A stretch of 64,000 nucleotides of DNA, taken from NCBI RefSeq assembly GCF_003853705.1, contig NZ_QTQI01000011.1, positions 124,001 through 188,000 of the forward strand, written 5' to 3'. Numbering within the stretch: the first letter of the stretch is position 1; each line of letters opens with the position of its first letter. The position numbers and the translations under genes are program-made. The notes below the pieces were generated by a model. It did no database searches, was not told the DNA's origin, and saw only the letters and a program-made list of their open reading frames with translations. The DNA comes from Burkholderia sp. Bp8992 (lineage in GTDB: Bacteria > Pseudomonadota > Gammaproteobacteria > Burkholderiales > Burkholderiaceae). Below, piece after piece: positions 1 through 64,000 of this stretch.

Positions 1-335
1 TCGGTCTGCTGCATTTTCGCGGCGCGTTCCAGCATCGCGCGATGTTCGCGCCGGTCGTCGTGCCGCCGGCGGCCGCCTTGGCGACCGCACAGCTCGCGCT
101 GTCGCGCCCGCGCGCCGACCGGCGCTTCTGCCGCGCGTGGCTGCGCGCGACGGCCGTGCTCGGCTTCATCGGCGTCGCGTTCCATGCGCGCGGCGTCGCG
201 CGGCAGATGGGCGGCTGGCGCAACTGGTCGCAGAACCTGCTGTCGGGCCCGCCGCTGCCGGCGCCGCCGAGCTTCACCGCGCTCGCGATCGCGGGGCTCG
301 CCGCGACCGCGCTCGCCGAACAGGAGGCGCGATGA
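1..335 (+). CDS. C-terminal part of a membrane protein (5' end outside window)
   Basis: The reading frame is open from the first bases of the window and ends at a TGA that overlaps the ATG of the next gene. Only about 110 residues are visible. They contain hydrophobic stretches (around APVVVPPAAALATAQLAL and FTALAIAGLAATALA) separated by Arg-rich segments, as in an inner-membrane protein. The stop/start overlap with the gluconate-dehydrogenase-type subunit and the following GMC oxidoreductase suggests one operon for a membrane-linked dehydrogenase. The visible part carries no catalytic motif, so the role is inferred from its neighbours only. Confidence 0.6.
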   Translation, partial: GLLHFRGAFQHRAMFAPVVVPPAAALATAQLALSRPRADRRFCRAWLRATAVLGFIGVAFHARGVARQMGGWRNWSQNLLSGPPLPAPPSFTALAIAGLAATALAEQEAR

Positions 336-997
336 ACGACGCAAGCCGCAAGCCGGTCGCGCTGCCGCGCTATCCGGGCTACGACGTGCTCGCCAAGCGC
401 GATACGCCGTCGTGGAACGATGCGACGCGGCGTGCGATCGATGCACGCTTGCGCGTCGCGGCCAATGCGCCGCGTTATCTGGATTCCGAACGATTTGCGA
501 CGCTCGGTGCGCTGTGTGCGCGCATCGTGCCGCAGCAACCGGGCGGCGCGGGCGCGATCCCGACCACCGCGCTGATCGACGCGCGGCTCGCGGCCGACGA
601 CGGCGACGGCTATCGCGATGTGCGCCTGCCGCCGCTGCGCGCCGCCTGGCAGACGGGCCTCGCCGCACTCGACGCGATGGCACGCCACGCGCATGGCTGC
701 CCGTTCGCGGCGCTCGGCGCACGCGACGCCGATGCGTTGCTGCACGCGGTACAGAAAGGCGATATCGATCCGCAGGTAGCGCAGGCCTGGGCCGGCATGG
801 ACCCGCAGACGTTCTTCATGAAGCGCGTGCTGATGGATATTTGCGGTGCGTATTACGGGCATCCGTTCGCATGGAACGAAATCGGCTTCGGTGGCCCCGC
901 GAGCCCGCGCGGCTACGTGCGAATGGACTTCAACCGCCGCGACCCGTGGGAAGCGGAAATGCGCGTGGAGGAGGGCGATCGCGATGGCCGCCAATGA
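332..997 (+). CDS. gluconate 2-dehydrogenase subunit 3-like protein
   Basis: A 221-residue protein of the type paired with GMC-family membrane dehydrogenases (gluconate 2-dehydrogenase subunit 3 family), which normally helps mature or export the flavin subunit. The family signature region lies in the middle (ATLGALCARIVPQQ) and the end (KRVLMDICGAYYGHP), followed by a proline/glycine-rich tail. The ATG overlaps the stop of the gene before it (ATGA), with an AGGAGG-like Shine-Dalgarno sequence just upstream. The downstream GMC gene starts 13 bases before its stop, so translation is probably coupled. No twin-arginine signal is obvious at the N terminus. Confidence 0.75.
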   Translation: MNDASRKPVALPRYPGYDVLAKRDTPSWNDATRRAIDARLRVAANAPRYLDSERFATLGALCARIVPQQPGGAGAIPTTALIDARLAADDGDGYRDVRLPPLRAAWQTGLAALDAMARHAHGCPFAALGARDADALLHAVQKGDIDPQVAQAWAGMDPQTFFMKRVLMDICGAYYGHPFAWNEIGFGGPASPRGYVRMDFNRRDPWEAEMRVEEGDRDGRQ

Positions 998-2654
998 ACC
1001 GCTGTCCGCGCCGACGCCGCGCGGCCGCGACGGCCGTGCACCCGATCCGTTACGCGTGGGCGGCTGGTCGCCGATGCGGATGTTCCGCGACGACGACGCG
1101 GTCGACTTCGTGATCGTCGGCACCGGGGCAGGCGGCGGCACGCTCGCATGCAAGCTCGCCGAATACGGTTTCTCGGTCGTCGCGCTCGATGCGGGCGCCT
1201 GGTGGCGGCCGCTCGAGGAATTCGCATCGGACGAGACGCATCAGCACAAGCTGTTCTGGACCGACGAGCGGATCTGCGACGGCGCCGATCCGCTGACGCT
1301 CGGCACCAACAACAGCGGCCGCGCGATCGGCGGCAGCACCGTGCATTTCGCGATGGTGTCGCTGCGGTTCCGGCCCGCGTGGTTTCACTCGCGTAGCGCG
1401 CTCGGCTATGGCGTCGACTGGCCGCTCGACTGGCGCGAGATGTGGCGCTACTACCGCGAGGTCGAACAGGCGTTGAAGATCAGCGGGCCGGTGAACTACC
1501 CGTGGGGCCCGCCGCGCCCGCGCTATCCGTATCGCGCACACGAACTGAACGCGGCCGCGCTCGTGCTCGCACGCGGCGCGGAGGCAATGGGCATCGACTG
1601 GACGCCGACGCCGCTCGCGACACTATCCGCGCCGCGCGGCCGCGCCCATCCGTGCGTGTATCGCGGCTTCTGCATCGCCGGCTGTGCGACGAATGCGAAA
1701 CAGAGCGCGCTGATCACGTGGATACCGCGCGCGGTCGCGGCCGGCGCCGAAGTGCGCGATCTCGCGATGGCGCTGCGCATCGAGGCCGAAGGCGACCGCG
1801 TGACCGGCGTGCACTACCAGCGCGACGGCCGCACCCGGTTCCAGCGCGCGCGCAACGTCGTCGTCGCCGGTTATGCGATCGAGACGCCGCGCCTGTTGCT
1901 GCTGTCCGCGAACGGGCGGCATCCGCAGGGGCTCGCGAACAGCTCGGGCCTCGTCGGCCGCTACCTGATGGCGCAGCTCAACCAGGCGTCGTGGGGGACG
2001 ATGGACGACGAAGTGCGCTGGTACAAGGGGCCGCCGTCGCTGTCGATCACCGAGCACTGGAACTACGCGGACGAAGGCAAGGATTTCTTCGGCGGCTACT
2101 GCTGGATGAGCCAGGGGCCGCTGCCGATCGAATGGGCGCGCAAGGTCGCCGCGCGCGGGCTGTGGGGCGACGCGCTGAAGCGCGAGATGGCGCGCTACAA
2201 CTTCCAGGCCGGCCTGAAGATCGTCGGCGAGACGCTGCCCCGCGCGGACAACCGCGTGACGCTTGCCGACGAACGCGATGGGTTCGGACTGCCGGTCGCG
2301 CGCGTCACCTATTCGTACGACGACAACGATCGCCGGATGATCCGCCACGCGCTCGCGCAGATGGCGCGTTCGCTGGAGGCGGCCGGCGCGCGCGACATCT
2401 GGCACGAGGAAGACGACACGTGCCATCTCGCGGGCACCGTGCGGATGGGCGACGACCCGGCGACGAGCGTCGTCGATGCCGACTGCCGCAGCTGGGACAT
2501 CCCGAACCTGTGGGTGTGCGACGGCTCGGTGTTTCCGACGGTGGGGGGCGTCAATCCGTCGCTGACGATCCAGGCGATCGCGTGCCGCACCGCCGACCGC
2601 ATCCGCGCGCTGGTCGCGCGTGGCGACGCGCATGCGCGTGCGCGATGGCGGTGA
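984..2654 (+). CDS. GMC-family FAD-dependent oxidoreductase
   Basis: A 556-residue flavoprotein oxidising an alcohol or sugar, probably the catalytic subunit of a membrane-bound dehydrogenase. The FAD-binding dinucleotide fold shows as VIVGTGAGGGTLA (residues about 43-55). The C-terminal GMC domain is recognisable by HLAGTVRMGDDP and by PNLWVCDGSVFPTVGGVNPS with the family's G-G-V-N-P motif. The chosen ATG has GGAGG about 10 bases upstream and overlaps the end of the small-subunit gene. Length is normal for the gluconate/sorbitol dehydrogenase branch. The substrate cannot be read from sequence, and no cytochrome c subunit gene follows. Confidence 0.85.
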   Translation: MAANEPLSAPTPRGRDGRAPDPLRVGGWSPMRMFRDDDAVDFVIVGTGAGGGTLACKLAEYGFSVVALDAGAWWRPLEEFASDETHQHKLFWTDERICDGADPLTLGTNNSGRAIGGSTVHFAMVSLRFRPAWFHSRSALGYGVDWPLDWREMWRYYREVEQALKISGPVNYPWGPPRPRYPYRAHELNAAALVLARGAEAMGIDWTPTPLATLSAPRGRAHPCVYRGFCIAGCATNAKQSALITWIPRAVAAGAEVRDLAMALRIEAEGDRVTGVHYQRDGRTRFQRARNVVVAGYAIETPRLLLLSANGRHPQGLANSSGLVGRYLMAQLNQASWGTMDDEVRWYKGPPSLSITEHWNYADEGKDFFGGYCWMSQGPLPIEWARKVAARGLWGDALKREMARYNFQAGLKIVGETLPRADNRVTLADERDGFGLPVARVTYSYDDNDRRMIRHALAQMARSLEAAGARDIWHEEDDTCHLAGTVRMGDDPATSVVDADCRSWDIPNLWVCDGSVFPTVGGVNPSLTIQAIACRTADRIRALVARGDAHARARWR

Positions 2655-2751
2655 ATCGTGCCGCACGGCTCCGGCAGCGGCCGATACGACGTTGCGTACG
2701 AGCGAGGATGCCGCACGTGAACCGTTCACATTCTTATGGAGAAATCGTCTC

Positions 2752-3135
2752 ATGCCTGCATTCAACCGTTCATCCATACACCGCTGTGCCGCCTGCGTAC
2801 TGCTGACGGTGTGCGTGACGGCGCTGCCCGCGGCCGGACAATTGCGCCCTCCGAGTCCCGCCAGCGTGCCCGACACGTCTACGCAGGCGTTCAAGCGCGC
2901 CGATCGCAAGATGATGGAAGCGATGGACAGCGCGCCGTACACGGGCGACGCCGACCGCGATTTCGTCGCGCACATGGCGCCGCATCATCAGGGCGCCATC
3001 GACATGGCGCAGGTCGAGCTCAAATACGGCAAGGACCCGACACTGCGGCAGCTCGCGAGCCGGATCGTCGCCGCGCAGCGCGACGAGATCGCGTTGATGG
3101 AGCGCTGGCAGAAGGAGCACGGCAAGACGCCGTGA
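2752..3135 (+). CDS. DUF305 family secreted protein
   Basis: A 127-residue protein with an N-terminal signal peptide (basic start, then CAACVLLTVCVTALPAAG) and one DUF305 domain. The domain is marked by the histidine motif HMAPHHQGAIDMA and the terminal helix with ALMERW. DUF305 proteins are periplasmic or secreted and are often found near metal or copper handling genes; their biochemical role is not settled. The ATG at 2752 has GGAG about 11 bases upstream and puts the signal peptide at the N terminus. The gene stands alone, about 100 bp after the GMC oxidoreductase. Confidence 0.75.
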   Translation: MPAFNRSSIHRCAACVLLTVCVTALPAAGQLRPPSPASVPDTSTQAFKRADRKMMEAMDSAPYTGDADRDFVAHMAPHHQGAIDMAQVELKYGKDPTLRQLASRIVAAQRDEIALMERWQKEHGKTP

Positions 3136-3262
3136 ACCGCGATGCAGGACGGAGATACGCAGCCGGCCCCACCGGCGGTTCCGCCTCCGGCAAGCGGCAA
3201 TAACGAACACGCGCCGACGCAATGGCCGCAAGCACGGGCAGCCGCGGCAGGAGGCGCGATGC

Positions 3263-4003
3263 ATGGACGGTGAGCACATGGCGGAAGATCGCTCGATCGA
3301 CAGTGTGGCAGGCTACATGGCCGTGATCGGCGCGCAGCGGCAGACGATGGCGCTGCGGCTCTTTCGCGGCCAGTGCAACGCAGGCTGGCCGCTCGTGCCG
3401 GGCATCGCGCGGCAGCGTGCGTCGCCCGACGTCGAAGCGCGGATGCTCGACGAATTCACGCGGCATGCGCTGCCGCATCTCGAACCCGGGCAGGCCCTCG
3501 ATGCGTGCGACTGGCTCGCACTCGCGCAGCAGCACGGGATGCGCACGCGCCTGCTCGACTGGTCCGGCAACGCGCTGGCCGCGCTGTGGTTCGCGGTCCG
3601 GCGCGCGAGCGAATCGGGTGGCGACGGCGTGGTGTGGTGCCTGTCGCACGACGCCGACGACATCGCGACCGCCGCCGAGCGGCGCGCGCCGCTGCAGGTC
3701 ACGTGCACCAAGGTGTTCCGGCCGCGCCACGTGATGCCGAGGATTACCGCGCAGGACGGCTGGTTCACGATTCACTGTTACGACGCCGGTGCCGAGCGCT
3801 TCGTGCCGCTCGACGAGCATGCGGATCTCGCCGGCCGCCTGATGCGGATCGTCGTGCCGGGCGCCCGGTTCGCGACGATCCGGCGGGAGCTGGCCGGCGT
3901 CGGCGTGAGCATCGCGACGATCTTTCCGGATCTCGACGGCATCGCGCAGTTGATCGACACGCGCTATTTCCCGGACGACGTGGACACGCACGCGCCGCGG
4001 TAA
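3263..4003 (+). CDS. FRG domain-containing protein
   Basis: A 246-residue cytoplasmic protein whose N-terminal half matches the FRG domain, named for its Phe/Arg/Gly-rich motif. Here the motif is LFRGQCNAGWPLVPGIAR (from about residue 33), followed by the characteristic WLALAQQHGMRTRLLDWSGN and ALWFAV. FRG proteins are widespread and occur both in phages and in bacterial accessory DNA; their function is largely unknown. A second in-frame ATG lies 15 bases downstream. It is a single-gene unit, with about 130 bp upstream and about 155 bp downstream free of genes. Confidence 0.75.
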   Translation: MDGEHMAEDRSIDSVAGYMAVIGAQRQTMALRLFRGQCNAGWPLVPGIARQRASPDVEARMLDEFTRHALPHLEPGQALDACDWLALAQQHGMRTRLLDWSGNALAALWFAVRRASESGGDGVVWCLSHDADDIATAAERRAPLQVTCTKVFRPRHVMPRITAQDGWFTIHCYDAGAERFVPLDEHADLAGRLMRIVVPGARFATIRRELAGVGVSIATIFPDLDGIAQLIDTRYFPDDVDTHAPR

Positions 4004-4159
4004 AGCCCGCGCAGGCCGTACGGGCCGGGCACGCGAGATGCTTGTTTCATGGCGCGCATACGGGACCGAACCCCAAGTCCCGGCTAGCGACCGGTTCGCG
4101 TCGGGCGGGATGGCGGTGCATGCGCGCATTCAAACGAACGATCGAATCCGGAGGCTCTC

Positions 4160-4666
4160 ATGCGCGAACCCAACGACCCACCGAGCGACCGTCGCGACAC
4201 GGCGTGCGAGCCCGGCGCCAGTGCCCAGTCGGCCGGGCACGCCGTCACGCGCGCATTCGAACGTTTTGCGTCGAGCGTCACGACCTGGGCCGGCTCGCCG
4301 GTGGCGTTCGGCAGCGCGGTCGCCATCACCGTGCTGTGGCTCGTGAGCGGGCCGCTGTTTCATTACTCCGACGCGTGGCAGCTCGTCATCAATACCGGCA
4401 CCACGATCATTACGTTCCTGATGGTGTTCCTGCTGCAGCGCAACCAGAACCGCGACAGCGTGGCGTTGCACCTGAAGCTCGACGAGCTGCTCGCGGTCAC
4501 GCGCGCGGCGAGCGACCGGCTGATCGGGATCGAGGATGCGTCGGAGGACGAACTGCGCGCGTTGGCGCAGACCTATGTCGAGATGGCGCAGCGCGCGGCC
4601 GAGCGCGGCGACGACGAGCCGGGGGGAAAGCGCGCGGAAACGGCTGACGCGCCACCCGAATCGTGA
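4160..4666 (+). CDS. low-affinity iron permease-family membrane protein
   Basis: A 168-residue protein with two central membrane segments (FGSAVAITVLWLVSGPLF and LVINTGTTIITFLMVFLLQ) followed by the family signature QRNQNRDSVALHLKLDELL. This is the low-affinity iron permease domain as seen in many proteobacterial proteins. The link to iron rests on fungal relatives, so the name should not be read as proof of transport. Both ends are hydrophilic, and the acidic C-terminal tail ends in a probable amphipathic helix. A strong GGAGG lies 8 bases before the ATG. Confidence 0.75.
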   Translation: MREPNDPPSDRRDTACEPGASAQSAGHAVTRAFERFASSVTTWAGSPVAFGSAVAITVLWLVSGPLFHYSDAWQLVINTGTTIITFLMVFLLQRNQNRDSVALHLKLDELLAVTRAASDRLIGIEDASEDELRALAQTYVEMAQRAAERGDDEPGGKRAETADAPPES

Positions 4667-4839
4667 TCTTTCGATCGAGCGTTCGAACGATGCACGGCCC
4701 GATGATTTTTCAAACGCTTGTCGTTTCTGGCGCCGCCTCGCGGCGCGACCGCGTGCATGCGACGCTCGCAGCGGGGAACGGCACGTGCTGTACACAGAAA
4801 CGAAACCCGGCTGTTCCGGGTATTGCCAACGGTGCTTCC

Positions 4840-5319
4840 ATGAACTCGAGAACCCCTTCGAATCCGTTGCTGAATCTTGCGGTAGCCGTCGCCTGCGGGG
4901 CGGCCGCGATGTACTTCCTCGATCCGTCGTCCGGCCGGCGCCGGCGCGCTTATCTGCGCGACAAGGCGGTTGCGGGCCGGCACGACGTGGCCGATTATGC
5001 GAATACGCAGGTGAAGCGGGCGGCCGACCATGCGCGCGGCGCGATCGCCGGCCTGCGGGCGGACTGGCTCGCGGGCGATGTGAGCGACGTGCAGGTCGCC
5101 GAGCGCGTGCGTGCGGCGCTCGGCAGGCTCGTCGCTCGCCCGCGCGACATCGACGTGAGCGTCGAGCGCGGCAACGTGTGCCTGACCGGACAGGTCGAGG
5201 AGGGCGAACGGCAGGCGCTGATCGACGGCGTCGCCGCGCTGCATGGCGTGCATCGCGTCGAGGACGCGCTGGGCGCGCGCAGCGAATACAAGGCGCCGCC
5301 CGGCGGTCATTCGCACTGA
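4840..5319 (+). CDS. BON-domain membrane-anchored protein
   Basis: A 159-residue protein with one N-terminal membrane segment (LLNLAVAVACGAAAMYFLD) followed at once by the YtxH-like motif SSGRRRRAYLRDK. A C-terminal BON domain (about residues 85-145) shows the conserved VSVERGNVCLTGQVEEGERQ and a final VHRVEDAL. BON domains bind phospholipid or membrane surfaces and are common in osmotic-shock and envelope proteins. The start at 4840 puts the hydrophobic segment at the N terminus; an in-frame start at 4663 would add an unlikely 59 residues. It lies in a run of small envelope-related genes. Confidence 0.75.
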   Translation: MNSRTPSNPLLNLAVAVACGAAAMYFLDPSSGRRRRAYLRDKAVAGRHDVADYANTQVKRAADHARGAIAGLRADWLAGDVSDVQVAERVRAALGRLVARPRDIDVSVERGNVCLTGQVEEGERQALIDGVAALHGVHRVEDALGARSEYKAPPGGHSH

Positions 5320-5432
5320 CGCGGCCGCGGCTGCCCGCACTGGCGGGGGCCGGCGAACGAGTACGACACGCATTCGGCGCACGCACGGCTGCCGGCGCGA
5401 CGGCAGCCTGGCGCCTCAACCGGAGCAAGCCC

Positions 5433-5915
5433 ATGACCGAACGCCAGCCCCCCGACACGACGCCGCCGCAACCGGAGTCCGGCGCGCACGACGCGCTCGA
5501 ACACCTGCTGGGCAGCCTGCATCGACACGGCTTCCTGCGCTTCGCGAACGAGGTCGTCAGCGCGAACGCACGGCTGGCCGACACGTTCGTCGACGCGCTC
5601 GACAAGCCCGGCATGCAGAGCGGCATGCAGAATCTCGCGATGCTCGTGACGGCGCTGTCGCGCATTCCGCCGGAACAGTTCGGTCGCGCCGCGTTCGCGG
5701 CGGCCGACGCGCTGCATCACGTGGGCGCCTGGCAGCCGGGGCAGCACGCGCATGTCGCGCCCGGCGTGCGCGGCGTCTATCGGCTGCTGCACGACGAGGC
5801 GCTGTGGGATGCGTTGACGCCGCTGCTCGAAGGGTTGAAGGTTTTCGCCCAGGGCCTCGCGCGCGATCCGCAGTCGCCGGTCGCCGGGCTCAACGAGACG
5901 ACGAAAGACGCGTGA
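5433..5915 (+). CDS. DUF1641 family protein
   Basis: A 160-residue soluble, helix-rich protein of the DUF1641 type: a leucine/alanine-rich helical core (HDALEHLLGSLHRHGFLRFANEV) followed by LVTALSRIP and a glycine-containing RGVYRLLHDEALWDAL near the end. Family members often lie near formate dehydrogenase or oxidoreductase genes, but none is adjacent here. CGGAGC lies about 7 bases before the ATG. The gene converges with the NUDIX gene on the other strand, and their 3' ends overlap by 26 bases. Confidence 0.65.
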   Translation: MTERQPPDTTPPQPESGAHDALEHLLGSLHRHGFLRFANEVVSANARLADTFVDALDKPGMQSGMQNLAMLVTALSRIPPEQFGRAAFAAADALHHVGAWQPGQHAHVAPGVRGVYRLLHDEALWDALTPLLEGLKVFAQGLARDPQSPVAGLNETTKDA

Positions 5916-6411
5916 GCGCGTCCGGTTGCAGATCGTACGCCGCCCACAGGCCGGCAAACTGACGGATGATGCGCTGCGTCGGCGCGCTTGCCGGCCAGTG
6001 CGGCACCGCGTCGATGCCGACCCAGCGGCACAGCGCGATTTCGCGGCCCGGGCACGCGTGCGCGCCGCACGGCAGGCTCGCGACGAAGACATGATGGCGT
6101 TTCACGCTGCCGTCCACGTAGAAGAAATACGCGAGTTCGAGATCGGCGAGCCCTGTTTCCTCGCGAAGTTCGCGATGCGCGGCGTCGAGCGCCGATTCGC
6201 CGCGCCGGATCACGCCGCCCGGCAGCGTCCAGCGCGACGACCGTCCGCGCGCGACCAGCAGCACGCGCTGGTTGCGATGGCAGTCGATCGTCGCGCGTTC
6301 CTTCGCGAGCGGCGCGAGCGGCACTGCGCGAACGGGGAAATCGGGCGGGTCGGGTAGCGTCATGCAGTGCAGGCGGCGGGCAATTGAAAGATCCATGCGC
6401 CTGTGACGCAA
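5890..6411 (-). CDS. NUDIX hydrolase
   Basis: A 173-residue NUDIX pyrophosphohydrolase. The NUDIX box is complete (GGVIRRGESALDAAHRELRE followed by ETGL), giving the metal-binding REXXEE glutamates. The residues before it (SRWTLPGG) are typical for a broad nucleotide-pyrophosphatase fold. The listed start is a TTG with GCAGGAA about 8 bases upstream; ATG codons at 6396 and 6363 are alternatives that leave the domain intact. The substrate is not predictable. It converges with the DUF1641 gene. Confidence 0.8.
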   Translation of the reverse strand: MRHRRMDLSIARRLHCMTLPDPPDFPVRAVPLAPLAKERATIDCHRNQRVLLVARGRSSRWTLPGGVIRRGESALDAAHRELREETGLADLELAYFFYVDGSVKRHHVFVASLPCGAHACPGREIALCRWVGIDAVPHWPASAPTQRIIRQFAGLWAAYDLQPDALTRLSSSR

Positions 6412-6563
6412 CGTGCGTTCCTGCGTCGTCGCCGCGCGGGCTGCCCTGTGAACGTGTCCCGCGAGCTTGGTGACCGTCGTCCGCGATTTTTCAACGGCTT
6501 GTCATTTCTGCCGCCGGCCGTCGCGCCCGCTTCGGGCGGGCGGCTCGGTGCGGGGCGCGGCGA

Positions 6564-6764
6564 TCACGCGTCGCCGTGTTCGCCGCCTGGCGCGCGAGGC
6601 GGCGGCGCCCCGTTTTCCGTCCCGGCCGGCTTGCCTTCGGCGGGGTCGTGCGCGCTGCGCGGTGGCGGCGTGGCCGTGCCGCGGCGCTTGCCTTCGGGGC
6701 CGGGCGTGCTGTCGCCGCGATCTTCGCCGCGTGTGTCGGTGTCGAGTGAGGTCGAGCGTGTCAT
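6564..6764 (-). CDS. small disordered hypothetical protein
   Basis: A 66-residue reading frame rich in Pro, Gly, Glu, Arg and Asp (start MTRSTSLDTDTRGEDRGDST) with no hydrophobic segment, hence predicted disordered. It has an ATG with AGGAC about 11 bases upstream and acidic/basic repeats like those of small stress-associated proteins in Burkholderia. It is divergent from the efflux operon. I do not recognise it, and in such GC-rich DNA it may be a chance frame. Confidence 0.4.
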   Translation of the reverse strand: MTRSTSLDTDTRGEDRGDSTPGPEGKRRGTATPPPRSAHDPAEGKPAGTENGAPPPRAPGGEHGDA

Positions 6765-6922
6765 GGTTCGCGAGTCCTGTCGGGGCGGTCGGCGCGCACC
6801 CGTCGCGCATCGGGCGTGCCGCGGTGGGACGAAGCCGTTGCCGGGCCCGCTGTTTGCTTGATCGCGCGCTTGAGGTCGGCGCGGGCAATGACGCCTGCGC
6901 CCGCCGCCTGGAGCCCCGTTTC

Positions 6923-8323
6923 ATGCCCGATGCGATCTTGTGCCCGTTACCCGTTCGTGAGCGATTCGGCCTCGTGCTGCGGCGCGCGTTGACGCCCGGA
7001 CGATGCGGCGCCGGTGCGCCGGACGCGTTCGTGCCGGCGATGGCCGGTGTCTTGCTGTCGACGCCGCTGCGCGTGCCGTGGCCGACGTTCGAGCGCTGGC
7101 CGGCCGCCGTCGCCCGTGCAGGCGACGGCCAGTCCGGCGGCGGCGGCTCGGGCGCCGCGCCGGGCCGCAACGGCGAGCACCCGACCGATGCGCCGGGCGG
7201 CGGCGGCGGCGACGACCATCCGCACGACGATCGCGGCGGCCGCACCGGCGGCGACGGGAACGGCAGCGACGGCGACGGCGAACCCAAGCGGCGCAGCAAG
7301 AAGCCGCTGATCATCCTGGGCGCGGTGGTGTTCGTGCTGCTCATCGGCGGGCTCGTCTGGTGGCTCGCGACGCGCAACCAGGAAAGTACCGACGATGCCT
7401 ACACCGACGGCAATGCGGTCGCGGTCGCGCCACATGTGTCCGGCTACGTGACGCGGCTGGCCGTCGACGACAACACATACGTGCGGCGTGGCGACGTGCT
7501 CGTCGAGATCGATCCGCGCGACTATCGCGCGCAGGTCGATGCGGCGCGTGCGCAACTCGGTCTCGCGCAGGCACAGCTCGACGCATCGCGCGTGCAGCTC
7601 GACATCGCGCACGTGCAGTATCCGGCCCAGTATCGGCAAGCGCGTGCCCAGATCGAATCGGCGGAAGCTGCGTATCGGCAGGCGCTCGCCGCGCAAGAGC
7701 GGCAGCGCGCGGTCGATGCGCGGGCGACGTCGCAACAGGCGATCGACGCGGCCGACGCACAGCGCGCGAGCGCCGACGCGAACGTCGCGATGGCCCAGGC
7801 GCAGGCGCGCACCGCGAGCCTCGTGCCGCAGCAGATCCGGCAGGCCGAGACGACGGTCGAGGAACGCCGCCAGCAGGTGCTGCAGGCGCGTGCACAGCTC
7901 GATACGGCCGAGCTGAACCTGTCGTACTGCGAGATGCGCGCGCCGTCCGACGGCTGGGTCACGCGGCGCAACGTGCAACTGGGCTCGTTCCTGCAACCCG
8001 GCACGTCGATCTTCTCGATCGTCACGCCGCGCGTGTGGATCACCGCGAATTTCAAGGAGTCGCAGCTCGAACGGATGCGCATCGGCGATCGCGTCGATGT
8101 GTCGGTCGACGCGTATCCCGATCTCGATCTGCACGGCCACGTCGACAGTCTCCAGCTCGGCAGCGGCTCGCGCTTCTCCGCGTTTCCGACCGAGAACGCG
8201 ACCGGCAATTTCGTGAAGATCGTGCAGCGCGTGCCGGTGAAGATCGTGCTCGACGGCCCGCTGCCGACCCGTCCGCCGCTCGGTCTCGGCCTGTCGGTCG
8301 TGCCGACCGTCCATCTGAAATGA
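6923..8323 (+). CDS. EmrA/HlyD-type membrane fusion protein of an efflux system
   Basis: A periplasmic adaptor, 466 residues from this start, that would join the inner-membrane MFS pump to the outer-membrane channel. After a Gly/Asp-rich disordered N-terminal region there is one membrane segment (LIILGAVVFVLLIGGLVWWLA). The EmrA motif STDDAYTDGNAVAVAPHVSG follows, with a long alpha-hairpin of Gln/Ala-rich coiled coil and the second lipoyl half (APSDGWVTRRNVQLGSFLQPG). The ATG at 6923 has GGAG about 10 bases upstream; an ATG at 7040 is an alternative. The two downstream genes complete a tripartite pump. Confidence 0.85.
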   Translation: MPDAILCPLPVRERFGLVLRRALTPGRCGAGAPDAFVPAMAGVLLSTPLRVPWPTFERWPAAVARAGDGQSGGGGSGAAPGRNGEHPTDAPGGGGGDDHPHDDRGGRTGGDGNGSDGDGEPKRRSKKPLIILGAVVFVLLIGGLVWWLATRNQESTDDAYTDGNAVAVAPHVSGYVTRLAVDDNTYVRRGDVLVEIDPRDYRAQVDAARAQLGLAQAQLDASRVQLDIAHVQYPAQYRQARAQIESAEAAYRQALAAQERQRAVDARATSQQAIDAADAQRASADANVAMAQAQARTASLVPQQIRQAETTVEERRQQVLQARAQLDTAELNLSYCEMRAPSDGWVTRRNVQLGSFLQPGTSIFSIVTPRVWITANFKESQLERMRIGDRVDVSVDAYPDLDLHGHVDSLQLGSGSRFSAFPTENATGNFVKIVQRVPVKIVLDGPLPTRPPLGLGLSVVPTVHLK

Positions 8324-8408
8324 CCGGCCGCCGTGCCGCGGCCGGTTTCGACCGGAGCGATCCGATGCCCGATACCCGCATGCCTTTCCCGCCTGACGAG
8401 GCCCGCCG

Positions 8409-10001
8409 ATGAACCGGCCGCCCGACCGCAGCGGTGCGTCCGATGGCGCGTGGCGCCCGGCCGCGAACCCGTGGCTCGTCGCGATCGTCGTCACGCTCGC
8501 CGCGTTCATGGAAATACTCGACACGACGATCGTGAACGTCGCGCTGCCGCACATCGCCGGCACGATGTCGGCGAGCTACGACGAGGCGACCTGGACGCTC
8601 ACGTCGTACCTTGTCGCGAACGGCATCGTGCTGCCGATCTCGGGGTTCCTCGGGCGCCTGCTCGGCCGCAAGCGCTACTTCCTGCTGTGCATCGCCGCGT
8701 TCACCGTGTGCTCGTTCCTGTGCGGCGTCGCGACCAACCTCGGCGAACTGATCGTGTTCCGCGTGCTGCAGGGGCTGTTCGGCGGCGGGCTGCAGCCGAA
8801 CCAGCAGTCGATCATCCTCGACACGTTCCCGCCCGAGCAGCGCAATCGCGCATTCTCGATCTCGGCGATCGCGATCGTCGTTGCTCCCGTGCTCGGACCG
8901 ACGCTAGGCGGCTGGATCACCGACCATTTCTCGTGGCGCTGGGTGTTCCTGCTCAACGTGCCGATCGGCGCGCTGACCGTACTCGCGGTGATGCAGCTCG
9001 TCGAGGATCCGCCGTGGCGGCGCGGTGCCGAACGCGGGATTTCGATCGACTACGTCGGCATCGGGCTGATCGCGATCGGGCTCGGCTGCCTGCAGGTGAT
9101 GCTCGATCGCGGCGAGGACGAGGACTGGTTCGGCTCCACCTTCATCCGGGTGTTCGCGGTGCTGTCGGCGCTCGGCCTCGTCGGCGCGACGCTGTGGCTG
9201 CTGCGCACGAAAAAGCCGGTGGTCGACCTGTCGTGCCTGCGCGACCGCAACTTCGCGCTCGGCTGCGTGACGATCGCGACGTTCGCGGCCGTGCTGTACG
9301 GCAGCGCGGTGATCGTGCCGCAGCTCGCCCAGCAGCATCTCGGCTACACGGCGACGCTCGCGGGGCTCGTGCTGTCGCCCGGCGCGCTGCTGATCACGAT
9401 GGAAATTCCGCTCGTGAGCCGGCTAATGCCGCACGTGCAGACGCGCTATCTGGTCGGGTTCGGCTTCGTGCTGCTGTGCGTTTCGCTGATCTATTCGCGC
9501 ACGCTGGTGCCGGACATCGACTACACGCACCTGATGATGATCCGCTGCGCGCAATCGCTCGCGATCGGCTTCATGTTCGTGCCGATCACGACGCTCGCGT
9601 ACCTGACCGTGCCGCAGCGGCTCAACGACGACGCCTCGGCGCTGTTCACGATGTTCCGCAACGTCGCGGGCTCGATCGGCATCTCGGTGTCGACCGCATT
9701 GATCCGCGAACGCACGCAGGCGCGGATGGCCCATCTGTCCACGCACATGTCGACGCTGTCGCAGAACTTCCAGGACGCGCTGCAGCAGAACGCGCGTGCG
9801 ATCGGCGAATTGACGGGCGCGCCGCCGTCGGCTGCGCTGCAGACGGCGAGCGGGCGGCTGTACCAGACGTTCATCGAGCAGGCGACGATCCTCGCGTATA
9901 TCGACGTGTTTGCGATCCTCGCGGTGTTCTGCGCGTTCAGTATTCCACTGACGTTCCTCTTCTCGCCGGCAAAGGCCGCGCGCGGCGCGGGAGGGCATTG
10001 A
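8409..10001 (+). CDS. DHA2-family MFS multidrug transporter (EmrB-like)
   Basis: A 530-residue inner-membrane drug:proton antiporter of the 14-helix DHA2 (EmrB/QacA) family. Motif D1/motif A elements are visible (LDTTIVNVALPHIAG near residue 37, then ISGFLGRLLGRKRYF). The antiporter motif C follows as VVAPVLGPTLGGWITDHFSWRW. Length and layout are normal. It is the second gene of the EmrA-EmrB-NodT operon; the gap to the adaptor gene is about 85 bp and the outer-membrane gene starts 2 bp after its stop. The substrate range is unknown; antibiotics, organic solvents or aromatic acids are typical. Confidence 0.9.
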   Translation: MNRPPDRSGASDGAWRPAANPWLVAIVVTLAAFMEILDTTIVNVALPHIAGTMSASYDEATWTLTSYLVANGIVLPISGFLGRLLGRKRYFLLCIAAFTVCSFLCGVATNLGELIVFRVLQGLFGGGLQPNQQSIILDTFPPEQRNRAFSISAIAIVVAPVLGPTLGGWITDHFSWRWVFLLNVPIGALTVLAVMQLVEDPPWRRGAERGISIDYVGIGLIAIGLGCLQVMLDRGEDEDWFGSTFIRVFAVLSALGLVGATLWLLRTKKPVVDLSCLRDRNFALGCVTIATFAAVLYGSAVIVPQLAQQHLGYTATLAGLVLSPGALLITMEIPLVSRLMPHVQTRYLVGFGFVLLCVSLIYSRTLVPDIDYTHLMMIRCAQSLAIGFMFVPITTLAYLTVPQRLNDDASALFTMFRNVAGSIGISVSTALIRERTQARMAHLSTHMSTLSQNFQDALQQNARAIGELTGAPPSAALQTASGRLYQTFIEQATILAYIDVFAILAVFCAFSIPLTFLFSPAKAARGAGGH

Positions 10002-10003
10002 CG

Positions 10004-11635
10004 ATGACGATGCATCGACGCGGCCGTCGCCGACATTCGCTACGAGCACGCGGGATCGCCGCGATGCTCGCCGCCTGCGCGGTGCTCGCAGGCTGTACCG
10101 TCGGGCCGGATTTCAAGCCGCCGCAGGCTGAGGCGCCGGCCAACTGGCGTGACTTGCAGGCCGCGGACGCGGCATCGCCGGCATCGGGCGCATCGGCGGC
10201 ATCAGCGGCGTCGGCTCCCGGTGCGCGTGCGCCGTCGTCGCCGGTGACGAGTGCCGATCCCGATCCGCGCTGGTGGCACGCGTTCGGCGATCCGCTGCTC
10301 GATCGGCTCGTCGAGCGTGCCGCGCGCGACAACCTCGATGTGCAGGCCGCCGTGCTGCGTATCGCTCAGGCACGCGCGCAGGTTCGCGCGGCCGCCGCGC
10401 AGGGCTTGCCCGACGTGCGCGCGAGCGCGAGCTACCAGCGCGAGCAGCTCGGCGTGAAGGGCATCGTCGAGGAACAGGGTATCGACCAGCGTGTCGACCG
10501 GCTCGGCGCACCGGGCTCGCCGCTCGACCGGTTCGGGCCGGGCACCGGCGCGAGCGTGCGGCAAGGCGCGCGCGGCGCGCTCGATGCCCTCGAAGCGCCG
10601 GTCAACCTGTGGCAGGCCGGGTTCGACGCATCGTGGGAACTCGACCTGTTCGGGCGCGTGCGCCGCTCGGTCGAATCGGCCGGCGCGCAGGCGAGTGCGG
10701 CGGTCGCGAGCCGCGACGACGCGCTGCTGTCGCTCGAAGCCGAGGTCGCGCAGACCTATCTGCAACTGCGTGGCGCGCAGGCGCAACGCGCACTGGCCGA
10801 CGACCTGCAGCGCGCGCAGCGCGAACTGCTCGACCTGACGCGCGAACAGGCCGCGCACGGGCTCGCGAGCGACCTCGACGTACGGGCGGCCGAGGCACGG
10901 CTCGCGCAGATCCGCGCGCAACTGCCGCAGTTCGACCAGCAGATCGTACTGCTGCGCAACGGTCTGGCGTATCTGGTCGGCGGCGCGCCGGGCGCGCTCG
11001 ACGACTGGCTCGCCGCGCCGGCCGCGTTACCGGGCGTGCCGCCGACCGTGCCCGTCGGCCTGCCGTCGACGCTCGCGCGCCGGCGCCCCGACATCCGCCG
11101 GGCCGAGGCCGACCTGCATGCGGCCACGGCCGACGTCGGCGTCGCGGTCGCGCAGTTCTATCCGGACGTCTCGCTGACGGGGCAGGTCGGCCTGCGCGCG
11201 TCGCACGTGCGGGAGCTTGCGCACTGGTCGCACCTGTTCTATGCGTTCGGGCCGGCCGTGTCGCTGCCGATCTTTTCCGGCGGCGCGCTCGTGTCGAACC
11301 TGCGGCTGTCGCAGGCGCGTCAGGCGGAAGCGGCTTTGGCGTACCGGCAGGCCGTGCTCGTCGCGCTGCGCGACGTCGACAATGCGCTGGCCGTGTATCG
11401 CACCGACCAGGCGCGCGCGACGGCGCTCGACGATGCAGTGAAGGCCGAGCAGGGCGCGCTGGACCTCGCGCGCGATCGCTACCGGAAGGGGTTGTCGCCT
11501 TTCCTCGACGTACTGGATGCCGAACGACAGTGGTCACAAGGGCGGCAACAGGCCGAGCAGGGGGCGCTGCAGACGACGACCGATCTCGTCGCGCTCTACA
11601 AGGCGCTGGGCGGGGGATGGCAGGCCGGACGCTGA
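10004..11635 (+). CDS. NodT-family outer-membrane efflux lipoprotein
   Basis: A 543-residue TolC-like channel protein. The N terminus is a lipoprotein signal (AMLAACAVLAGCTVGPDF, with Cys after LAG as the lipid-attachment residue). The family motif GPDFKPP is followed by an Ala/Ser-rich low-complexity stretch. The two outer-membrane efflux repeats show as NLDVQAAVLRIAQARAQVR and, in the second half, RRPDIRRAEADLHAATADVG. It starts 2 bp after the stop of the MFS gene with GGGAGG upstream. With its neighbours it would form a trans-envelope drug pump. Confidence 0.9.
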   Translation: MTMHRRGRRRHSLRARGIAAMLAACAVLAGCTVGPDFKPPQAEAPANWRDLQAADAASPASGASAASAASAPGARAPSSPVTSADPDPRWWHAFGDPLLDRLVERAARDNLDVQAAVLRIAQARAQVRAAAAQGLPDVRASASYQREQLGVKGIVEEQGIDQRVDRLGAPGSPLDRFGPGTGASVRQGARGALDALEAPVNLWQAGFDASWELDLFGRVRRSVESAGAQASAAVASRDDALLSLEAEVAQTYLQLRGAQAQRALADDLQRAQRELLDLTREQAAHGLASDLDVRAAEARLAQIRAQLPQFDQQIVLLRNGLAYLVGGAPGALDDWLAAPAALPGVPPTVPVGLPSTLARRRPDIRRAEADLHAATADVGVAVAQFYPDVSLTGQVGLRASHVRELAHWSHLFYAFGPAVSLPIFSGGALVSNLRLSQARQAEAALAYRQAVLVALRDVDNALAVYRTDQARATALDDAVKAEQGALDLARDRYRKGLSPFLDVLDAERQWSQGRQQAEQGALQTTTDLVALYKALGGGWQAGR

Positions 11636-11653
11636 TTCGTCACACGCGCCGCG

Positions 11654-12364
11654 TCATTCCCACGCGTGCTTGCTGAACTGATAGCCCTTGGAGCGGATCG
11701 TCTTGATCCGTTTGGGCTCGGCCGCGTCGTCGCACAGCTTGCGGCGCAGCTTCGAGATGCGGCCGTCGATCGAGCGATCGAGGCCGTCGAATGCGATGCC
11801 GCGCAGCAGCAACGTCAGCTCCGCGCGGCTGACCACTTCGCCCGCGCGGCACGCCAGCGCCCACAGCAGGTCGAATTCGGTCGACGTCAGGCGCGGTACG
11901 CTGCCGTCGGGAAGATGGACGCGGCGATCCGTGCGGTCGATCGAGAACTTGCCGAAGGTGAACCGCTGCGGCGATTCCGGCACGCAGTCGGCCGGCTGCG
12001 TCCGCACCCGCCGCAACTGCGCCTTGATCCGTGCGAGCAGGATGCGCGGCTCGACCGGCTTGCGGAGAAAGTCGTCGGCGCCGAGTTCCAGGCCGAGCAA
12101 TTCGTCGAACGGCTCGTCGCGGGCCGTCAGCATGATGACGACGCCGTCGTATTGCGTGCGTGCCGTGCGGCAGATCTCGAAGCCGTCCCTGCCCGGCAGG
12201 TTGATGTCGAGCAGCACCACGTCGGGGCGGCTCGCGACGATCGTGGCGGCGGCGCCGGTGCCGTCGAACAGCGTGTCCACCTGGCAATGATGCTTGCGCA
12301 GATAGTCGGCGATCAGCGCGGACAGTGGGGCGTCGTCTTCGACGAGCAGGATTCGGATGGGCAT
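11654..12364 (-). CDS. OmpR/PhoB-family response regulator
   Basis: A 236-residue two-component regulator. The receiver domain spans about residues 1-115 with acidic pocket E9/D10/D11, phospho-acceptor D53 (VVLLDINLPG) and K at LRKPVE. The C-terminal winged-helix DNA-binding domain runs from about 135, with LTSTEFDLLWALACRAGEVVSR and the end SKGYQF. The ATG at 12364 was chosen because MPIRILLVEDD begins the receiver fold exactly; longer frames add shadow sequence. No histidine kinase lies beside it, so it is an orphan regulator here. It converges with the efflux operon, with 18 bp between the ends; control of that operon is possible but not shown. Confidence 0.9.
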   Translation of the reverse strand: MPIRILLVEDDAPLSALIADYLRKHHCQVDTLFDGTGAAATIVASRPDVVLLDINLPGRDGFEICRTARTQYDGVVIMLTARDEPFDELLGLELGADDFLRKPVEPRILLARIKAQLRRVRTQPADCVPESPQRFTFGKFSIDRTDRRVHLPDGSVPRLTSTEFDLLWALACRAGEVVSRAELTLLLRGIAFDGLDRSIDGRISKLRRKLCDDAAEPKRIKTIRSKGYQFSKHAWE

Positions 12365-12874
12365 CGCTGAACGAGGGGGTAAAACGGGAAAGTGGCGAGC
12401 GGTCAGGTCCAGTCCGAATGCGTGGCAGCCGACGCGACGTGCATGGTACTGCGCAACATTCCGCCGGAATGTGACGAAAGCTGATTCGTTCGGTGAGCGT
12501 ATCGATGTGGAAAGTGCCGCTGCCTGGCGGAGCGATGAATGGCTGGCGGGGCGGGGGCGTGCGTTCGGCCGAAACGGCTCGGCGCGATAGCCGGCGCGGG
12601 CCGGCGAGGATGCGCGATCGGGCATCCTTCAGACGAAAACGTTTGCGAAAATCCGTCGTCCGGAACGCCGTCCGCATCGGCGGAACCAAGGCCAGGCAAG
12701 GTTACTCGACATATCATTACAAAATATTACCAATATCGCCGGATATCCGTCCCTACAATTGCAGCACCTGCCACGTACTGCATGATCCATGGCGATTCGT
12801 CGGGTTCGCGGTCGTGATGCGCGCCGGCGTCGGCCGGGCAGGCAAACGAACCGCGTGCCATCGACGGGGGTGAA
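12365..12874. other. 510-bp divergent intergenic region
   Basis: No gene is seen between the response-regulator start and the next rightward gene. The middle is markedly AT-richer than its surroundings and holds an inverted repeat ATATT-acc-AATAT (12724-12736) and the palindrome GGATATCC (12741-12748). A TACAAT hexamer lies at 12754-12759 and could be a -10 element. It probably carries the promoters of both flanking genes. Confidence 0.5.
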
Positions 12875-13255
12875 ATGACGCCGTTGCAAGTCGTCCAGCA
12901 TCTCGCTGTGCTCACGAACGCGATCGAAGTCGCGGTGGTGCGGGCCGACTGGGACGAGGCCGTTCAGGCCGCCGATGCGCGTTTGAGGTTTGTGGTTGCG
13001 CTCGCAACCGAATCACCGGACGAGGTGCGGGCGGCGCTCAGGCGCATGCAGGAGATCGATGTCCGGATTTCCACGGTCGCACGCGACAAGTTGCAGGTGC
13101 ACATAGCCGAGAGCCGGATTGCGTTGCACGAAACCCGCGCGGCGACGAACGCGTTGAAGGCCAGGCAGCAGCTGCTCGGGGTGGGCGCTGCAGCACCGCG
13201 CCGTGCTTTCCGCACGGGCGCCCGATCCGATTCCCGCCCTGCAACACGAAGCTGA
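12875..13255 (+). CDS. small helical hypothetical protein (FliT-like at best)
   Basis: A 126-residue protein, almost entirely helical up to residue 100 (MTPLQVVQHLAVLTNAIEVA, then a heptad-rich RMQEIDVRISTVARDKLQ), with a basic, disordered tail. The overall shape, short antiparallel helices with a W-D-E-A motif (RADWDEAVQAADARL), resembles FliT-type flagellar chaperones, but I cannot assign it to that family with confidence. There is a GGGGGTG purine-rich site 5 bases before the ATG. No flagellar gene is nearby. Confidence 0.5.
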   Translation: MTPLQVVQHLAVLTNAIEVAVVRADWDEAVQAADARLRFVVALATESPDEVRAALRRMQEIDVRISTVARDKLQVHIAESRIALHETRAATNALKARQQLLGVGAAAPRRAFRTGARSDSRPATRS

Positions 13256-13278
13256 TATTCGCTTCCCTTTGGAATGGC

Positions 13279-13500
13279 ATGAGATTCAGAAAACGCACCA
13301 GTTATGTCGATGCGACACGGTGGTTCGCCGAGGGCGATCATGACCGGGTGGAGAGCCGTCACGGCATCTGGGCCGTCGCGACGCCCGAAGGCTGGCGCTC
13401 GGTGAAGCCGGGCGACTGGATCCTGCTCGATGAATGCGGAAACTGCTGGCCGATGGACAACAGCCTCTTCAAGCATTTCTACGAACCGGTAGCGGAGTGA
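13279..13500 (+). CDS. small GDWI-motif protein, phage-type hypothetical
   Basis: A 73-residue protein with a basic start (MRFRKRTSYVDATRWF), then WAVATPEGWRSVKPGDWILLDECGNCWPMDN and the end FYEPV. This layout (RKR...VDAxxW...PGDWI...G..wP...FxxxYEPV) matches a group of very small hypothetical proteins common in phages and prophages, where the GDWI loop is the constant part. No function is known. The gene sits 23 bp after the helical gene and has no other phage gene near it, so it may be a domesticated remnant. Confidence 0.6.
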   Translation: MRFRKRTSYVDATRWFAEGDHDRVESRHGIWAVATPEGWRSVKPGDWILLDECGNCWPMDNSLFKHFYEPVAE

Positions 13501-13531
13501 CCGGGCCACCGGATCGACGCGGCGCCTGCGC

Positions 13532-14071
13532 CTATCGGCTTTTGCGCGAGAACAGCAACGAATCGGCGTCGTTGAAACGGATGCGTTCCGGTTCGCCGTA
13601 GCCGGCTTTCTCCGCCACGCGGATCGACGCGACATTCGTCGGCGCGATCAGGCACACGCTGCGCTCGAAGCGCTGCTGCCCATCGAGCCACGCCAGTGCG
13701 GCCGCGAGTGCCTCGGTCGCGTAGCCCTTGCCGCGCGCCCAGGTCGCGAGCGCCCAGCCGGCTTCCGGCACGCCGCGCACCGACGGCTCGATGTTCCGGT
13801 GGAAATCCGCGAAGCCGAGATCGCCGACATAGCGCCCCGATGCCTTCTCGCGAATCGCCCAGTAGCCGTAGCCGAGCAGCGGCCACAGGCCGCGATACGC
13901 GAGCATGCGCATCCACGAATCGCGCGGCGCGGACGGTTCGCCATTGAAGATGTGTGCGACGACCTCCGGTTCGGCCCACATCGCGGCGAGCGCGTCGAAG
14001 TCGCCGAGCGGATGGCCTTCGAGGACGAGGCGGGGCGTGTCGAGAACGGGTGGGGAAGAGATGGGCGGCAT
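13532..14071 (-). CDS. GNAT-family N-acetyltransferase (RimJ-like)
   Basis: A 179-residue acetyltransferase of the RimJ/RimL branch: N-terminal TPRLVLEGHPLGDFDALAAM, middle GYWAIREKASGRYVGDLGF and the acetyl-CoA loop region GWALATWARGKGYATEAL, with the final N-V-A-S-I-R-V-A-E-K-A-G-Y helix. Members acetylate N-terminal amines of proteins or small molecules. The N terminus fits the family, so the first ATG is accepted. It is a single gene, convergent with the GDWI-protein gene. Confidence 0.8.
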   Translation of the reverse strand: MPPISSPPVLDTPRLVLEGHPLGDFDALAAMWAEPEVVAHIFNGEPSAPRDSWMRMLAYRGLWPLLGYGYWAIREKASGRYVGDLGFADFHRNIEPSVRGVPEAGWALATWARGKGYATEALAAALAWLDGQQRFERSVCLIAPTNVASIRVAEKAGYGEPERIRFNDADSLLFSRKSR

Positions 14072-14292
14072 CGAATTTTCCGGAACAGGGTTGAACAGAA
14101 CAACCGCGCCGTCAAGGCGCCGAAATCATATCAAAACCCCTGGGCGACGATGCCGGCATTGCACTGTCGCCGTTTCGCGGCGAAGCGGACGGCATGCATA
14201 CCCGCGCGCATTGCCGCCGTTGAGTCGCGTGCGGCCGTCACCGGCATTCGATCGCCTTTGCCGCCCGGCCGCTCGCAAGCGCCGCGGGCGAT

Positions 14293-14514
14293 CTACTTCC
14301 GGCTTTTCAGGAACGTCCGCCCTTCGGCCGTGATCGATGCGCCGGAGCGTCCGTGCACGGGATGGCTGACGAATCCGGCGCTGACGAGCTCCCGCGCGAT
14401 CGACCAGCCGAGCGCCGGCGCATCGCGTCCGTAGCGGACGTCGGCGAGGCGTTCGAGCGCCCAGATGGCGGAGGCGGACAGGTTGGGGGTGGTGGACATG
14501 TCGGTATCGCTCAT
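14293..14514 (-). CDS. small hypothetical protein with winged-helix-like pattern
   Basis: A 73-residue soluble protein (MSDTDMSTTPNLSASAIWAL) with the pattern ALGWSIARELVSAGFVSHPV then GASITAEGRTFLKSR. This resembles a short winged-helix or phage-type helix-turn-helix fold, but it is not a confident match. A very good GAGGAAG site lies 4 bases before the ATG, which supports it as a real gene. It lies just downstream of the HPr-like gene on the same strand (65 bp gap) and may be cotranscribed. Confidence 0.55.
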   Translation of the reverse strand: MSDTDMSTTPNLSASAIWALERLADVRYGRDAPALGWSIARELVSAGFVSHPVHGRSGASITAEGRTFLKSRK

Positions 14515-14579
14515 CGCTTCCTCGGGGAGTGGAGATTCGGGGTGGGCGGCGCAACGCCGCGAGACTGGCGGCACAAGCA

Positions 14580-14843
14580 TCAGCACGCCTGGAGCAACGG
14601 CAGCAGCGCGTGCAGCGCCGCTTCTTCGTCGGGCCCGGTGGCCAGCACCTGGGCCGACGTGCCGCCGTGTACCTGCAACGACGCGATGGCCGCGCCGTCC
14701 TTCGCGTTTCCGCTGATCCCGTTCGCGATCAGCTGGATGTCGCTTTCGAAGCGGCGCGCTGCGTCGACGATTGCGTCGCGGGCGGCGGCGCCGCGATTGC
14801 GGTTCCACGCGGGGCCGACCTGAACGTATACAACGGTTGCCAC
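14580..14843 (-). CDS. HPr-like phosphocarrier-fold protein lacking the catalytic histidine
   Basis: An 87-residue protein when started at the GTG at 14843, which has GGAGGA about 12 bases upstream and gives the usual HPr length. The C-terminal two thirds follow the HPr pattern well: AARRFESDIQLIANGISGNAKDG, then the hydrophobic sheet and GPDEEAALHALLPLL. The normal active-site loop GLHARPA is replaced by an Arg/Asn/Ala-rich stretch (NRNRGAAARDA) with no histidine, so it cannot take phosphate at the usual place. It may be a regulatory or binding paralogue. A longer start at 14900 is possible but less likely. Confidence 0.6.
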   Translation of the reverse strand: MATVVYVQVGPAWNRNRGAAARDAIVDAARRFESDIQLIANGISGNAKDGAAIASLQVHGGTSAQVLATGPDEEAALHALLPLLQAC

Positions 14844-15232
14844 GATGCTGGAAATCCTCCGGACGGGGGCGGAATCGGTGCGCGGCGCCGGGCCGGCCAC
14901 GCAGCGGGCCGCGTGAAATGCAGTGCCGGGACGTGTACCGCGTGCGCCGTCGGGCCGCGCTGTCGCGGTTTCCCGCAGGGCCGCGGCGCACGATCCGGTG
15001 CGAACATGCCGGCAACCTCGGTAAAGCTGCCTTCAAGTTCGCGGAATGTCGCGAAGTCGAGGATTATAATGCATCGGTCAGAACATGTGTATTGCATTAT
15101 AATGCCGTGTGCGCCGATGCCGGCCTGCCGCTCCGCCGGCCGGCGTGTCCCGGCCGCATGGCCGCCCGGGCGCGCAACCTGCCCGCCCGGCATTTTTTCG
15201 ATCGACCCGACTCCTCCCGAATGGAAGCTGCA
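14844..15232. other. 389-bp divergent intergenic region
   Basis: No gene is seen between the HPr-like gene and the PhnA gene. The right-hand part holds a striking pair of AT-rich inverted copies, listed separately at 15063-15103. The rest is GC-rich without recognisable signals. Confidence 0.5.
15063..15103. promoter_or_regulatory. inverted pair of ATTATAATGCA elements, probable operator/promoter
   Basis: ATTATAATGCA (15063-15073) is repeated perfectly in inverted orientation as TGCATTATAAT (15093-15103) with 19 bp between. The right copy is part of a 12-bp palindrome GCATTATAATGC (15094-15105). Each contains a consensus TATAAT hexamer. The spacing places the two elements two helical turns apart between centres of symmetry, as for a dimeric regulator. 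It lies 130 bp before the PhnA gene. Confidence 0.55.
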
Positions 15233-15577
15233 ATGAACGCCGCCCCCGCCTGCCCGCAATGCGCGATGGAAAACACTTACCCGGACGGCACGCTGACCGT
15301 TTGCGCCGACTGCGGCCATGAATGGTCGGCCGGTGCCGGCGCCGAAGCGGGCGACGAACCCGCGGGCGACGTCGTCAAGGATGCGAACGGCAACGTGTTG
15401 TCGGACGGCGATTCGGTCGTGCTGATCAAGGACTTGCGCGTGAAGGGTTCATCGATCACGCTGAAGATGGGCACCAAGGTGAAGAGCATCCGGCTCGTCG
15501 GCGGCGATCACGAAGTCGATTGCAAGACCGACATGGGCGGCTTCATGCTGAAGGCCTGCTACCTGAAGAAGGTCTGA
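15233..15577 (+). CDS. PhnA-family zinc-ribbon protein
   Basis: A 114-residue protein of the PhnA/YjdM type. The N-terminal zinc ribbon has two cysteine pairs, CPQC and CADC (CPQCAMENTYPDGTLTVCAD). The C-terminal KOW/SH3-like domain contains VVKDANGNVLSDGDSVVLIK, KMGTKVKSIRLVGGDHEVDC and the end KACYLKKV. Despite the old name, it is not required for phosphonate breakdown in general; the role is unknown. The ATG at 15233 (GGAAG upstream) was preferred over one 12 bases earlier because it matches family starts. Confidence 0.85.
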   Translation: MNAAPACPQCAMENTYPDGTLTVCADCGHEWSAGAGAEAGDEPAGDVVKDANGNVLSDGDSVVLIKDLRVKGSSITLKMGTKVKSIRLVGGDHEVDCKTDMGGFMLKACYLKKV

Positions 15578-15617
15578 GCATCCGCGTGCCCGTCCATTTC
15601 CGTCCGATTGCCCGGCC

Positions 15618-16454
15618 ATGATCGACGATCGAGCTTCCTACGACGCGTTCGTCAAATTCCTGGCGACGCCGCTGAACGACGGCCGGCCGTTCGTGCTGGA
15701 GACGCGGCACGCGCTGTCGCTGCACTTCGATCATTTCGGCACGCAGAGCTTCATGTCGCTGCGCGATCCGGTCCGGCTCGAGCTTGGCTACACGCGCGTG
15801 ATGATGGGCTTCCTGCTGCTGCAGCCCGAGCCGGCGCACATCTGCATGCTCGGGCTCGGCGGCGGCTCGCTCGCCAAGTACTGCTACCGGCACCTGCCCG
15901 GTGCGGCGATCGACGCGGTCGAGATCAATCCGGACGTGATCGCATTGCGCGATGTCTTCAGGATTCCTGCCGATGACGCGCGGTTCGCGGTGCTATGCGC
16001 CGACGCCGCGGATCATGTGAACCGGGCGGACGTCCGGACGGACGTGATCCTGCACGACGCGTTCATCGCCGACGGCACGCCGGGCCGGTGCACGGGCGCG
16101 GCATTCCTCGACGCGTGCCGCGCGCGCCTGGGCGAAACCGGCGTGCTGGCGATCAACCTGATGGACGACGATCCGGCGCTGCCGCAACACGTCGAGCAGT
16201 TGCGGGCGGTATTCGGTGCGTCGTATGCGCTGGTACCGTGCGGTGACGACAACAACTTCGTCGCGTTCGCATGGAAGAACGACAACCGGCTGCCGTCATT
16301 GCGGGTCCTGCTCGAACGCGCGCTCGCGTGCGCGCAGGCCGGCACGCTCAAGCTGGCGGCTACGGCGAGGCGCATGAAGGCAGGGGAGAGCGTCGATCCG
16401 CAGCGGCTGGTGCGGCGCGCGCAATCGCAAGGGCGCTGGGAAATCGGCGCGTAA
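15618..16454 (+). CDS. spermidine synthase-like SAM-fold protein
   Basis: A 278-residue protein with a spermidine-synthase fold. The nucleotide/SAM-binding loop is HICMLGLGGGSLAKYCYR with the acidic ending AIDAVEINPDVIALRDVF. An aspartate-rich segment (DVILHDAFIADGTPG) follows, in the place where polyamine synthases bind substrate. Part of the aminopropyltransferase pocket differs from true SpeE, and proteins of this sort are common as stand-alone genes of unknown substrate. It follows the PhnA gene by 40 bp on the same strand. Confidence 0.75.
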   Translation: MIDDRASYDAFVKFLATPLNDGRPFVLETRHALSLHFDHFGTQSFMSLRDPVRLELGYTRVMMGFLLLQPEPAHICMLGLGGGSLAKYCYRHLPGAAIDAVEINPDVIALRDVFRIPADDARFAVLCADAADHVNRADVRTDVILHDAFIADGTPGRCTGAAFLDACRARLGETGVLAINLMDDDPALPQHVEQLRAVFGASYALVPCGDDNNFVAFAWKNDNRLPSLRVLLERALACAQAGTLKLAATARRMKAGESVDPQRLVRRAQSQGRWEIGA

Positions 16455-16488
16455 CGGGTGTGTGAGCGGTGCGTGAGCGCGGCCGCGC

Positions 16489-16674
16489 TTACTTCACGCG
16501 CTTGCCGAGCGTGCTCTTGGTCTTGTACGTGACACCGTGCCGGTCGAGATATTCGCGGATCAACTGCCGCACGACTTGCGACGGCGTGAGATCCTGCTCC
16601 GCGCAGAGCATTTCGAAGGCTTCTTTCTTCGCGGGGTCGATCAGGACGGTCAGGCGGGCGGTTTTCGTTTCCAT
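16489..16674 (-). CDS. ribbon-helix-helix (CopG-type) regulator
   Basis: A 61-residue protein with the ribbon-helix-helix layout: beta strand TARLTVLIDPAKKEAFEMLC, then the helices LTPSQVVRQLIREYLDRHG. The basic strand residues would touch DNA, and the tail is very basic (KTKSTLGKRVK). Such proteins repress their own promoters or act as antitoxins; no toxin gene is adjacent. A TATAAT -10 hexamer embedded in ATTATAAT lies 33 bp upstream of the start, the same octamer as in the 15063-15103 pair. Confidence 0.8.
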   Translation of the reverse strand: METKTARLTVLIDPAKKEAFEMLCAEQDLTPSQVVRQLIREYLDRHGVTYKTKSTLGKRVK

Positions 16675-16706
16675 GACGAGGCGAGCGTGGTCGGTATGTT
16701 AATCAA

Positions 16707-16714
16707 ATTATAAT
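16707..16714 (-). promoter_or_regulatory. ATTATAAT palindrome with -10 hexamer for the RHH gene
   Basis: The self-complementary octamer ATTATAAT lies 33-40 bp upstream of the RHH start codon and supplies TATAAT on the minus strand. In this GC-rich DNA such octamers are rare, and the same octamer occurs twice 1.6 kb away. No good -35 match is present. Confidence 0.5.
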
Positions 16715-16761
16715 CGATCCGACTTCGGTGCCGCCGCCGGAATGACGGTTCTCCGCGCCGA

Positions 16762-17520
16762 TCAGCGGCTGCTGCGGCGCAACGCGAGCAGGTCGTCGAT
16801 CACGGGTACGATCGCGAGCAGCACGAGCACCGCCGCGAGCGGCACCGTCGACACGTAGCCGACATGCTTGAAGCCGATCGCGCCGGCCAGCCCGCCGACG
16901 AAGAACGACGCGAGCATCGTCGCGTGAATCCTGAGCTTCGAGCGGTTGGCGATCACCGCATGCGCGTCGACGTCGACGGCCGACCGGTTCCAGTAGAACA
17001 GCTTCCCGAGTTCGATGCCGAGGTCGGTCACGATGCCCGTCATGTGCGTCGTGCGGATCTCCGCGCCCGACAGCTTCGTGATCGTCGCGTTCTGCAGCCC
17101 CATGATGAAACACAGCAGCGTCACGGTCACCGGCACGAAGAAGGTTTCCCACAGCGCGAGATGGCTGCCGAGCAGCCCGAACAGGAGCAGCAGTGCGGCC
17201 TCCACCAGCAGCGGCAGCATGAACTGGCTCTGCAGGCCGCGGCGGCGCCCCCAGTTGACGAGGATCGCCGAGCAGCTGGCGCCGATTAGGAACGAGCCCA
17301 GCGAGCTGATGCCGGCCAGTGCCAGCCGAACGTCGCCGAGTGCCGTCTGGTCGGCGATCGCGGACACGATGCCGCTCATGTGCGACGTGTATTGCTTGAC
17401 CGCGAGAAAGCCGCCGGCATTGGCCGCGCCGGCGACGAACGCCAGCGAAAACCCGAGCTGGCGATTTGCGGTCGCGCTGCGGTGTTTTCCCGTCAGGTTT
17501 CGAAAGTACTGCGCTGGCAT
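16762..17520 (-). CDS. YoaK/DUF1275 family membrane protein
   Basis: A 252-residue inner-membrane protein of the DUF1275 family. About six hydrophobic segments are visible, with the typical early motif FVAGAANAGGFLAVKQYTSHMSG and the middle MGLQNATITKLSGAEIRTTHMTG. The two T-H-M-(S/T)-G repeats are the family hallmark and suggest an internal duplication. Function is unknown; transport has been suggested for the family. The ATG at 17520 was chosen because upstream codons add a 45-residue non-membrane extension. The promoter side holds a 19-bp palindrome. Confidence 0.85.
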   Translation of the reverse strand: MPAQYFRNLTGKHRSATANRQLGFSLAFVAGAANAGGFLAVKQYTSHMSGIVSAIADQTALGDVRLALAGISSLGSFLIGASCSAILVNWGRRRGLQSQFMLPLLVEAALLLLFGLLGSHLALWETFFVPVTVTLLCFIMGLQNATITKLSGAEIRTTHMTGIVTDLGIELGKLFYWNRSAVDVDAHAVIANRSKLRIHATMLASFFVGGLAGAIGFKHVGYVSTVPLAAVLVLLAIVPVIDDLLALRRSSR

Positions 17521-17636
17521 AGGGGCTTCGCTCAATCGCCGCGGATCGCGGGCACGGACATGAAGACCGGCGCCCGGCGGCAGGGCGGGCACGCCGCCTG
17601 CGCCGAAGGCCGGGTCTGTCGATTCATGTGATGAAC

Positions 17637-17655
17637 ATGATAATGTCATTATCAT
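17637..17655. promoter_or_regulatory. 19-bp perfect palindrome between divergent genes (Fur/Zur-like operator)
   Basis: ATGATAATG-T-CATTATCAT is a perfect palindrome about 117 bp upstream of the DUF1275 start and about 92 bp upstream of the small membrane gene. It resembles Fur boxes (GATAAT hexamers in both orientations) but with a three-base centre instead of one. A TACAAT hexamer (17683-17688) downstream could be the -10 of the rightward promoter, placing the palindrome just upstream of its -35 region. Confidence 0.6.
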
Positions 17656-17746
17656 ACTCTGTTAGCCTCATGGGGCTGCCAGTACAATGCGAACGGTACG
17701 GCCTGCCTGCGGCTTCGCGGCCGCGCTCCCTTCGACTTACCGCGTC

Positions 17747-18097
17747 ATGACCCCGATCAAGTTCATTCTCCGCTACACGGCGATTCCGTTCACGGCCATC
17801 GTGGCCGTGGTGCTCTGGACCGTCATACCATCGTCGAAAGAGATCGATGCGAGACAATATGCGGCGCTGTCGCGCGCGTACGCGAGTTTCCCGCTGCCGT
17901 TCCGGCACGAGATCTCGGACGCCATGGACCATGGCCGGATCAACGACCGGCGCTACCAGACGCTCGTGCGCGATTCGCTGGGCAACGGTGTCGCGCTGGA
18001 CTGGCCCGCATCAGGCGTCGGCGGCGTCGCCGACGAACGGAATAAACTGGCCGAACTCATTCAGGCCGATTCGGATCTTCAAAGGCAACAGCAATGA
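17747..18097 (+). CDS. small membrane-anchored hypothetical protein
   Basis: A 116-residue protein with one N-terminal membrane helix (FILRYTAIPFTAIVAVVLWTVIP) and a soluble domain (DARQYAALSRAYASFPLPFR, then HEISDAMDHGRINDRRYQTL). I do not recognise a named family, although the DxGRIxxxRYxxL pattern is common among small proteobacterial membrane proteins. Its last 4 bases overlap the DUF2909 gene (ATGA), so the two are translated together. The ATG at 17747 was preferred to one at 17687, which has no clear ribosome site. Confidence 0.6.
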   Translation: MTPIKFILRYTAIPFTAIVAVVLWTVIPSSKEIDARQYAALSRAYASFPLPFRHEISDAMDHGRINDRRYQTLVRDSLGNGVALDWPASGVGGVADERNKLAELIQADSDLQRQQQ

Positions 18098-18306
18098 AAA
18101 CCCTGCTGGTCTCCGTGGCATTCGCGATGATCATCGCGAGCCTCATCTTCGCGCTGTATTTCATGAATCACGATCGCGGCAAGTCCAAGCGGATGGCGTG
18201 GTCGCTCGCCGCCCGCGTCGGGCTGTCGGTCACGCTGTTTCTGTCGCTGCTGATCGCGTACAAGCTCGGCTGGATCGAACCGACCGGGTTGCCGATCGGT
18301 CGCTGA
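18094..18306 (+). CDS. DUF2909 twin-helix inner-membrane protein
   Basis: A 70-residue protein with two membrane helices (LLVSVAFAMIIASLIFALYF and LSVTLFLSLLIAYKLGWI) joined by a basic loop (NHDRGKSKRMAWSLAAR). This is the DUF2909 layout, which often lies among cytochrome oxidase assembly genes; none is present here. The start codon overlaps the stop of the preceding small membrane gene. Confidence 0.75.
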   Translation: MKTLLVSVAFAMIIASLIFALYFMNHDRGKSKRMAWSLAARVGLSVTLFLSLLIAYKLGWIEPTGLPIGR

Positions 18307-18331
18307 CGCGCGCGTCGGCGCCCGGGAACGC

Positions 18332-20005
18332 TCATGCGAGCGCGGCGAGCGTCGGTGCCGCGTACGCAGCGGGCAGCGTCGGCAGCGCATCGAGGAGCGA
18401 GACGGTGTACGGGTGCGACGGCGCATCGAAGACCTGCCCGACGGGGCCGCTCTCGACCACGCGGCCGCGCCGCATCACGAGAATCCGGTCGGCCACGTGA
18501 TGGACCACGCCGAGGTCGTGCGAGATGAACAGCATCGCGGTGCCGTGTTCGGCCTGCAGATCGGCGAGCAGATCGAGCACCTGGGCCTGGATCGACACGT
18601 CGAGCGCGCTGACCGGCTCGTCCGCGACGAGCAGCGCCGGGTTCGATGCGAATGCGCGCGCGATCGCGACGCGCTGCCGCTGGCCCCCGGACAATTCGCG
18701 CGGGTAGCGGTCGAGGCAGGCGGCACCGAGCTGCACTTCGTCGAGCAGCTGCAGCACGCGGCGCCGGCGTGCGTCACCGTGGATACCGAGCACATCGAGG
18801 CTTTCGCCGATGATCTGGCCGACCGAGTAGCGCGGGTCGAACGAGCTGTAAGGGTCTTGTGCAATCAACTGCAGCCGCGCACGACGGGCGCGTCGTGCGG
18901 CTTCCGGTACGCCGTTCCACGGCTGGCCGTCGAGCACGACGGTGCCGCTGTCGGGCTCGACGAGCCCGAGCACGATTCGCGCGACCGTGGATTTTCCGGA
19001 ACCGGATTCGCCGACGATGCCGAGCGTCTCGCCTCGCGAAAGGGAGAACGATACGTCGTCGACCGCGGCCGGCGCGTCGCGTCCGCCATAGCGCTTCGTC
19101 AGCGCGTCGACGGCCAGTACCGGTGCGTGCGCATCGATATGCTTCGGCGGCAGCGGAACGCGTGCGGTGGTCGCGAGCCGAAACCCGCGCGATGCGGCGG
19201 TGGGAATCGCGGCGAGCAGCTCGCGCGTGTACGGATGCGCCGGCGTGCTCAGCACGTCGCGTGCCGGCCCTTGCTCGACGACCTGGCCGGCGCGCATCAC
19301 GAGCACGCGGTCGGCCAGGTCCGCGACGACCGCGAGGTCGTGGCTGATCAGCAGTATCGCGTCGCCGGCGTCGCGCCGCGCACGCAGCAGCGTCAGGATC
19401 TGGCGTTGCACGGTCATGTCGAGCGCGGTGGTCGGCTCGTCGGCAATCAGCAGCGACGCGCCGCCCGCGATCGCGGTGCCGATCAGCACGCGCTGCCGCA
19501 AGCCGCCCGACAGCTGATGCGGATACTGCGGCAGCCGCCGCTCGGGGTCGTCGATGCCGACCGCGCGCAGCAGCTCGGCGCTGCGCGCCGCGACGTCGCG
19601 CCGGCGCGTGTCGTGCAACGCCTCCGCCACGAGGTCGCGCACGCGCCACAGCGGGTCGAGCGACACCAGCGCGTCCTGCAGCACGTAGCCGATCCGGCGG
19701 CCGCGTATGGCGCGCCAGTCGCGTTCCCGGTGGCCGCGCGTGTCCGCGCCGCCGATCTCGAAGCACGCGGCCTCGATCACGGCACGCGGGCCGTTCAACC
19801 CGACGAGGCTGCGTGCGGTGACGGACTTGCCGGAGCCCGACTCGCCGACGAGCGCGACGCATTCGCCGGCATGCACGGCAAGGTCGAGCGGGCCGACGAC
19901 GGCGCGCGTCCCCTGCGGGCCGCGAAACCCGATCGTCAGGCGCTCGATGCGGACCAGTGGCACGGCGGCGCTCGTCGCGCGCGAAACGTTTTCACGGGTG
20001 CTCAT
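18332..20005 (-). CDS. fused double ATP-binding protein of a Dpp/Opp-type ABC importer
   Basis: A 557-residue protein with two complete ABC domains. The first has GESGSGKSVTARS, LSGGLRQRVLIG and LLIADEPTTALD; the second (from about residue 300) has GESGSGKSTVARI, LSGGQRQRVAIARA and LLVADEPVSALD. Each ends with the oligopeptide-family HPYT motif (AHPYTRELLAAIP and SHPYTVSLLDALP). It therefore replaces separate DppD and DppF subunits, as in GsiA-like glutathione importers. The start overlaps the permease gene before it. It lies in an operon with two permeases, a solute-binding protein, a GNAT protein and an LLM monooxygenase. Confidence 0.9.
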   Translation of the reverse strand: MSTRENVSRATSAAVPLVRIERLTIGFRGPQGTRAVVGPLDLAVHAGECVALVGESGSGKSVTARSLVGLNGPRAVIEAACFEIGGADTRGHRERDWRAIRGRRIGYVLQDALVSLDPLWRVRDLVAEALHDTRRRDVAARSAELLRAVGIDDPERRLPQYPHQLSGGLRQRVLIGTAIAGGASLLIADEPTTALDMTVQRQILTLLRARRDAGDAILLISHDLAVVADLADRVLVMRAGQVVEQGPARDVLSTPAHPYTRELLAAIPTAASRGFRLATTARVPLPPKHIDAHAPVLAVDALTKRYGGRDAPAAVDDVSFSLSRGETLGIVGESGSGKSTVARIVLGLVEPDSGTVVLDGQPWNGVPEAARRARRARLQLIAQDPYSSFDPRYSVGQIIGESLDVLGIHGDARRRRVLQLLDEVQLGAACLDRYPRELSGGQRQRVAIARAFASNPALLVADEPVSALDVSIQAQVLDLLADLQAEHGTAMLFISHDLGVVHHVADRILVMRRGRVVESGPVGQVFDAPSHPYTVSLLDALPTLPAAYAAPTLAALA

Positions 20006-20871
20006 GCGGCCTCCCGGCGCTCGAAGCGCGTCTGCCAGTAGCCGCCGAGCGCATTCACGGCGATGACGGCCGCGGTGATCGCGAGGCCCGGCCATACCGC
20101 GATCCACCACGCGTTGTACAGGTAGTTGCGGCCTTCGGCGAGCATCAACCCCCATTCCGCGGCGGGCGGCTGCGGCCCCATGCCGAGGAAGCTCAGTCCC
20201 GACGTGCCGATGATCGCGGTGCCCAGCCCGATCGTCGCGAGTACCGGCACCTGTGCAATCGCATGCGGCAACACGTGCCGCCATACCAGCACCGCCGGCG
20301 CGAGGCCGAGCGTGCACGCATGCTCGACATGGCCCGACGCCGCGACGACGAAGGTCTGCGCACGCACCACGCGTGCGAAGCGCGGCACCGATGCGACGCC
20401 GAGCGCGAACACGAGGTTGGTCGCGCCAGGGCCGGTGAACGAGATCAGCATCAGCGCGAGCAGCAGGTCGGGGAACGCGGACACGACATCGAGCAGGCGC
20501 GTGATCAGCTCGTCGAGCCAGCCGCGCGCGAGGCCGGCGAACAGCCCGAGCGCGGTGCCGAACAGCGTCGCGACGCCGATCGCCGCCGCGCTGATCGACA
20601 GCGAGTAGCGGGCGCCATGCACGACGCGCGAAAAAATGTCGCGGCCGAGCTGGTCGGTGCCGAGCCAGTGCTCGGCGCTGCTGCCGAGCTGCGCGGACAG
20701 CGGGTCGGCCGCCAGCGGATCGTAGCGTGCGAGCCAGCCGGGTGCGACGACGGCGACCGCGTTCAGCAGCAGGTAGACGGCCGCGAGCGCGAGGCCGGGG
20801 TGGCGGCGCAGCCAGCCGGCCGCGCGGGACGTCGCCGGTGCGTGCAGCGCGAGATCGACGGGAACGGACAT
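20002..20871 (-). CDS. Dpp/Opp-type ABC importer permease, DppC-like
   Basis: A 289-residue inner-membrane permease with the DppC N-terminal extension (HPGLALAAVYLLLNAVAVVAP) and the family motif GTDQLGRDIFSRVVHGARYS before the first core helix. The EAA-like loop region lies in ARTFVVAASGHVE. With its partner it forms the membrane pore. Its last codon overlaps the ATPase start, and it starts 13 bp after the stop of its partner. Confidence 0.9.
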   Translation of the reverse strand: MSVPVDLALHAPATSRAAGWLRRHPGLALAAVYLLLNAVAVVAPGWLARYDPLAADPLSAQLGSSAEHWLGTDQLGRDIFSRVVHGARYSLSISAAAIGVATLFGTALGLFAGLARGWLDELITRLLDVVSAFPDLLLALMLISFTGPGATNLVFALGVASVPRFARVVRAQTFVVAASGHVEHACTLGLAPAVLVWRHVLPHAIAQVPVLATIGLGTAIIGTSGLSFLGMGPQPPAAEWGLMLAEGRNYLYNAWWIAVWPGLAITAAVIAVNALGGYWQTRFERREAA

Positions 20872-20884
20872 CGGTGCCTCCGGT

Positions 20885-21880
20885 TCAATGCGCTGCGCGG
20901 CGGTCGCGCAGGCGGGGATCGATCAGCAGGTACAGCAGGTCGACGGCGGTACTGAGCGCGACATAGATGGCGGCCGACAGGATCGCGATCGCCAGGATCA
21001 CCGGCATGTCCCGCGACAGCACCGCGTCGACCGTCACCTTGCCGAGCCCCGGACGGCCGAACACCTGCTCGGTAATCACCGCGCCGCTCAGCAAGCCGCC
21101 GACGAGCCAGCCGGCGAGCGTGACGGCCGGCAGCGCCGCGTGGCGCAGCGCATGACGCACGCGCAGCGCAAGCCCGCCGACGCCCCACGAACGCACCGTC
21201 AGCGCGTACGGCTCGTCGAGCGCCCGCTCGATGCCTTGCCGCAATACGCGGCCGATCACCGCGCCCTGTGCCAGCCCGAGCGACAGCGCGGGCAGCACGA
21301 GCGACGCGAAGCCGCGATCGCCGGCCACCGGGAACAGCTTCAGCGTGAAACTGAACACGAACAGCAGCATGATGCCGAGCCAGAACGACGGCGTCGACGC
21401 GAGCAGCAGCTCGACGCCGGACGCGACGCGCCCGGCCCAGCGGCGGCCGGCCGTCAGCACCGCGAGGCCGACGGCGAACCCGATCGTCACGACGAGCGCC
21501 GCGCCCGTCAGTTTCAGGGTCGGCCACAGCTGGCCGAGCACGAGCGGCGCGACGTCGGTGTTCAGGATGTACGAGCGGCCGAACTCGCCGTGCAGCACGC
21601 GCCACAGGTAATGCAGGTACTGCAGCGCAAGCGGTTCGTCGAGTCCCCATTCCCGGCGGATGGCCGCTTCGATCTCCGGCGTGCTCAGCTGCTCGCCGAT
21701 CAGGATGCCGACGATGTCGCCCGGCGCGAGATGGACGGCCGCGAACGACAGCGTGACCGCGGCCCACAGCACGAGTGCGCCAGTGGCGAGCCGCGTCGCG
21801 ATCGGCGAACGCAACCAGCGGCGCCATGCCGCCGGCGGCGTGTCCGAAACGGCGAGGGGCGTGGACGACGAACGGTTCAT
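20885..21880 (-). CDS. Dpp/Opp-type ABC importer permease, DppB-like
   Basis: A 331-residue permease with six core helices. DppB features include the motif FAAVHLAPGDIVGILIGEQ near the N terminus, RREWGLDEPLALQYLHYLW, and the later GGLLSGAVITEQVFGRPGLG typical of this subunit. The ATG at 21880 fits; the reading frame upstream adds only 17 codons of unlikely sequence. It follows the solute-binding protein gene by 35 bp and precedes the DppC-like permease. Confidence 0.9.
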   Translation of the reverse strand: MNRSSSTPLAVSDTPPAAWRRWLRSPIATRLATGALVLWAAVTLSFAAVHLAPGDIVGILIGEQLSTPEIEAAIRREWGLDEPLALQYLHYLWRVLHGEFGRSYILNTDVAPLVLGQLWPTLKLTGAALVVTIGFAVGLAVLTAGRRWAGRVASGVELLLASTPSFWLGIMLLFVFSFTLKLFPVAGDRGFASLVLPALSLGLAQGAVIGRVLRQGIERALDEPYALTVRSWGVGGLALRVRHALRHAALPAVTLAGWLVGGLLSGAVITEQVFGRPGLGKVTVDAVLSRDMPVILAIAILSAAIYVALSTAVDLLYLLIDPRLRDRRAAH

Positions 21881-21915
21881 GGTCGAATTCTCCAGTCGGA
21901 TCGGCGCGCGCCGGC

Positions 21916-23556
21916 CTACTTCTTCACCCACACGTCGTACGGGTTCTCGGGCATCTGCGCGAACGAGCGGAAGCGCAACCCCTGGACCGTCTTCGCGGCG
22001 GCGATCTGGTCTTCGGGCTCATACAGCGGCACCGCGTACGCCTGCTCGTTGATCGCGAAGCGCTGCAGTTCGCCGTACAGCTTCTTGCGCTCCGCCACGT
22101 TCTGCGTGCGTGCGGCCGCCTGCAGCCAGCGCGTCAGCTCGGGGGCCGACGCGCGGCTGTAGTTCAGCGCACCGCCGCGGTCGACCGGCAGGTAATGTCC
22201 TTCGATGTCGATCCCGTCCGGCGGCGTGTTCGAGTTCGCGATCGACCCGAACTTGCCGCTCTTGCGTGCCTCGACGTACGTCCCGTCGTCGACGTACTGG
22301 ATCTTCAGGTCGATGCCGAGTCGTTGCCGCGCCTGCGCTTGCAGCGCCTGCAGCAGCACGTCGCGCTGGTCGCGCACCGTCGCCTGTGCCTGGATCACCG
22401 CGATCGTCAGCCGCTCGCCGTTCTTCGTGCGGTAGCCGCCGCTGTCGCGCGTGCCCCAGCCGGCTTCGTCCAGCAACTGATTCGCGAGTTTCGGATTGTT
22501 GCCGTAGGACCGTTCGATCGTGGCGTCGTAGAACGGGTCGATCGGCGACGTGATCCCCCACGCGCGCGTGCGTTCGCCGCGGTAGATCGATTGCACGATG
22601 CCGGTCGTGTCGAGGCCCTCGAGCAGCGCGCGGCGTACCTTCACGTCCTGCGTGGGGCCATAGGCGACGTTCAGGAACAGCGAGTAGGGCGTACCGGTGT
22701 TGAGTGCGCGGCGGTAGGTGAAATCGGCGTTCTTGCGGATCAGCGCGGCGTCGTTGCCCGACACGCCCTCGATCACGTCGACCTGACCGGACAGCAGCGC
22801 GCCGGTGCGCACCGACGATTCGGGCAGAAACCGGTAGACGATCCGGTCCAGGTAGGCGGGCCCCTGGTGGCCGGCCGTCGGCGGCGCCCAGCGATAGTCG
22901 GGGTTCTTCGCGAATTCGATTTCCTGCCCCTTCACGTAGCGGCGCAGGATGAACGGGCCAGTGCCCGCGATGTCGGTGCCGCCCGATTTCAGGCCGGGCC
23001 GGTCGAACGCGTTGGGCGACAGCAGCGGCAGCCGGCCGGCGAACGTCAGGAACGGCGCATACGGTGCGTCGAGCGTGATGACGACCGTGCGCTCGTCCGG
23101 CGTCTTGACGTCGGCGACATGCGAGCTCAGCCGCGCGAGCTGGCTGCCGGCCGCATACGACAGCTCGCGTGCGTTCAGGAAGTTGCGCGCCACGGCCTTC
23201 GCGTCGAACGGCGCGCCGTCGGTAAACTTCACGCCGTCGCGCAGCGTGAACGTATAGGTCTTGCCGTCGGCGGACACCTTGTAGCCGGTCGCGAGCCACG
23301 GGACGTAGCTGCCGTCGGGTTTCTGCACGAGCAGGCTCTCGTACGCATTGCGCAGCAGCAACTCGACCTTGTCCTGGCCGTTCAGTTGCGGGTTCAGCGT
23401 GCGGGGCTCCGTTTCGACGCCCCAGGTCAGCGTGCCGCCCGAGACGGGCGTGCCCTGCGCGAACGCGGCGTGCGGCAACGCGAGTGCGAGCACGAGCGCC
23501 GCCGGCGCGGTGCGGCGCGACACGAAGCGGGCGGAATCCGGAAATGCGAATGTCAT
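21916..23556 (-). CDS. ABC importer solute-binding protein, Dpp/Opp family
   Basis: A 546-residue periplasmic binding protein (SBP_bac_5 type). A signal peptide is clear (SRRTAPAALVLALALPHAAFA). Family landmarks include GTLTWGVETEPRTLNPQLNG, LRNAYESLL, the DGVKFTDGAPFDAKAVARNF block and AYGPTQDVKVRRALLEGLD. The ligand is not predictable from the fold. The operon's LLM monooxygenase and the shared promoter element with oxidative-sulfur genes point to a sulfur-containing peptide or thioether rather than ordinary dipeptides; this is inference. Confidence 0.85.
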   Translation of the reverse strand: MTFAFPDSARFVSRRTAPAALVLALALPHAAFAQGTPVSGGTLTWGVETEPRTLNPQLNGQDKVELLLRNAYESLLVQKPDGSYVPWLATGYKVSADGKTYTFTLRDGVKFTDGAPFDAKAVARNFLNARELSYAAGSQLARLSSHVADVKTPDERTVVITLDAPYAPFLTFAGRLPLLSPNAFDRPGLKSGGTDIAGTGPFILRRYVKGQEIEFAKNPDYRWAPPTAGHQGPAYLDRIVYRFLPESSVRTGALLSGQVDVIEGVSGNDAALIRKNADFTYRRALNTGTPYSLFLNVAYGPTQDVKVRRALLEGLDTTGIVQSIYRGERTRAWGITSPIDPFYDATIERSYGNNPKLANQLLDEAGWGTRDSGGYRTKNGERLTIAVIQAQATVRDQRDVLLQALQAQARQRLGIDLKIQYVDDGTYVEARKSGKFGSIANSNTPPDGIDIEGHYLPVDRGGALNYSRASAPELTRWLQAAARTQNVAERKKLYGELQRFAINEQAYAVPLYEPEDQIAAAKTVQGLRFRSFAQMPENPYDVWVKK

Positions 23557-23613
23557 GCTGGGAAGCCTTTCACGATAGGGATGGCAGGAGGGTTCGGCGC
23601 GACGGGCCGTGCG

Positions 23614-24189
23614 TCACGCGCTTGCGCGGACGCGTGCACCGTTCCCGGCGGCCTCGACCGCCGGCGGATCGCGATAGAGATCCGGGATCAGGATCTTCCG
23701 CAACCACACGAGCGGCGTGCCGAGCGTATTCGTCGAGCGGTCGAATGCGACGTAGCCGTGGCGCTCGTAATACGGCTGCAGCCACGGATGGTTGGTCGCG
23801 GTCGCGAGATAGGTCGCGGGGGCCTTCACCTGCGCGGCCAGGAACCGCGATTCGACGTGCTCGATCAGGGCCTGACCGAGGCCTTGACGCTTGAACGCGG
23901 GTGCGACCGCGAACCAGTGCAGGAACGGATACGGCGTGCGGCCGGGTTCGCCGGATACCCACGGGAACCGCACGGTCAGTGTCGCGGCGAGCGCGGTGCG
24001 GCCGTCGTCGGTTGCCCGTTCGAGCACGAACGTCGTTTCGCGAACGATCGTCTGCGCGACGAGACCGATCGGCGAGCGGGTGATGTTGAAGTGCACGCCT
24101 TGCGCGACCAGCGGCGCGTATGCGTCCTGCAGCAACGCATAGACAGCCGGCACGTCGTCGGCGCCGGCGATGCGGATCGTATCGGTCAT
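23614..24189 (-). CDS. GNAT-family N-acetyltransferase
   Basis: A 191-residue acetyltransferase with the GNAT signature FLHWFAVAPAFKRQGLGQAL, in which V-A-P-x-x-x-x-x-G-x-G-x-x-L is the acetyl-CoA loop. The C-terminal half contains YLATATNHPWLQPYYERHGY. The start overlaps the stop of the upstream LLM monooxygenase (ATGA). In this operon it may detoxify or activate an imported amine, for example a cysteine derivative before or after oxidation; that is inference from neighbours. Confidence 0.8.
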   Translation of the reverse strand: MTDTIRIAGADDVPAVYALLQDAYAPLVAQGVHFNITRSPIGLVAQTIVRETTFVLERATDDGRTALAATLTVRFPWVSGEPGRTPYPFLHWFAVAPAFKRQGLGQALIEHVESRFLAAQVKAPATYLATATNHPWLQPYYERHGYVAFDRSTNTLGTPLVWLRKILIPDLYRDPPAVEAAGNGARVRASA

Positions 24190-25331
24190 CGCGCCGAGCT
24201 CTCGAAGTCCGGTTGGCGGGTGACGGGGCGCGGGTTCTCGTTTCGCGCATCCGGCCGCCCGCGTGACGCCGCCGCGTCGTGGTCGTCGGCGCGCGCGCCG
24301 GCCAGCAATTGCAGCGACGCAATCCGCGGTGCGGCATCGGCGACCGGCGTGTCGACGACGAATTCGGCAATTCCGTGACGGCGGTGCAATGCGTCGAGTT
24401 CGCGCAGCACGTCGTCGCGCGTGCCGTGCACGATTCGCGTTTCGCGCGGGTCGATCCGGTGCGGGCCGCCACCGGCCTGGCGGATGTAGGCATGCGCCTG
24501 TTCGAGGCTGCCGACGTTGACGGCGGGCGTGTCGCCCACCTGCACGCGAAAGCCCTGATGCCCGCTCGCCAGTCGAGCCGCCGCGTCGCGGGTTGCCGCG
24601 ACGATCACGGAGACCGCAAGCAGCGGCGTGCGGTTGCCCGACGCGCGACGGTATGCGTCGAACGCATGTTCCAGATCCGCGACGGATGCGTTGAGATGCG
24701 ATGCATAAACGAACGCCCAGCCGAGCCGTGCCGCGAGCGCGGCACTTTCCGCGCTGGCGCCGAGCAGGAACGCTTGGGCGGGGACCGGCGGGTGCGGCGT
24801 CGCGTGCAGTGCGCCGGCATCCTGCCCGGCCGCATCGGCGGTCGCGGCGGCTCCCTGAAGATGACGGTTCAGCGTGTCGGCCAGATCGGCGAAGGACGCG
24901 CGCCGCGCCGGATCGTAGCCGTCCTGCAGCGCGCGCGTCGACAGCGGCAGCCCGCCCGGCGCCTTGCCGATGCCGAGATCGACGCGGCCCGGCGCGAGCG
25001 ACGCGAGCAGGTTGAAGTTTTCCGCGATCTTGTACGGACTGTAGTGCTGCAGCATCACGCCGCCCGACCCGACACGGATGCGCTGCGTGTGTGCGAGCAC
25101 GTGTGCGATCAGGATCTCCGGCGACGGGCACGCGAGCGCGGCCGTGTTGTGATGCTCGGCGAGCCAGTAGCGGTGATAGCCGGCGGCATCGGCGAAGCGC
25201 GCGAGCGATACGCTGCGCGCCAGCGCGTCGGCGGCGCTTTCTCCGGGCGCAACGGGGCTCTTGTCGAGCACGCTCAGGCGGAACGGCAACGCGGACAGCG
25301 CGGAATCGGAAGGGATGGCGTCGAACGTCAT
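24186..25331 (-). CDS. LLM-class flavin-dependent monooxygenase (bacterial luciferase-like)
   Basis: A 381-residue member of the luciferase-like monooxygenase superfamily, of the short MsnO8-type branch: SVLDKSPVAPGESAADALA, then ARFADAAGYHRYWLAEHHNT, the PSPEILIAHVLAHTQRIRVG barrel strand and GGVMLQHYSPYKIAENFNLL. These enzymes use FMNH2 from a separate reductase to oxidise substrates, often cleaving C-S bonds under sulfur limitation. No flavin reductase gene is adjacent. It is the first gene of the leftward operon and is divergent from a second, larger LLM gene. Confidence 0.85.
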   Translation of the reverse strand: MTFDAIPSDSALSALPFRLSVLDKSPVAPGESAADALARSVSLARFADAAGYHRYWLAEHHNTAALACPSPEILIAHVLAHTQRIRVGSGGVMLQHYSPYKIAENFNLLASLAPGRVDLGIGKAPGGLPLSTRALQDGYDPARRASFADLADTLNRHLQGAAATADAAGQDAGALHATPHPPVPAQAFLLGASAESAALAARLGWAFVYASHLNASVADLEHAFDAYRRASGNRTPLLAVSVIVAATRDAAARLASGHQGFRVQVGDTPAVNVGSLEQAHAYIRQAGGGPHRIDPRETRIVHGTRDDVLRELDALHRRHGIAEFVVDTPVADAAPRIASLQLLAGARADDHDAAASRGRPDARNENPRPVTRQPDFESSAR

Positions 25332-25602
25332 GATGAGGCGATCGGCGCGGGTCGAAGCGGCCTGATCAACGGGTTAGGCATGCAGAATTATTTTTCGCCG
25401 ACGTTCGCGCGGTCAAACAATCAAGAAGAATATCGAAAGCCGAAAATATTCGTTCCGGCCGACCGGGGGGCTTGCGTTATGGTCGTTGGCTGCGCGCCTC
25501 GCGGCGCGTGCCTGGAGCCTGCCGGACGATTCGACGCGAGTGCGCTCGCCATCGTGATGCCGACATGCGTTGCCCGAACCGACGGAATCACGAGGATTGC
25601 AG
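25332..25602. other. divergent promoter region between two LLM operons
   Basis: Non-coding except for a possible leader ORF at its right edge. The centre is AT-rich and contains weak copies, on both strands, of the element seen at other sulfur promoters. These are ATATCGAAAGCCGAAA from 25430 on the plus strand and ATAACGCAAGC from 25480 on the minus strand. There is also an inverted repeat GAATAT-N12-ATATTC (25428-25451). Confidence 0.5.
25429..25480 (-). promoter_or_regulatory. weak sulfur-type promoter for the leftward LLM/Dpp operon
   Basis: On the minus strand the half element ATAACGCAAGC starts at 25480, and a GATATT hexamer starts exactly 46 bp further on (25434-25429). This is the same geometry as at the four stronger sites in this window. 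The second half of the element (GAATCG) is not conserved, so confidence is moderate. Confidence 0.4.
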
Positions 25603-25674
25603 ATGAACGACCATGGCGAACGACGCATGGTGCGCACCGCACGCACGGGCGCGCCCACCGGGGCCGCGTCATGA
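25603..25674 (+). CDS. possible 23-codon leader peptide before the LLM gene
   Basis: ATG at 25603 has a good GAGGA 6 bases upstream and opens a 23-residue frame, MNDHGERRMVRTARTGAPTG plus three residues, whose TGA overlaps the ATG of the LLM gene as ATGA. The LLM gene itself has no clear ribosome site, so translational coupling through this leader is plausible. It contains no cysteine or methionine run that would suggest attenuation. It could be chance. Confidence 0.3.
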   Translation: MNDHGERRMVRTARTGAPTGAAS

Positions 25675-26978
25675 GCCGCGCCCGCAGACGGCTGAAGACG
25701 CTCGTCGGCGCGGCAAGCGTGCTGTACGCGCCCGGCGACGCGGAGGTTGCACAGGGCGTGCGGCGTGCGGCGTCGCTCGCACGCAAGGCGGAAGCCGAGA
25801 AGATCACGGGCCTCTTTACCGCCGACCTCCTGCAGGCCGATACGGCGGGTCTCGCCGGCAGCACGGGCAGCCAGGAGCCCATCGTCGCGCTGGCGGCGCT
25901 GAGCCAGGCGACGTCGGCCATCGGGCTCGTCGCGACCGTGTCGACGACGTATCACCATCCCTACAATCTCGCGCGCCTGATCGGCACGCTCGATCACGTG
26001 AGCGGCGGCCGCGCCGCATGGAATGCGGTCACGTCGTCGGTCGGCGAGGAAAACTTCGGTGACGCGGCATTGCCCGACCCGGAGCGACGCTACGCACGCG
26101 CGGCCGAATTCGTCGAAGTCGTCAACGCGCTGTTCGACGCGAACGATCCGGATGCGGTGCGGCGCGGGCAGGGCGGCGGCATTTCGGTCGATCCGCTCAG
26201 GCTCGGCCCGATCGACTACCGTGGCGCGCACTTTCAGGTCCAGGGGCCGCTGAACGTGCCGCCCTCGCCGCAACGGCGGCCAGTGCTGTTCCAGGCAGGG
26301 CAGTCGGCGAGCGGCGTGACGCTCGGTGCGCGATACGCCGAAGTCGTCTATACGTCGCAGCCGACGCTCGACGATGCCCGCATATTCGTCTCCGAGCTGC
26401 ACCGGCAGGCGGTCGCATTCGGTCGCGGCAACCGGCTGCCGCTCGTGATGAATTCGTTTCATTCGGTGATCGGCGAATCCGATGCCGATGTCGCACGGCG
26501 GTTGCGCGACAAGCATGAACGAATCGACTACGAACAAGGCAGGCTGAAGCTCGCCGACATGCTCGGCGGCAATGTCGACCTGCGCGGCCTGCCGCTCGAC
26601 CGGCCGTTGCCGGACTCGCTGTTGCCGGCGATCGACAGCGTGCATCGCCGGCGCGGGCGGGTCGCGATCTTCGTCGGCTACGCACGCCAGCGGCTGACGC
26701 TGCGCGAGCTGATCGTCCGCGCGCAGGAGACCGGCCACTGGTTCGCGGCCGGCACGCCGGAGCAACTCGCCGATGCGATCGAATTGCGCTATCGCGCGGG
26801 GCTCGTCGACGTGCTGTCGCTGCACGGGCTCGGCCAGCCCGACCAGGAAGACTTGCTGCTCAATGGCTTGCTGCCCGAGTTGCGGCGCCGCGATCTGCTC
26901 GACACCGACTATGTGGGCGGCGATTTCCGCGCGAACCTGGAACTGCCGGCGCTGCGGCGCGAGACGGCGACGGCATGA
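25671..26978 (+). CDS. LLM-class flavin monooxygenase, NtaA/SnaA/DszA-type
   Basis: A 435-residue monooxygenase of the NtaA/SnaA/DszA branch, members of which oxidise nitrilotriacetate, dibenzothiophene sulfone or other C-N/C-S compounds with external FMNH2. Landmarks are ARKAEAEKITGLFTADLLQ, LIGTLDHVSGGRAAWNAVTS, the insertion GPIDYRGAHFQVQGPLNVPP, and RPVLFQAGQSASGVTLGARY. The N terminus before the first helix is shorter than usual, with no WRHP motif. The ATG overlaps a possible leader ORF. It heads a rightward operon with a ribose-type ABC importer. Confidence 0.85.
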   Translation: MSRARRRLKTLVGAASVLYAPGDAEVAQGVRRAASLARKAEAEKITGLFTADLLQADTAGLAGSTGSQEPIVALAALSQATSAIGLVATVSTTYHHPYNLARLIGTLDHVSGGRAAWNAVTSSVGEENFGDAALPDPERRYARAAEFVEVVNALFDANDPDAVRRGQGGGISVDPLRLGPIDYRGAHFQVQGPLNVPPSPQRRPVLFQAGQSASGVTLGARYAEVVYTSQPTLDDARIFVSELHRQAVAFGRGNRLPLVMNSFHSVIGESDADVARRLRDKHERIDYEQGRLKLADMLGGNVDLRGLPLDRPLPDSLLPAIDSVHRRRGRVAIFVGYARQRLTLRELIVRAQETGHWFAAGTPEQLADAIELRYRAGLVDVLSLHGLGQPDQEDLLLNGLLPELRRRDLLDTDYVGGDFRANLELPALRRETATA

Positions 26979-27163
26979 ACGGGCGCCGGGTGAGCGATGT
27001 GCCGGGCGACGGACCGTGCGTCGGCCACGGCGAAACGAACGACAGGGAGTCGCGTGACATGAACCACGACGTACCGATACCGGCGAAACCGGAAGCTGCG
27101 GACGGGATGCGGCCGCCATTCGTGACGACCGGCCGGATTGCTTCATGCCGACACCCGTCCTGA
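26975..27163 (+). CDS. possible small ORF between LLM and ABC genes
   Basis: A 62-residue frame starting at an ATGA overlap with the LLM stop and overlapping the first 19 bases of the ABC ATPase gene. The composition (MNGRRVSDVPGDGPCVGHGE) gives no sign of a fold. It may simply be the untranslated spacer; it is listed because the overlap geometry would allow coupled translation. Confidence 0.2.
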   Translation: MNGRRVSDVPGDGPCVGHGETNDRESRDMNHDVPIPAKPEAADGMRPPFVTTGRIASCRHPS

Positions 27164-28638
27164 GCGCCGCGGGCATCGCGAAGCGCTTCGACGCGACCGT
27201 CGCGCTGTCGGCGCTGCACCTGTCGATCGACGCAGGCGAGGTCGTCGCGTTGATGGGCGCGAACGGTGCGGGCAAGTCGACCTTCGTCAAGATCCTGAGC
27301 GGCGCGCTGCGCCCGGATGGCGGCACGCTGGCGCTGCGCGGCGAACCGTATCGACCGGCGTCGCCGCATGCCGCCAAGCGGCTCGGCGTCGCGACCGTGC
27401 ACCAGTCGGTTGCCGATGCCGTCGTGCCGACGCTGTCGATTGCCGACAACCTGTTGCTGGACCGGCTGTGCGATCCGGCGTCGGCCTGGCGCGTGCCGCC
27501 GGCCGCGCGGCGCGCCGCGGCGCGGCCGCTCGCCGAGCGAGTCGGGCTCGACGTCGACCTCGCGGCGCCGCTGGCCTCGCTGTCGCTGGCGGACCAGCAG
27601 CGTGTGACCCTGGCGCGCGCGCTCGCCGGGCAGCCGTCGTTGCTGATTCTCGACGAGCCGACCGCCAGCCTGTCCGCGCCGGAGGCCGAGCGGCTGTTCG
27701 TGCTGGTGGACGCGCTGCGCCGCGACGGCGTCGCGATCCTGCTGGTGTCGCATCGACTCGGCGATTTGCGTCGCATCGCCGATCGCGTGGCGATCGTTCG
27801 CGATGGCAGGATCGTCGCCGATCTGGCCGCGCCGGTGGATTTCGATGCCGCGGTGGAAACGATGATCGGACGCGCGTTGCCGCGCGCACGTGCATCGGTG
27901 CCGGTTCGCGACGGGCAATCCGGGTCCGGCCCGGGCTTCAGTGCGCGGCAGATCCGGCTGACGCCCACCAGTGCCCCGTTCGACCTCGATGTCCGGCGCG
28001 GCGAGATCGTCGCGATCGCGGGCCCGGTTGGCGGCGGCAAGTCGCGCTTCGCCAATACGATCTTCGGCGCGGTGCGCGCGGCGGCCGGCGAGATGACGCT
28101 CGACGGCCGGCCATGGCGGCCGCGTTCGCCGGCCGACGCGATTCGCGCCGGCGTATTCCTGGCCGGCGAAGATCGCTGGCGTACCTCGTTGTTTCCCGAC
28201 GGCGTGCCGTTTGCATCGATCGCGGGCACGATCGGCTTTCCGTTCCTGTCGCGCTGGTTCACGAGCGGCGCGGTGCGTCGCTCGCGCGAACGCGCGGCCG
28301 CGGCGGCGGCGATCGCCCGGTTCGGCATTCGCTGCACGGGCCCGGACGATCGCGTGGCCCGCCTGTCCGGCGGCAATCAGCAGAAGGTCGTGCTCGCGCG
28401 CTGGCACGCCGAGCCCGCGCGGCTGTTGCTGCTCGACGAGCCGTTTCAGGGTATCGATGCGGGGGCGCGTGCCGATATCGTCGATACGCTGAGGCGTCAC
28501 GCGCCCGAGCGCGCGACGATCGTATTCGTCAGCGATCTCGAGGAAGCCGCCGAGATCGCCGATCGCATCGTGCGGTTCGATCGCGCCACGCTCGATCGCC
28601 TGCATCCGACTTCTTCCGTCGAGCCAGCTACCTCATGA
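27145..28638 (+). CDS. ribose-type ABC importer, double ATP-binding protein (RbsA-like)
   Basis: A 497-residue protein with two ABC domains as in carbohydrate uptake transporters of class 2. The first has GANGAGKSTFVKILSGALRP and LLILDEPTASL. The second, degenerate half has AGPVGGGKSRFANTIFGA with a full signature LSGGNQQKVVLARW and LLLLDEPFQGID. The first signature is altered (LSLADQQRVTLARAL). The partner permease starts at the ATGA overlap with its stop. Despite the sugar-type family, the position next to an LLM monooxygenase points to a non-sugar, possibly sulfur-bearing substrate. Confidence 0.85.
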   Translation: MPTPVLSAAGIAKRFDATVALSALHLSIDAGEVVALMGANGAGKSTFVKILSGALRPDGGTLALRGEPYRPASPHAAKRLGVATVHQSVADAVVPTLSIADNLLLDRLCDPASAWRVPPAARRAAARPLAERVGLDVDLAAPLASLSLADQQRVTLARALAGQPSLLILDEPTASLSAPEAERLFVLVDALRRDGVAILLVSHRLGDLRRIADRVAIVRDGRIVADLAAPVDFDAAVETMIGRALPRARASVPVRDGQSGSGPGFSARQIRLTPTSAPFDLDVRRGEIVAIAGPVGGGKSRFANTIFGAVRAAAGEMTLDGRPWRPRSPADAIRAGVFLAGEDRWRTSLFPDGVPFASIAGTIGFPFLSRWFTSGAVRRSRERAAAAAAIARFGIRCTGPDDRVARLSGGNQQKVVLARWHAEPARLLLLDEPFQGIDAGARADIVDTLRRHAPERATIVFVSDLEEAAEIADRIVRFDRATLDRLHPTSSVEPATS

Positions 28639-29690
28639 AATCCGTTCCTCCTTCCGTCTTGCAGCCCGCGTCGCCCGGCGAACGGCGGCGCCCCGCGCCG
28701 GCACGCATCCGCGATGCACTCGAACGCACGGGCATCCTGCTCGTGCTGGCCGCGCTCGTGACGGTGTTCGGGCTCAGGGAGCCCGCCTTCCTGAACCTCG
28801 ACAATCTGTTCAGCATCCTGCAGGCCGTGTCGATCGTCGCGTTGCTCGGCATCGGCGTGACCGTCACGCTCGCGGCCGGCGGCTTCGACCTGTCAGTCGG
28901 CAGCGTGGCCGCGACCGCGCAGATGGCCGCGAGCTACGTGCTGGTCGTCTGGCACGGCAGCGCGCTGGCGGCCGTGATCGCGTGCATCGTGCTCGGCGTG
29001 GCCGCCGGGTTGTTCAACGGCTTGCTGATTACGCGGTTGCGCGTGCCCGATCAGCTCGCGACGCTCGGCACGCTGTTCCTGCTGGCCGGATTGCAGTTGA
29101 TCCCGACCGGTGGCCGTTCGCTCGCGACCGGCTCGGTGCTGCCCGACGGCACGGATGCGACGGGCGTGTTTCCCGCCGCCTTTCTCGCGCTTGGCCGGCT
29201 GCGCGTGTTCGACGTCGTACCGTTGCCGGTGCTGATGCTCGCGGCCGTGACGGTGCTGGCCTGCGTCACGATGGAGGCGACCCGCTGGGGCCGCGTGATC
29301 TACGCGATCGGCGGCAACGAAACGGCGGCACGGCTGGCCGGCGCGCCGGCTGCGCGCTACCGTGTCGCCGCGTATGTCGCGTCGGGCGCGATCGCGTCGC
29401 TGGGCGGCATGCTGATCGCCGCGCGGGTCGGCCGCGGCGACGTGAGCGCGGGGCACTCGCTGCTGCTCGACGCGGTGGCCGCCGCGCTGATCGGGTATGC
29501 CGTGTGGGGCGCGAAGCGGCCCAACGTCTTCGGCACGGTCGTCGGGGCAGTGTTCGTCGGCGTGCTGCTCAACGGGCTGACGATGTTGAACGCGCCTTAC
29601 TACATGCAGGATTTCATCAAGGGCGTGTTGCTGGTGCTGGCGCTTGCGTTCACGTTCGGCATCGGTCGCCGAGCGGATGCCCGCGCGTGA
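28635..29690 (+). CDS. ribose-type ABC importer permease (RbsC-like)
   Basis: A 351-residue inner-membrane permease of the branched-chain/ribose type with about ten hydrophobic segments. Family landmarks are ITLAAGGFDLSVGSV-like TLAAGGFDLSVGSVAATAQM, LRVPDQLATLGTLFLLAGLQ and IYAIGGNETAARLAGAP. The start overlaps the ATPase stop (ATGA). The binding-protein gene follows after about 175 bp and has its own promoter, so the binding protein may be made in excess. Confidence 0.85.
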   Translation: MKSVPPSVLQPASPGERRRPAPARIRDALERTGILLVLAALVTVFGLREPAFLNLDNLFSILQAVSIVALLGIGVTVTLAAGGFDLSVGSVAATAQMAASYVLVVWHGSALAAVIACIVLGVAAGLFNGLLITRLRVPDQLATLGTLFLLAGLQLIPTGGRSLATGSVLPDGTDATGVFPAAFLALGRLRVFDVVPLPVLMLAAVTVLACVTMEATRWGRVIYAIGGNETAARLAGAPAARYRVAAYVASGAIASLGGMLIAARVGRGDVSAGHSLLLDAVAAALIGYAVWGAKRPNVFGTVVGAVFVGVLLNGLTMLNAPYYMQDFIKGVLLVLALAFTFGIGRRADARA

Positions 29691-29778
29691 TGGCGGGCGG
29701 CGCGACACGCGGCGCGGGTGCGGCAGCGTTCATCGGTTCGCCGGCTAGCCGGTTCCGGACGGTTTGTTATCCAGAGTA

Positions 29779-29830
29779 ATAACCATTGCCGAATCGGTCG
29801 GTTTGCGTTGGTGCGTCGCACTGATAGATT
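29779..29830 (+). promoter_or_regulatory. sulfur-type promoter: activator element plus TAGATT -10
   Basis: ATAACCATTGCCGAATCGG (29779-29797) lies upstream of a TAGATT hexamer (29825-29830). The 46-bp offset from the start of the element to the -10, and the TAGATT itself, are the same at the tauD promoter. The element also closes an inverted repeat GTTAT-N8-ATAAC (29766-29783). The start codon of the binding-protein gene is 36 bp downstream. Confidence 0.6.
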
Positions 29831-29865
29831 GGGCCGATATCGTTCGATGGGGAGAGAGACACGCC

Positions 29866-30936
29866 ATGCAATCGTTGCTTCGCCGAAACTCGCGTATCGA
29901 CCTGAAGGTCGGCGCATTCGTCCTGGGTGCCGCGCTCGTGCTGGGGACGCCCGCGGTGCAGGCCGGCCCGCTCAAGGGCGCGCCGGCGCCGTTCGACAAG
30001 GGCGGCGTGAAGATCGCGCTCGTCAACTACCTGTCGACCGGCGACTTCTTCCAGGCTTACGAAGCCGGCGCGCAGAAGCAGGCGCGTGCGCTCGGCGTGG
30101 ATCTGCGCATCTACGAAGGCCGGCAGGATGCGGCCGAGCAGCGCGAGCAGATTCAGCAGGCGATCAGCATCGGCGTGTCCGCGATCATCGTCAATCACGG
30201 CTTGCCCGAGTCGCTGAAGGACGTCGTTCAGCGCGCACTCGACAAGGGCATCAAGGTCGTCGCGTTCGACGTCGACCTCGCCAATCCGAAGGTGCCGCAG
30301 ATCGAGCAGAACGATCGCGACCTGGCGAACCTGCTGCTGGATCAGGCCGTCAAGGACAACGGCGACGCGTTCGCGGCAGGTTACGTCTACGTGGCCGGAT
30401 TCGCGCCGCTCGACCGGCGCGATGCGGCGTGGCGGGATTTCAAGCGCGCACACCCGAAGGTTCAGGAAAAGGCGCGCTGGGGCACCGTCGACAATCCGAT
30501 CGCACAATCGGTCGCGAATCAGGCGGCGGCGGCCTATCGCGCGAACCCGGACATCCGCGTCGTGTTCGCGCCTTACGACGAGTTTGCGCGCGGCGCGAAG
30601 CTTGCGGCGGACGAGGCCAGGCTGTCGTCGAAAGTCCGCATCTACAGCGCGGACATCTCGACGGCCGACATCGAGGCCATCCGCGCGCCGAACAGCGCAT
30701 GGGTCGCGACGGCCGCGACCAATCCCGCGGTCGTCGGCGCCGTGTCCGTGCGCGCCGCGGCGCTGCTCGTCGCCGGCCAGAACCCGGGCGCGCGCATCGC
30801 GGTCAAGCCGACGCTGATCACGCGCGACGATCTCGTGAAAAACGACATTCGCACCGTCGCCGAGCTCGGCGCGAAGTTTCCGGCGTTCCGCGCGAGCGAT
30901 GCCGCGACGGCCGCATGGATTCCGGCGATCGACTGA
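29866..30936 (+). CDS. ribose-type ABC importer solute-binding protein (RbsB-like)
   Basis: A 356-residue periplasmic binding protein of the sugar-binding fold (periplasmic binding protein type 1). A signal peptide is clear (VGAFVLGAALVLGTPAVQA). Domain landmarks are KIALVNYLSTGDFFQAYEAG, QREQIQQAISIGVSAIIVNH and KVVAFDVDLANPKVPQIEQN. GGGGAGAGA lies about 10 bases upstream of the ATG. It belongs with the RbsA/RbsC-like genes before it. The promoter element upstream is of the sulfur type, which is odd for a sugar transporter and is the main reason to suspect a sulfur-containing ligand. Confidence 0.85.
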   Translation: MQSLLRRNSRIDLKVGAFVLGAALVLGTPAVQAGPLKGAPAPFDKGGVKIALVNYLSTGDFFQAYEAGAQKQARALGVDLRIYEGRQDAAEQREQIQQAISIGVSAIIVNHGLPESLKDVVQRALDKGIKVVAFDVDLANPKVPQIEQNDRDLANLLLDQAVKDNGDAFAAGYVYVAGFAPLDRRDAAWRDFKRAHPKVQEKARWGTVDNPIAQSVANQAAAAYRANPDIRVVFAPYDEFARGAKLAADEARLSSKVRIYSADISTADIEAIRAPNSAWVATAATNPAVVGAVSVRAAALLVAGQNPGARIAVKPTLITRDDLVKNDIRTVAELGAKFPAFRASDAATAAWIPAID

Positions 30937-30996
30937 TCGCCTTTGAACGCTGCGACGCGATCCTCCTTCCGCGCGTCGCCTACCGATGACCCGACC

Positions 30997-31527
30997 ATGA
31001 CGACCCTGAACGACTATCTCGCCCAGAAACGCACCGCGTGGCACGCGAAGCAGCAGGCGGCACGCAACGATCCCGATTTCAAGGCGACGCCGCTGAAGGC
31101 GACCGTACGCGCGCTCGGCCGCAGCGGCGTGCGCGAGATCCGGATTCGCGATTTCCAGGTGATCAGCGACAGTCCGCCCGACTTCGCGGGCTATAACCTC
31201 GGGCCCGCGTCGCCCGAACTGCAACTCGGCGTGCTCGGCAGCTGCCTCACGCATATCACGCTGATCCAGGCTGCGGAGCGCGGCCTGAAGATCGACTCGA
31301 TCGCAGTCGAGGTGACCGGCGACCAGCATCCGCTCGCCCAGCAGCCGGGGTTCGAGCATGTCCCGGTCTTCCCGCACAACATCCGCTATACGCTGGACAT
31401 CGCGTCACCCGAGCCGCCGGAGGTCATCCGTGCGTTGCATCAAGCGGTCGAAGCCGTCTGCCCGATCTTCAACCTGCTGAAGCTGCCGCAGCATATCGAC
31501 GGCGAATTGCGGCATACCGGCGGGTAA
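30997..31527 (+). CDS. OsmC-family peroxiredoxin-like protein
   Basis: A 176-residue OsmC/Ohr-fold protein, with the two reactive cysteines in the expected places: one in LGVLGSCLTHITLIQAA and one in EAVCPIFNLLK. OsmC proteins reduce organic hydroperoxides with thiols. The N-terminal 50 residues are a helical extension before the fold. The ATG at 30997 lies 60 bp after the binding-protein stop on the same strand. Members of this branch recur beside LLM monooxygenases and importers in Burkholderia-type sulfur clusters, perhaps to remove peroxide made by uncoupled flavin. Confidence 0.8.
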   Translation: MTTLNDYLAQKRTAWHAKQQAARNDPDFKATPLKATVRALGRSGVREIRIRDFQVISDSPPDFAGYNLGPASPELQLGVLGSCLTHITLIQAAERGLKIDSIAVEVTGDQHPLAQQPGFEHVPVFPHNIRYTLDIASPEPPEVIRALHQAVEAVCPIFNLLKLPQHIDGELRHTGG

Positions 31528-31835
31528 CGAGCCGGCGCGGTGCATGGTTCCCGTGTTTCGGCAATGCGTCGCGCGCGGTGCGACGAATCATGCATTGGCG
31601 GGTTTCGTTTTTAAATGGATGTATTGTGATAAGAATACTTATCCTGACGCCTGCTCCCTAACGCGATTCGGCATGAAGGAAGATTGATGGTGGCGATGGA
31701 CTGTTCCGGCTGATCGGTTGTCGCAGCCTTGTCGATACAGCGAAGTGCCATGCAGGATTCGGCAGCTTGATGCCGAAACGCATCTAAACCAGGGGGCGCG
31801 AAATCCGGATATGCCGTGTATTCGCGCCCGTGCTC
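31528..31835. other. 308-bp convergent spacer with three inverted repeats
   Basis: No gene is seen between the ends of the OsmC and azoreductase genes. It holds GATAAG-AATA-CTTATC (31628-31643), TTCGGCA-N6-TGCCGAA (31758-31777) and GGGCGCGAA-N18-TTCGCGCCC (31794-31829). The last two could form transcript hairpins, and the third lies just past the azoreductase stop. None is followed by a clear T-run, so terminator function is only possible. Confidence 0.5.
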
Positions 31836-32429
31836 TCAAGCGCCGGGTGTAGCCGAAGCCGCAGCTTTCGGAGAGAGCTTGCGCACTTTCTCAAGCGCAC
31901 TCTCGATCGACGCGTGGCGTACCTCCTCGCTGCGCCCGAGCCCTTCAGCGACGATGAACTCGATATCCGAGACGCCCATGAACGTGAACACCGAGCGAAG
32001 CAGGGTCTCGGCGTGCTCGAACGCCTGATACGGGGATCCCTCGCTGTAAACATTGCCGCGCGCCAGCGCGACGAACACGCGCTTGCCCTGGGCGAGACCG
32101 ATCGGCCCGTTCTCGCCGCGCGCGAAAGTCTTGCCGCGCACGACAATATGATCGATCCAGGCCTTGAGCTGGGTGGGAACCGAAAAATTGTAGAAGCCCG
32201 CCCCGATCACCACGACGTCGGTGTCGAGAAACTGCTGCACGTCCTTGCCGGCGTCGAGCGCCATGAACGCGTCGAAGGACAGATGCGGGGGCGTTTCGCT
32301 GGCAAGATCGCGATAGGTGACATTCACCGCGTCATTTGATTCGACGATCCGCTCGACGATGGCGGCAGACAACAAGCGACTGGCGGAGTTCGCGCCCATG
32401 ATGCTGGAATCGAGATGAAGCAGGTTCAC
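31836..32429 (-). CDS. azoR: FMN-dependent NADH-azoreductase
   Basis: A 197-residue flavodoxin-fold quinone/azo reductase. Landmarks are NLLHLDSSIMGANSASRLLS with the FMN-binding S-x-S cluster, VVIGAGFYNFSVPTQLKAWI (P-M/V-Y-N-F motif), and the family helix FTFMGVSDIEFIVAEG. The start is a GTG at 32429 with a perfect GGAGG 6 bases upstream; the longer frame has no ribosome site. It is divergent from an HxlR regulator, an arrangement common for quinone or azo stress genes. Confidence 0.85.
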   Translation of the reverse strand: MNLLHLDSSIMGANSASRLLSAAIVERIVESNDAVNVTYRDLASETPPHLSFDAFMALDAGKDVQQFLDTDVVVIGAGFYNFSVPTQLKAWIDHIVVRGKTFARGENGPIGLAQGKRVFVALARGNVYSEGSPYQAFEHAETLLRSVFTFMGVSDIEFIVAEGLGRSEEVRHASIESALEKVRKLSPKAAASATPGA

Positions 32430-32519
32430 TGGATACCTCCGGTGTGGATTTGCGATCGGCACTATGCTATGTAACTGGAGGCGATACGCCAAGAACGCAC
32501 ATTTTTAGGACTAGGTCAG

Positions 32520-32924
32520 ATGGATATGCCTGCCCAACCGGGCGTCAGCACCCGCTGCCATGAAGTCGGCAAGGTGCTCGCAATCGTCGGCGACAAATGG
32601 ACGGTGATGATCGTCAGGGTGCTGGTCGAGCGGCCACACCGCTTCAACGAGATCAAGCGGACGGTCGGCGGCATCTCGCAGCAGATGCTCACGCGTACCC
32701 TCAAGGCGCTCGAGCGTGACGGCATGGTCAGCCGCACGGTCTACCCGACGGTGCCGCCGCAAGTCGAATATGCGCTGACGCCGCTCGGACAAGCCCTGGC
32801 GGTGCCGGTTCGCGCACTGGGTGCGTGGGCGGGAGAGCATCTCGAAGAGATCGAGAACAACCGGGCACGCTATGACCAGGGCAAGCATGCTCCCGCCAAG
32901 CGAAGCGGCTCAGAGCAGGCCTGA
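32520..32924 (+). CDS. HxlR-family transcriptional regulator
   Basis: A 134-residue winged-helix regulator. The HxlR motif CHEVGKVLAIVGDKWTVMIV and the later RFNEIKRTVGGISQQMLTRT and LKALERDGMVSR are all present. A conserved cysteine (residue 13) can serve as redox sensor in relatives that control quinone or azoreductase genes. It probably controls the divergent azoR through the 90-bp region between them. A minus-strand TTGGCG-N17-TAGCAT at about 32466-32494 could be the azoR promoter. Confidence 0.85.
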   Translation: MDMPAQPGVSTRCHEVGKVLAIVGDKWTVMIVRVLVERPHRFNEIKRTVGGISQQMLTRTLKALERDGMVSRTVYPTVPPQVEYALTPLGQALAVPVRALGAWAGEHLEEIENNRARYDQGKHAPAKRSGSEQA

Positions 32925-32986
32925 GGTTCGGCGGGGAGAGGGCGCTCGCGGGTATCGGCAACGGCGCGACACCCGCGCGCGGCAGC

Positions 32987-33342
32987 CTATCCGCGCGTCT
33001 GCCGCAGCGCGCGCCCCATTTCCGCGATCGGTATCGCGGCGATCGAATTCAGCAACCGCATTTCCCCGGCGTCCGGGTGCGCGATGTGCCGCACATCATC
33101 GAGCGTCTGCTCGACGTGACGATCGAGTGGTTCGAGAAAGCGCTGCAGTTCGCTCGCGGCCGCCTTGTCCCTGAGCCCGAGTGCCTGACCGAACGCAACC
33201 AGCGCATCCATGTCGACATCGGCGAACCGCGTCGCATTCCCGAGCGGCATCGTCAGCTCGCAGTGTGGCCAGTGATCGCCGTGATGGTCGTGCCGGTGCG
33301 TCGGCGTGTGATACAGAGGGTTGGCCGGGATTCGTGAAAAAT
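32987..33342 (-). pseudogene. possible HipA-like C-terminal remnant
   Basis: The minus-strand frame here reads NPLYHTPTHRHDHHGDHWPH, then CELTMPLGNATRFADVDMDA and an alpha-helical end (LRDKAAASELQRFLEPLDRH...LLNSIAAIPIAEMGRALRQT). The spacing of an N-terminal PLY motif, an LxMxLG strand and helical tail resembles the C terminus of HipA-type kinases. There is no kinase core and no clear start codon with a ribosome site. I regard it as a gene fragment, with low confidence in the family. Confidence 0.35.
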
Positions 33343-33878
33343 CCGCCGCATCTCGACCTACGTTATTGATTTTTCTACAAAAATGAATGTCTCGAGGAGC
33401 ATTTTTCCGAGCTGCTGGCCGCGGAGATTGCCAACTACCGGTTCGGTTCGGGCCATTCGACACCCTGCCATCGCTCCAGCTCGTGCGGTGATATGGCGTC
33501 CGGCGCCTGTCGATGGCCCGGGAGCGACGACGAATACCCATATAGGGTGTCAAAACGCAGCATCAACGAGGCGAACCACAGCTCTCGCTCACCGTTGGTC
33601 CAAGCGCGCCTCGGCTGTCGAGCTTCTCGAAAATGTCCGAGATGGGATCGAGTCGTTGCCAGTAACGTAGAAGGGGCTATCCTTGCCCTGCAAAGTCCTC
33701 CCGCAATCCGCCGTCAATGGCAGCCTCAAGCGAATAGGAGGGTTGGCCGCCAATCTCAAGGGGCTCGATTCGGCAGCGGGGTATGGATCCAGTCCTGCAA
33801 TCGGGGGACGTGAGCGCGGGCGATATCAGCGCCGATATCGTCGCACTCGATATTTCGCGAACCGCATCGGCCAACCCT
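33343..33878. other. gene-poor, apparently decayed stretch
   Basis: About 540 bp without an intact gene. On the minus strand, protein-like pieces appear in different frames: a helix-like GGQPSYSLEAAIDGGLREDF near 33700-33760, then after a stop YWQRLDPISDIFEKLDSRG near 33600-33660, then ELWFASLMLRFDTLYGYSSS ending at a TAG at 33435-33437. Base composition is lower in GC than the surroundings, especially 33345-33400. Confidence 0.4.
33435..33870 (-). pseudogene. possible frameshifted remnant of an unknown gene
   Basis: Three consecutive minus-strand pieces (see 33343-33878) can be joined by ignoring one stop near 33690 and one frame change near 33600. The result is a plausible 130-residue C terminus ending in ELERWQGVEWPEPNR. 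The family is not recognised. The opposite strand also reads open in part, so this is a weak call. Confidence 0.3.
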
Positions 33879-34610
33879 TTACATCTGCTTGAAGAGGCCG
33901 GCGCTGGCGCGGCTCACGGGAAGAACGTCGCAGCTTCCGCGCAAATGGATGCGCAGTCGACCAAGCAGATCTCGCTCGATGTGATCAATCGCTGCGTAGG
34001 CAACGATTACACCGCGGTGCACCTGCGCGAAACGCCCCGGATCGAGGCGCAGCAGCATCTCCTTGAGGGGTGTTCGGATCACGTGCCGCTCGCTCGCGGT
34101 AACGACCTCCGTGTATTTGTCCGCTGCTTGAAAATACAGCACCTCGTCCACTGAAACGAGTCGGGTTGTATCCCGGATCCCTACGGTCAGCCACCGTATG
34201 AGTGCGGCATCTCGCTGCTCCTGCGCGCCGGCCAACAGCGCGGTGTCGGCCGGTGCAGGGCCGCCGCGCTGCAGCTTGACGATGCAGCGGAGGAGGCGAT
34301 CATCGGTCACGGGTTTCAGCAAATAGTCGATCGCCGACTGGTCGAATGCCTGAACCGCGTACTCGTCGTAGGACGTTACGAATACGACATGCACGTGCGG
34401 CACGAGGCTCGCGATCTTCAGCCCGTCGATACCGGGCATCCGGATGTCGAGGAAAGCGAAATCCGGGCGCTTTGCATTGAGCTCCGCGAGCGCGTCGACG
34501 CCGTTGCGCGGCATCCCGACGATCTCCAGTTCGGGCCACAGCGTACCGAAGCGCGCGGCAAGTTCGGCGGATAGGTTGGGTTCGTCGTCGGCGATCAGGG
34601 CTGTCGGCAT
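33879..34610 (-). CDS. LytTR-family response regulator
   Basis: A 243-residue regulator. The receiver has D8/D9/E10, phospho-acceptor D55 (FAFLDIRMPGIDG) and the K in LLKPVTDD. The LytTR DNA-binding domain follows from about residue 140, with DTTRLVSVDEVLYFQAADKY, HVIRTPLKEMLLRLDP and FAQVHRGVIVAYAAIDHIER. The ATG at 34610 lies 1 bp beyond the kinase stop; a TTG at 34619 is in frame but less likely. It forms a two-component pair with the kinase before it. Confidence 0.9.
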   Translation of the reverse strand: MPTALIADDEPNLSAELAARFGTLWPELEIVGMPRNGVDALAELNAKRPDFAFLDIRMPGIDGLKIASLVPHVHVVFVTSYDEYAVQAFDQSAIDYLLKPVTDDRLLRCIVKLQRGGPAPADTALLAGAQEQRDAALIRWLTVGIRDTTRLVSVDEVLYFQAADKYTEVVTASERHVIRTPLKEMLLRLDPGRFAQVHRGVIVAYAAIDHIERDLLGRLRIHLRGSCDVLPVSRASAGLFKQM

Positions 34611-34611
34611 G

Positions 34612-35742
34612 TCAGGCAATCGGAATCTGCAAGGTTGCGGTTACGCCCCGCATGGCTTCGGCATTCGTGCCGACCGACACGCGGCCGCGCTCGCCATAGA
34701 GACTGATAATTCGGGCACGAATGTTTGCGAGTCCCACGCCGCCGTGGAGCTTCGTGCCGCCGTTGCCGAGGCCCACGCCGGTATCGCTCACGCTCAGGAC
34801 GAGCAAATTGCCGTCGCGCGTGCCGCGAACACGCACTTCACCGCCGGCGACCGACGGCTCGATGCCGTGCAGCAACGCATTCTCGACGAGGGGCTGCAGC
34901 AGGAGCGGCGACAGCGGCAAGGCCCGCAGCGCCTCCGGGACGTCGATTGAATAGCGCAGGCGTTCCTCACCGAGCCGGATCGTCGCAATCTTCAGCAGCG
35001 CCTCGACCAGTTCCAGTTCCTCGCCCACCGTGGAGGTGGCCTTGCGAGTGCGCCCCAGGCTCGCGCGCAGATAGCGGTTCAGGCTGTCGAGCATCGTCGT
35101 GGCGCGAGCCGGATCGCGCTCGATCAGGCTCTGCACGTTCGCCAGCGTGTTGAACAGGAAATGCGGCTCGATCTGGGCCTGCAGCAGCGCGAGCCGCGCG
35201 GCCGTTTCGGCCTGGCGCGCCTCGGCGGCCTCGCGCCGCTGCGTCTCGAGCGACGTGCGCATGCGGGCGGCCTGCACGAACACCGACACGAACGCGCAGG
35301 CGGCGCCGGCGACAATGAACGACGAGCCGTAGGCCAGCCAGACCTTGATGCCTGCATGCCCGATCAGGTGCGGAACGTGGCCGACGGTGGAGGCCGCGAC
35401 CTCAAAACCGATGAACACGCTGGCCGGCGCGACGATCAGGATCTTTGGAACCAGCGCGAGTTTGCCGCGCACGAGCCGGTCGATGGCGACGCCGAGCAGT
35501 GTCGCGCTGAACCCGATGCCGTTCGCGACGACCAAGTACGGCAGCAGCGCTTCGTTGCGGCGCGTCGCCCAGAAGATCAGTCCGACCGCCGAGTTGAAAC
35601 AGAAAAGACCCAGCAGCGAGCGGCCTCGATGTGCGGGGCCGACGTGCGGTTCGGACGACAGAAAGGCGAGCGGCTTGCTTGGCATGGCAGCGAGCGGGGA
35701 GGTTTGCGGAGATGGTAGCGTAATTTGCGACGGCATTGCCAT
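34612..35742 (-). CDS. LytS/YehU-type sensor histidine kinase
   Basis: A 376-residue sensor kinase with about four N-terminal membrane helices and no extracellular domain. The His_kinase motif is LLQAQIEPHFLFNTLANVQS, in which H of EPHFLFN is phosphorylated. The ATPase part has LLLQPLVENALLHGIEP and the glycine box VSDTGVGLGNGG. It is the partner of the LytTR regulator, whose gene begins as this one ends. Targets are unknown; the divergent membrane-protein gene is the obvious candidate. The first 20 residues may be untranslated, since there are ATG choices at 35742, 35736 and 35685. Confidence 0.85.
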   Translation of the reverse strand: MAMPSQITLPSPQTSPLAAMPSKPLAFLSSEPHVGPAHRGRSLLGLFCFNSAVGLIFWATRRNEALLPYLVVANGIGFSATLLGVAIDRLVRGKLALVPKILIVAPASVFIGFEVAASTVGHVPHLIGHAGIKVWLAYGSSFIVAGAACAFVSVFVQAARMRTSLETQRREAAEARQAETAARLALLQAQIEPHFLFNTLANVQSLIERDPARATTMLDSLNRYLRASLGRTRKATSTVGEELELVEALLKIATIRLGEERLRYSIDVPEALRALPLSPLLLQPLVENALLHGIEPSVAGGEVRVRGTRDGNLLVLSVSDTGVGLGNGGTKLHGGVGLANIRARIISLYGERGRVSVGTNAEAMRGVTATLQIPIA

Positions 35743-35912
35743 CGGCGATCGGCTCCGACGCGCAGGTGACGATCCGCAAGGACGTTCGCCGGACCCGAGG
35801 GCCGTTCATCCGGCGATTTCGACCGTTCATCGCAACATGCGGCGCTCGATGCGGCCGGCCGCTAAAGTTGCTGACATCCCGCCGGTTGCGGCGCTTCCGA
35901 ACGAGGTACCCC

Positions 35913-36446
35913 TTGGCCCACCTGCCGACCTACGTCTATGTATTGTTCTGCGCGCTCGTCTATATCGGCGTGAAGCGCTGCTTCGTGCGCGAAGTGCGTC
36001 CCGTGCGTCCCCTCCTGTTTCCGGTCGTATTCGTCGGCCTCGGCCTGTCGAGCCTCGGTCACCTGTTTCCAAAGGCGGGCGTCGATGCGTACGCGGCGGC
36101 CCTTGCGATGCTGGTGGTCGGCTCGACAGGCGGCTGGTTCCACGCGCGCGGATGGCGCCTGCAGTTCAGGACCGGGCCGGATGGCATGTTCGTCCGCCTG
36201 CCGGGCGACGCGAGCCTGCTGGTCACGCTGCTCCTGACCTTCGTCGCCGAAACCTTCATTCATTACTCGATCGAGACCGCGCAGCCGTGGGCGGCCACCG
36301 ACGCCTTCGCAGTCCTGTCGTTCGCGGTCTGGGGCGGGCTCGTCGGCATGCCGTTCGGACGTGCAATCAACGTTGTGACGCGCTGCGTCCGTCATTCGAA
36401 CGGCGTGCTGGAGGGCGGCGGCGGATCCGCGCTCGAATCGCGCTGA
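35913..36446 (+). CDS. small integral membrane protein (DUF6622-like)
   Basis: A 177-residue membrane protein from a TTG start with GAGG 8 bases upstream: MAHLPTYVYVLFCALVYIGV, then KRCFVREVRP, further hydrophobic helices, and a C-terminal VLSFAVWGGLVGMPFGRAI. The layout fits small uncharacterised proteobacterial membrane proteins with a conserved R-x-V-R-P loop. An in-frame ATG at 35736 exists but would add 59 basic residues. It is divergent from, and next to, the LytS/LytTR pair, so it may be its target. Confidence 0.65.
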   Translation: MAHLPTYVYVLFCALVYIGVKRCFVREVRPVRPLLFPVVFVGLGLSSLGHLFPKAGVDAYAAALAMLVVGSTGGWFHARGWRLQFRTGPDGMFVRLPGDASLLVTLLLTFVAETFIHYSIETAQPWAATDAFAVLSFAVWGGLVGMPFGRAINVVTRCVRHSNGVLEGGGGSALESR

Positions 36447-36637
36447 ACGAGGCCGCGTCGCCGGCGAGGGCGGACGTCTGGGTCCGCCGCGATCCCGGCG
36501 ACCCGGGCGGTTGCGCCGCCCGCTCCCGCGGGTTCGCGGTCCGTGCGCCGCTACGCCGCCTTCCGCGCCCAACGCATCGCGTCGGGCGCGTCTTGCATGA
36601 TGCGCGTCGGCGGCCGCGCTTTCCCCTGTTTCCGCGC

Positions 36638-37900
36638 TCAAAAGAAGAACGTCGCGATCGCCTGCACGATCTCGCCCTGCGCCTGCGCGCCATAGACGCT
36701 GCGCGCCGAGCCGTGGTTGCTCTGCCATTGCACGGCGCAGTCGGTGCGTGGCCAGTGATAGCGCGCTTCGAGCCATGTGAAGTAGCTGTGGTCGTCGAGG
36801 TTGTAGCGCGCCATCGCGGTCAACCCCAGGTGCTGGACGAAGACGTCGGGCATCGATGCGTAGACGAACAGCGAGCGCCGTGTCATCAGTTCCTGCGCGG
36901 TGCCGGCCATGTCGCGATAGCGCCAGTATCGCGACGGGTCGCCTTGCAGTGCCCGCCATGCGGCGCCGCTCGCGCTGGCGCCGTCGTAGTCGTACTCGAG
37001 CGTCAGCGACAGCTTGTTTGCGAAGGTATGGGTGACGCCCGTCGCGAGCTTCGAGACCCAGGACGATGCGGTCTGCGCGAAATCGCCGACCGCGCTGCCG
37101 CGGCCGATCGCGTATTCGACGAACCCGACCGTCGCATCGTCGATCAGCGTGGTGGCGTTCACGCCCAACTGCGGTGCGATACCTTCGCCGCCGTACAGCA
37201 GCCACTGAGGCGAGAAATTGCCGAACAGGCGCTGCGACCCGCTCAGCATGTAGCGGGTGCGTGCATTCGTCGCACCGAGATCGGGATTGAAGGTCGCCTC
37301 GTTCGGATGCGTGTCGAGCCGCGGCGACACCAGCGCGGTCATCGAGCCGCCGCTCCAGAGCAGTTGCCCGCGCATCATCACGCTGCCGAGCCGGTTTTCG
37401 CGCAGGCTCTCGGGGTCGATCGAGACGACGGAGCGCAGTGCGCCGACCTTGAAGAAGTCCGTGGGATTGAAGCCCGACGCGACGCCTTCGCGCAGGTTCA
37501 CGCGGCCGAGGTCGACGAGCGCGTTCGGGCTCGCCTGCCAGCTCACATACGCCTGTTTCAGCGTGTCGACCGCGTTGTACCGCGACGTGCCCGCACGCCA
37601 TCCCGCATCGAAGCGATTCGAAACGATCGCCCGCCAGTTGCCGGACGTGCCGTCGTACGACAGCGTGTTCGATACGCGCGCGTTGTCGTTGAGCGTCACG
37701 GACGCGGCCTGGTTCGCCGCCGTGTAGTTCGCGACGGCCGCCTCGAAGGTGCCGCGCCAGTTGCTCGGCGTCACGGGAGCCGCTGCCGCCGTATCGGCGA
37801 GCCGCAGCGCGTCGCCGTCCGCGTCGTCGGCAGCGAGGGCCGGCTGCGCGGTCGCGACGCCCGCCGCACAGATCAGTATCGCGACCCGGGATCGCGCCAT
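36638..37900 (-). CDS. outer-membrane beta-barrel protein of the exporter operon
   Basis: A 420-residue protein with a signal peptide (VAILICAAGVATAQPALA) and alternating hydrophobic strands throughout, ending in the C-terminal phenylalanine (QAIATFFF) typical of barrels inserted by the BAM machinery. Clear strand repeats include ALVDLGRVNLREGVASGFNP and HTFANKLSLTLEYDYDG. Fold resembles DUF1302/alginate-type porins, but I cannot name the family with certainty. Its start is 4 bp after the lipoprotein-sorting gene stop, so they form one operon with the ABC transporter. Confidence 0.75.
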   Translation of the reverse strand: MARSRVAILICAAGVATAQPALAADDADGDALRLADTAAAAPVTPSNWRGTFEAAVANYTAANQAASVTLNDNARVSNTLSYDGTSGNWRAIVSNRFDAGWRAGTSRYNAVDTLKQAYVSWQASPNALVDLGRVNLREGVASGFNPTDFFKVGALRSVVSIDPESLRENRLGSVMMRGQLLWSGGSMTALVSPRLDTHPNEATFNPDLGATNARTRYMLSGSQRLFGNFSPQWLLYGGEGIAPQLGVNATTLIDDATVGFVEYAIGRGSAVGDFAQTASSWVSKLATGVTHTFANKLSLTLEYDYDGASASGAAWRALQGDPSRYWRYRDMAGTAQELMTRRSLFVYASMPDVFVQHLGLTAMARYNLDDHSYFTWLEARYHWPRTDCAVQWQSNHGSARSVYGAQAQGEIVQAIATFFF

Positions 37901-37903
37901 CGT

Positions 37904-38689
37904 CTAGTCGGCCTTGAAGCGGGCCAGGTACGCGCGCTGCAGCCACGCGTCCGGAATGTCGCGCCACGCGTAGTCGGAGTAGCGCATCACCGTGACCCAG
38001 CCGGGATCCAGCCCGTCGATGATGACGGTTTCCGTCGGCCGCGCCGCGCCCAACCGGTCCTGGTAGTGCCGGTAGTACGCAATCTTCAGCACGCTGCCGC
38101 TCGCCGCGAAGAAGCGCGCCTTGACCGGCCGCTTCGTATCGTTCGCGATCCACAGGTCGATCGCGTGGTACGTGACGTCCGCCGCGCGCGCCGTCAGGTG
38201 CAGCCGGTAGCAGTGCCGGGTCTGGTGCTCGCCGTCCGCCACGTTCTCCTCGCCCGCCAGCGACGCGTCGTAGTCGTTCGCCCAGTTGACGGTCACGACG
38301 TCGCCGTTCGCGGCCTGGCCGAGCAGGCGCTGCTGTGGCGAGATTCGCACGCTGGCCTGGCTCGACGGATCGTAGAACCACAGATCGTTGCCGTTCTTCA
38401 GCATCAGCTTGTTCGCGTCGCGGGCCGGGGCGACGAACTGCACCAGCGTGCGGAACTGGCTGGTTGCCGGGTCTGCCTTCGAGTAGATCTTCAGCACCTC
38501 GCTGTCCGTCTGCTGTCCATTGCGAAATTCGAGCAGGGTCGTCGTCAGGCCGAACGGTTTGTCGGGATTGCGCACCGCGTCGCTTTGCGCGAGCAGCTGT
38601 TGCGCCGACGGCTCCGCCGCCGCGGCCGCGATGGCGGCGAACGCGAGCAGCATCGCGGCGGCGCGCAGGATCCGGATGGAAACGATCAT
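37904..38689 (-). CDS. outer-membrane lipoprotein-sorting (LolA-like) protein
   Basis: A 261-residue periplasmic protein with signal peptide (AAAMLLAFAAIAAAAAEP) and the LolA-like half-barrel fold typical of the outer membrane lipoprotein-sorting family. Landmarks are SQFRTLVQFVAPARDANKLM, LKNGNDLWFYDPSSQASVRI and the late YRHYQDR with a D-P-G-W stretch. Such proteins accept lipidic substrates from an ABC extractor. Here the ABC permease/ATPase genes are directly upstream in the same operon, and a barrel gene is downstream. Confidence 0.8.
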   Translation of the reverse strand: MIVSIRILRAAAMLLAFAAIAAAAAEPSAQQLLAQSDAVRNPDKPFGLTTTLLEFRNGQQTDSEVLKIYSKADPATSQFRTLVQFVAPARDANKLMLKNGNDLWFYDPSSQASVRISPQQRLLGQAANGDVVTVNWANDYDASLAGEENVADGEHQTRHCYRLHLTARAADVTYHAIDLWIANDTKRPVKARFFAASGSVLKIAYYRHYQDRLGAARPTETVIIDGLDPGWVTVMRYSDYAWRDIPDAWLQRAYLARFKAD

Positions 38690-38704
38690 GGTAGCGGCTC
38701 CTGA

Positions 38705-40105
38705 TCAGGCGAAACGCAGCGCATCGACGATCGGCAGGCGGGCAGCGCGGTGCGCGGGCAGCCAGGCCGAGAACGTCGCGACCACCGTCACGCCGAGCGC
38801 GTAGCGCGCGATCATCCCGAACTCGCCCCACACGCGTACCGACAGCGCGACCGGATCGGTCTGTCCGGGCGGCGTCCAGTGCAGGCCGGCGCGGTTGATC
38901 GCGACACCCGCCGCGAGCGCGAGGACGGTGCCTGAAATCGCGCCACACATACCGAGCAGGCAGCCTTCGCAGACGAACAGGCGGCGAATGCCCGCGCCAC
39001 GCAGGCCGAGCGCGCGCAGCGTGCCGATCTCGTGCGTGCGCTCCATCACGGCCATGTTCATGGTGTTGCCGACCGTGAACAGCACGATTGTGGCGATCAG
39101 CGCCGCGATGAAGCCGAAGATCGCGCCGAACATGCCGGTGACCTGGCCGTACTGCGGATTCAGCGTCGCGAAGCCGAGCACCTCGATCGGCTCGCCCGCG
39201 AGCCGGGTGCGCAGCAGCGTCTGGATGCGGGCGCGCGCGGCCGGCAGAGCGGCCGTGTGTTTCAGCTGCACGGCGATGGAGGTCACCTTCGCATTCGGGC
39301 CGGTCCCGTAGACGAGCTGCTGCGCCTGCGGCAGATGCACCTGCACGAACATGTCGTCGATCTGCTTGACGCCTTGCTTCTGAGCCGAGATCACCGACAG
39401 TTCGGCGACGTTCGGTGCGCCGTACGCATTCGACGTCAGCAGTTCGAGACGAGCGAGCCCGCCGTGCCGCACCGGCTTCGCCGCGGCCTCGGCCCGCGTG
39501 AGCGACGCAATGTCGTCGGGCAGGTCCGACGCGCCAGCCGGGGCCGCCGCCGTCACCGGATCGCGGCAATCGGGTACGCGCAGTGCATCGCAGAGGCGCA
39601 GCACGCGCGCGACGCCCGTGCCTATCACGGCGGCATTCGCGGCGCTGCCGGTCAGCGCGACGGGCGTCGCCCGGTCGGCGAAGCCGTAGTCGTTCCACTG
39701 TCGCATCCGGTTCTGGTCGGCCACGACGATCCCGCTGCCCGAGACGGTGCGCGATACGCCCGCCGCGAAGTTGCCGGCGATGCCGTTGATCGTCAGCACC
39801 GGCGTCACGACCGTCACCTCGCGAGCCAGCTCGGGATCACCGAGCAAGGTGTCGATGATCTTCCGGTAGTCGGCGATCCCGTACGAGACGGGGTCGCCGC
39901 TGCCATACAGGAAATAGTCGCGGTGCTGGATCTGCAGATGGCCGCCCTGACGCACGTAGCTGGTCTGGAGTCCGTAATTGATGTCGCGTGCATAGCCGCC
40001 GAACAGCAGGATGGCGGACAGGCCGACCACCATCGCGAGCAGCGTGGTGGACGAGCGGCGGCGGTTGCGCAGCAGATTGCGGAAGGCGAGAACCCAGGTG
40101 CTCAT
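38705..40105 (-). CDS. FtsX/LolE-type ABC exporter permease
   Basis: A 466-residue inner-membrane permease. It has one N-terminal helix (LLRNRRRSSTTLLAMVVGLS) with a large periplasmic domain, then three C-terminal helices with the FtsX signature VGNTMNMAVMERTHEIGTLR followed by ALGLRG. The fold matches LolCE/MacB permeases, which extrude lipids, peptides or antibiotics from the outer leaflet of the inner membrane. The start overlaps the ATPase stop. Orientation and context suggest it loads the LolA-like protein downstream. Confidence 0.85.
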   Translation of the reverse strand: MSTWVLAFRNLLRNRRRSSTTLLAMVVGLSAILLFGGYARDINYGLQTSYVRQGGHLQIQHRDYFLYGSGDPVSYGIADYRKIIDTLLGDPELAREVTVVTPVLTINGIAGNFAAGVSRTVSGSGIVVADQNRMRQWNDYGFADRATPVALTGSAANAAVIGTGVARVLRLCDALRVPDCRDPVTAAAPAGASDLPDDIASLTRAEAAAKPVRHGGLARLELLTSNAYGAPNVAELSVISAQKQGVKQIDDMFVQVHLPQAQQLVYGTGPNAKVTSIAVQLKHTAALPAARARIQTLLRTRLAGEPIEVLGFATLNPQYGQVTGMFGAIFGFIAALIATIVLFTVGNTMNMAVMERTHEIGTLRALGLRGAGIRRLFVCEGCLLGMCGAISGTVLALAAGVAINRAGLHWTPPGQTDPVALSVRVWGEFGMIARYALGVTVVATFSAWLPAHRAARLPIVDALRFA

Positions 40106-40809
40106 TGGCAGGCCTCCTCGTGCACGGCGGCGGAGCGGGTTTCGACGACGCATCCGTCGCGAATCATCGCGACGTCGTCCGCGGCGGCGATCACCTGCGG
40201 GTCGTGCGACGAAAACACGAACGACGTCGCTCGCTCGCGCTGCATCGTGCGCATCAGCGCGATGATGGTCGCGCCCGTCGCGCTGTCCAGGTTGGCGGTG
40301 GGCTCGTCGGCCAGCACGAGTGCCGGCTCGGTGACGAGTGCGCGCGCGATCGCGACGCGCTGCTGCTGGCCGCCCGACAACTGGCCGGGCCGGCGATTCG
40401 CCTTGTCGCCCATGCCGACGGCGTCGAGCAGCGCGAGCACCCGTTCGCGTCGCCGCGCGCGGGCGACGCCCAGCAGGGTCAGCGGATATTCGACGTTCTC
40501 GAACGCGCTGAATACCGGCAGCAGGTTGAACGACTGGAACACGAACCCGACGTGACGCGCGCGGAAATCGGCCAGCGCATTCTCGCGCATCGCGTCGATT
40601 CGCTGGCCCGCGACCGTGATGGCGCCGCGCGTCGGGCGATCGATGCCGCCGAGCAGGTTGAGCAACGTCGTCTTGCCGCTGCCGGACGGGCCCGACAGCA
40701 CCGTGAAGCGGTTCGCGAGAATATCGAGCGACGCATCGTCGGCCGCCGCGACCGCGAGCGGGCCGGTTCCATAGGTTTTCGTGACATGACTCAAGCTGGC
40801 CGCCAACAC
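40102..40809 (-). CDS. LolD/MacB-type ABC exporter ATPase
   Basis: A 235-residue ATPase with Walker A GPSGSGKTTLLNLLGG, Q-loop FVFQSFNLLPVFSAFENVEY, signature LSGGQQQRVAIARAL and Walker B ALVLADEPTANLDSATG. The start chosen is a GTG at 40809, 5 bases after GGGAGG; another GTG at 40815 overlaps that ribosome site. It is the first gene of the leftward exporter operon, and a 377-bp gap separates it from the biosynthetic operon on the other strand. Confidence 0.85.
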   Translation of the reverse strand: MLAASLSHVTKTYGTGPLAVAAADDASLDILANRFTVLSGPSGSGKTTLLNLLGGIDRPTRGAITVAGQRIDAMRENALADFRARHVGFVFQSFNLLPVFSAFENVEYPLTLLGVARARRRERVLALLDAVGMGDKANRRPGQLSGGQQQRVAIARALVTEPALVLADEPTANLDSATGATIIALMRTMQRERATSFVFSSHDPQVIAAADDVAMIRDGCVVETRSAAVHEEACQ

Positions 40810-41186
40810 GGGCACCTCCCAGGGTATTCGATCGATGTCGCCACCTTAGCGGGAACCGCGGCCCCGTATTGCGCAGTGCGACGAACGGCGGAACGCGCGG
40901 ACGAACGGCATTCCTTCGCGATGAATGGCGGCCGTCAGCGAGCGCTGCCGCGCAGCGGTGCGGCGAGCCGGTCGCGGCCCGTCGGCGGCCGCACGACCGC
41001 GTTGCATTCCATCGGCCCCACGCGCGGTTCGTCGCCCGTTTCTGCAATTGGTCGCATGATCGTTTCTTTCGGCGACGAATCGATACACTCGCAGCCGATC
41101 AGCACTTGATCCGCACGACATCGGCCGACGTGAGAGCGGTCACCGGGGTGCGAGAAGCCAAAACACAGACATAACAAGGCATAAAA
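40810..41186. other. 377-bp divergent region between exporter and biosynthetic operons
   Basis: No gene seen. It must hold promoters for both. The right end is AT-richer and includes ATAACAAGGCATAAAAATG just before the next start, with a TTTGAGAGG tract. I found no clear sigma-70 promoter or strong palindrome. The shared region suggests joint control of the exporter and the biosynthetic operon. Confidence 0.45.
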
Positions 41187-41636
41187 ATGAGCCATACCAG
41201 GTTTGAGAGGGGGAGCGAGACGGCGCGGCCTGGCTTTCTTGCCCTTTGTCGCGTGATCCGCGATCCGTCCGATCCCGCGCGTTTCGCGGGCGCCGCGGAT
41301 CCGCGGCGGTATGACGACTGGTCGAGCGCACGGCCCGCGCTGCTCGTCATCGAGGCGCTGCATCAGTTCGCGGTCAAGGCGGCGCGCACGATGCACGGCG
41401 AGCCGGCGCTGATGGTGCCGGCACAGCTGCGCGAGCTGACGCTGCACCGCGTCGACGGCTATCCGCGGCTGGCGCTGGCCGGCACCGTCGCGAAACATGG
41501 CGACGGATACCGCGTCGAGGTGTCGGCGCGCGACGCCGATGCCGGCATGTTTCCGGCCGTCGCATCGGGTACCGTGTTCGTCGCGCTGATGCCGGCCCGC
41601 CCGCCCGCGTCGGCCGCGCCGGGAGACCGGCCATGA
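41187..41636 (+). CDS. hot-dog fold dehydratase subunit carrying the catalytic Glu
   Basis: A 149-residue FabZ/ApeP-like hot-dog protein, the first gene of the operon. The helix region ARPALLVIEALHQFAVKAAR corresponds to the FabZ motif around the catalytic acid, and Glu is present as E56. The strand LAGTVAKHGDGYRVEVSARD is present. The usual catalytic histidine (HFP-type motif) is missing. Its partner gene, directly downstream and overlapping, has the histidine but not the acid; the two probably form one heterodimeric active site. Related type II polyene pathways (aryl polyene ApeI/ApeP) also use paired dehydratases. Confidence 0.65.
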   Translation: MSHTRFERGSETARPGFLALCRVIRDPSDPARFAGAADPRRYDDWSSARPALLVIEALHQFAVKAARTMHGEPALMVPAQLRELTLHRVDGYPRLALAGTVAKHGDGYRVEVSARDADAGMFPAVASGTVFVALMPARPPASAAPGDRP

Positions 41637-42004
41637 TGCCCGCCGTCGCAACGCCCTCGGCCACGATCACCGGCGATCAGTTCGGTGTGATCGACGTGGC
41701 GAGCGCCGCACCGCTCTTCGACGAGCACTTCGAGCAGTTTCCCGTGCTGCCCGGTTCGTTCAGCCTCAGCCTGGTGATCTCGATGCTGTTCGACGCGCTC
41801 GGCCTCGCGGCGAACCGGCCGATTCCGGCGCTCACGGTTCGCAAGATCAGCTTCATCTGCCCGGTACGGCCGGGCGAGCGCCTGACCGCGCGCCTGCGAC
41901 GCCTGCAGCAGGACGGGGCGCGCACCACCGCGCACGTCGAACTGCGCAATGCCAAAGGGCAGGGCGTGATGGACGGCATCCTCAGCTGGGAGCACGCGGC
42001 ATGA
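41633..42004 (+). CDS. hot-dog fold dehydratase subunit carrying the catalytic His
   Basis: A 123-residue FabZ-like protein. The motif FDEHFEQFPVLPGSFSLSLV corresponds to the FabZ active-site histidine loop (H32 in HFEQFPVLPG), but the acidic residue that should follow in the helix is replaced (SFSLSLV). The start overlaps the stop of the previous gene (ATGA, with two ATGs in a row at 41633 and 41636), and its stop overlaps the ketoreductase start. With the preceding subunit it would dehydrate 3-hydroxyacyl-ACP. Confidence 0.65.
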   Translation: MMPAVATPSATITGDQFGVIDVASAAPLFDEHFEQFPVLPGSFSLSLVISMLFDALGLAANRPIPALTVRKISFICPVRPGERLTARLRRLQQDGARTTAHVELRNAKGQGVMDGILSWEHAA

Positions 42005-42729
42005 CGAAGCTCGCCATCGTCACGGGCGGCACCCGCGGGATCGGGCGCGCGATCGTCGACGCGCTGATCGCCGACGGCCACACCGTCTACTTCACCTACC
42101 GATCGAATCCGGAACTGGCCGACGCACTGGAGCGCGCGTACGACGGCGCGGCGCGCGGCTTTCGGGTCGACGGCGGCGACTGGGACGCCGTGCAGGCGTT
42201 CGCCGACCACGTGAACGCGGAGGCGGCCGTCGACGTGCTCGTGAACAACGCGGGCGTCAACGACGATGCGCTGCTGATCGGCAGCCCGTTCGCCCGCTAC
42301 TGGGAAACGCTGCGGATCAACCTCGGCGCGACGATGGCGTTTTGCCATGCGTTCGGCGACGGGATGCAGTCGCGCCGGCGCGGCGCGATCGTCAACGTGT
42401 CGTCGATCGCCGCGCGCAAGCCGAAGACCGGCAACGGCGCATACGGCGCGTCGAAGGCGGCGATCGAGCGCTTCACCAAAACGCTCGCGCTCGAGATGGC
42501 GCGCTTCGGCGTGCGCGTCAACGCGGTCGCACCGGGGTTCGTGCGCTCCGACCTGTTCGAGCGTTTTCTCGCGTCGCAGGACGCCGCGGCGTTCTACCGC
42601 CAGATTCCGATGCGCAAGATCCTCGAGCCCGGCCAGGTCGCGCGCACGGTCCTGCTGCTCGCGAACGGCTCGCTCGAAACGACGGGAAGCGTCGTCGATC
42701 TCGGCAATGGCGAAAACATCAGTGGCTGA
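42001..42729 (+). CDS. FabG-type 3-oxoacyl-ACP reductase
   Basis: A 242-residue short-chain dehydrogenase. The NADPH loop is TGGTRGIGRA, followed by DVLVNNAG; the catalytic residues are S135, Y148 and K152 (SSIAARKPKTGNGAYGASKA). It would reduce 3-oxoacyl-ACP intermediates. The start overlaps the dehydratase stop (ATGA). The operon lacks any enoyl reductase gene, so reduction probably stops at the enoyl stage and conjugated double bonds accumulate. Confidence 0.9.
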   Translation: MTKLAIVTGGTRGIGRAIVDALIADGHTVYFTYRSNPELADALERAYDGAARGFRVDGGDWDAVQAFADHVNAEAAVDVLVNNAGVNDDALLIGSPFARYWETLRINLGATMAFCHAFGDGMQSRRRGAIVNVSSIAARKPKTGNGAYGASKAAIERFTKTLALEMARFGVRVNAVAPGFVRSDLFERFLASQDAAAFYRQIPMRKILEPGQVARTVLLLANGSLETTGSVVDLGNGENISG

Positions 42730-42754
42730 CCCAGTGAATCAAGGAGAGTGGACC

Positions 42755-43111
42755 ATGAAGGAAGACATCAAGAACATCGTCGCGCAAATCCTGTATCTGA
42801 GCGGTCCCGAACAGGTGGCCGACTCCGCGTCGCTGTTCCGCGAGCTGAACATGAGCTCGATCGACTACGTCGACCTGTGCTACGAGCTCAAGGACAAGGT
42901 GGACAACCGCATCAGCCTCGAAAACCTGTGGCCGTTCAACCGGATGCTGCTCGATCCGCAATACCACACTGGCACCGAGTGGACCGAGGCCGGCTGGCGG
43001 CAGGTGTGCGACGTGATGAGCTGGAACGGCCACGAGAAATGCAGCCTGCAGGATCTCTACGAGCACTTCTCGGTGAACTACATCGAGCGCCGTATCGCGC
43101 AGTTCAGCTGA
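42755..43111 (+). CDS. acyl carrier protein, long form
   Basis: A 118-residue carrier protein with the phosphopantetheine serine in ELNMSSIDYVDLCYELKDKV (the motif position of D-S-L is S-S-I, Ser35). The protein is longer than typical ACPs (75-90 residues). The extra part after helix II is tryptophan-rich (LENLWPFNRMLLDPQYHTGT, then EWTEAGWRQVCDVMSWNG). This could be a docking region for a partner enzyme. AAGGAGAG lies 8 bases before the ATG. No PPTase gene is in the window, so activation would depend on one elsewhere. Confidence 0.8.
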   Translation: MKEDIKNIVAQILYLSGPEQVADSASLFRELNMSSIDYVDLCYELKDKVDNRISLENLWPFNRMLLDPQYHTGTEWTEAGWRQVCDVMSWNGHEKCSLQDLYEHFSVNYIERRIAQFS

Positions 43112-43206
43112 CCCGGGCGTTCCGCCCGCGTCGCAGGAACGCCGCACCGCGCGGCGCGGCATCGCGCGCCCGCCCGAATTTCGACTCATGTGAATGGGGA
43201 CTTGCC

Positions 43207-44304
43207 ATGTCGTACATCACCGGCCTCGGCATCGCGACGGCCGCTTTTCCCGACATCGCGTCGCTGCTGGACGTCGACTTCGCCGCGCGCGCGCCGCTCG
43301 CGCCGGCCGAGAAGCCCGGCGACTACGTGCGCGCCAACCTGCCGTTTCCGCTCGTGCAGCGCATGGCGCGCGAGGATCGTTCGCTGCTGAACCCGGGTTC
43401 GCGTCTCGCGCTGCAGGTGGCCGCCGAGGCGTTCGACGCGGCATCGGTCGGCCGGCCCTACACGGACGAAGAGCGCGAGCGGTTCGCGGTATTCACGGGG
43501 GTCGAGGGCGAGGACGCGACGATGGCCGTGCTCGCGCCGCTGCACGCGCGTCACGGCCTCGACGGCTGCGGCTACTTCGGCGAGGTCAAGGCGGACCTGA
43601 ATCCGCTCGACATGCTGCGCCTGCTGACCACCAACGCGCTGTACCAGATATCGAAGCTGTTCGCGCTGCGCGGCGAAGGCTATCCGCTGCAGCGGATGTC
43701 GCTGACCAGCCTGTGCGCGCTCGAGGAAGCGCATCGGCAGATCGAGGGCGGCGCGATCGACCGGGCAGTCATCGCGGCCGTTGGCGACATGACGTCGGCC
43801 GACAACGTCGCGGCGTTCGAGAAGATGGGTCTGCTGCGCACGACGTCGCACCCGGTCGGCATCGTGCCCGCGTTCGGGGCCGTTGGCGCCGTCGTCGAAC
43901 GCACGCCGCGCGACGGGTGCGCGCCTTGCGCGCAGGTGCTCGACGTGCATTCGCTGTACAAGCCCGACACGTCCGTGTCGAGCGCTGACTGGTCGAGGCT
44001 GTTCGCCCGCTTTCCCGGCGAGGCCGCGCTCGGCGTGCCGCACGTCGTGCTGTACCAGAACGGCGAGCCGTCGCTCGGTAAGGCGGAGCGCAATGCCGTG
44101 CAGCATGCGTGGCCGAATGCCGTCGTGCACGCGTACAAGCCGCATGTCGGCTATACCGGCCGGGCGAACAACCTGATCGACCTGGTCCTCGCGATCGCGG
44201 ATCCGGCCATCCCGGTCGGCGCGCCCGTGCTGGTCAACGGCATTGGCGTGTCGTCGGGCCTCGGGGCGATCCTGGTACGCAAGCTGAGCGGGGTGGGGCG
44301 ATGA
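43207..44304 (+). CDS. chain-length-factor-like ketosynthase homologue
   Basis: A 365-residue thiolase-fold protein, shorter than a full KAS. The alignment to KAS places MSLTSLCALEEAHRQIEGG at the active-site cysteine (C170 present). The second catalytic histidine is replaced by tyrosine (Y316 in PHVGYTGRANNL, normally GHTxGA), and the HGTxT loop is degraded (VHSLYKPDTSV). It is therefore probably a chain-length factor partner of the next gene rather than a competent synthase, although the retained cysteine is unusual. It overlaps that gene by 4 bp. Confidence 0.7.
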   Translation: MSYITGLGIATAAFPDIASLLDVDFAARAPLAPAEKPGDYVRANLPFPLVQRMAREDRSLLNPGSRLALQVAAEAFDAASVGRPYTDEERERFAVFTGVEGEDATMAVLAPLHARHGLDGCGYFGEVKADLNPLDMLRLLTTNALYQISKLFALRGEGYPLQRMSLTSLCALEEAHRQIEGGAIDRAVIAAVGDMTSADNVAAFEKMGLLRTTSHPVGIVPAFGAVGAVVERTPRDGCAPCAQVLDVHSLYKPDTSVSSADWSRLFARFPGEAALGVPHVVLYQNGEPSLGKAERNAVQHAWPNAVVHAYKPHVGYTGRANNLIDLVLAIADPAIPVGAPVLVNGIGVSSGLGAILVRKLSGVGR

Positions 44305-45575
44305 AATCGCGATCGGACGCCATCGTCATCAGTGCATTCGGCGCCGTCACGCCGCTCGGCGGCAGCTACGACGAACTGCATGCCGCGCTGCGTGAAGGCC
44401 GCTCCGGCATCCGGAAGATCGAGAAATTCGATTGCTCGACCTATACGACCCAGCACGCGGGCGTTCCCGACGAAGGCAACGAGCGCGTGCGCTGGCCTTC
44501 GTCGCGACGGATCGCGACCGAACAGCTGTACGGCGATCTCGCCGCCGCGCGGCTGCTCGCGCAGGCGCCGTTCGTCGCGCGCGACTACGCGCCGGAGCGC
44601 GTCGGCTGCCTGGTTGGCGTCGACGTGCCGGCCACCGACGTGCAGAGCGCGCTCGAGCTCGTCGAGAAGGTCAACGGCGACAAATCGCGCGACGCGCTGA
44701 TCCGCGTGCTCGTGTCGCACATGCGCATGAGCGAGTTCGTGAGCGGCGACGCAACCTCCGTGTTCGGCGCGATTCATCGCCACATTCCGTTCAGCGGCTG
44801 CGCGCTCGCGCACGTGGGCCTGTGCTCCGCGTCGCTGCAGGCGATCGGCATGGGCATGCTCGCGCTGCGCCAAGGGCGGGTGGACGCCGCCATCGTCGGC
44901 GGCGTGTCGGGCAAGGTCAATCCGCTCAATCTCGCGCGGCTCGAATCGCTCGACGTGATCTCGACCGACCTGAATCTCGATCCCCGGCACCGGTCGCGGC
45001 CGTTCGACGTGCGTCGCTCGGGCTTCGTGCTCGCGGAAGGCGCGGTGCTGTTCCTGATCGAGCGCGAATCGGCGGTGCGCGCCCGGGGCGATACGCCGCT
45101 CGCGCGCGTGGCCGGCTACGGGGCAAGCCTGGCCGCCGAGCACATCGTCATCCCGCATCTGCAGTCGCTCGAGATGCGGCTCGCGATGCAGCGTGCACTC
45201 GACGATGCGGGCTGCGTGCCGGCCGATATCGACTACGTCAACGCGCACGGGACATCGACGGTGCTCAACGACAAGCACGAATCGGAGGCGATCCGCGCGA
45301 TCTTCCCGACGCGGCCCGGGATGCCCGTCACCGCCAACAAGTCGCAGCACGGCCACCTGATCGCGACGGCGGGCGCGATGGAAGTGCTGAACACGGCGAT
45401 CGGGCTGCGGGAGCGCTTCATTCCGGCGACCATCAACCTCGACGAGCAGGCGCAGGAGTGCCCCGTCAACGTGGTGCGCGCCCCGACACCGAGCGATGCA
45501 CGGCGCGTGCTCAAGAATTCGTTCGGCATGGGCGGCCTCGCGGCCTCCCTCGTGCTGGAAGGAGCGGCCGCATGA
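44301..45575 (+). CDS. 3-oxoacyl-ACP synthase (KAS II-type, catalytic partner)
   Basis: A 424-residue beta-ketoacyl synthase with a full triad: C175 in HVGLCSASLQAIG, H316 in VNAHGTSTVLND and H352 in ANKSQHGHLIATAGA. The N-terminal start MKSRSDAIVISAFGAVTPLG matches FabF-type proteins. It overlaps the previous, degenerate ketosynthase, so the pair probably forms a KS/CLF heterodimer that sets chain length. Elongation would use malonyl-ACP from primary metabolism, as there is no acyltransferase in the operon. Confidence 0.85.
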   Translation: MKSRSDAIVISAFGAVTPLGGSYDELHAALREGRSGIRKIEKFDCSTYTTQHAGVPDEGNERVRWPSSRRIATEQLYGDLAAARLLAQAPFVARDYAPERVGCLVGVDVPATDVQSALELVEKVNGDKSRDALIRVLVSHMRMSEFVSGDATSVFGAIHRHIPFSGCALAHVGLCSASLQAIGMGMLALRQGRVDAAIVGGVSGKVNPLNLARLESLDVISTDLNLDPRHRSRPFDVRRSGFVLAEGAVLFLIERESAVRARGDTPLARVAGYGASLAAEHIVIPHLQSLEMRLAMQRALDDAGCVPADIDYVNAHGTSTVLNDKHESEAIRAIFPTRPGMPVTANKSQHGHLIATAGAMEVLNTAIGLRERFIPATINLDEQAQECPVNVVRAPTPSDARRVLKNSFGMGGLAASLVLEGAAA

Positions 45576-47038
45576 AGTTCGCGTCGCTGCTTGCACGGGA
45601 CGCGAACTGGCAGATCGTGCTGCACGGGGCGCGCCTGACGGCGGAAGACCTGCGCGCGCGGCTCAGGGCTGCCCGGCGCGCGCTCGGTACGCTGGAGCCG
45701 CACCTGCGCGGGCGCGGTTGCCTGATCGCGGTCGGCTTCTCGGGGTTCGACTATTTCCTGTTCACGCTGCTCGCGTCGACGCTCGGCTGCCGGATCGTCC
45801 TGTGCGACCCGAAGATGCTGTCCGCCGCGCTGCGCCAGTACCGGCTCGATGCGCTCGCGGTCGTCGCGACGCGGTCGATCGCGTGCGACGGGCCGCCGGT
45901 CGTCGTGCTCGACCCGGCCATGGCCGATGCCGAAGCGTCCGGGCCCGATACGTTCGCGTGGGCCGACCCCGGCGCGCCGCGCGCGCAGATCGTCTTCATG
46001 ACGTCGGGCACGACGAGCGCGCCGAAGCTCGTCGTCTACGACGAAGCGCAGCTCGTCGAGAATGCGCTGGCGGTCGGCCGCTATCTGGGCGTGCAGCCCG
46101 GCGACGGCGTGCTGTGCATGTTCCCCACGCACTACATGTACGGCTTCTCGACGATGATGAACGGCCTGCTGGCCGGCGCGACCGTCTGGCTCGAACGGGC
46201 GTCGCTGACCGCGCACGAGGTACTCGGCTACCTGGGCAGCGGCCGGATCCGCTTCGTGCCGCTGATCCGCAGCATTGCCGAGCGCGTGTGCGACCTGGCC
46301 GAGGCGACGCCGGGCATGCGGTTCGACGGAATCGTCGTGCTCAATGCATCCGACCGCATCTACGCGGCGCAGGTGCGCCGCCTGCTCGCGCTCGGCGCCT
46401 GCGTGTGGAACAACTTCGGCCAGACCGAATCGGGGCCGCGAATCTTCGCGCTGCCGCTCACGCCGGACGACCTGCCGCACGTCGATTCGTACTGCTTCGA
46501 AGGCGTCCTCGCGCCGGGCCGCCCGATCGATCCGCGCATCGAGCTGTCGATCGTCGACGCGCAGGGCCGGCCGTGCGCGCCCGGCGAGCCCGGCCATCTG
46601 CTTTACCGCACGCCGTATGCGATGCACGGCTATCTGCTGCCCGACGGCAGCCTGCGGCGGTTCACGACGCTGGAATCCGGCGACCTGGTGTTCCGCCGCG
46701 ACGACGGCGTGGTGTTCTGGGTCGGCCGCCGGGACGAGACGGTCAAGTGCAACGGCCGGCTCATCAACGTCAGCCTGCTGCACCAGCATTTCGATGCGTA
46801 CGACGACATCGCGAAGAGCTATTTTCTCGCCGATCCGCAGACCGGCGCGCTGACGGTGTTCGTCGTGCCCGGCCTGACGCCGGCCGGCGCGGACGTGGAT
46901 TTCAAGGCACGCATCCTGAGCCGCTACCGGGCCGCGTTCCCGCTGTATCCGCGCATCGCCGACGTGCTGTTCGTCGATGACCTTCCGATCACGAGCACCG
47001 GCAAGATCTCATTGCGGCTCCTGCGCGAAAGCGCGTGA
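45572..47038 (+). CDS. acyl-activating AMP-dependent ligase
   Basis: A 488-residue adenylate-forming enzyme. The P-loop is VFMTSGTTSAPKLVVYDE (A3 motif), with FGQTESGPRIF and the aspartate motif SGDLVFRRDDGVVFWVGRRD. The C-terminal catalytic lysine motif is DDLPITSTGKISLRLL. The N terminus is compact compared with long-chain acyl-CoA synthetases. The start overlaps the ketosynthase stop. It probably activates a carboxylic acid, either the starter or the finished chain, as adenylate and loads it onto the carrier protein or CoA. Confidence 0.85.
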   Translation: MKFASLLARDANWQIVLHGARLTAEDLRARLRAARRALGTLEPHLRGRGCLIAVGFSGFDYFLFTLLASTLGCRIVLCDPKMLSAALRQYRLDALAVVATRSIACDGPPVVVLDPAMADAEASGPDTFAWADPGAPRAQIVFMTSGTTSAPKLVVYDEAQLVENALAVGRYLGVQPGDGVLCMFPTHYMYGFSTMMNGLLAGATVWLERASLTAHEVLGYLGSGRIRFVPLIRSIAERVCDLAEATPGMRFDGIVVLNASDRIYAAQVRRLLALGACVWNNFGQTESGPRIFALPLTPDDLPHVDSYCFEGVLAPGRPIDPRIELSIVDAQGRPCAPGEPGHLLYRTPYAMHGYLLPDGSLRRFTTLESGDLVFRRDDGVVFWVGRRDETVKCNGRLINVSLLHQHFDAYDDIAKSYFLADPQTGALTVFVVPGLTPAGADVDFKARILSRYRAAFPLYPRIADVLFVDDLPITSTGKISLRLLRESA

Positions 47039-47063
47039 CCGCGGCCTGAACCAGGAGCCCACG

Positions 47064-48299
47064 ATGTCCGAGCGCACGACCCGCTTCGATTCCTCCGCCG
47101 TGAGCGAAGCGCTTTCGTACGATGCCCGCTATGCGCGTTTGCTGCCGGCGGGCGTGGCCAGCTACGCGGCTTTCCGCTCGCAGGTCACGATCGAGACGGC
47201 CGACGACCTGAAGCGGCGCGTGCTGGACCGCCTCGATCACGACGGTCTCGCCGGCGCGACGTTCTACACCACGTCGGGCACGAGCGGCGAGGTCAAGCTG
47301 CTGCTCAACGCACCGGCGCGCAAGCGGCCCGACACGTCCTACGGCCGGGCGCTCGCGAACGCGCTGGCGGGCACGGCGATCGCGCCGACCGACCGGGTGG
47401 CGAACCTGTTTACCGCTGGCGGCTTTTCCACGCTGTACGACGGCGTGAACCGGCTGCTGGAAGCGATCGGCGCGAACGTACTCCCGATCGGGCGGCTGGA
47501 CGCATACGGTGCCGATTTGCCCGCGATGCTGAACCTGATCGGCCGCGCCCGCCCCAACGTCCTGGTCGGCACGCCGACGAGCGTGCTGCAATGCCTGCGG
47601 CTGCTCGACGCGTACGGCGTCGATCTCGACGTGACGAAGATCCTCTACACCGGCGAGGCGTTCACGGAGCGCAAGCGCGCGATCGTGCAGCGGCGCTGGC
47701 GCGATGCCGCATTCTTCGGGCTGTACGGCGCGACCGAAACGGGCTTTCTCGGCTATCACACGCCGCGCTGCGCGGAAGGGCATTACCACGTGCTTGACGA
47801 CTGGTTCTTTCTCGAAGAGGAGGACGGGCAACTCCTCGTGACGAGCCGCGCGAACCCGGGCCTCGCGATGCTGCGCTATCGGATCGGCGATCGCGTGCGC
47901 GTCGGGCCGTCGGTGCGCTGCACGTGCGGCGAGGGCGGCTCGGTCGTCGTGCTGCAGGGCCGGACCGATCAGCGCTTCAAGTTCGCGGGCAACCTGGTCA
48001 GCACCGAGCTGCTGGCGCAACGGCTGGCGGCGTGCGCCGGCCGTCCGCTCGATTGCCAGTTTCGCTTGGCCGTCGACACGCACGGGCGCGACTGCCTGAC
48101 GGTCGCGCTGGATCTGGGCGGCGACGAGCTCGCGCCGCTCGCGTCGCGGCTCGCGGGCGCGCTGCTCGAGATCGAGGACGTGCGCGAATGCATCGACAAG
48201 GGCGAGGGCCGCCTCGACGTGCTCGGTCGCGACGCCTTGCGCTTCTCCGCGCGCCAGAAGCTGCCGCGCCTGATCGACGAGAGGCATGCCCATGTCTGA
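47064..48299 (+). CDS. phenylacetate-CoA ligase-like adenylating enzyme
   Basis: A 411-residue protein of the PaaK-like branch of adenylate-forming enzymes: TFYTTSGTSGEVKLLLN (P-loop), YGATETGFLGYH and the RIGDRVRVG segment. The C-terminal part is short, with RTDQRFKFAGNLVSTELLAQ. Its cysteine cluster CTCGEGGSV is unusual. Because the operon already has one ligase, the two may act on different substrates, such as a starter acid and an amino or hydroxy acid. A good AGGAGCC site lies upstream of the ATG at 47064. Confidence 0.8.
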   Translation: MSERTTRFDSSAVSEALSYDARYARLLPAGVASYAAFRSQVTIETADDLKRRVLDRLDHDGLAGATFYTTSGTSGEVKLLLNAPARKRPDTSYGRALANALAGTAIAPTDRVANLFTAGGFSTLYDGVNRLLEAIGANVLPIGRLDAYGADLPAMLNLIGRARPNVLVGTPTSVLQCLRLLDAYGVDLDVTKILYTGEAFTERKRAIVQRRWRDAAFFGLYGATETGFLGYHTPRCAEGHYHVLDDWFFLEEEDGQLLVTSRANPGLAMLRYRIGDRVRVGPSVRCTCGEGGSVVVLQGRTDQRFKFAGNLVSTELLAQRLAACAGRPLDCQFRLAVDTHGRDCLTVALDLGGDELAPLASRLAGALLEIEDVRECIDKGEGRLDVLGRDALRFSARQKLPRLIDERHAHV

Positions 48300-49755
48300 C
48301 GATCGCGCTACCGTCGCGTCTGCCGCGTCTGCCGCGTCTGCCGCGACCTCGACGTCCGCCGCGTTGGCTTCGACGCGCGCGTCGCGGGCCGACCGCATGC
48401 GGCAGTTCGCGGCCGAAGTGCGTGCGACCTGGCTGATGCTCTATCCGATGGTGCTGTCGTCGATCTTCGGCTACTGCATGACGCTGTTCGACTATCGCTG
48501 GATTCGCGACCTGCCGGCGGAGGACATGGCGCTGCTCGCGCTCGTCAACGGCAGCGTGGCGACGTTCCTGTTCCTGCTCGGCAAGAGTTTCGAGGAGTCG
48601 TTCGTCGCGGTGTTCGCCAAGGCGCCGCGCGAGGACCAGGGCCGGCTGTTCGTGCAGAGCCTGGTGTTCGCGGGCGCGATCGGCGCGCTGGTCGTGCTGG
48701 CGCTGATCGGCACGCGGGTGCCGCTGATGACGTTCATTTCCGGCGGCCATTTTCACGGCGAACGCATGTTCAGCTACTACGCGCTCGTGATCGGCAGCTT
48801 TCCGCTCACGCTGCTCAGCACCGCGCTTTCCGCGGCGATGCGCACGTACGGCGACACCAAGTCGCCCGCCCGCATCAGCATCGCATGCGGCGTGGTCAAC
48901 AACATCCTCGATCCGCTGCTCGTGTTCGGGCTGTTCGGCCAGCATCCGTCGCTGCAGCTGTTCGGCCTCGCGCTGACCTCGTGGATCACCAAGAGCCTGT
49001 ATCTTGGCTGGTGTGTCCGCTGCATCCGCCCGCGGCTGCGCCGCGAGCAGGTCGTGCTGCCGCGCCCCGGCGTGGAATGGCCGACGCAGCGCCGGCTGCT
49101 GCACATCTTCCTGCCCTCGGCCGCACTCGAGGCGCTGACCTTTCTCGCGAATACCGCCGTCTATTCGCTGATCGCCCGCTACGGCGTGCGCGCGATCGGT
49201 GGTTACGGCATCGGCTTCGAGCTGATGACGATCGGATTCATCCTCATCAAGGGCCTGAGCATGGTGTTCATGATCCGGATCGGCCATCTCGTGCGCAGCC
49301 GCGCGCCGTCCCGTGCGGCCCTGCAGTCGGTGATGCTGCTGGGCGTGCTGTTCACCGCGGCGATCAGCATCGCGTTCTTCCTGCTGCGCTCGCTCGCGCT
49401 GCGTTTTCTCGCGTCCGACGTCGGCGTGATCGCGGTTGCGACCGCGCTGCTCGACTACGTGCCGCTGTTCATTTTCAGCTATCTGCTGACGAACCTCGTG
49501 ACGGGCTGCTTCCAGATTCTCGAACGCCCGGCGCGCGCGATGGCGCTCGGGCTGTTCTTTTCATGGATCGTCACCCCGGGTGCGATCTACTTCGGCGTCA
49601 CGCACCATCTCGCGCTCACCCAGCTGTTCGCGCTGCTCGCGGGTGTGAGTGTCGTGCGCCAGGCCGTGTACCTGACGATTTTCCTGCGGCTCATGCGCAG
49701 GCTCGGCGCCGCGCCGGCCGCAGCTCCGGCCGGCGCGCGCCCCGCAGCCGGATGA
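48292..49755 (+). CDS. MATE-family exporter
   Basis: A 487-residue inner-membrane transporter with about twelve hydrophobic helices in two similar halves. The N-terminal half contains LMLYPMVLSSIFGYCMTLFD and LGKSFEESFVAVFAK; the middle has TYGDTKSPARISIACGVVNN, a typical MATE motif. The C-terminal half contains RYGVRAIGGYGIGFELMTIG. The ATG at 48292 has AGAGG 7 bases upstream; an ATG at 48286 lies too close. The start overlaps the preceding ligase gene. It is a likely export pump for the operon's product across the inner membrane. Confidence 0.85.
   Translation: MSDDRATVASAASAASAATSTSAALASTRASRADRMRQFAAEVRATWLMLYPMVLSSIFGYCMTLFDYRWIRDLPAEDMALLALVNGSVATFLFLLGKSFEESFVAVFAKAPREDQGRLFVQSLVFAGAIGALVVLALIGTRVPLMTFISGGHFHGERMFSYYALVIGSFPLTLLSTALSAAMRTYGDTKSPARISIACGVVNNILDPLLVFGLFGQHPSLQLFGLALTSWITKSLYLGWCVRCIRPRLRREQVVLPRPGVEWPTQRRLLHIFLPSAALEALTFLANTAVYSLIARYGVRAIGGYGIGFELMTIGFILIKGLSMVFMIRIGHLVRSRAPSRAALQSVMLLGVLFTAAISIAFFLLRSLALRFLASDVGVIAVATALLDYVPLFIFSYLLTNLVTGCFQILERPARAMALGLFFSWIVTPGAIYFGVTHHLALTQLFALLAGVSVVRQAVYLTIFLRLMRRLGAAPAAAPAGARPAAG
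48316..48342 (+). repeat. three tandem copies of a 9-bp unit in the MATE gene
   Basis: GCGTCTGCC is repeated three times in frame, encoding Ala-Ser-Ala repeats in the disordered N terminus of the MATE protein. Changes in copy number would not shift the frame, so phase variation is not expected. Confidence 0.6.
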
Positions 49756-49799
49756 TTCCACGACCGTTGTACCCCTAGACCTCACGACTGGAGACCTGC

Positions 49800-50471
49800 A
49801 TGCGTACCAACACCCCCGCCGAAGTCAACGCCGACACCTACGATCACTATGTCGACACGTTCACGCTCGAATGGAACCGCAATCTGGTGCAGCGCGTCGA
49901 GCACGAGCTCGCGCAGCGGCGCATCGCGTCGGGCAGCTTGCTCGATGTCGGCACCGGTACCGCGCGTACGCTGATAGAGCTGGCCCGCGTCCCGTCGCTC
50001 GCGCCGCTGGGCTTCGTCGGCGTCGACTACTACGACGACATGGTGCAGCGCGCCGAACAGAACGTGCGCGCGGAAGGGCTGGAAGGACGGATCGCGATCC
50101 GCGCCGGCGATGTCCACGCGCTGCCGTTCGACGACGGCACGTTCGTCGCGGTGATCGGTCGTTCGGTCGTGCATCACTGGGCCGACCCGGTCGGCGCGTA
50201 CCGTGAGATCTTCCGCACGCTGGCGCCCGGCGGTTTCGCGCTGATTCACGAACCCTGCAGCGATCCGGCGCCGGAGGCGCTCGCGTTCTTCAACGAGCGG
50301 CGCGCGGCCGCGGGCGTTCATCCGGTTCATCTCGACGGCAAGTTCACGGTCGCGGAATCGGTCGGGCACCTGCATGAAGCCGGTATCGGCGAGCACGCCA
50401 GCGTATCGAAGGGGGCGGGGATGCTCGCGATCGGCTTCGAGGTGCTGATCGCGAAACCGGCAAAGCAGTAA
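49800..50471 (+). CDS. SAM-dependent class I methyltransferase
   Basis: A 223-residue methyltransferase. The SAM-binding loop is LLDVGTGTARTLIELARVP, with the acidic VGVDYYDDMVQRAEQNV and the third motif DVHALPFDDGTFVAVIGRSV. It belongs to the small Methyltransf_11 class without extra domains. The ATG is preceded by GGAG at 49790. Placed between the exporter and the citrate-synthase-like gene, it would methylate the product or a precursor. Confidence 0.85.
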   Translation: MRTNTPAEVNADTYDHYVDTFTLEWNRNLVQRVEHELAQRRIASGSLLDVGTGTARTLIELARVPSLAPLGFVGVDYYDDMVQRAEQNVRAEGLEGRIAIRAGDVHALPFDDGTFVAVIGRSVVHHWADPVGAYREIFRTLAPGGFALIHEPCSDPAPEALAFFNERRAAAGVHPVHLDGKFTVAESVGHLHEAGIGEHASVSKGAGMLAIGFEVLIAKPAKQ

Positions 50472-50485
50472 GCGGAGCATTGCCG

Positions 50486-51658
50486 ATGCGAACCGATCAC
50501 GACCTGCCGGCGCCGGACGCCGCCCGTCCGCGCGCCGCACGCGACGAAGGCGAGATCGATGCGGTGTCGATCTCGCCCGACCGGCTGTCGGTACGCGGCG
50601 TCGATCTGCTGCAGCTGATCGAATCCGTCGATTTCACTGCCGCGATCCTGCACGTGCTCACGGGCCGGATGCCGGACGCGGGCGACGTGCGCGCCCTCGA
50701 CCGCGCACTGGCGGCGCGGCTGGCCGACGACGGGCCGACCGACGACGGCCTGCTCGCCGCGCAATTGGCCCGCCGTCAGCGCCGGCCCGAGGTGTTCCTG
50801 GTCTCGGCGATCGCGGCCGGGCTGGCCGCCGGGCCGCAGGCGCGGCCGGTTGCGTGGCCCGACGCGTTGTCGGGCATCGGGCAGGACGACGACGTGGCGA
50901 CGGGCCTGGGCATCGTCGCCGTATTGCCGCGCCTGCTGGCGGCGTGGCGCGCGGTGGACGACGAGGCGCCGGTTCGGCCTCGGCCGACGGACGCCGCGCG
51001 CGGTTTCAGCGCATCGGTGCTGGACTGCCTGTGCGGCGGAGAATCGCGCGACGCACAGGCCCGACTGTTCGACGTGCTGCTGGTGGCGCTGCATGGCGGC
51101 TTCGGTCTCGTCGCGCCGACCATCGCACTGCCGCGCTTCTCGGCGAGCACCTACGCGAGCATCGACCTGAACCTGATCGCGGGCATGACGGGCAGCGGTT
51201 CCGCGCACGTGGGCGCGTGCAGCGACGCGACGCGGTTTTTCGCGAGCCTCGTCGGCCGGCCTTCCGCGGAGATTCGCGATCGCGTCGCGCAGCGCGTGCA
51301 GGTGGGCGACCGGATTCCCGGCTTCGGTCATCCGCTGCTCGAGTGCGATCCGCGGCCGGCCGCGCTCGAGCGCCACGCGGTGCGGCTGGGAGTCGACGGC
51401 GCGGCGTTCGATGCGTACCGGGCCGTATGCGGCGCGATGCAGGACCTGCGCGGACTGCCGCCGAACATCGACTCGGCCGCCGCGGCGATCCTGCTCGAAC
51501 TGGGCGTGCCCGCCGTGCTGGCCACGCCGGTGTTCCTGTTTGCGCGGATGCCGACGATGCTCGCGCACGCGTTGCAGAAGCGGGCGCATCCGCCGTTCGG
51601 CCAGACCCGGCCGGTCGCGCGCGAACGCCTTGCCGCGCTGCCGAAGGCCTGGATCTGA
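50486..51658 (+). CDS. citrate-synthase-like enzyme
   Basis: A 390-residue protein of the citrate/2-methylcitrate synthase fold. The family pattern is seen in FSASVLDCLCGGESRDAQAR, in GSGSAHVGACSDATRFFASL and in the catalytic loop GDRIPGFGHPLLECDPRPAA. The late segment GLPPNIDSAAAAILLELGVP corresponds to the active-site aspartate region (D in N-I-D). The N-terminal part differs from housekeeping enzymes. In this operon it could condense an activated chain or acyl-CoA with a 2-oxo acid to give an alkylcitrate-type group. The start at 50486 has GGAG 10 bases upstream. Confidence 0.75.
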   Translation: MRTDHDLPAPDAARPRAARDEGEIDAVSISPDRLSVRGVDLLQLIESVDFTAAILHVLTGRMPDAGDVRALDRALAARLADDGPTDDGLLAAQLARRQRRPEVFLVSAIAAGLAAGPQARPVAWPDALSGIGQDDDVATGLGIVAVLPRLLAAWRAVDDEAPVRPRPTDAARGFSASVLDCLCGGESRDAQARLFDVLLVALHGGFGLVAPTIALPRFSASTYASIDLNLIAGMTGSGSAHVGACSDATRFFASLVGRPSAEIRDRVAQRVQVGDRIPGFGHPLLECDPRPAALERHAVRLGVDGAAFDAYRAVCGAMQDLRGLPPNIDSAAAAILLELGVPAVLATPVFLFARMPTMLAHALQKRAHPPFGQTRPVARERLAALPKAWI

Positions 51659-51705
51659 CGCCGGCTCGCCGGCGCCCCTCAACCCGAGATTGGATCGACA
51701 CCGAC

Positions 51706-52575
51706 ATGCTGACCAACCTGCCGCTTGCACCGCATTGCGCGGCCAACGATACCCAGCACCGCATCGACTTCGTGAAGACGCAGATCCATCGCTGGATCGA
51801 CGAGATGTTCGTCTCGCCCGACCGGCACGATCTGCGCGCGTGTTTCGCGAAGACGCTGCTGATCCGCAACTACCTGCTGTCTCCGGTGCTCGACGCGAAC
51901 GAGACCGAGCGCTTCCTGCGCGACGCGACGGTGCGCGAGTACATGAAGCGCTTTCAGGCGCTGTCGCTCGACAACGAGGTCCGCTTCGAGCGGCAGATGA
52001 GCGACGTGCTGCGCGCCGGGCCGTCGAGCGAAGGGTTGCTGCTGATCATCAAGGAATACTACGCGGAGATCTACCGGCTGCTCGCGAGAACCGAGATCTT
52101 CCTGTCGGACATGTCTGCCGGCTCGACGGTGGCGATGGTCGGCTCCGGCGGGATGCCGCTGTCGCTCCTGTTCATGCAGTCGTTCAGCGGCGCCCGCATC
52201 GTTGGGCTGGATATCAGCGAGGAATCGCTCAGAACCGGCGAGCGGTTCGTCGATCACCTGTGCGCATCGCACCCGGCGCGTTATCGCCGAGCGGCGATTG
52301 AGATGGTTCACGCGGATGGCGCGGTGTACGACTACGGCGCATGCGACATTGTTATCCTGTCGATTCACATCGAGAACAAGGTGGAGATCGTCGAACGGAT
52401 TATTGAGACGGCGCCGCGCGATCGCCGCGTGATCGTGATCGAGCGGCAGGTGCAGGGGCTCGGACAGTATTTCTATCCGAACTACGGGTTCGATTCGGCC
52501 GGACTGCCGCTCGTGAAGCTGGCCACGCTGTGCTCGTCGCTGCTGGTGAGCACGGCCTATCAGCTCGACTGGTAG
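51706..52575 (+). CDS. nicotianamine-synthase-like SAM-binding enzyme
   Basis: A 289-residue protein whose C-terminal half resembles nicotianamine synthase and opine-metallophore aminobutyryltransferases. It has VAMVGSGGMPLSLLFMQSFS, then GARIVGLDISEESLRTGERF, CDIVILSIHIENKVEIVERI and the end region QGLGQYFYPNYGF. These enzymes take the aminobutyryl group of SAM instead of its methyl. The N-terminal half is a long helical domain (FVKTQIHRWIDEMF) without a known match. It follows the citrate-synthase-like gene by 47 bp. The exact reaction is unknown. Confidence 0.65.
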   Translation: MLTNLPLAPHCAANDTQHRIDFVKTQIHRWIDEMFVSPDRHDLRACFAKTLLIRNYLLSPVLDANETERFLRDATVREYMKRFQALSLDNEVRFERQMSDVLRAGPSSEGLLLIIKEYYAEIYRLLARTEIFLSDMSAGSTVAMVGSGGMPLSLLFMQSFSGARIVGLDISEESLRTGERFVDHLCASHPARYRRAAIEMVHADGAVYDYGACDIVILSIHIENKVEIVERIIETAPRDRRVIVIERQVQGLGQYFYPNYGFDSAGLPLVKLATLCSSLLVSTAYQLDW

Positions 52576-52584
52576 GAGGGCGGG

Positions 52585-53160
52585 ATGACGACGAGCGAGA
52601 TTCGTTCCGGCGGAATCGGCCTGTTCCATGCGTGGGAGCGGCAGGTGCTCGCGCTGTACATGGACGCGTTTACGACGGGGCCATATGCCGGGCACTACCT
52701 GGACGAGGCGGCGGAGCGCGGCTGGATCTACGGACTGTTCACCAAGCATGCCGCGCGTTGCCATCTGTGGGCGGCCGGCGACACGCTGGCCGGTTTCCTG
52801 CTGTCCGCCGATGCGGGCTACGACCGCAAATTGCCGGTGTCGCTGCGCGCGACGCTCGGCGACGGGCCCGTAATGTCGATCGCCGAGCTGGCGGTTGCCC
52901 CGGACTGGCGTTCGCGCGGGCTCGGCGAGGCGCTGGTGCGGCACTGCGTCGGCGAGGCGGCGCCCGGCTATCGCGACATCATCGTGCGCAGCAACGGCAA
53001 TGCGCTTGCGGCGCACCGACTCTACCGGCGGCTCGGGTTCGAGCCTTTCGGCTCGGTGCGGGTGCCGAACGAGATGAGCGAGATGCTCGGCGACGGGCGA
53101 CGCGGCGTCGAGTGGGTCGACAAGCAGTATTTCCGCTATAAAGTGACTGGCGATGGCTGA
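52585..53160 (+). CDS. GNAT-family N-acetyltransferase of the biosynthetic operon
   Basis: A 191-residue acetyltransferase with the acetyl-CoA motif IAELAVAPDWRSRGLGEALV and the final NALAAHRLYRRLGFEPFG. The first 90 residues carry helices with HAWERQVLALYMDAFTTGPY, which may form the acceptor pocket. It is the last gene of the rightward operon, starting 9 bp after the previous stop with a GGAGGG site. An N-acyl transfer to an amine on the product (for example one introduced by the nicotianamine-synthase-like enzyme) is a reasonable guess. Confidence 0.75.
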   Translation: MTTSEIRSGGIGLFHAWERQVLALYMDAFTTGPYAGHYLDEAAERGWIYGLFTKHAARCHLWAAGDTLAGFLLSADAGYDRKLPVSLRATLGDGPVMSIAELAVAPDWRSRGLGEALVRHCVGEAAPGYRDIIVRSNGNALAAHRLYRRLGFEPFGSVRVPNEMSEMLGDGRRGVEWVDKQYFRYKVTGDG

Positions 53161-53477
53161 CCGCTAGGACCGGAGCAAAAAGAAGGACACGCAGCGATCT
53201 CTATCTGTCCACACACAAGGTTGTGGCAACTTGTCCGCATCCGAGCGGATACGGAAAAAGAGACAGGGGGCGACTTTGCTTGCGGTTCCGACCGGCACGC
53301 CGGCAAGGACGCCCAGTGGACGTCGGCGCCGGTTGGACGATTCGGCCCCCAATCGCTGCCGTATGCGCAAGCAGCGATCTTTATCACCGCAGCAGATAAA
53401 CGTATCCGAATCGCTTCGTTGACGCGCGCCGGCACGCCCTCGTAGATTCGCGTTTTGACCGAATCAGGGGCCGTGCC
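53161..53477. other. 317-bp spacer before the sulfur island with two inverted repeats
   Basis: No gene recognised. It holds the imperfect repeat ACAAG-G-TTGTGGCAACTTGT (53215-53234) and a strong hairpin TCCGCATCCG-AG-CGGATACGGA (53234-53255, one mismatch) followed by five A. The right third is the tauD promoter. The left part may be an old insertion-element end, but I cannot show that. Confidence 0.45.
53396..53448 (+). promoter_or_regulatory. sulfur-type promoter upstream of tauD
   Basis: ATAAACGTATCCGAATCG (53396-53413) lies 47 bp before TAGATT (53443-53448), element start to -10 start. The element overlaps an inverted repeat TTTATC-N9-GATAAA (53380-53400). The start codon is 29 bp downstream. 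The same element and the same -10 word occur at 29779. Confidence 0.6.
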
Positions 53478-54404
53478 GTGACGACTACCGCCATCCGCGA
53501 CGCCGCAACGCTTTCCGCCGGGCATCCCGCCTTGCGGCCGGACGGCGCGGCGCAGCATTTCGACATCGTGCCGTTCGACGCGCCGCTCGGCGCCGAGGTA
53601 ATCGGCCTCGACCTGTCGCAACCGGTCGGCGCCGACGATTTCGCGCGGATCCATCGCGCGCATCTCGATCACCATGTGCTGGTGTTTCGCGACCAGCGCA
53701 TCACGCCGGACGAGCACATCGCGTTCAGCCGCCGCTTCGGCCCGCTGCAGATCCACGTGCTGCACCAGTTCGCGCTGGCCGACCACCCGGAAGTGCTGAT
53801 CGTGTCGAACATCGTCGAGAACGGCAAACCGGTCGGGCTCGGCGACGCCGGCCATTTCTGGCATTCCGACCTGTCTTACAAGGAAAAGCCGAGCCTCGGC
53901 TCGCTGCTGCACGCGCAGGAATTGCCGGCGGAAGGCGGCGATACGCTGTTCGCGAACATGCATCTCGCGTGGGACACACTGCCGGCCCACCTGCGCCGCG
54001 CGGTGGAAGGGCTGCGCGCCGAGCATACGTATCTCGCGCGCTACGAGGAGCTGCGGGCGCGCAGCCCATGGCGGCCGAAGCTGTCGCACGAGCAGGTCGC
54101 GCAGGTTGCGGCGGTAGTCCACCCGGTCGTGCGCACGCATCCGGAAACCGGCCGCAAGGCGCTGTTCGTCAGCGAGCATTTCACGACGCGCATCGTCGGC
54201 TTGCCGGACGATGAAAGCCGCGCGCTGCTCGACGAACTGTTCGCGCACAGCGTCCGCGCCGAGCATCAATACCGGCACCGGTGGCGCGAGCACGACCTCG
54301 TGTTCTGGGACAACCGTTCGCTGATGCATCTCGCCGCCGGCACGCCGGACCACCTGCGCCGCAAGCTGTACCGCACGACGATCGAAGGCGACGCGCCTTT
54401 CTGA
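53478..54404 (+). CDS. TauD/TfdA-family 2-oxoglutarate dioxygenase
   Basis: A 308-residue Fe(II)/2-oxoglutarate dioxygenase of the taurine dioxygenase family, which releases sulfite from alkylsulfonates or sulfate from alkyl sulfates. The metal ligands are H129 and D131 (FWHSDLSY) and H284 (LMHLAAG), with the 2-oxoglutarate arginine in KLYRTTIEGD. Family length is normal. It is the first gene of a rightward operon with a Tau/Ssu-type ABC importer. The GTG and in-frame starts nearby are less likely than the ATG, which places IRDAATLS at the N terminus. Confidence 0.85.
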   Translation: MTTTAIRDAATLSAGHPALRPDGAAQHFDIVPFDAPLGAEVIGLDLSQPVGADDFARIHRAHLDHHVLVFRDQRITPDEHIAFSRRFGPLQIHVLHQFALADHPEVLIVSNIVENGKPVGLGDAGHFWHSDLSYKEKPSLGSLLHAQELPAEGGDTLFANMHLAWDTLPAHLRRAVEGLRAEHTYLARYEELRARSPWRPKLSHEQVAQVAAVVHPVVRTHPETGRKALFVSEHFTTRIVGLPDDESRALLDELFAHSVRAEHQYRHRWREHDLVFWDNRSLMHLAAGTPDHLRRKLYRTTIEGDAPF

Positions 54405-54452
54405 GCCGCGCGCCGCGTCATTCATTCCCGCCCCATCCCGACCGGAGTCCCG

Positions 54453-55484
54453 ATGTCGTTTTCGTTTTTGCCGGCGCGCCGCGCGCTGGCGGCCACGCTC
54501 ACCGCCGCGCTCGCATTCGCGGGCACTGCCTTCCCGCAAGCCACGCATGCGGAGGGCCGCATCCGCATCGCCGAGCAGTTCGGCGTCGTCTACCTGATGC
54601 TGAACGTCGCGCGCGACCAGCGACTGATCGAAAAGGAAGGGCGCAAGGCCGGCCTCGACATCAAGGTCGACTGGGTGCGCCTGTCGGGCGGCGCGGCCGT
54701 GAACGACGCGCTGCTGTCGGGCGCGGTCGACGTCGCCGGTGCGGGCGTCGGGCCGTTGCTCACCGTGTGGGACCGCACGCGCGGCCGGCAGAACGTGAAG
54801 GGCGTCGCGTCGCTCGGCAATTTCCCGTACTACCTCGTCAGCAGCAACCCGAGCGTGAAGACGATCGCCGACCTGAGCGCGAAGGACCGCATCGCGGTGC
54901 CGGCAGTCGGCGTGTCGGTGCAGTCGCGCGTGCTGCAGTATGCGGCCGCGAAGCAGTGGGGCGACAAGCAGTTCGACAAGCTCGACGCGCTCACGCAGGC
55001 GATTCCGCACCCCGACGCGACCGCCGCGATTCTCGCGAACAGCAACGTGATCACCGGGCACTTCGGCAATCCGCCGTTCCAGGAGCAGGAACTCGCCGGC
55101 AACCCGAACGCGCACATCGTGTTGAATTCGTATGACGTGCTCGGCGGCCCGAGCTCCGCGACGGTGCTGTACGCGACGGAAAAATTCCGCGACGACAACC
55201 CGAAGACCTACCACGCGTTCGTCGCCGCGCTGGCCGACGCCGCGCGGCAGATCGCGGCCGATCCCGAGCGCGCGGCCGATACGTATATTCGCGTGAACGG
55301 GTCGAAGATCGATCGCGCATTGCTGCTGAAGATCCTGCGCAATCCGCAGGTGCAGTTCAAGACCGCGCCGCAGAACACGCTGCCGCTCGCGCAGTTCATG
55401 CATCGCACCGGCGCGATCCGCAACGAACCGAAATCGTGGCGCGACTACTTCTTCGACGATCCGGCGACTGCCGGCGGCAGTTGA
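54453..55484 (+). CDS. Tau/Ssu-type ABC importer solute-binding protein
   Basis: A 343-residue periplasmic binding protein with signal peptide (RRALAATLTAALAFAGTAFP). It follows the NMT1/TauA pattern: RIRIAEQFGVVYLMLNVARD, SGGAAVNDALLSGAVDVAGA and FPYYLVSSNPSVKTIADLSA. Ligand-type prediction is aliphatic sulfonate, sulfate ester or a related anion. It is cotranscribed with the dioxygenase before it and the ATPase and permease after it. Confidence 0.85.
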   Translation: MSFSFLPARRALAATLTAALAFAGTAFPQATHAEGRIRIAEQFGVVYLMLNVARDQRLIEKEGRKAGLDIKVDWVRLSGGAAVNDALLSGAVDVAGAGVGPLLTVWDRTRGRQNVKGVASLGNFPYYLVSSNPSVKTIADLSAKDRIAVPAVGVSVQSRVLQYAAAKQWGDKQFDKLDALTQAIPHPDATAAILANSNVITGHFGNPPFQEQELAGNPNAHIVLNSYDVLGGPSSATVLYATEKFRDDNPKTYHAFVAALADAARQIAADPERAADTYIRVNGSKIDRALLLKILRNPQVQFKTAPQNTLPLAQFMHRTGAIRNEPKSWRDYFFDDPATAGGS

Positions 55485-55611
55485 ACCGCACCGGCGCTTC
55501 GACGCCGCGATCGACGCTTATGCGTCGGCGCGGTTTCGATATGCGCAATCGATGGTTGGTCCGCGCCACGCGCGGCCGTATGTTGATGCTTTCCCCGCAA
55601 GAGTCCCGATC

Positions 55612-56541
55612 GTGAACGCCAATTCACTCCGAACCTGGCTGCCGCCGTATGCGTCGCGTCGCGGTGCGTCGTCCGCCGCTCAGGCCGCGCCCGCCACGCC
55701 TGTTGCCGGGCAGTCCGGTGTGGACGCCGCGCCGGCTGGTTCGCACAGCGAGCGCCTGCTGGCCATCGACCGCGTCAGCCTCGAATACCGGAGCGGCGCG
55801 CGGATCGTCCGCGCAACGCACCAGGTGAGCTTCGACGTGTACGGCAGCGATCGCTTCGTGCTGCTCGGCCCGTCGGGGTGCGGGAAGTCGACGCTGCTGA
55901 AGGCGATTGCCGGTTTCATCGAGCCCGTATCCGGTTCGATCGCACTCGACGGCAAACCCGTGCGCGGGCCGGGACCCGATCGCGTCGTGGTGTTCCAGGA
56001 GTTCGACCAGTTGCCGCCGTGGAAGACGGTCGTCGAGAACGTCGCGTTTCCGTTGCGCGTCGCCGCGAAATTGTCGCGTGCCGAGGCACGCGAACGTGCG
56101 CTGCACTATCTCGACAAGGTCGGACTGAGTGCATTCGCCGACGCCTATCCGCACACGCTGTCGGGCGGCATGAAGCAGCGTGTCGCGATCGCGCGTGCAC
56201 TCGCCATGCAGCCGCGCGTGCTGTTGATGGACGAACCGTTCGCCGCCCTCGATGCGCTCACGCGCCGCAAGATGCAGGAGGAACTGCTGCGGTTGTGGGA
56301 CGAGTTCCGCTTCACGCTGCTGTTCGTCACGCATTCGATCGAGGAGGCGCTCGTCGTCGGCAACCGGATCCTGCTGCTGTCGCCGCATCCGGGCCGCGTA
56401 CGCGCGGAACTCAACAGTCACGAACATTCGCTCGACAACGTCGATACCGGCGACTTCCGCGACAACGTCGCACGGATTCATCGCCTGCTGTTCGATACCG
56501 ATGCGACGGGCGCGCCGGCGACGGAGGCAGCCTCATCATGA
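55612..56541 (+). CDS. Tau/Ssu-type ABC importer ATPase
   Basis: A 309-residue ATPase from the GTG at 55612. A 50-residue Ala/Pro-rich N terminus precedes Walker A GPSGCGKSTLLKAIAG, Q-loop VVFQEFDQLPPWKTV, signature LSGGMKQRVAIARAL and Walker B VLLMDEPFAALDALTR. Length of the N terminus is odd for the family, and the start is uncertain: an ATG at 55552 is in frame but neither start has a strong ribosome site. It is the third gene of the importer operon. Confidence 0.8.
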   Translation: MNANSLRTWLPPYASRRGASSAAQAAPATPVAGQSGVDAAPAGSHSERLLAIDRVSLEYRSGARIVRATHQVSFDVYGSDRFVLLGPSGCGKSTLLKAIAGFIEPVSGSIALDGKPVRGPGPDRVVVFQEFDQLPPWKTVVENVAFPLRVAAKLSRAEARERALHYLDKVGLSAFADAYPHTLSGGMKQRVAIARALAMQPRVLLMDEPFAALDALTRRKMQEELLRLWDEFRFTLLFVTHSIEEALVVGNRILLLSPHPGRVRAELNSHEHSLDNVDTGDFRDNVARIHRLLFDTDATGAPATEAASS

Positions 56542-57425
56542 GCACGATCGATCCGTCCCTGACACCGCTGCCGCCCGTTCGCGCCGAGTACGAGCGCACG
56601 CTCGACACGCTGCCCGATGCCGAACGCGCGGCCCCGGCCCCGCTGGCGCGTCGCATCGTCGACGCCGGGTGGTTTCGTCGCAGCGTCATTGCGCTCGTCC
56701 TGGTCGCCGCATGGGAAATCGTCGCGCGCATCGTCGCGAACGACCTGCTCGTGCCGACCTTCGGCGCGACGCTGGCTGCATTCGTGCAGGGCATCGAGTC
56801 CGGCGAACTGCTCGTCAAGACCGGCATCTCGATGTCGGTACTGCTGCGCGGATATGCGCTCGGCGTGTTTTTCGCGTTCGTGCTGACGTCGCTCGCGGTG
56901 TCGACGCGCATCGGTCGCGACCTGTTGACGATGCTCACGTCGATGTTCAATCCGCTGCCGTCGATCGCGTTGCTGCCGATCGCGCTGTTGTGGTTCGGGC
57001 TCGGCACCGGCAGCCTGCTGTTCGTGCTCGTGCATGCAGTGCTGTGGCCGCTCGCGCTCAGCATGTACACGGGCTTCGCCGGCGTGCCGGCCACGCTGAA
57101 GATGGCCGGGCGCAACTACGGCCTCACGGGCCTGCGCCAGATCGCGCTGATCCTCGTGCCGGCCGCGCTGCCGTCGATCCTGTCGGGCCTGCGCGTCGGC
57201 TGGGCATTCGCGTGGCGCACGCTGATCGCGGCCGAGCTCGTGTTCGGCGCGAGCGCCGGGCAGGGCGGGCTCGGCTGGTACATCTTCCAGAACCGCAACG
57301 AGCTGTACACCGACCGCGTGTTCGCGGGTCTCGCGGCCGTCATCGTGATCGGCCTGCTCGTCGAGAACCTCGTGTTCGACACGCTCGAGCGCGTGACCGT
57401 GCGCCGCTGGGGCATCCAGCACTGA
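56538..57425 (+). CDS. Tau/Ssu-type ABC importer permease
   Basis: A 295-residue permease with about six membrane segments and an N-terminal cytoplasmic stretch. Landmarks are FGATLAAFVQGIESGELLVK, SMFNPLPSIALLPIALLWFG and RVGWAFAWRTLIAAELVFGA with the EAA loop before it. Its start overlaps the ATPase stop (ATGA). With the two genes before it it would import sulfonates or similar compounds. Confidence 0.9.
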   Translation: MSTIDPSLTPLPPVRAEYERTLDTLPDAERAAPAPLARRIVDAGWFRRSVIALVLVAAWEIVARIVANDLLVPTFGATLAAFVQGIESGELLVKTGISMSVLLRGYALGVFFAFVLTSLAVSTRIGRDLLTMLTSMFNPLPSIALLPIALLWFGLGTGSLLFVLVHAVLWPLALSMYTGFAGVPATLKMAGRNYGLTGLRQIALILVPAALPSILSGLRVGWAFAWRTLIAAELVFGASAGQGGLGWYIFQNRNELYTDRVFAGLAAVIVIGLLVENLVFDTLERVTVRRWGIQH

Positions 57426-57460
57426 CGCGGCGGCGATGCACGACCAATCCCGGCGCACGC

Positions 57461-57512
57461 ATAACAAAAGCTGAAATCGGTTTTTCGCGCGCGCTGCATG
57501 CGTCCCTATACT
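57461..57512 (+). promoter_or_regulatory. sulfur-type promoter upstream of the SfnB-like gene
   Basis: ATAACAAAAGCTGAAATCGG (57461-57480) starts 46 bp before a TATACT -10 hexamer (57507-57512). The -35 region is poor, as expected for an activator-dependent promoter. The centre of the element lies about 49 bp before the likely start of transcription, where a LysR-type activator would bind. Confidence 0.65.
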
Positions 57513-57575
57513 TTGCGGTGCCGCGATCGCGCCACGTCGCGACGCTTCCGATCTTCTCGCACAAGGATTTGCCCG

Positions 57576-58793
57576 ATGACTGCCCGTGATGCCGTCGATC
57601 CGCGCGATGCGTTACGCGACGCGCTCGCCACGCTGCCCGACGTCGCGAATGCGATCGGCCAGGATGCCGCGCAACGTGAAGCGCGCCGCGAACTGCCGTT
57701 CGAGGGCTTCGCGATCTTCCGGCGCTCGGCGCTGGGCGCGTTGCGGATTCCGGTGGAACGCGGCGGCCTCGGCGGCACGCTGGTCGATCTGTTCGACACG
57801 ATCGCGACGCTGGCCGCCGCCGATTCGAATCTCGCGCACGCGCTGCGCATTCACTACGACCAGACCGAGACGCTGCGGCTCTCGCCGCGCACGCCGTTCA
57901 ACGACGTGCAACTCGAACGCGTGCTGGCCGGCGCGATCTTCGGCGGCGCGTCGACGGAACTCGGCACGTCGCGGCCGGGCGAGAACACGACCGTGCTGCG
58001 CCGCAACGGCGAGCACCATCGTGTGACGGGCCGCAAATACTATTCGACGGGCACCGCGTTTGCCGATTTCGCCCGCATCAACGTGGAAGACGAGCAGGGC
58101 GACGCGCTGGCCGTGATCATTCCCGTCGCGCGCGACGGCCTGCAGGTGCTCGACGACTGGGACGGGATGGGGCAGCGCATGACGGCGAGCGGCAGCCTGG
58201 TGCTGAACGACGTGCAGGTGTTCGCGGACGAAGTGGCGCCGCGCGACGGCTCGACGCTCGTCGGCCGTCATTGCGGCGCGCTGCGGCAGCTGCATCTCGT
58301 CGCGACGGGGGCGGGCATCGTGCGCAACGTGGTGGCCGATGCACGTCGCTACGTGCTCGAGCACGGACGCCCGGCACTGCACAGCCCGGCGCCGACTGCG
58401 CGTGACGATCATTTCGTCCAGCAGGTTGTCGGCGATCTGTCCGCGCACAGTCACGCGATCGACGCGCTCGTGCGCGAAAACGCGCGGGCGCTCGATCGCT
58501 CCGCCGATGCGATCGAAGCAGGCGCTGCCGACGCGGATGCGCTCGTGCTCGACAGCGCGCTCGCGACCGCGCGCACGCAGCTGATCGTCAGCAAGCTCGC
58601 GCTGCATGCGGCCGAGCGGCTGTTCGAAGTCGGCGGCGCGTCGGCGACGGCGCGCTCACACAACTTCGACCGGCACTGGCGCAACCTGCGCACGATCTTC
58701 AGTCACAACCCGCTGCTGCACAAGGCGCGCGTGATCGGTGACTACACGCTGAACGGCGTGACGACGCACCTGACCGAAGGGCGCGTGTTCTGA
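57576..58793 (+). CDS. acyl-CoA dehydrogenase-fold flavoprotein, SfnB/DszC-like
   Basis: A 405-residue protein of the acyl-CoA dehydrogenase superfamily without the full fatty-acid catalytic pattern. Landmarks are AALRIPVERGGLGG-like GALRIPVERGGLGGTLVDLF, ALRIHYDQTETLRLS, GGASTELGTSRPGENTT and the C-terminal HWRNLRTIFSHNPLLHKARV. This branch contains SfnB and DszC-type oxygenases acting on sulfones and thiophenes with external FMNH2. It has its own sulfur-type promoter and follows the importer operon. It converges with the SfnG-like gene. Confidence 0.8.
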   Translation: MTARDAVDPRDALRDALATLPDVANAIGQDAAQREARRELPFEGFAIFRRSALGALRIPVERGGLGGTLVDLFDTIATLAAADSNLAHALRIHYDQTETLRLSPRTPFNDVQLERVLAGAIFGGASTELGTSRPGENTTVLRRNGEHHRVTGRKYYSTGTAFADFARINVEDEQGDALAVIIPVARDGLQVLDDWDGMGQRMTASGSLVLNDVQVFADEVAPRDGSTLVGRHCGALRQLHLVATGAGIVRNVVADARRYVLEHGRPALHSPAPTARDDHFVQQVVGDLSAHSHAIDALVRENARALDRSADAIEAGAADADALVLDSALATARTQLIVSKLALHAAERLFEVGGASATARSHNFDRHWRNLRTIFSHNPLLHKARVIGDYTLNGVTTHLTEGRVF

Positions 58794-58824
58794 GCGTGCC
58801 GCGGCAGGCATTCGCGGCGGGACG

Positions 58825-60012
58825 TCAGCGCCGCAAGCCGGCTTCGCGCAGCAGCGGCAGCACGCGCTCGCCGAAGAAGTCGAGATCGGGCCTGAAGTCG
58901 TAGAAGCTCAGCTGGATGCCGTCGATGCCGGCGCGGTGCAGCCGCACGATGGTGTCGGCGACTTCGTCGGGCGAGCCCGTGATCGAGATGTTGCCGCCGA
59001 TCGCGCGCGCCGCGGCCTGCGAACGCTGGTCGAAGCCGCCGCGCCACGCATGCGCATCGCTGTCGAAGCGGTGGAAGCTGCCTTCGTCCGCATGCGCGAC
59101 GATCGCGTCGCGGTACGCGCGCGCCTCCGCCGCCGTCTCGCGGCAGATCACGAGCGGATTGAGCAGCGTGCGGATCGTCCGGCCGTGTGCGGCGGCGGCC
59201 GCCTTCACGCGAGCGGTATGCGCGGGCAGCACGTCGATCGCGCGTTCGGCGTCGGGGCCGGCCGGGCTCGTGACGAACACGATGTCCGAATAGCGCGCCG
59301 CGAACTCGATGCCGGCGTCGGAGCCCGTGGCGTTGATCAGCAACGGGCGGCCGTAGCGCGGCTTCGGCGTCACGAATGCGCCGCCCAGGCGCCAGCTCGA
59401 CAGCGCCGGCGTATAGCTGAAGTTGTCCGGTTGCGCCCACAACTGCTGGACCGCGTCGAGGAATTCGGCAGCCAGCTCGTAGCGGCGGTCGTGCTCGATC
59501 CGGTTCCAGCCGAACATCTCGTGTTCGATCGCGCGGTGGCCCGTCACGACGTTGACGCCCCAGCGCCCGCGCGAGATGTGATCGAGCGTTGCGGTGAATT
59601 TCGCGAAATGCAGCGGGTGCCACGGCCCGTAGAGCACGTGGCTCGTCGCGACGAGGATGATCCGCTCGGTGCGTGCGGTCAGCGCGGCCAGCGTCATGAA
59701 CGAGTCGAGCGCCTGGCCATCGAACACGCCGCCGTAGCCGCCTTTCGGCAGCCATTGCGACAGCGCGAACACGAGATCGAAGCCGAGCGCCTCGGCACGT
59801 GCGACCAGGTCGGCGTTGTAGTCGAACGTCCAGTCGGTCGTGCGCGGCAACGTCGACGCACTCCATCCGCCGGCCTGGATCGGCAGGAACAGCCCGAGCA
59901 TCAGCGGCTGCGCGAGCGCACGCGACACGGGGCTGTCGGGGAAATCCGCCGGCGAACGGACGTCGACGAACGGCGACGGCGCGAGCGGGGCGGCGAGGGA
60001 TGGATCACTCAT
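58825..60012 (-). CDS. LLM-class monooxygenase, SsuD/SfnG-like
   Basis: A 395-residue luciferase-like monooxygenase. Landmarks are LMLGLFLPIQAGGWSASTLP, RAEALGFDLVFALSQWLPKG, DHISRGRWGVNVVTGHRAIE and the C-terminal AGIDGIQLSFYDFRPDLDFF. The closest recognisable activities are alkanesulfonate (SsuD) and dimethylsulfone (SfnG) monooxygenases, which release sulfite or methanesulfinate. The ATG has AGGAA 8 bases upstream. It is the last gene of the operon with the sulfite-dehydrogenase pair, which would deal with the sulfite produced. Confidence 0.85.
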   Translation of the reverse strand: MSDPSLAAPLAPSPFVDVRSPADFPDSPVSRALAQPLMLGLFLPIQAGGWSASTLPRTTDWTFDYNADLVARAEALGFDLVFALSQWLPKGGYGGVFDGQALDSFMTLAALTARTERIILVATSHVLYGPWHPLHFAKFTATLDHISRGRWGVNVVTGHRAIEHEMFGWNRIEHDRRYELAAEFLDAVQQLWAQPDNFSYTPALSSWRLGGAFVTPKPRYGRPLLINATGSDAGIEFAARYSDIVFVTSPAGPDAERAIDVLPAHTARVKAAAAAHGRTIRTLLNPLVICRETAAEARAYRDAIVAHADEGSFHRFDSDAHAWRGGFDQRSQAAARAIGGNISITGSPDEVADTIVRLHRAGIDGIQLSFYDFRPDLDFFGERVLPLLREAGLRR

Positions 60013-60091
60013 TACGGGTTCCTTGCTGAAAGGTGCGGCACGATTCATGCGACTGCGGTGCCCGATACGGTGGCAAGCGGAGCGGCGCGCG

Positions 60092-60616
60092 TCATAGCTT
60101 GCCCGGCCTCGGGTCGGGCACGAAGCCGTCGCGGTTCGGCATCTGCACATGCGGCAGCGTACGTGCGTCGAGCCGGGCGTCGCCGGGCACGATGCCGTTC
60201 AGGTGGAGAACATACGCGGTGACCGCATAGACGTCGTCCGCGCTCAGCGATTGCGGTGCGTTGTACGGCATCGCACGGCGAATGTAGTCGAACAGCGTCG
60301 TCGCGTAGGGCCAGTAGCTGCCGACCGTCTTTTTCGGCTTGACGTTCGCGAGCGAGCCGATGCCGCCGACGAGCGGATCGCCGACGCCGCCTTCTCCGCC
60401 GGCGCCGTGACACATCGCGCATTTGTCGGCGAACACGCGGCCGCCGCGCGCGACCGTGCCCGCGCCTGACGGCAAGCCGCTGCCGTCCGGCGCGACGTCG
60501 ATGTCCCACGCGGCGAGCGCCGCGCGGTCGACTGGCTGCCCGAGGCCGAAGCCGGCGCCGAACGCGCTCGACGTCATCGCGCAGGCCGCCAGCAGGCAAG
60601 CGAGCGGCTTACGCAT
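60092..60616 (-). CDS. cytochrome c subunit of a sulfite dehydrogenase
   Basis: A 174-residue periplasmic monoheme cytochrome c with signal peptide (ACLLAACAMTSSAFG) and one heme site CAMCH (Cys66-His70), with the sixth-ligand methionine probably in RRAMPYNAPQSL. It starts inside the end of the molybdoenzyme gene (8-bp overlap), so the two are translated together. It would pass electrons from sulfite oxidation to the respiratory chain. It is much larger than SorB and much smaller than the diheme SoxD; the family is uncertain. Confidence 0.8.
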   Translation of the reverse strand: MRKPLACLLAACAMTSSAFGAGFGLGQPVDRAALAAWDIDVAPDGSGLPSGAGTVARGGRVFADKCAMCHGAGGEGGVGDPLVGGIGSLANVKPKKTVGSYWPYATTLFDYIRRAMPYNAPQSLSADDVYAVTAYVLHLNGIVPGDARLDARTLPHVQMPNRDGFVPDPRPGKL

Positions 60617-61865
60617 TGCGCACCTCGCCGTCCGCGCCGACGCGCCAGTTCTGGATGCCGTTGTAGTGGTACTGCGAGTTCAGGCCGCGCGCGGCGACGA
60701 GCGCGTCGCGGGTCGGCTGCACGTAGCCCGTCTCGTCGGTCGCGCGGCTTTGCAGGTCGGCCGGCTCGCCGCGCCACACCCAGTCGGCCTCGAAGCGCGT
60801 CAACGCACGGTCGCGTACGTCGCCGGCGAGCCGTGCGGGCCGCCACGTGCGACCACCGTCGGTCGATACGTCGACCGCGCGAATCCGGCCGCGGCCCGAC
60901 CACGCGTAGCCGCTGATCGGGTAATAGCCATGCGCGGCGAGCCGATGGCCGGCCGACGGCCGCGTGATGACCGACTTCGCGTCCATCTCGAACACGAACT
61001 GGCGCGCGCAGCCGTCGGGCAGCAGATTCGTGTATTTCGACGTTTCCTCGCGTGTCATCTCCGGCGCACGCACCAGCTTCAGCCGCCGCAGCCACTTGAT
61101 GTTCGTGTTGCCTTCGAAACCCGGCACGATCAGCCGCACCGGGTAGCCGTTCTCCGGCCGCAGTCGTTCGCCGTTCTGCGCATAGACGACCAGCGCGCGC
61201 TCGAGGATCCGGTCGAGCGGCAGGCTGCGCGTCATCGCCGCGCCGTCCGCGCCTTCGGCGAGCAGCCAGCGTGCGTCGGCATCGACGCCCGTTTCATCGA
61301 GCAGCGTCGACAGCCGGACGCCGGTCCATTCGCAGCACGACAGCAGCCCGTGCGTGAACTGAACCGGCAGCCCGCTCGGGCCGTTCCATTCGCTGCCGGT
61401 ATTGCCCGAGCATTCGAGGAAGTGGATCCGCGATTCGGACGGAAAACGCAGCAGGTCGTCCAACGTGAAGACGCGCGGCTCGCGCACGAGGCCGTGCACG
61501 ACGATGCGATGACGCTGCGCATCGATGTCCGGTACGCCCGCGTGATGACGTTCGTAGACGAGCCCGTTCGGCGTGATGTCGCCGAACAGGTCGGCGAGCG
61601 GCGTCATCGACGAGCCGGAACCGGGTAGCACGGGCGAGCGCGCGCTGCGGCGGATCACGTCGCGCTCGTGCTGCCCCGGCATGCCGTACGGTGGCGACAG
61701 CAACGGCGCACCGGGCGCGCGCGTCCACGGCGGCACATCGAGCGGCTGGCTCGCGAGCGCACCGCCGGCAGGCAGCATCGCCGCCGCCCAGCCGCCGGCC
61801 AACTGGCGCAGTGCGGCGCGCCGGCCGCTTCGCGGTGCACGGGGAGGAAAGCGGGAATCGGTCAT
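60609..61865 (-). CDS. soxC: molybdopterin sulfite dehydrogenase (SoxC/SorA-type)
   Basis: A 418-residue molybdenum-cofactor enzyme with a twin-arginine signal (PRSGRRAALRQLAGGW). The sulfite-oxidase core shows as FPSESRIHFLECSGNTGSEW, in which Cys is the molybdenum ligand, and GYPVRLIVPGFEGNTNIKWL. The dimerisation domain at the end carries DVSTDGGRTWRPARLAG. It is SoxC-like by the C-S-G-N pattern, but the rest of the Sox system is absent, so it probably works as a sulfite dehydrogenase. The ATG at 61865 fits; the frame upstream lacks a ribosome site. Confidence 0.85.
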   Translation of the reverse strand: MTDSRFPPRAPRSGRRAALRQLAGGWAAAMLPAGGALASQPLDVPPWTRAPGAPLLSPPYGMPGQHERDVIRRSARSPVLPGSGSSMTPLADLFGDITPNGLVYERHHAGVPDIDAQRHRIVVHGLVREPRVFTLDDLLRFPSESRIHFLECSGNTGSEWNGPSGLPVQFTHGLLSCCEWTGVRLSTLLDETGVDADARWLLAEGADGAAMTRSLPLDRILERALVVYAQNGERLRPENGYPVRLIVPGFEGNTNIKWLRRLKLVRAPEMTREETSKYTNLLPDGCARQFVFEMDAKSVITRPSAGHRLAAHGYYPISGYAWSGRGRIRAVDVSTDGGRTWRPARLAGDVRDRALTRFEADWVWRGEPADLQSRATDETGYVQPTRDALVAARGLNSQYHYNGIQNWRVGADGEVRNA

Positions 61866-61911
61866 GGTCGAACGCAGGTTGCGCGCGGGAGCCGCGCGCA
61901 GGGAAACGAAC

Positions 61912-61963
61912 ATTCTCGGCAACCGGGCGCGGCGCGGCAAACAACGATTCCCGCTTTGCTTAT
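61912..61963 (-). promoter_or_regulatory. sulfur-type promoter of the sulfite dehydrogenase/SfnG operon
   Basis: On the minus strand ATAAGCAAAGCGGGAATCGT (61963-61944) starts 46 bp before GAGAAT (61917-61912), which serves as the -10. The element matches 15 of 20 positions of the one at 57461. The start codon of the molybdoenzyme is about 47 bp downstream. Confidence 0.6.
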
Positions 61964-61997
61964 CGTGCCTATTGCGCTGCGCCCGCTGCGCGTGCCG

Positions 61998-63182
61998 TCA
62001 GAACTTCACGCGCAGCCCGCTGACGAACGCGAGCTGGCGGTTCGTCGACGACGCACTGCCGATGTTCGAGATCGCCGCGATCTTGCGGTAGCCGCCCGAC
62101 GTGGCCGTGCTCGCATCGCCGGCCGCGAGCTGGTAAATGCCCGATACGTAGATATCGGTGCGCTTCGACAGCGCGTAGTCGAACCCGAGCGTGAACTGGT
62201 GCCAGCGCGGCTTCAGCGTCTGGCCGCCGGTGCCCGGCAGGCCGCTCGCGCGCCCGTCGGTGAACGTATAGACGCCGATCAGCGTGGCGGCCGGCGTGAT
62301 CTGGTAGCGCGCGTTCACGTCGTAGTTGTTGAACTTGCGCGACGAGCCGTCGACATAGTTGAGCTGCGTGTGGCTCCAGGCGAAGCCGAGCGTCGCGCGG
62401 CCGAGCGCGTAGTTCGCGCCGAGTGCACCGATCTGCTGCTTGAGCACGCCGCCGTTCAGCCCGTAGAAGAATGCGCCGCTGTAGTCGTTGCCGGTGGTCG
62501 AGGTCGCGCCGCCCACCGCGCCGCTCGTGTTCGACGTCGCGTTCGGGTGGTTGAATCGCACGTAGCCGCCGCCGACCGACAGCGGGCCGTTCACATAGTT
62601 CGCCGACGCGCCCCACGCGTTGTTGTTCGAGAAGCCGGTACCCGCGCCGCCGTTTGCCTGATTGCTGAATGCATAAAGCAGGTCGGCCGTGAAGCCGGCG
62701 ATCGTGTCGCTGCGGAATTTCACCGCGTTGTTCAGCCGGAAGCTCTGGTTCAGGTTGTCGTTGTCGCCCACGTGCGTGGCCGGCGACCAGAAGCCGGCGC
62801 CCGAGTACTGCGCGACGAGGTCGGTGATCGGCTCGTACTGGCGGCCGAACGTCAGCGTGCCGAGACCCTTCTTGCCGAGGCCCACGTATGCGGAGCGGCC
62901 GAACAGGCGGCCGCCCTGGCCGAGCCCGCCGTCGCTCGGGCGGAACCCGCCTTCGAGCGTGAAGACCGCCTGCAGGTCGCCGCCGAGGTCTTCCGCACCT
63001 TTCAGGCCCCAGCGGCTGCCGCTCAGCTTGCCGCTCGTCTGCTGGATGTTGCTTGCGCCGCCCTGGTTGTTCGTATACGCGATGCCGGCGTCGACGACAC
63101 CGTACAACGTGACCGAACTCTGCGCGTACGCACTGACCGAACCGATCGAAACCAAACCCAGGACTACCGATTTTTTGATCAT
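61998..63182 (-). CDS. Burkholderia-type trimeric porin
   Basis: A 394-residue gram-negative porin of the OmpC-like betaproteobacterial family. The signal peptide (KKSVVLGLVSIGSVSAYA) is followed by the first strand SSVTLYGVVDAGIAYTNN. Further landmarks are SRWGLKGAEDLGGDLQAVFT, the L3-region and the final strand ending in phenylalanine (FVSGLRVKF). It lies downstream of no sulfur gene on the same strand but upstream of the sulfite-dehydrogenase operon, so it may serve sulfur-compound entry, although many porins of this type are general. Confidence 0.9.
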   Translation of the reverse strand: MIKKSVVLGLVSIGSVSAYAQSSVTLYGVVDAGIAYTNNQGGASNIQQTSGKLSGSRWGLKGAEDLGGDLQAVFTLEGGFRPSDGGLGQGGRLFGRSAYVGLGKKGLGTLTFGRQYEPITDLVAQYSGAGFWSPATHVGDNDNLNQSFRLNNAVKFRSDTIAGFTADLLYAFSNQANGGAGTGFSNNNAWGASANYVNGPLSVGGGYVRFNHPNATSNTSGAVGGATSTTGNDYSGAFFYGLNGGVLKQQIGALGANYALGRATLGFAWSHTQLNYVDGSSRKFNNYDVNARYQITPAATLIGVYTFTDGRASGLPGTGGQTLKPRWHQFTLGFDYALSKRTDIYVSGIYQLAAGDASTATSGGYRKIAAISNIGSASSTNRQLAFVSGLRVKF

Positions 63183-63675
63183 GACTATCCTCTGTTTTTT
63201 ATGGGTACATCTGCGAGGATCACGATGCTATTGACGACAGGCGCGCCGACGAACGGTCGATCCGTGGTTTGCAAATCGCTGCGCGTCCGATTTGTAATGT
63301 GCGTTGCCGCCGCCCCGGCATGTCCGTTGCAATCGCGTCCGGCGCGCACGCTGCGGCGAATGCATCGATCGGACGGCGTACGCCGGGCGCCTCGAACTCG
63401 TGCACGCCGTCATATCGATCGATGAAATCGTTCGATGTCCGCATCACATGCGGCCGCGCTCGCGATGTTTTTACGCAACGCCGCACTGTGCGGCGGACCA
63501 CCGATGCGCTACGCGTGCCCGCATATCGATTCCGCAAAACGTTGGTAGGGCCGTCCGGCGCGTAACGGTAGAGTCTGGCATCCGGTCGCGGGCCGGCATG
63601 CGCCGGGAACCGCAGCGCACGCGTGTGCGCGTTCATCCCGGTTGGATGGATCAACGAATACAGGAGCCGTTTGAC
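63183..63675. other. 493-bp divergent region between porin and DUF3088 genes
   Basis: No gene seen. It must contain the porin promoter (minus strand) and that of the DUF3088 gene. The sequence near 63280-63300 and 63420-63480 is somewhat richer in A/T. No strong palindrome or sulfur-type element was found. Confidence 0.45.
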
Positions 63676-64000
63676 ATGAGTCGCGATGTGCTGTTTCTGC
63701 TGGAACCGGGTTTTGCCGATCCGAAGCATCCGGGCCAACGCTTCGTCTGTCCGCACGGACTGTCGATCGAAGGGCTGCTGGCGAGTGCGCCCGATCGTGC
63801 CGGCCGCATCGATGTGAAACGCGTCGGCTTCGAGCGGCCGCGGCCCGCGGTAATCGCCGCGCTCGACGAGGCGCACCAGGGCCTGCCGGTCCTCGTACTC
63901 GGTCGCGACCAGCCGGCGCCGGACGATGCGCAGACGCTCGGCGACGTGCGCTTCGTCACCGACGCGCGCCGCATTCTCGAGCTGCTGGCCGAACGCCACG
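63676..64000 (+). CDS. DUF3088 family protein (3' end outside window)
   Basis: The visible 108 residues begin MSRDVLFLLEPGFADPKHPG, followed by QRFVCPHGLSIEGLLAS, then a helical/strand domain with GFERPRPAVIAALDEAHQGL and LVLGRDQPAPDD. This matches the DUF3088 pattern, small proteins of unknown function with a conserved C-P-H-G-like motif. CAGGAG lies 10 bases upstream of the ATG. The gene runs off the end of the window. Confidence 0.7.
   Translation, partial: MSRDVLFLLEPGFADPKHPGQRFVCPHGLSIEGLLASAPDRAGRIDVKRVGFERPRPAVIAALDEAHQGLPVLVLGRDQPAPDDAQTLGDVRFVTDARRILELLAERH

Follow-up and report, generated by a model that had tools for sequence, protein, structure and literature searches.

The window, a stretch of 64,000 nucleotides from Burkholderia sp. 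Bp8992, carries at 33,878-53,160 a full conserved block of 20 genes, in which a core resembling a type II polyketide synthase (PKS) lies together with ligase, tailoring, exporter and regulator genes (Table 1). The first-pass annotation had set the start of the locus at 36,638; the conserved block begins further to the left and also takes in the LytTR regulator, a His_kinase-family sensor and a DUF6622-like membrane gene. The remaining outline stands: all 13 genes of the rightward operon (41187-53160) are present and tightly packed, 11 of the 12 junctions overlapping or measuring at most 60 bp (the exception is the ACP-to-CLF-like junction, 95 bp with gene starts as called), and the divergent ABC/FtsX/LolA-like/barrel-like genes occupy 36638-40815. 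In 60/60 comparisons of window genes with three other Burkholderia genomes, dN/dS lies between 0.05 and 0.49, which indicates purifying selection and therefore maintained genes. Scanning the window for Rfam families and tRNAs gave 0 matches.

Table 1. Genes of the conserved block with their coordinates in the window (G001, G144 and G201, genomes compared; L071, a B. cenocepacia locus).
Feature	Position	Strand	Evidence
LytTR response regulator	33879..34619	-	Pfam Response_reg + LytTR; 93% in G001, 70% in G144
LytS-type sensor histidine kinase	34612..35742	-	Pfam His_kinase + HATPase_c; 57% in G144
DUF6622-like membrane protein	35736..36446	+	Pfam 20.9 bits, cut-off 27
Outer-membrane-barrel-like protein	36638..37900	-	Signal-like N-terminus, C-terminal Phe; 56% in G144, 50% in G201
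LolA_like periplasmic protein	37904..38689	-	Pfam PF17131, 129.9 bits
FtsX/LolC-type permease	38705..40105	-	Pfam FtsX; NCBIfam lolCE 65 bits, below cut-off
LolD/MacB-type ABC ATPase	40102..40815	-	Pfam ABC_tran; NCBIfam LolD 210.8 bits, below cut-off 307.75
DH1, dehydratase-like subunit	41187..41636	+	Predicted hot-dog fold; helix-borne Glu56 invariant (alignment of 7)
DH2, FabZ/MaoC-like dehydratase subunit	41633..42004	+	Pfam MaoC 25.6, FabA 19.9 bits, both below cut-off
FabG-type ketoreductase (KR)	42001..42729	+	Pfam adh_short 155 bits; NCBIfam best 3oxo_ACP_reduc, below cut-off
Single acyl carrier protein (ACP) with C-terminal extension	42755..43111	+	Pfam PP-binding 19.1 bits, cut-off 20.8
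CLF-like KS partner without cysteine	43207..44304	+	Pfam ketoacyl-synt 36 bits
Ketosynthase (KS)	44301..45575	+	Pfam N and C domains
Acyl-AMP/CoA ligase 1	45572..47038	+	Pfam AMP-binding 94.8 bits
PaaK-type ligase 2	47064..48299	+	AMP-binding 20.5 bits, below cut-off; NCBIfam DVU1553/PaaK types below cut-offs
MATE exporter	48286..49755	+	Pfam MatE 56.4 bits
Class I SAM methyltransferase	49800..50471	+	Pfam; resembles L071 methyltransferase; absent from G144/G201
Citrate-synthase/citryl-CoA-lyase-like	50480..51658	+	Pfam 111.8 bits; resembles L071 counterpart; absent from G144/G201
NAS-family-like 3-amino-3-carboxypropyl transferase candidate	51706..52575	+	Pfam 27.4 bits, cut-off 27.1
GNAT acyltransferase	52585..53160	+	Pfam Acetyltransf_1 45 bits

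The core has the make-up expected of a highly reducing type II PKS, as had been proposed. Cys175, His316 and His352 of the KS, the Cys-His-His set of such enzymes, are invariant in an alignment of 7 and kept in the more distant genome G407. In the CLF-like partner, which has weak or no similarity to known CLFs, Ser165 replaces the KS cysteine in 8/8 aligned copies; a cysteine five residues further on (Cys170) occurs in 7/8 but is out of register. An ACP, a KR and dehydratases are present, and no enoyl reductase was seen in the block of 20 genes, whose only SDR scores best as a 3-oxoacyl-ACP reductase; within this set the ACP and DH2 fall below Pfam cut-offs and DH1 is assigned by fold. Ser35 of the ACP is present in all six aligned copies and in G407 too. 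The claim of two dehydratase subunits holds for DH2, FabZ/MaoC-like at sub-cut-off scores and with an invariant His32 motif (alignment of 7), while DH1 has no Pfam or NCBIfam match (at E up to 5, two unrelated-looking models only, E 0.04 and 0.17), its hot-dog reading being taken from the predicted fold.

Among the tailoring enzymes, the citrate-synthase-like protein retains His243, His284 and Asp331. The protein annotated as nicotianamine-synthase (NAS)-like is a marginal case by sequence, passing the family profile only just, and scores 33.7 with the CntL subfamily model, against a cut-off of 350. The fold search supports the assignment, as MtNAS and CntL fill the first 12 places among its PDB matches, at TM < 0.5 and rmsd 7-12 A for a modest structure model (pLDDT 68). 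Residues E91, E95 and Y123, candidates for the catalytic Glu and Tyr of the family, are invariant in 4 sequences, and the alignment to CntL spans the SAM domain only. This gene is also found in two genomes of another genus (G144 and G201) and in G407, and is linked to the PKS-like core in 8/8 clusters.

On the membrane side, the protein encoded at the left end of the leftward export genes (36638-37900) matched no Pfam model; a signal-like N-terminus, the C-terminal Phe and the adjacent genes suggest a barrel-like product, and the profile matches of this protein adjoin LolA-like genes in two further loci (L069 and L070). The DUF6622-like gene, whose start is uncertain because homology to distant copies begins near residue 60, is found in every cluster whose sequence covers this part, including G407, where the homologue reaches 35.7 bits in Pfam. 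The exporter genes are linked to the core as first described, and their relatives also adjoin other biosynthetic clusters.

The linkage is conserved in other genomes. Three other Burkholderia (G001, G017 and G020) have the block with identical ends, and a fourth (G002) has it up to the right end, on a contig that begins inside the block; the flanks of the Burkholderia copies are unrelated, with no flank pair matched. In G144 and G201, 18 of the 20 genes each lie in one block, at 34-71% identity. The two missing genes are those for the citrate-synthase-like protein and the methyltransferase, and this pair is therefore accessory. A third lineage, G407, carries a reduced cousin of the block with ligase 2 in two copies and a weak DH1 match (18.9 bits); across 40 kb there, no profile match was obtained for ligase 1, MATE, GNAT, sensor kinase, FtsX, LolA-like or barrel proteins. 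Searches with the CLF-like protein matched 4/65, 3/249, 1/60, 11/398, 1/289, 2/97 and 1/295 genomes, in overlapping samples with differing thresholds and with the centre genome included in each count. Nine of the 11 genomes of the phylum search were dropped, as they reached 26-33 bits only, eight of the nine inside very long proteins. A plasmid collection searched with the CLF-like and NAS-like proteins yielded nothing at E 1e-3, and a search of it with the operon DNA yielded one 47-base match only.

In a tree of 24 KSs, those of the locus form one clade (100/100), to which none of the FabF, FabB and aryl-polyene KSs in the tree belongs. The rows comprise the locus KSs, ten KS-family genes of G001, G144 and G407, and 6 phage/plasmid-type KS neighbourhoods or yardsticks; nine further KS-family matches are not all included, and the E. 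coli genes labelled ApeO and ApeR are presumably these, judging by position. One of two objections that had been foreseen, namely that the KSs are ordinary FabF-type enzymes without conserved linkage, thus falls away, since the linkage is kept.

On balance, we lean slightly towards reading the block as a self-contained biosynthesis-and-export unit, kin to the highly reducing type II PKSs, in which an unsaturated acyl chain is linked with an aminocarboxypropyl group derived from SAM. From the gene content we infer the enzyme activities and the product of the 20 genes, the latter possibly a conjugated polyene. A ligase would load a starter onto the single ACP, and the KS/CLF-like pair would elongate it with malonyl units. 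The KR and the two-subunit dehydratase, with the His of DH2 and the Glu of DH1, would leave one double bond per round, which no enoyl reductase is there to saturate. The NAS-like enzyme may transfer a 3-amino-3-carboxypropyl group from SAM to an amine or to another nucleophile, the acyl and amino parts being joined by the PaaK-type ligase and the GNAT protein, and in Burkholderia only, the citrate-synthase-like/methyltransferase pair could add an O-methylated malate- or citrate-type end. Export from the cytoplasm would fall to MATE, and insertion into the outer membrane, or passage across it, to the ABC/FtsX/LolA-like/barrel proteins. The LytTR pair would turn the unit on, and the unit as a whole (33,878-53,160) may move horizontally. 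On this reading, the block links NAS-type SAM chemistry with a reduced type II PKS core, as seen in three lineages, and as a defined 20-gene unit it is open to deletion or reconstitution.

A bolder version, tentative and rather doubtful, is that of a new natural-product class, in which a type II PKS conjugated chain carries a 3-amino-3-carboxypropyl amino acid added by the NAS-like enzyme and, in Burkholderia, also an O-methyl malate/citrate end, hence a two-headed polyene that a Lol-like module sets in the outer membrane. If true, this would be the first observed case of a NAS-family enzyme working with a type II PKS, none having been found in the literature searched.

Three other pathways have to be weighed. 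Citrate-type ends chelate metals, and together with the NAS-like enzyme such a head could give a lipid-tailed chelator. The NAS-family enzymes of PMC10491745 do serve metal carriers, but the 20 genes gave no domain match to an opine dehydrogenase or a TonB-type receptor, and a metallophore seems quite improbable. Somewhat less so, though still unlikely, is a KS-CYF-type pathway as for cispentacin or coronafacic acid, in which a keto acid loaded by the ligase undergoes one condensation and a cyclisation, leading to a small ring building block and no polyene. The available excerpt of PMC10698177 describes a KS with a short, motif-poor partner, an ACP and a ligase. At the locus, the ligase gene directly follows the KS, and the CLF-like partner, with 365 aa a short protein devoid of KS motifs, has its best solved structure at E 0.029 and resembles the AmcG of that description. 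The locus KS also matches AmcF, but at 148.7 bits, far under the cut-off of 325 and under FabF-type scores of 276; no AmcG-type NCBIfam match appeared at E 0.01, in a library that may be without such a model, and the locus has a KR and a pair of dehydratase-like proteins besides.

Comparably unlikely is a lipid pathway of the AFC-BC11/bolagladin kind, where the PKS-like genes would make the special acyl tail of an envelope aminoacyl lipid and a conjugated polyene would be beside the point. L071, by its gene content probably the afc locus, has adjacent citrate-synthase-like and methyltransferase homologues (131 and 130 bits; 145 and 100 bits in L068) and, alongside them, ABC/FtsX/LolA-like genes as in the block. 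According to the excerpt of PMC12186527, AfcS and AfcT make an O-methyl-malate end, afcS and afcT knock-outs being reported, and BolR/BolS are their homologues. The claim that the tailoring set matches no pathway accordingly holds for the whole set and fails for this pair, which is, however, accessory in the block. No match for the KS/CLF-like pair or the NAS-like gene was found in L071. As excerpted, the same source describes lipopeptides, afc starting from activated myristate, and names KAS III-like synthases only, with no KS/CLF pair or NAS-like gene; it has the FAD oxidoreductase AfcF/BolE working with AfcS, while the 20 genes gave no match to a FAD domain. The antifungal activity of afc requires neither the citrate synthase nor an ABC transporter, and according to PMC12186527 (excerpt) production stays at the wild-type level when the outer-membrane channel AfcI is lost; therefore, neither cassette need be essential here. 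Judging by this recurrence, several envelope-lipid or PKS pathways may share the citrate-synthase/methyltransferase pair and the ABC/FtsX/LolA-like exporter genes as movable cassettes.

The slightly favoured PKS-type unit is best set beside the known systems. Aryl polyene clusters, in the excerpt of PMC8358021 and in the E. coli CFT073 locus, likewise have discrete KS, partner, KR, dehydratase subunits, ACP, ligase and LolA-family protein, but they have two ACPs and a second KS, whereas the block has one ACP and one cysteine-bearing KS among its 20 genes. Aryl-polyene MMPL, DUF3261, GT2 and lysophospholipid acyltransferase genes are missing from the block, which has NAS-like, GNAT, MATE and ABC/FtsX genes instead. 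Its KSs do not group with the aryl-polyene KSs in the tree. The CLF-like profile found no match to the E. coli aryl-polyene CLF (and a weak one, 31% probability, to the locus KS), nor did the DH1 profile among the E. coli aryl-polyene proteins, which argues against close kinship. With the CntL/NAS family, the NAS-like protein shares a predicted helical and Rossmann fold and an alignable SAM domain; unlike that family, its gene has no opine dehydrogenase partner and is linked to a PKS-like core. Thailandene (org), the product of an iterative type I PKS, has no counterpart in the locus. The ishigamide system (Iga11-Iga12) follows the same KS-CLF logic, and the locus KS matches chain 6kxd_A, which we take to be Iga11, at 131.5 bits, with FabF structures higher (186.5 bits); the ishigamide tailoring and exporter genes are unlike those of the locus. 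By a small margin, the pathway would appear to work like the highly reducing type II PKSs of ishigamide and the aryl polyenes, yet as a separate branch.

The first-pass annotation had read a type II polyketide gene set in the rightward operon and exporter genes divergent from it, a reading that gene calls and Pfam/NCBIfam domain searches bear out, and the block is a real, conserved biosynthesis-and-export unit. DNA alignment to three other Burkholderia genomes (G001, G017, and G020) runs from window position 33,878 or 33,881 to 53,135 or 53,139; in a fourth, G002, the contig starts within the operon and the alignment stops at 53,163. Since the shared DNA ends here in the Burkholderia relatives, the unit comprises 20 genes, including a LytTR response regulator, a sensor kinase, and a DUF6622-like membrane gene (Pfam). 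The ratio dN/dS is 0.05-0.49 in 60/60 comparisons (20 genes in three genomes) and peaks in the DUF6622-like gene, for which the start position is uncertain. Within the genus, the CLF-like protein, the cysteine-lacking ketosynthase (KS) partner, occurs in 4 of 65 genomes, among them B. cepacia LK29 and B. paludis MSh1, which were also the two loci found when the species genomes were searched by pattern, a method sensitive to close relatives only.

Between genomes, none of 36 flank pairs matched (nine flanks of 4 to 21 kb, left and right, from five genomes; megablast, E 1e-10). Large plasmids of Burkholderia cenocepacia, B. pyrrocinia, and B. arboris, which we take to be the third replicon of the B. 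cepacia complex, match the right flank in the window at ~91% identity; on this match, the source is a bacterium like those of that complex. The block in the window adjoins 329 bases matching the end of a hipA gene; the same place holds 1.7 kb with the remainder of hipA and an HTH gene in B. pyrrocinia, and 5.4 kb of other DNA in B. cenocepacia. The site is a variable one on a large secondary replicon, with the hipA remnant on its left side.

Coordinates of the features discussed, in the window and in the compared loci
Feature	Window	Other loci
Rightward operon	41187-53160	
Variable site	32985-33315; 53323-53360	
DUF6622-like membrane protein	35736-36446	L037:13448-13984 (G407)
Second membrane protein, arylamine-N-acetyltransferase-like and ATP-grasp genes		L037:14378-14965; L037:16020-18265 (G407)
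Citrate-synthase-like/methyltransferase pair	49800-51658	L068:9638-11442 (Rhodobacteraceae plasmid); L071:14386-16396 (B. cenocepacia)
ABC-FtsX-LolA_like-barrel set		L070:6665-11188 (Aliiroseovarius crassostreae); L069:7733-11976 (Paraburkholderia ginsengisoli)

Two more distant genomes, G144 and G201, of the same family and a different genus as judged from search groups, each carry 18 of the 20 genes in a single block at 34-71% identity; the methyltransferase and citrate-synthase-like genes were not found within 40 kb. A reduced cousin in G407, of the same phylum, has a LytTR gene, ACP, CLF-like, KS, PaaK-type ligase, nicotianamine synthase (NAS)-like, DUF6622, DH1 (a weak match, 18.9 bits), DH2, and ketoreductase (KR) genes, followed after KR by arylamine-N-acetyltransferase-like, ATP-grasp, second PaaK-type ligase, and FAD oxidoreductase genes. 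Profiles for acyl-AMP/CoA ligase 1, MATE, GNAT, sensor kinase, response regulator, FtsX, LolA-like, barrel, and citrate-synthase-like proteins had no match there (40 kb, E 1e-3), and the methyltransferase profile had one weak match, 16 kb away. From these gene contents, the common core is therefore ACP, CLF-like, KS, DH1, DH2, KR, PaaK-type ligase, NAS-like, and DUF6622. The DUF6622-like membrane protein, encoded next to or within the PKS operon in all three genomes, belongs to this core. In G407, a second membrane protein gene accompanies the arylamine-N-acetyltransferase-like and ATP-grasp genes while GNAT has no match, which suggests that the cousin forms an amide by a different route.

The KS retains Cys175, His316, and His352 in seven aligned sequences and G407. 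It is 49-96% identical to the KSs of seven other loci, and 28-36% to FabF, FabB, aryl-polyene, two Streptomyces plasmid, and ten further KS-family proteins; FabF models score it below their cut-offs (275 against 494 bits). The locus KSs form one clade on a long stem (support 100/100), of which we claim the unity alone and not the position, because the tree program warns of long branches meeting. The CLF-like protein has a ketoacyl-synt domain (36 bits), a best structural match at E 0.029, and Ser in place of the KS cysteine in 8/8 sequences, in a register taken from weak alignments.

DH2 retains the His-Phe...Pro-Gly motif and DH1 the Glu helix in alignments; DH1 has a predicted hot-dog fold (pLDDT 74) closest to thioesterases and FabZ. 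By analogy with the paired aryl-polyene dehydratase, the two may share a single active site. Against the E. coli aryl-polyene proteins, weak matches link the ACP profile to both ACPs (82% and 49%) and that of DH2 to a small protein (44%); those of CLF-like and DH1 match none.

By sequence, the NAS-like protein is a marginal family match (Pfam), and the CntL model scores 33.7 bits, below its cut-off of 350. A fold search with its model (pLDDT 68) returned MtNAS and CntL as the top 12 PDB matches (E 4e-9 to 6e-6), with TM of 0.35-0.48 and large rmsd. NAS-family enzymes are described, in a section of PMC10491745, as 3-amino-3-carboxypropyl transferases.

For the exporter, the best plasmid homologues of the LolA-like protein (best 15 of 26 records) sit in ABC-FtsX-LolA-barrel sets, the surroundings of which were examined in two records. 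That of Aliiroseovarius crassostreae lies near KS, KS-like, and AMP-ligase genes, and that of Paraburkholderia ginsengisoli adjoins a gene for a phosphopantetheinyl transferase and very long genes with SDR and P450 annotations. This placement beside biosynthetic genes makes a small-molecule or lipid cargo likelier than general lipoprotein sorting, and genome mining may be able to use such sets as markers of envelope-targeted products.

The closest structures to the citrate-synthase-like protein are those of methylcitrate synthase and citryl-CoA lyase. With positions assigned from one of the lyases, it keeps the catalytic residues His243, His284, and Asp331 in 5/5 sequences. Similar adjacent citrate-synthase-like/methyltransferase pairs occur in two other records. 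The one in B. cenocepacia (131 and 130 bits) is accompanied by genes for an acyl-CoA dehydrogenase, an AMP ligase, and ABC/FtsX/LolA-like proteins; the one on a Rhodobacteraceae plasmid (145 and 100 bits) adjoins a long gene that has a match to KS. Counting the window, three distinct clusters of lipid or PKS type thus contain the pair, one of them outside Burkholderia.

Among the published papers listed on nicotianamine synthase together with polyketides or ketosynthases, on type II polyketides and polyenes in Burkholderia, and on B. paludis gene clusters, none describes this gene set. Passages of the B. paludis species paper give an antiSMASH count of 43 clusters, 29 being "putative", with no mention of this one; Burkholderia is absent from the main text of a type II PKS catalogue (PMC10132072).

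The gene content of the B. cenocepacia locus fits the Burkholderia afc cluster for AFC-BC11 as outlined in parts of PMC6301696, and this unannotated record is, on gene content, probably afc. The afc pair, AfcS/AfcT, makes an O-methyl-malate end; PMC12186527 reports knock-outs of both genes and names BolR/BolS as homologues. The pair in the window may likewise add an end of O-methylated malate/citrate type, although the AfcF partner has no counterpart in the unit. In afc, the citrate synthase and an ABC transporter are dispensable for antifungal activity (PMC6301696, in part), and loss of the AfcI outer-membrane channel leaves production as in the wild type (PMC12186527, in part), results that count against placing weight on the citrate-synthase/methyltransferase and exporter cassettes. 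Set beside these systems, the unit is a putative highly reducing type II PKS pathway that has a NAS-type enzyme in its core and a borrowed gene pair resembling the malate-capping one.
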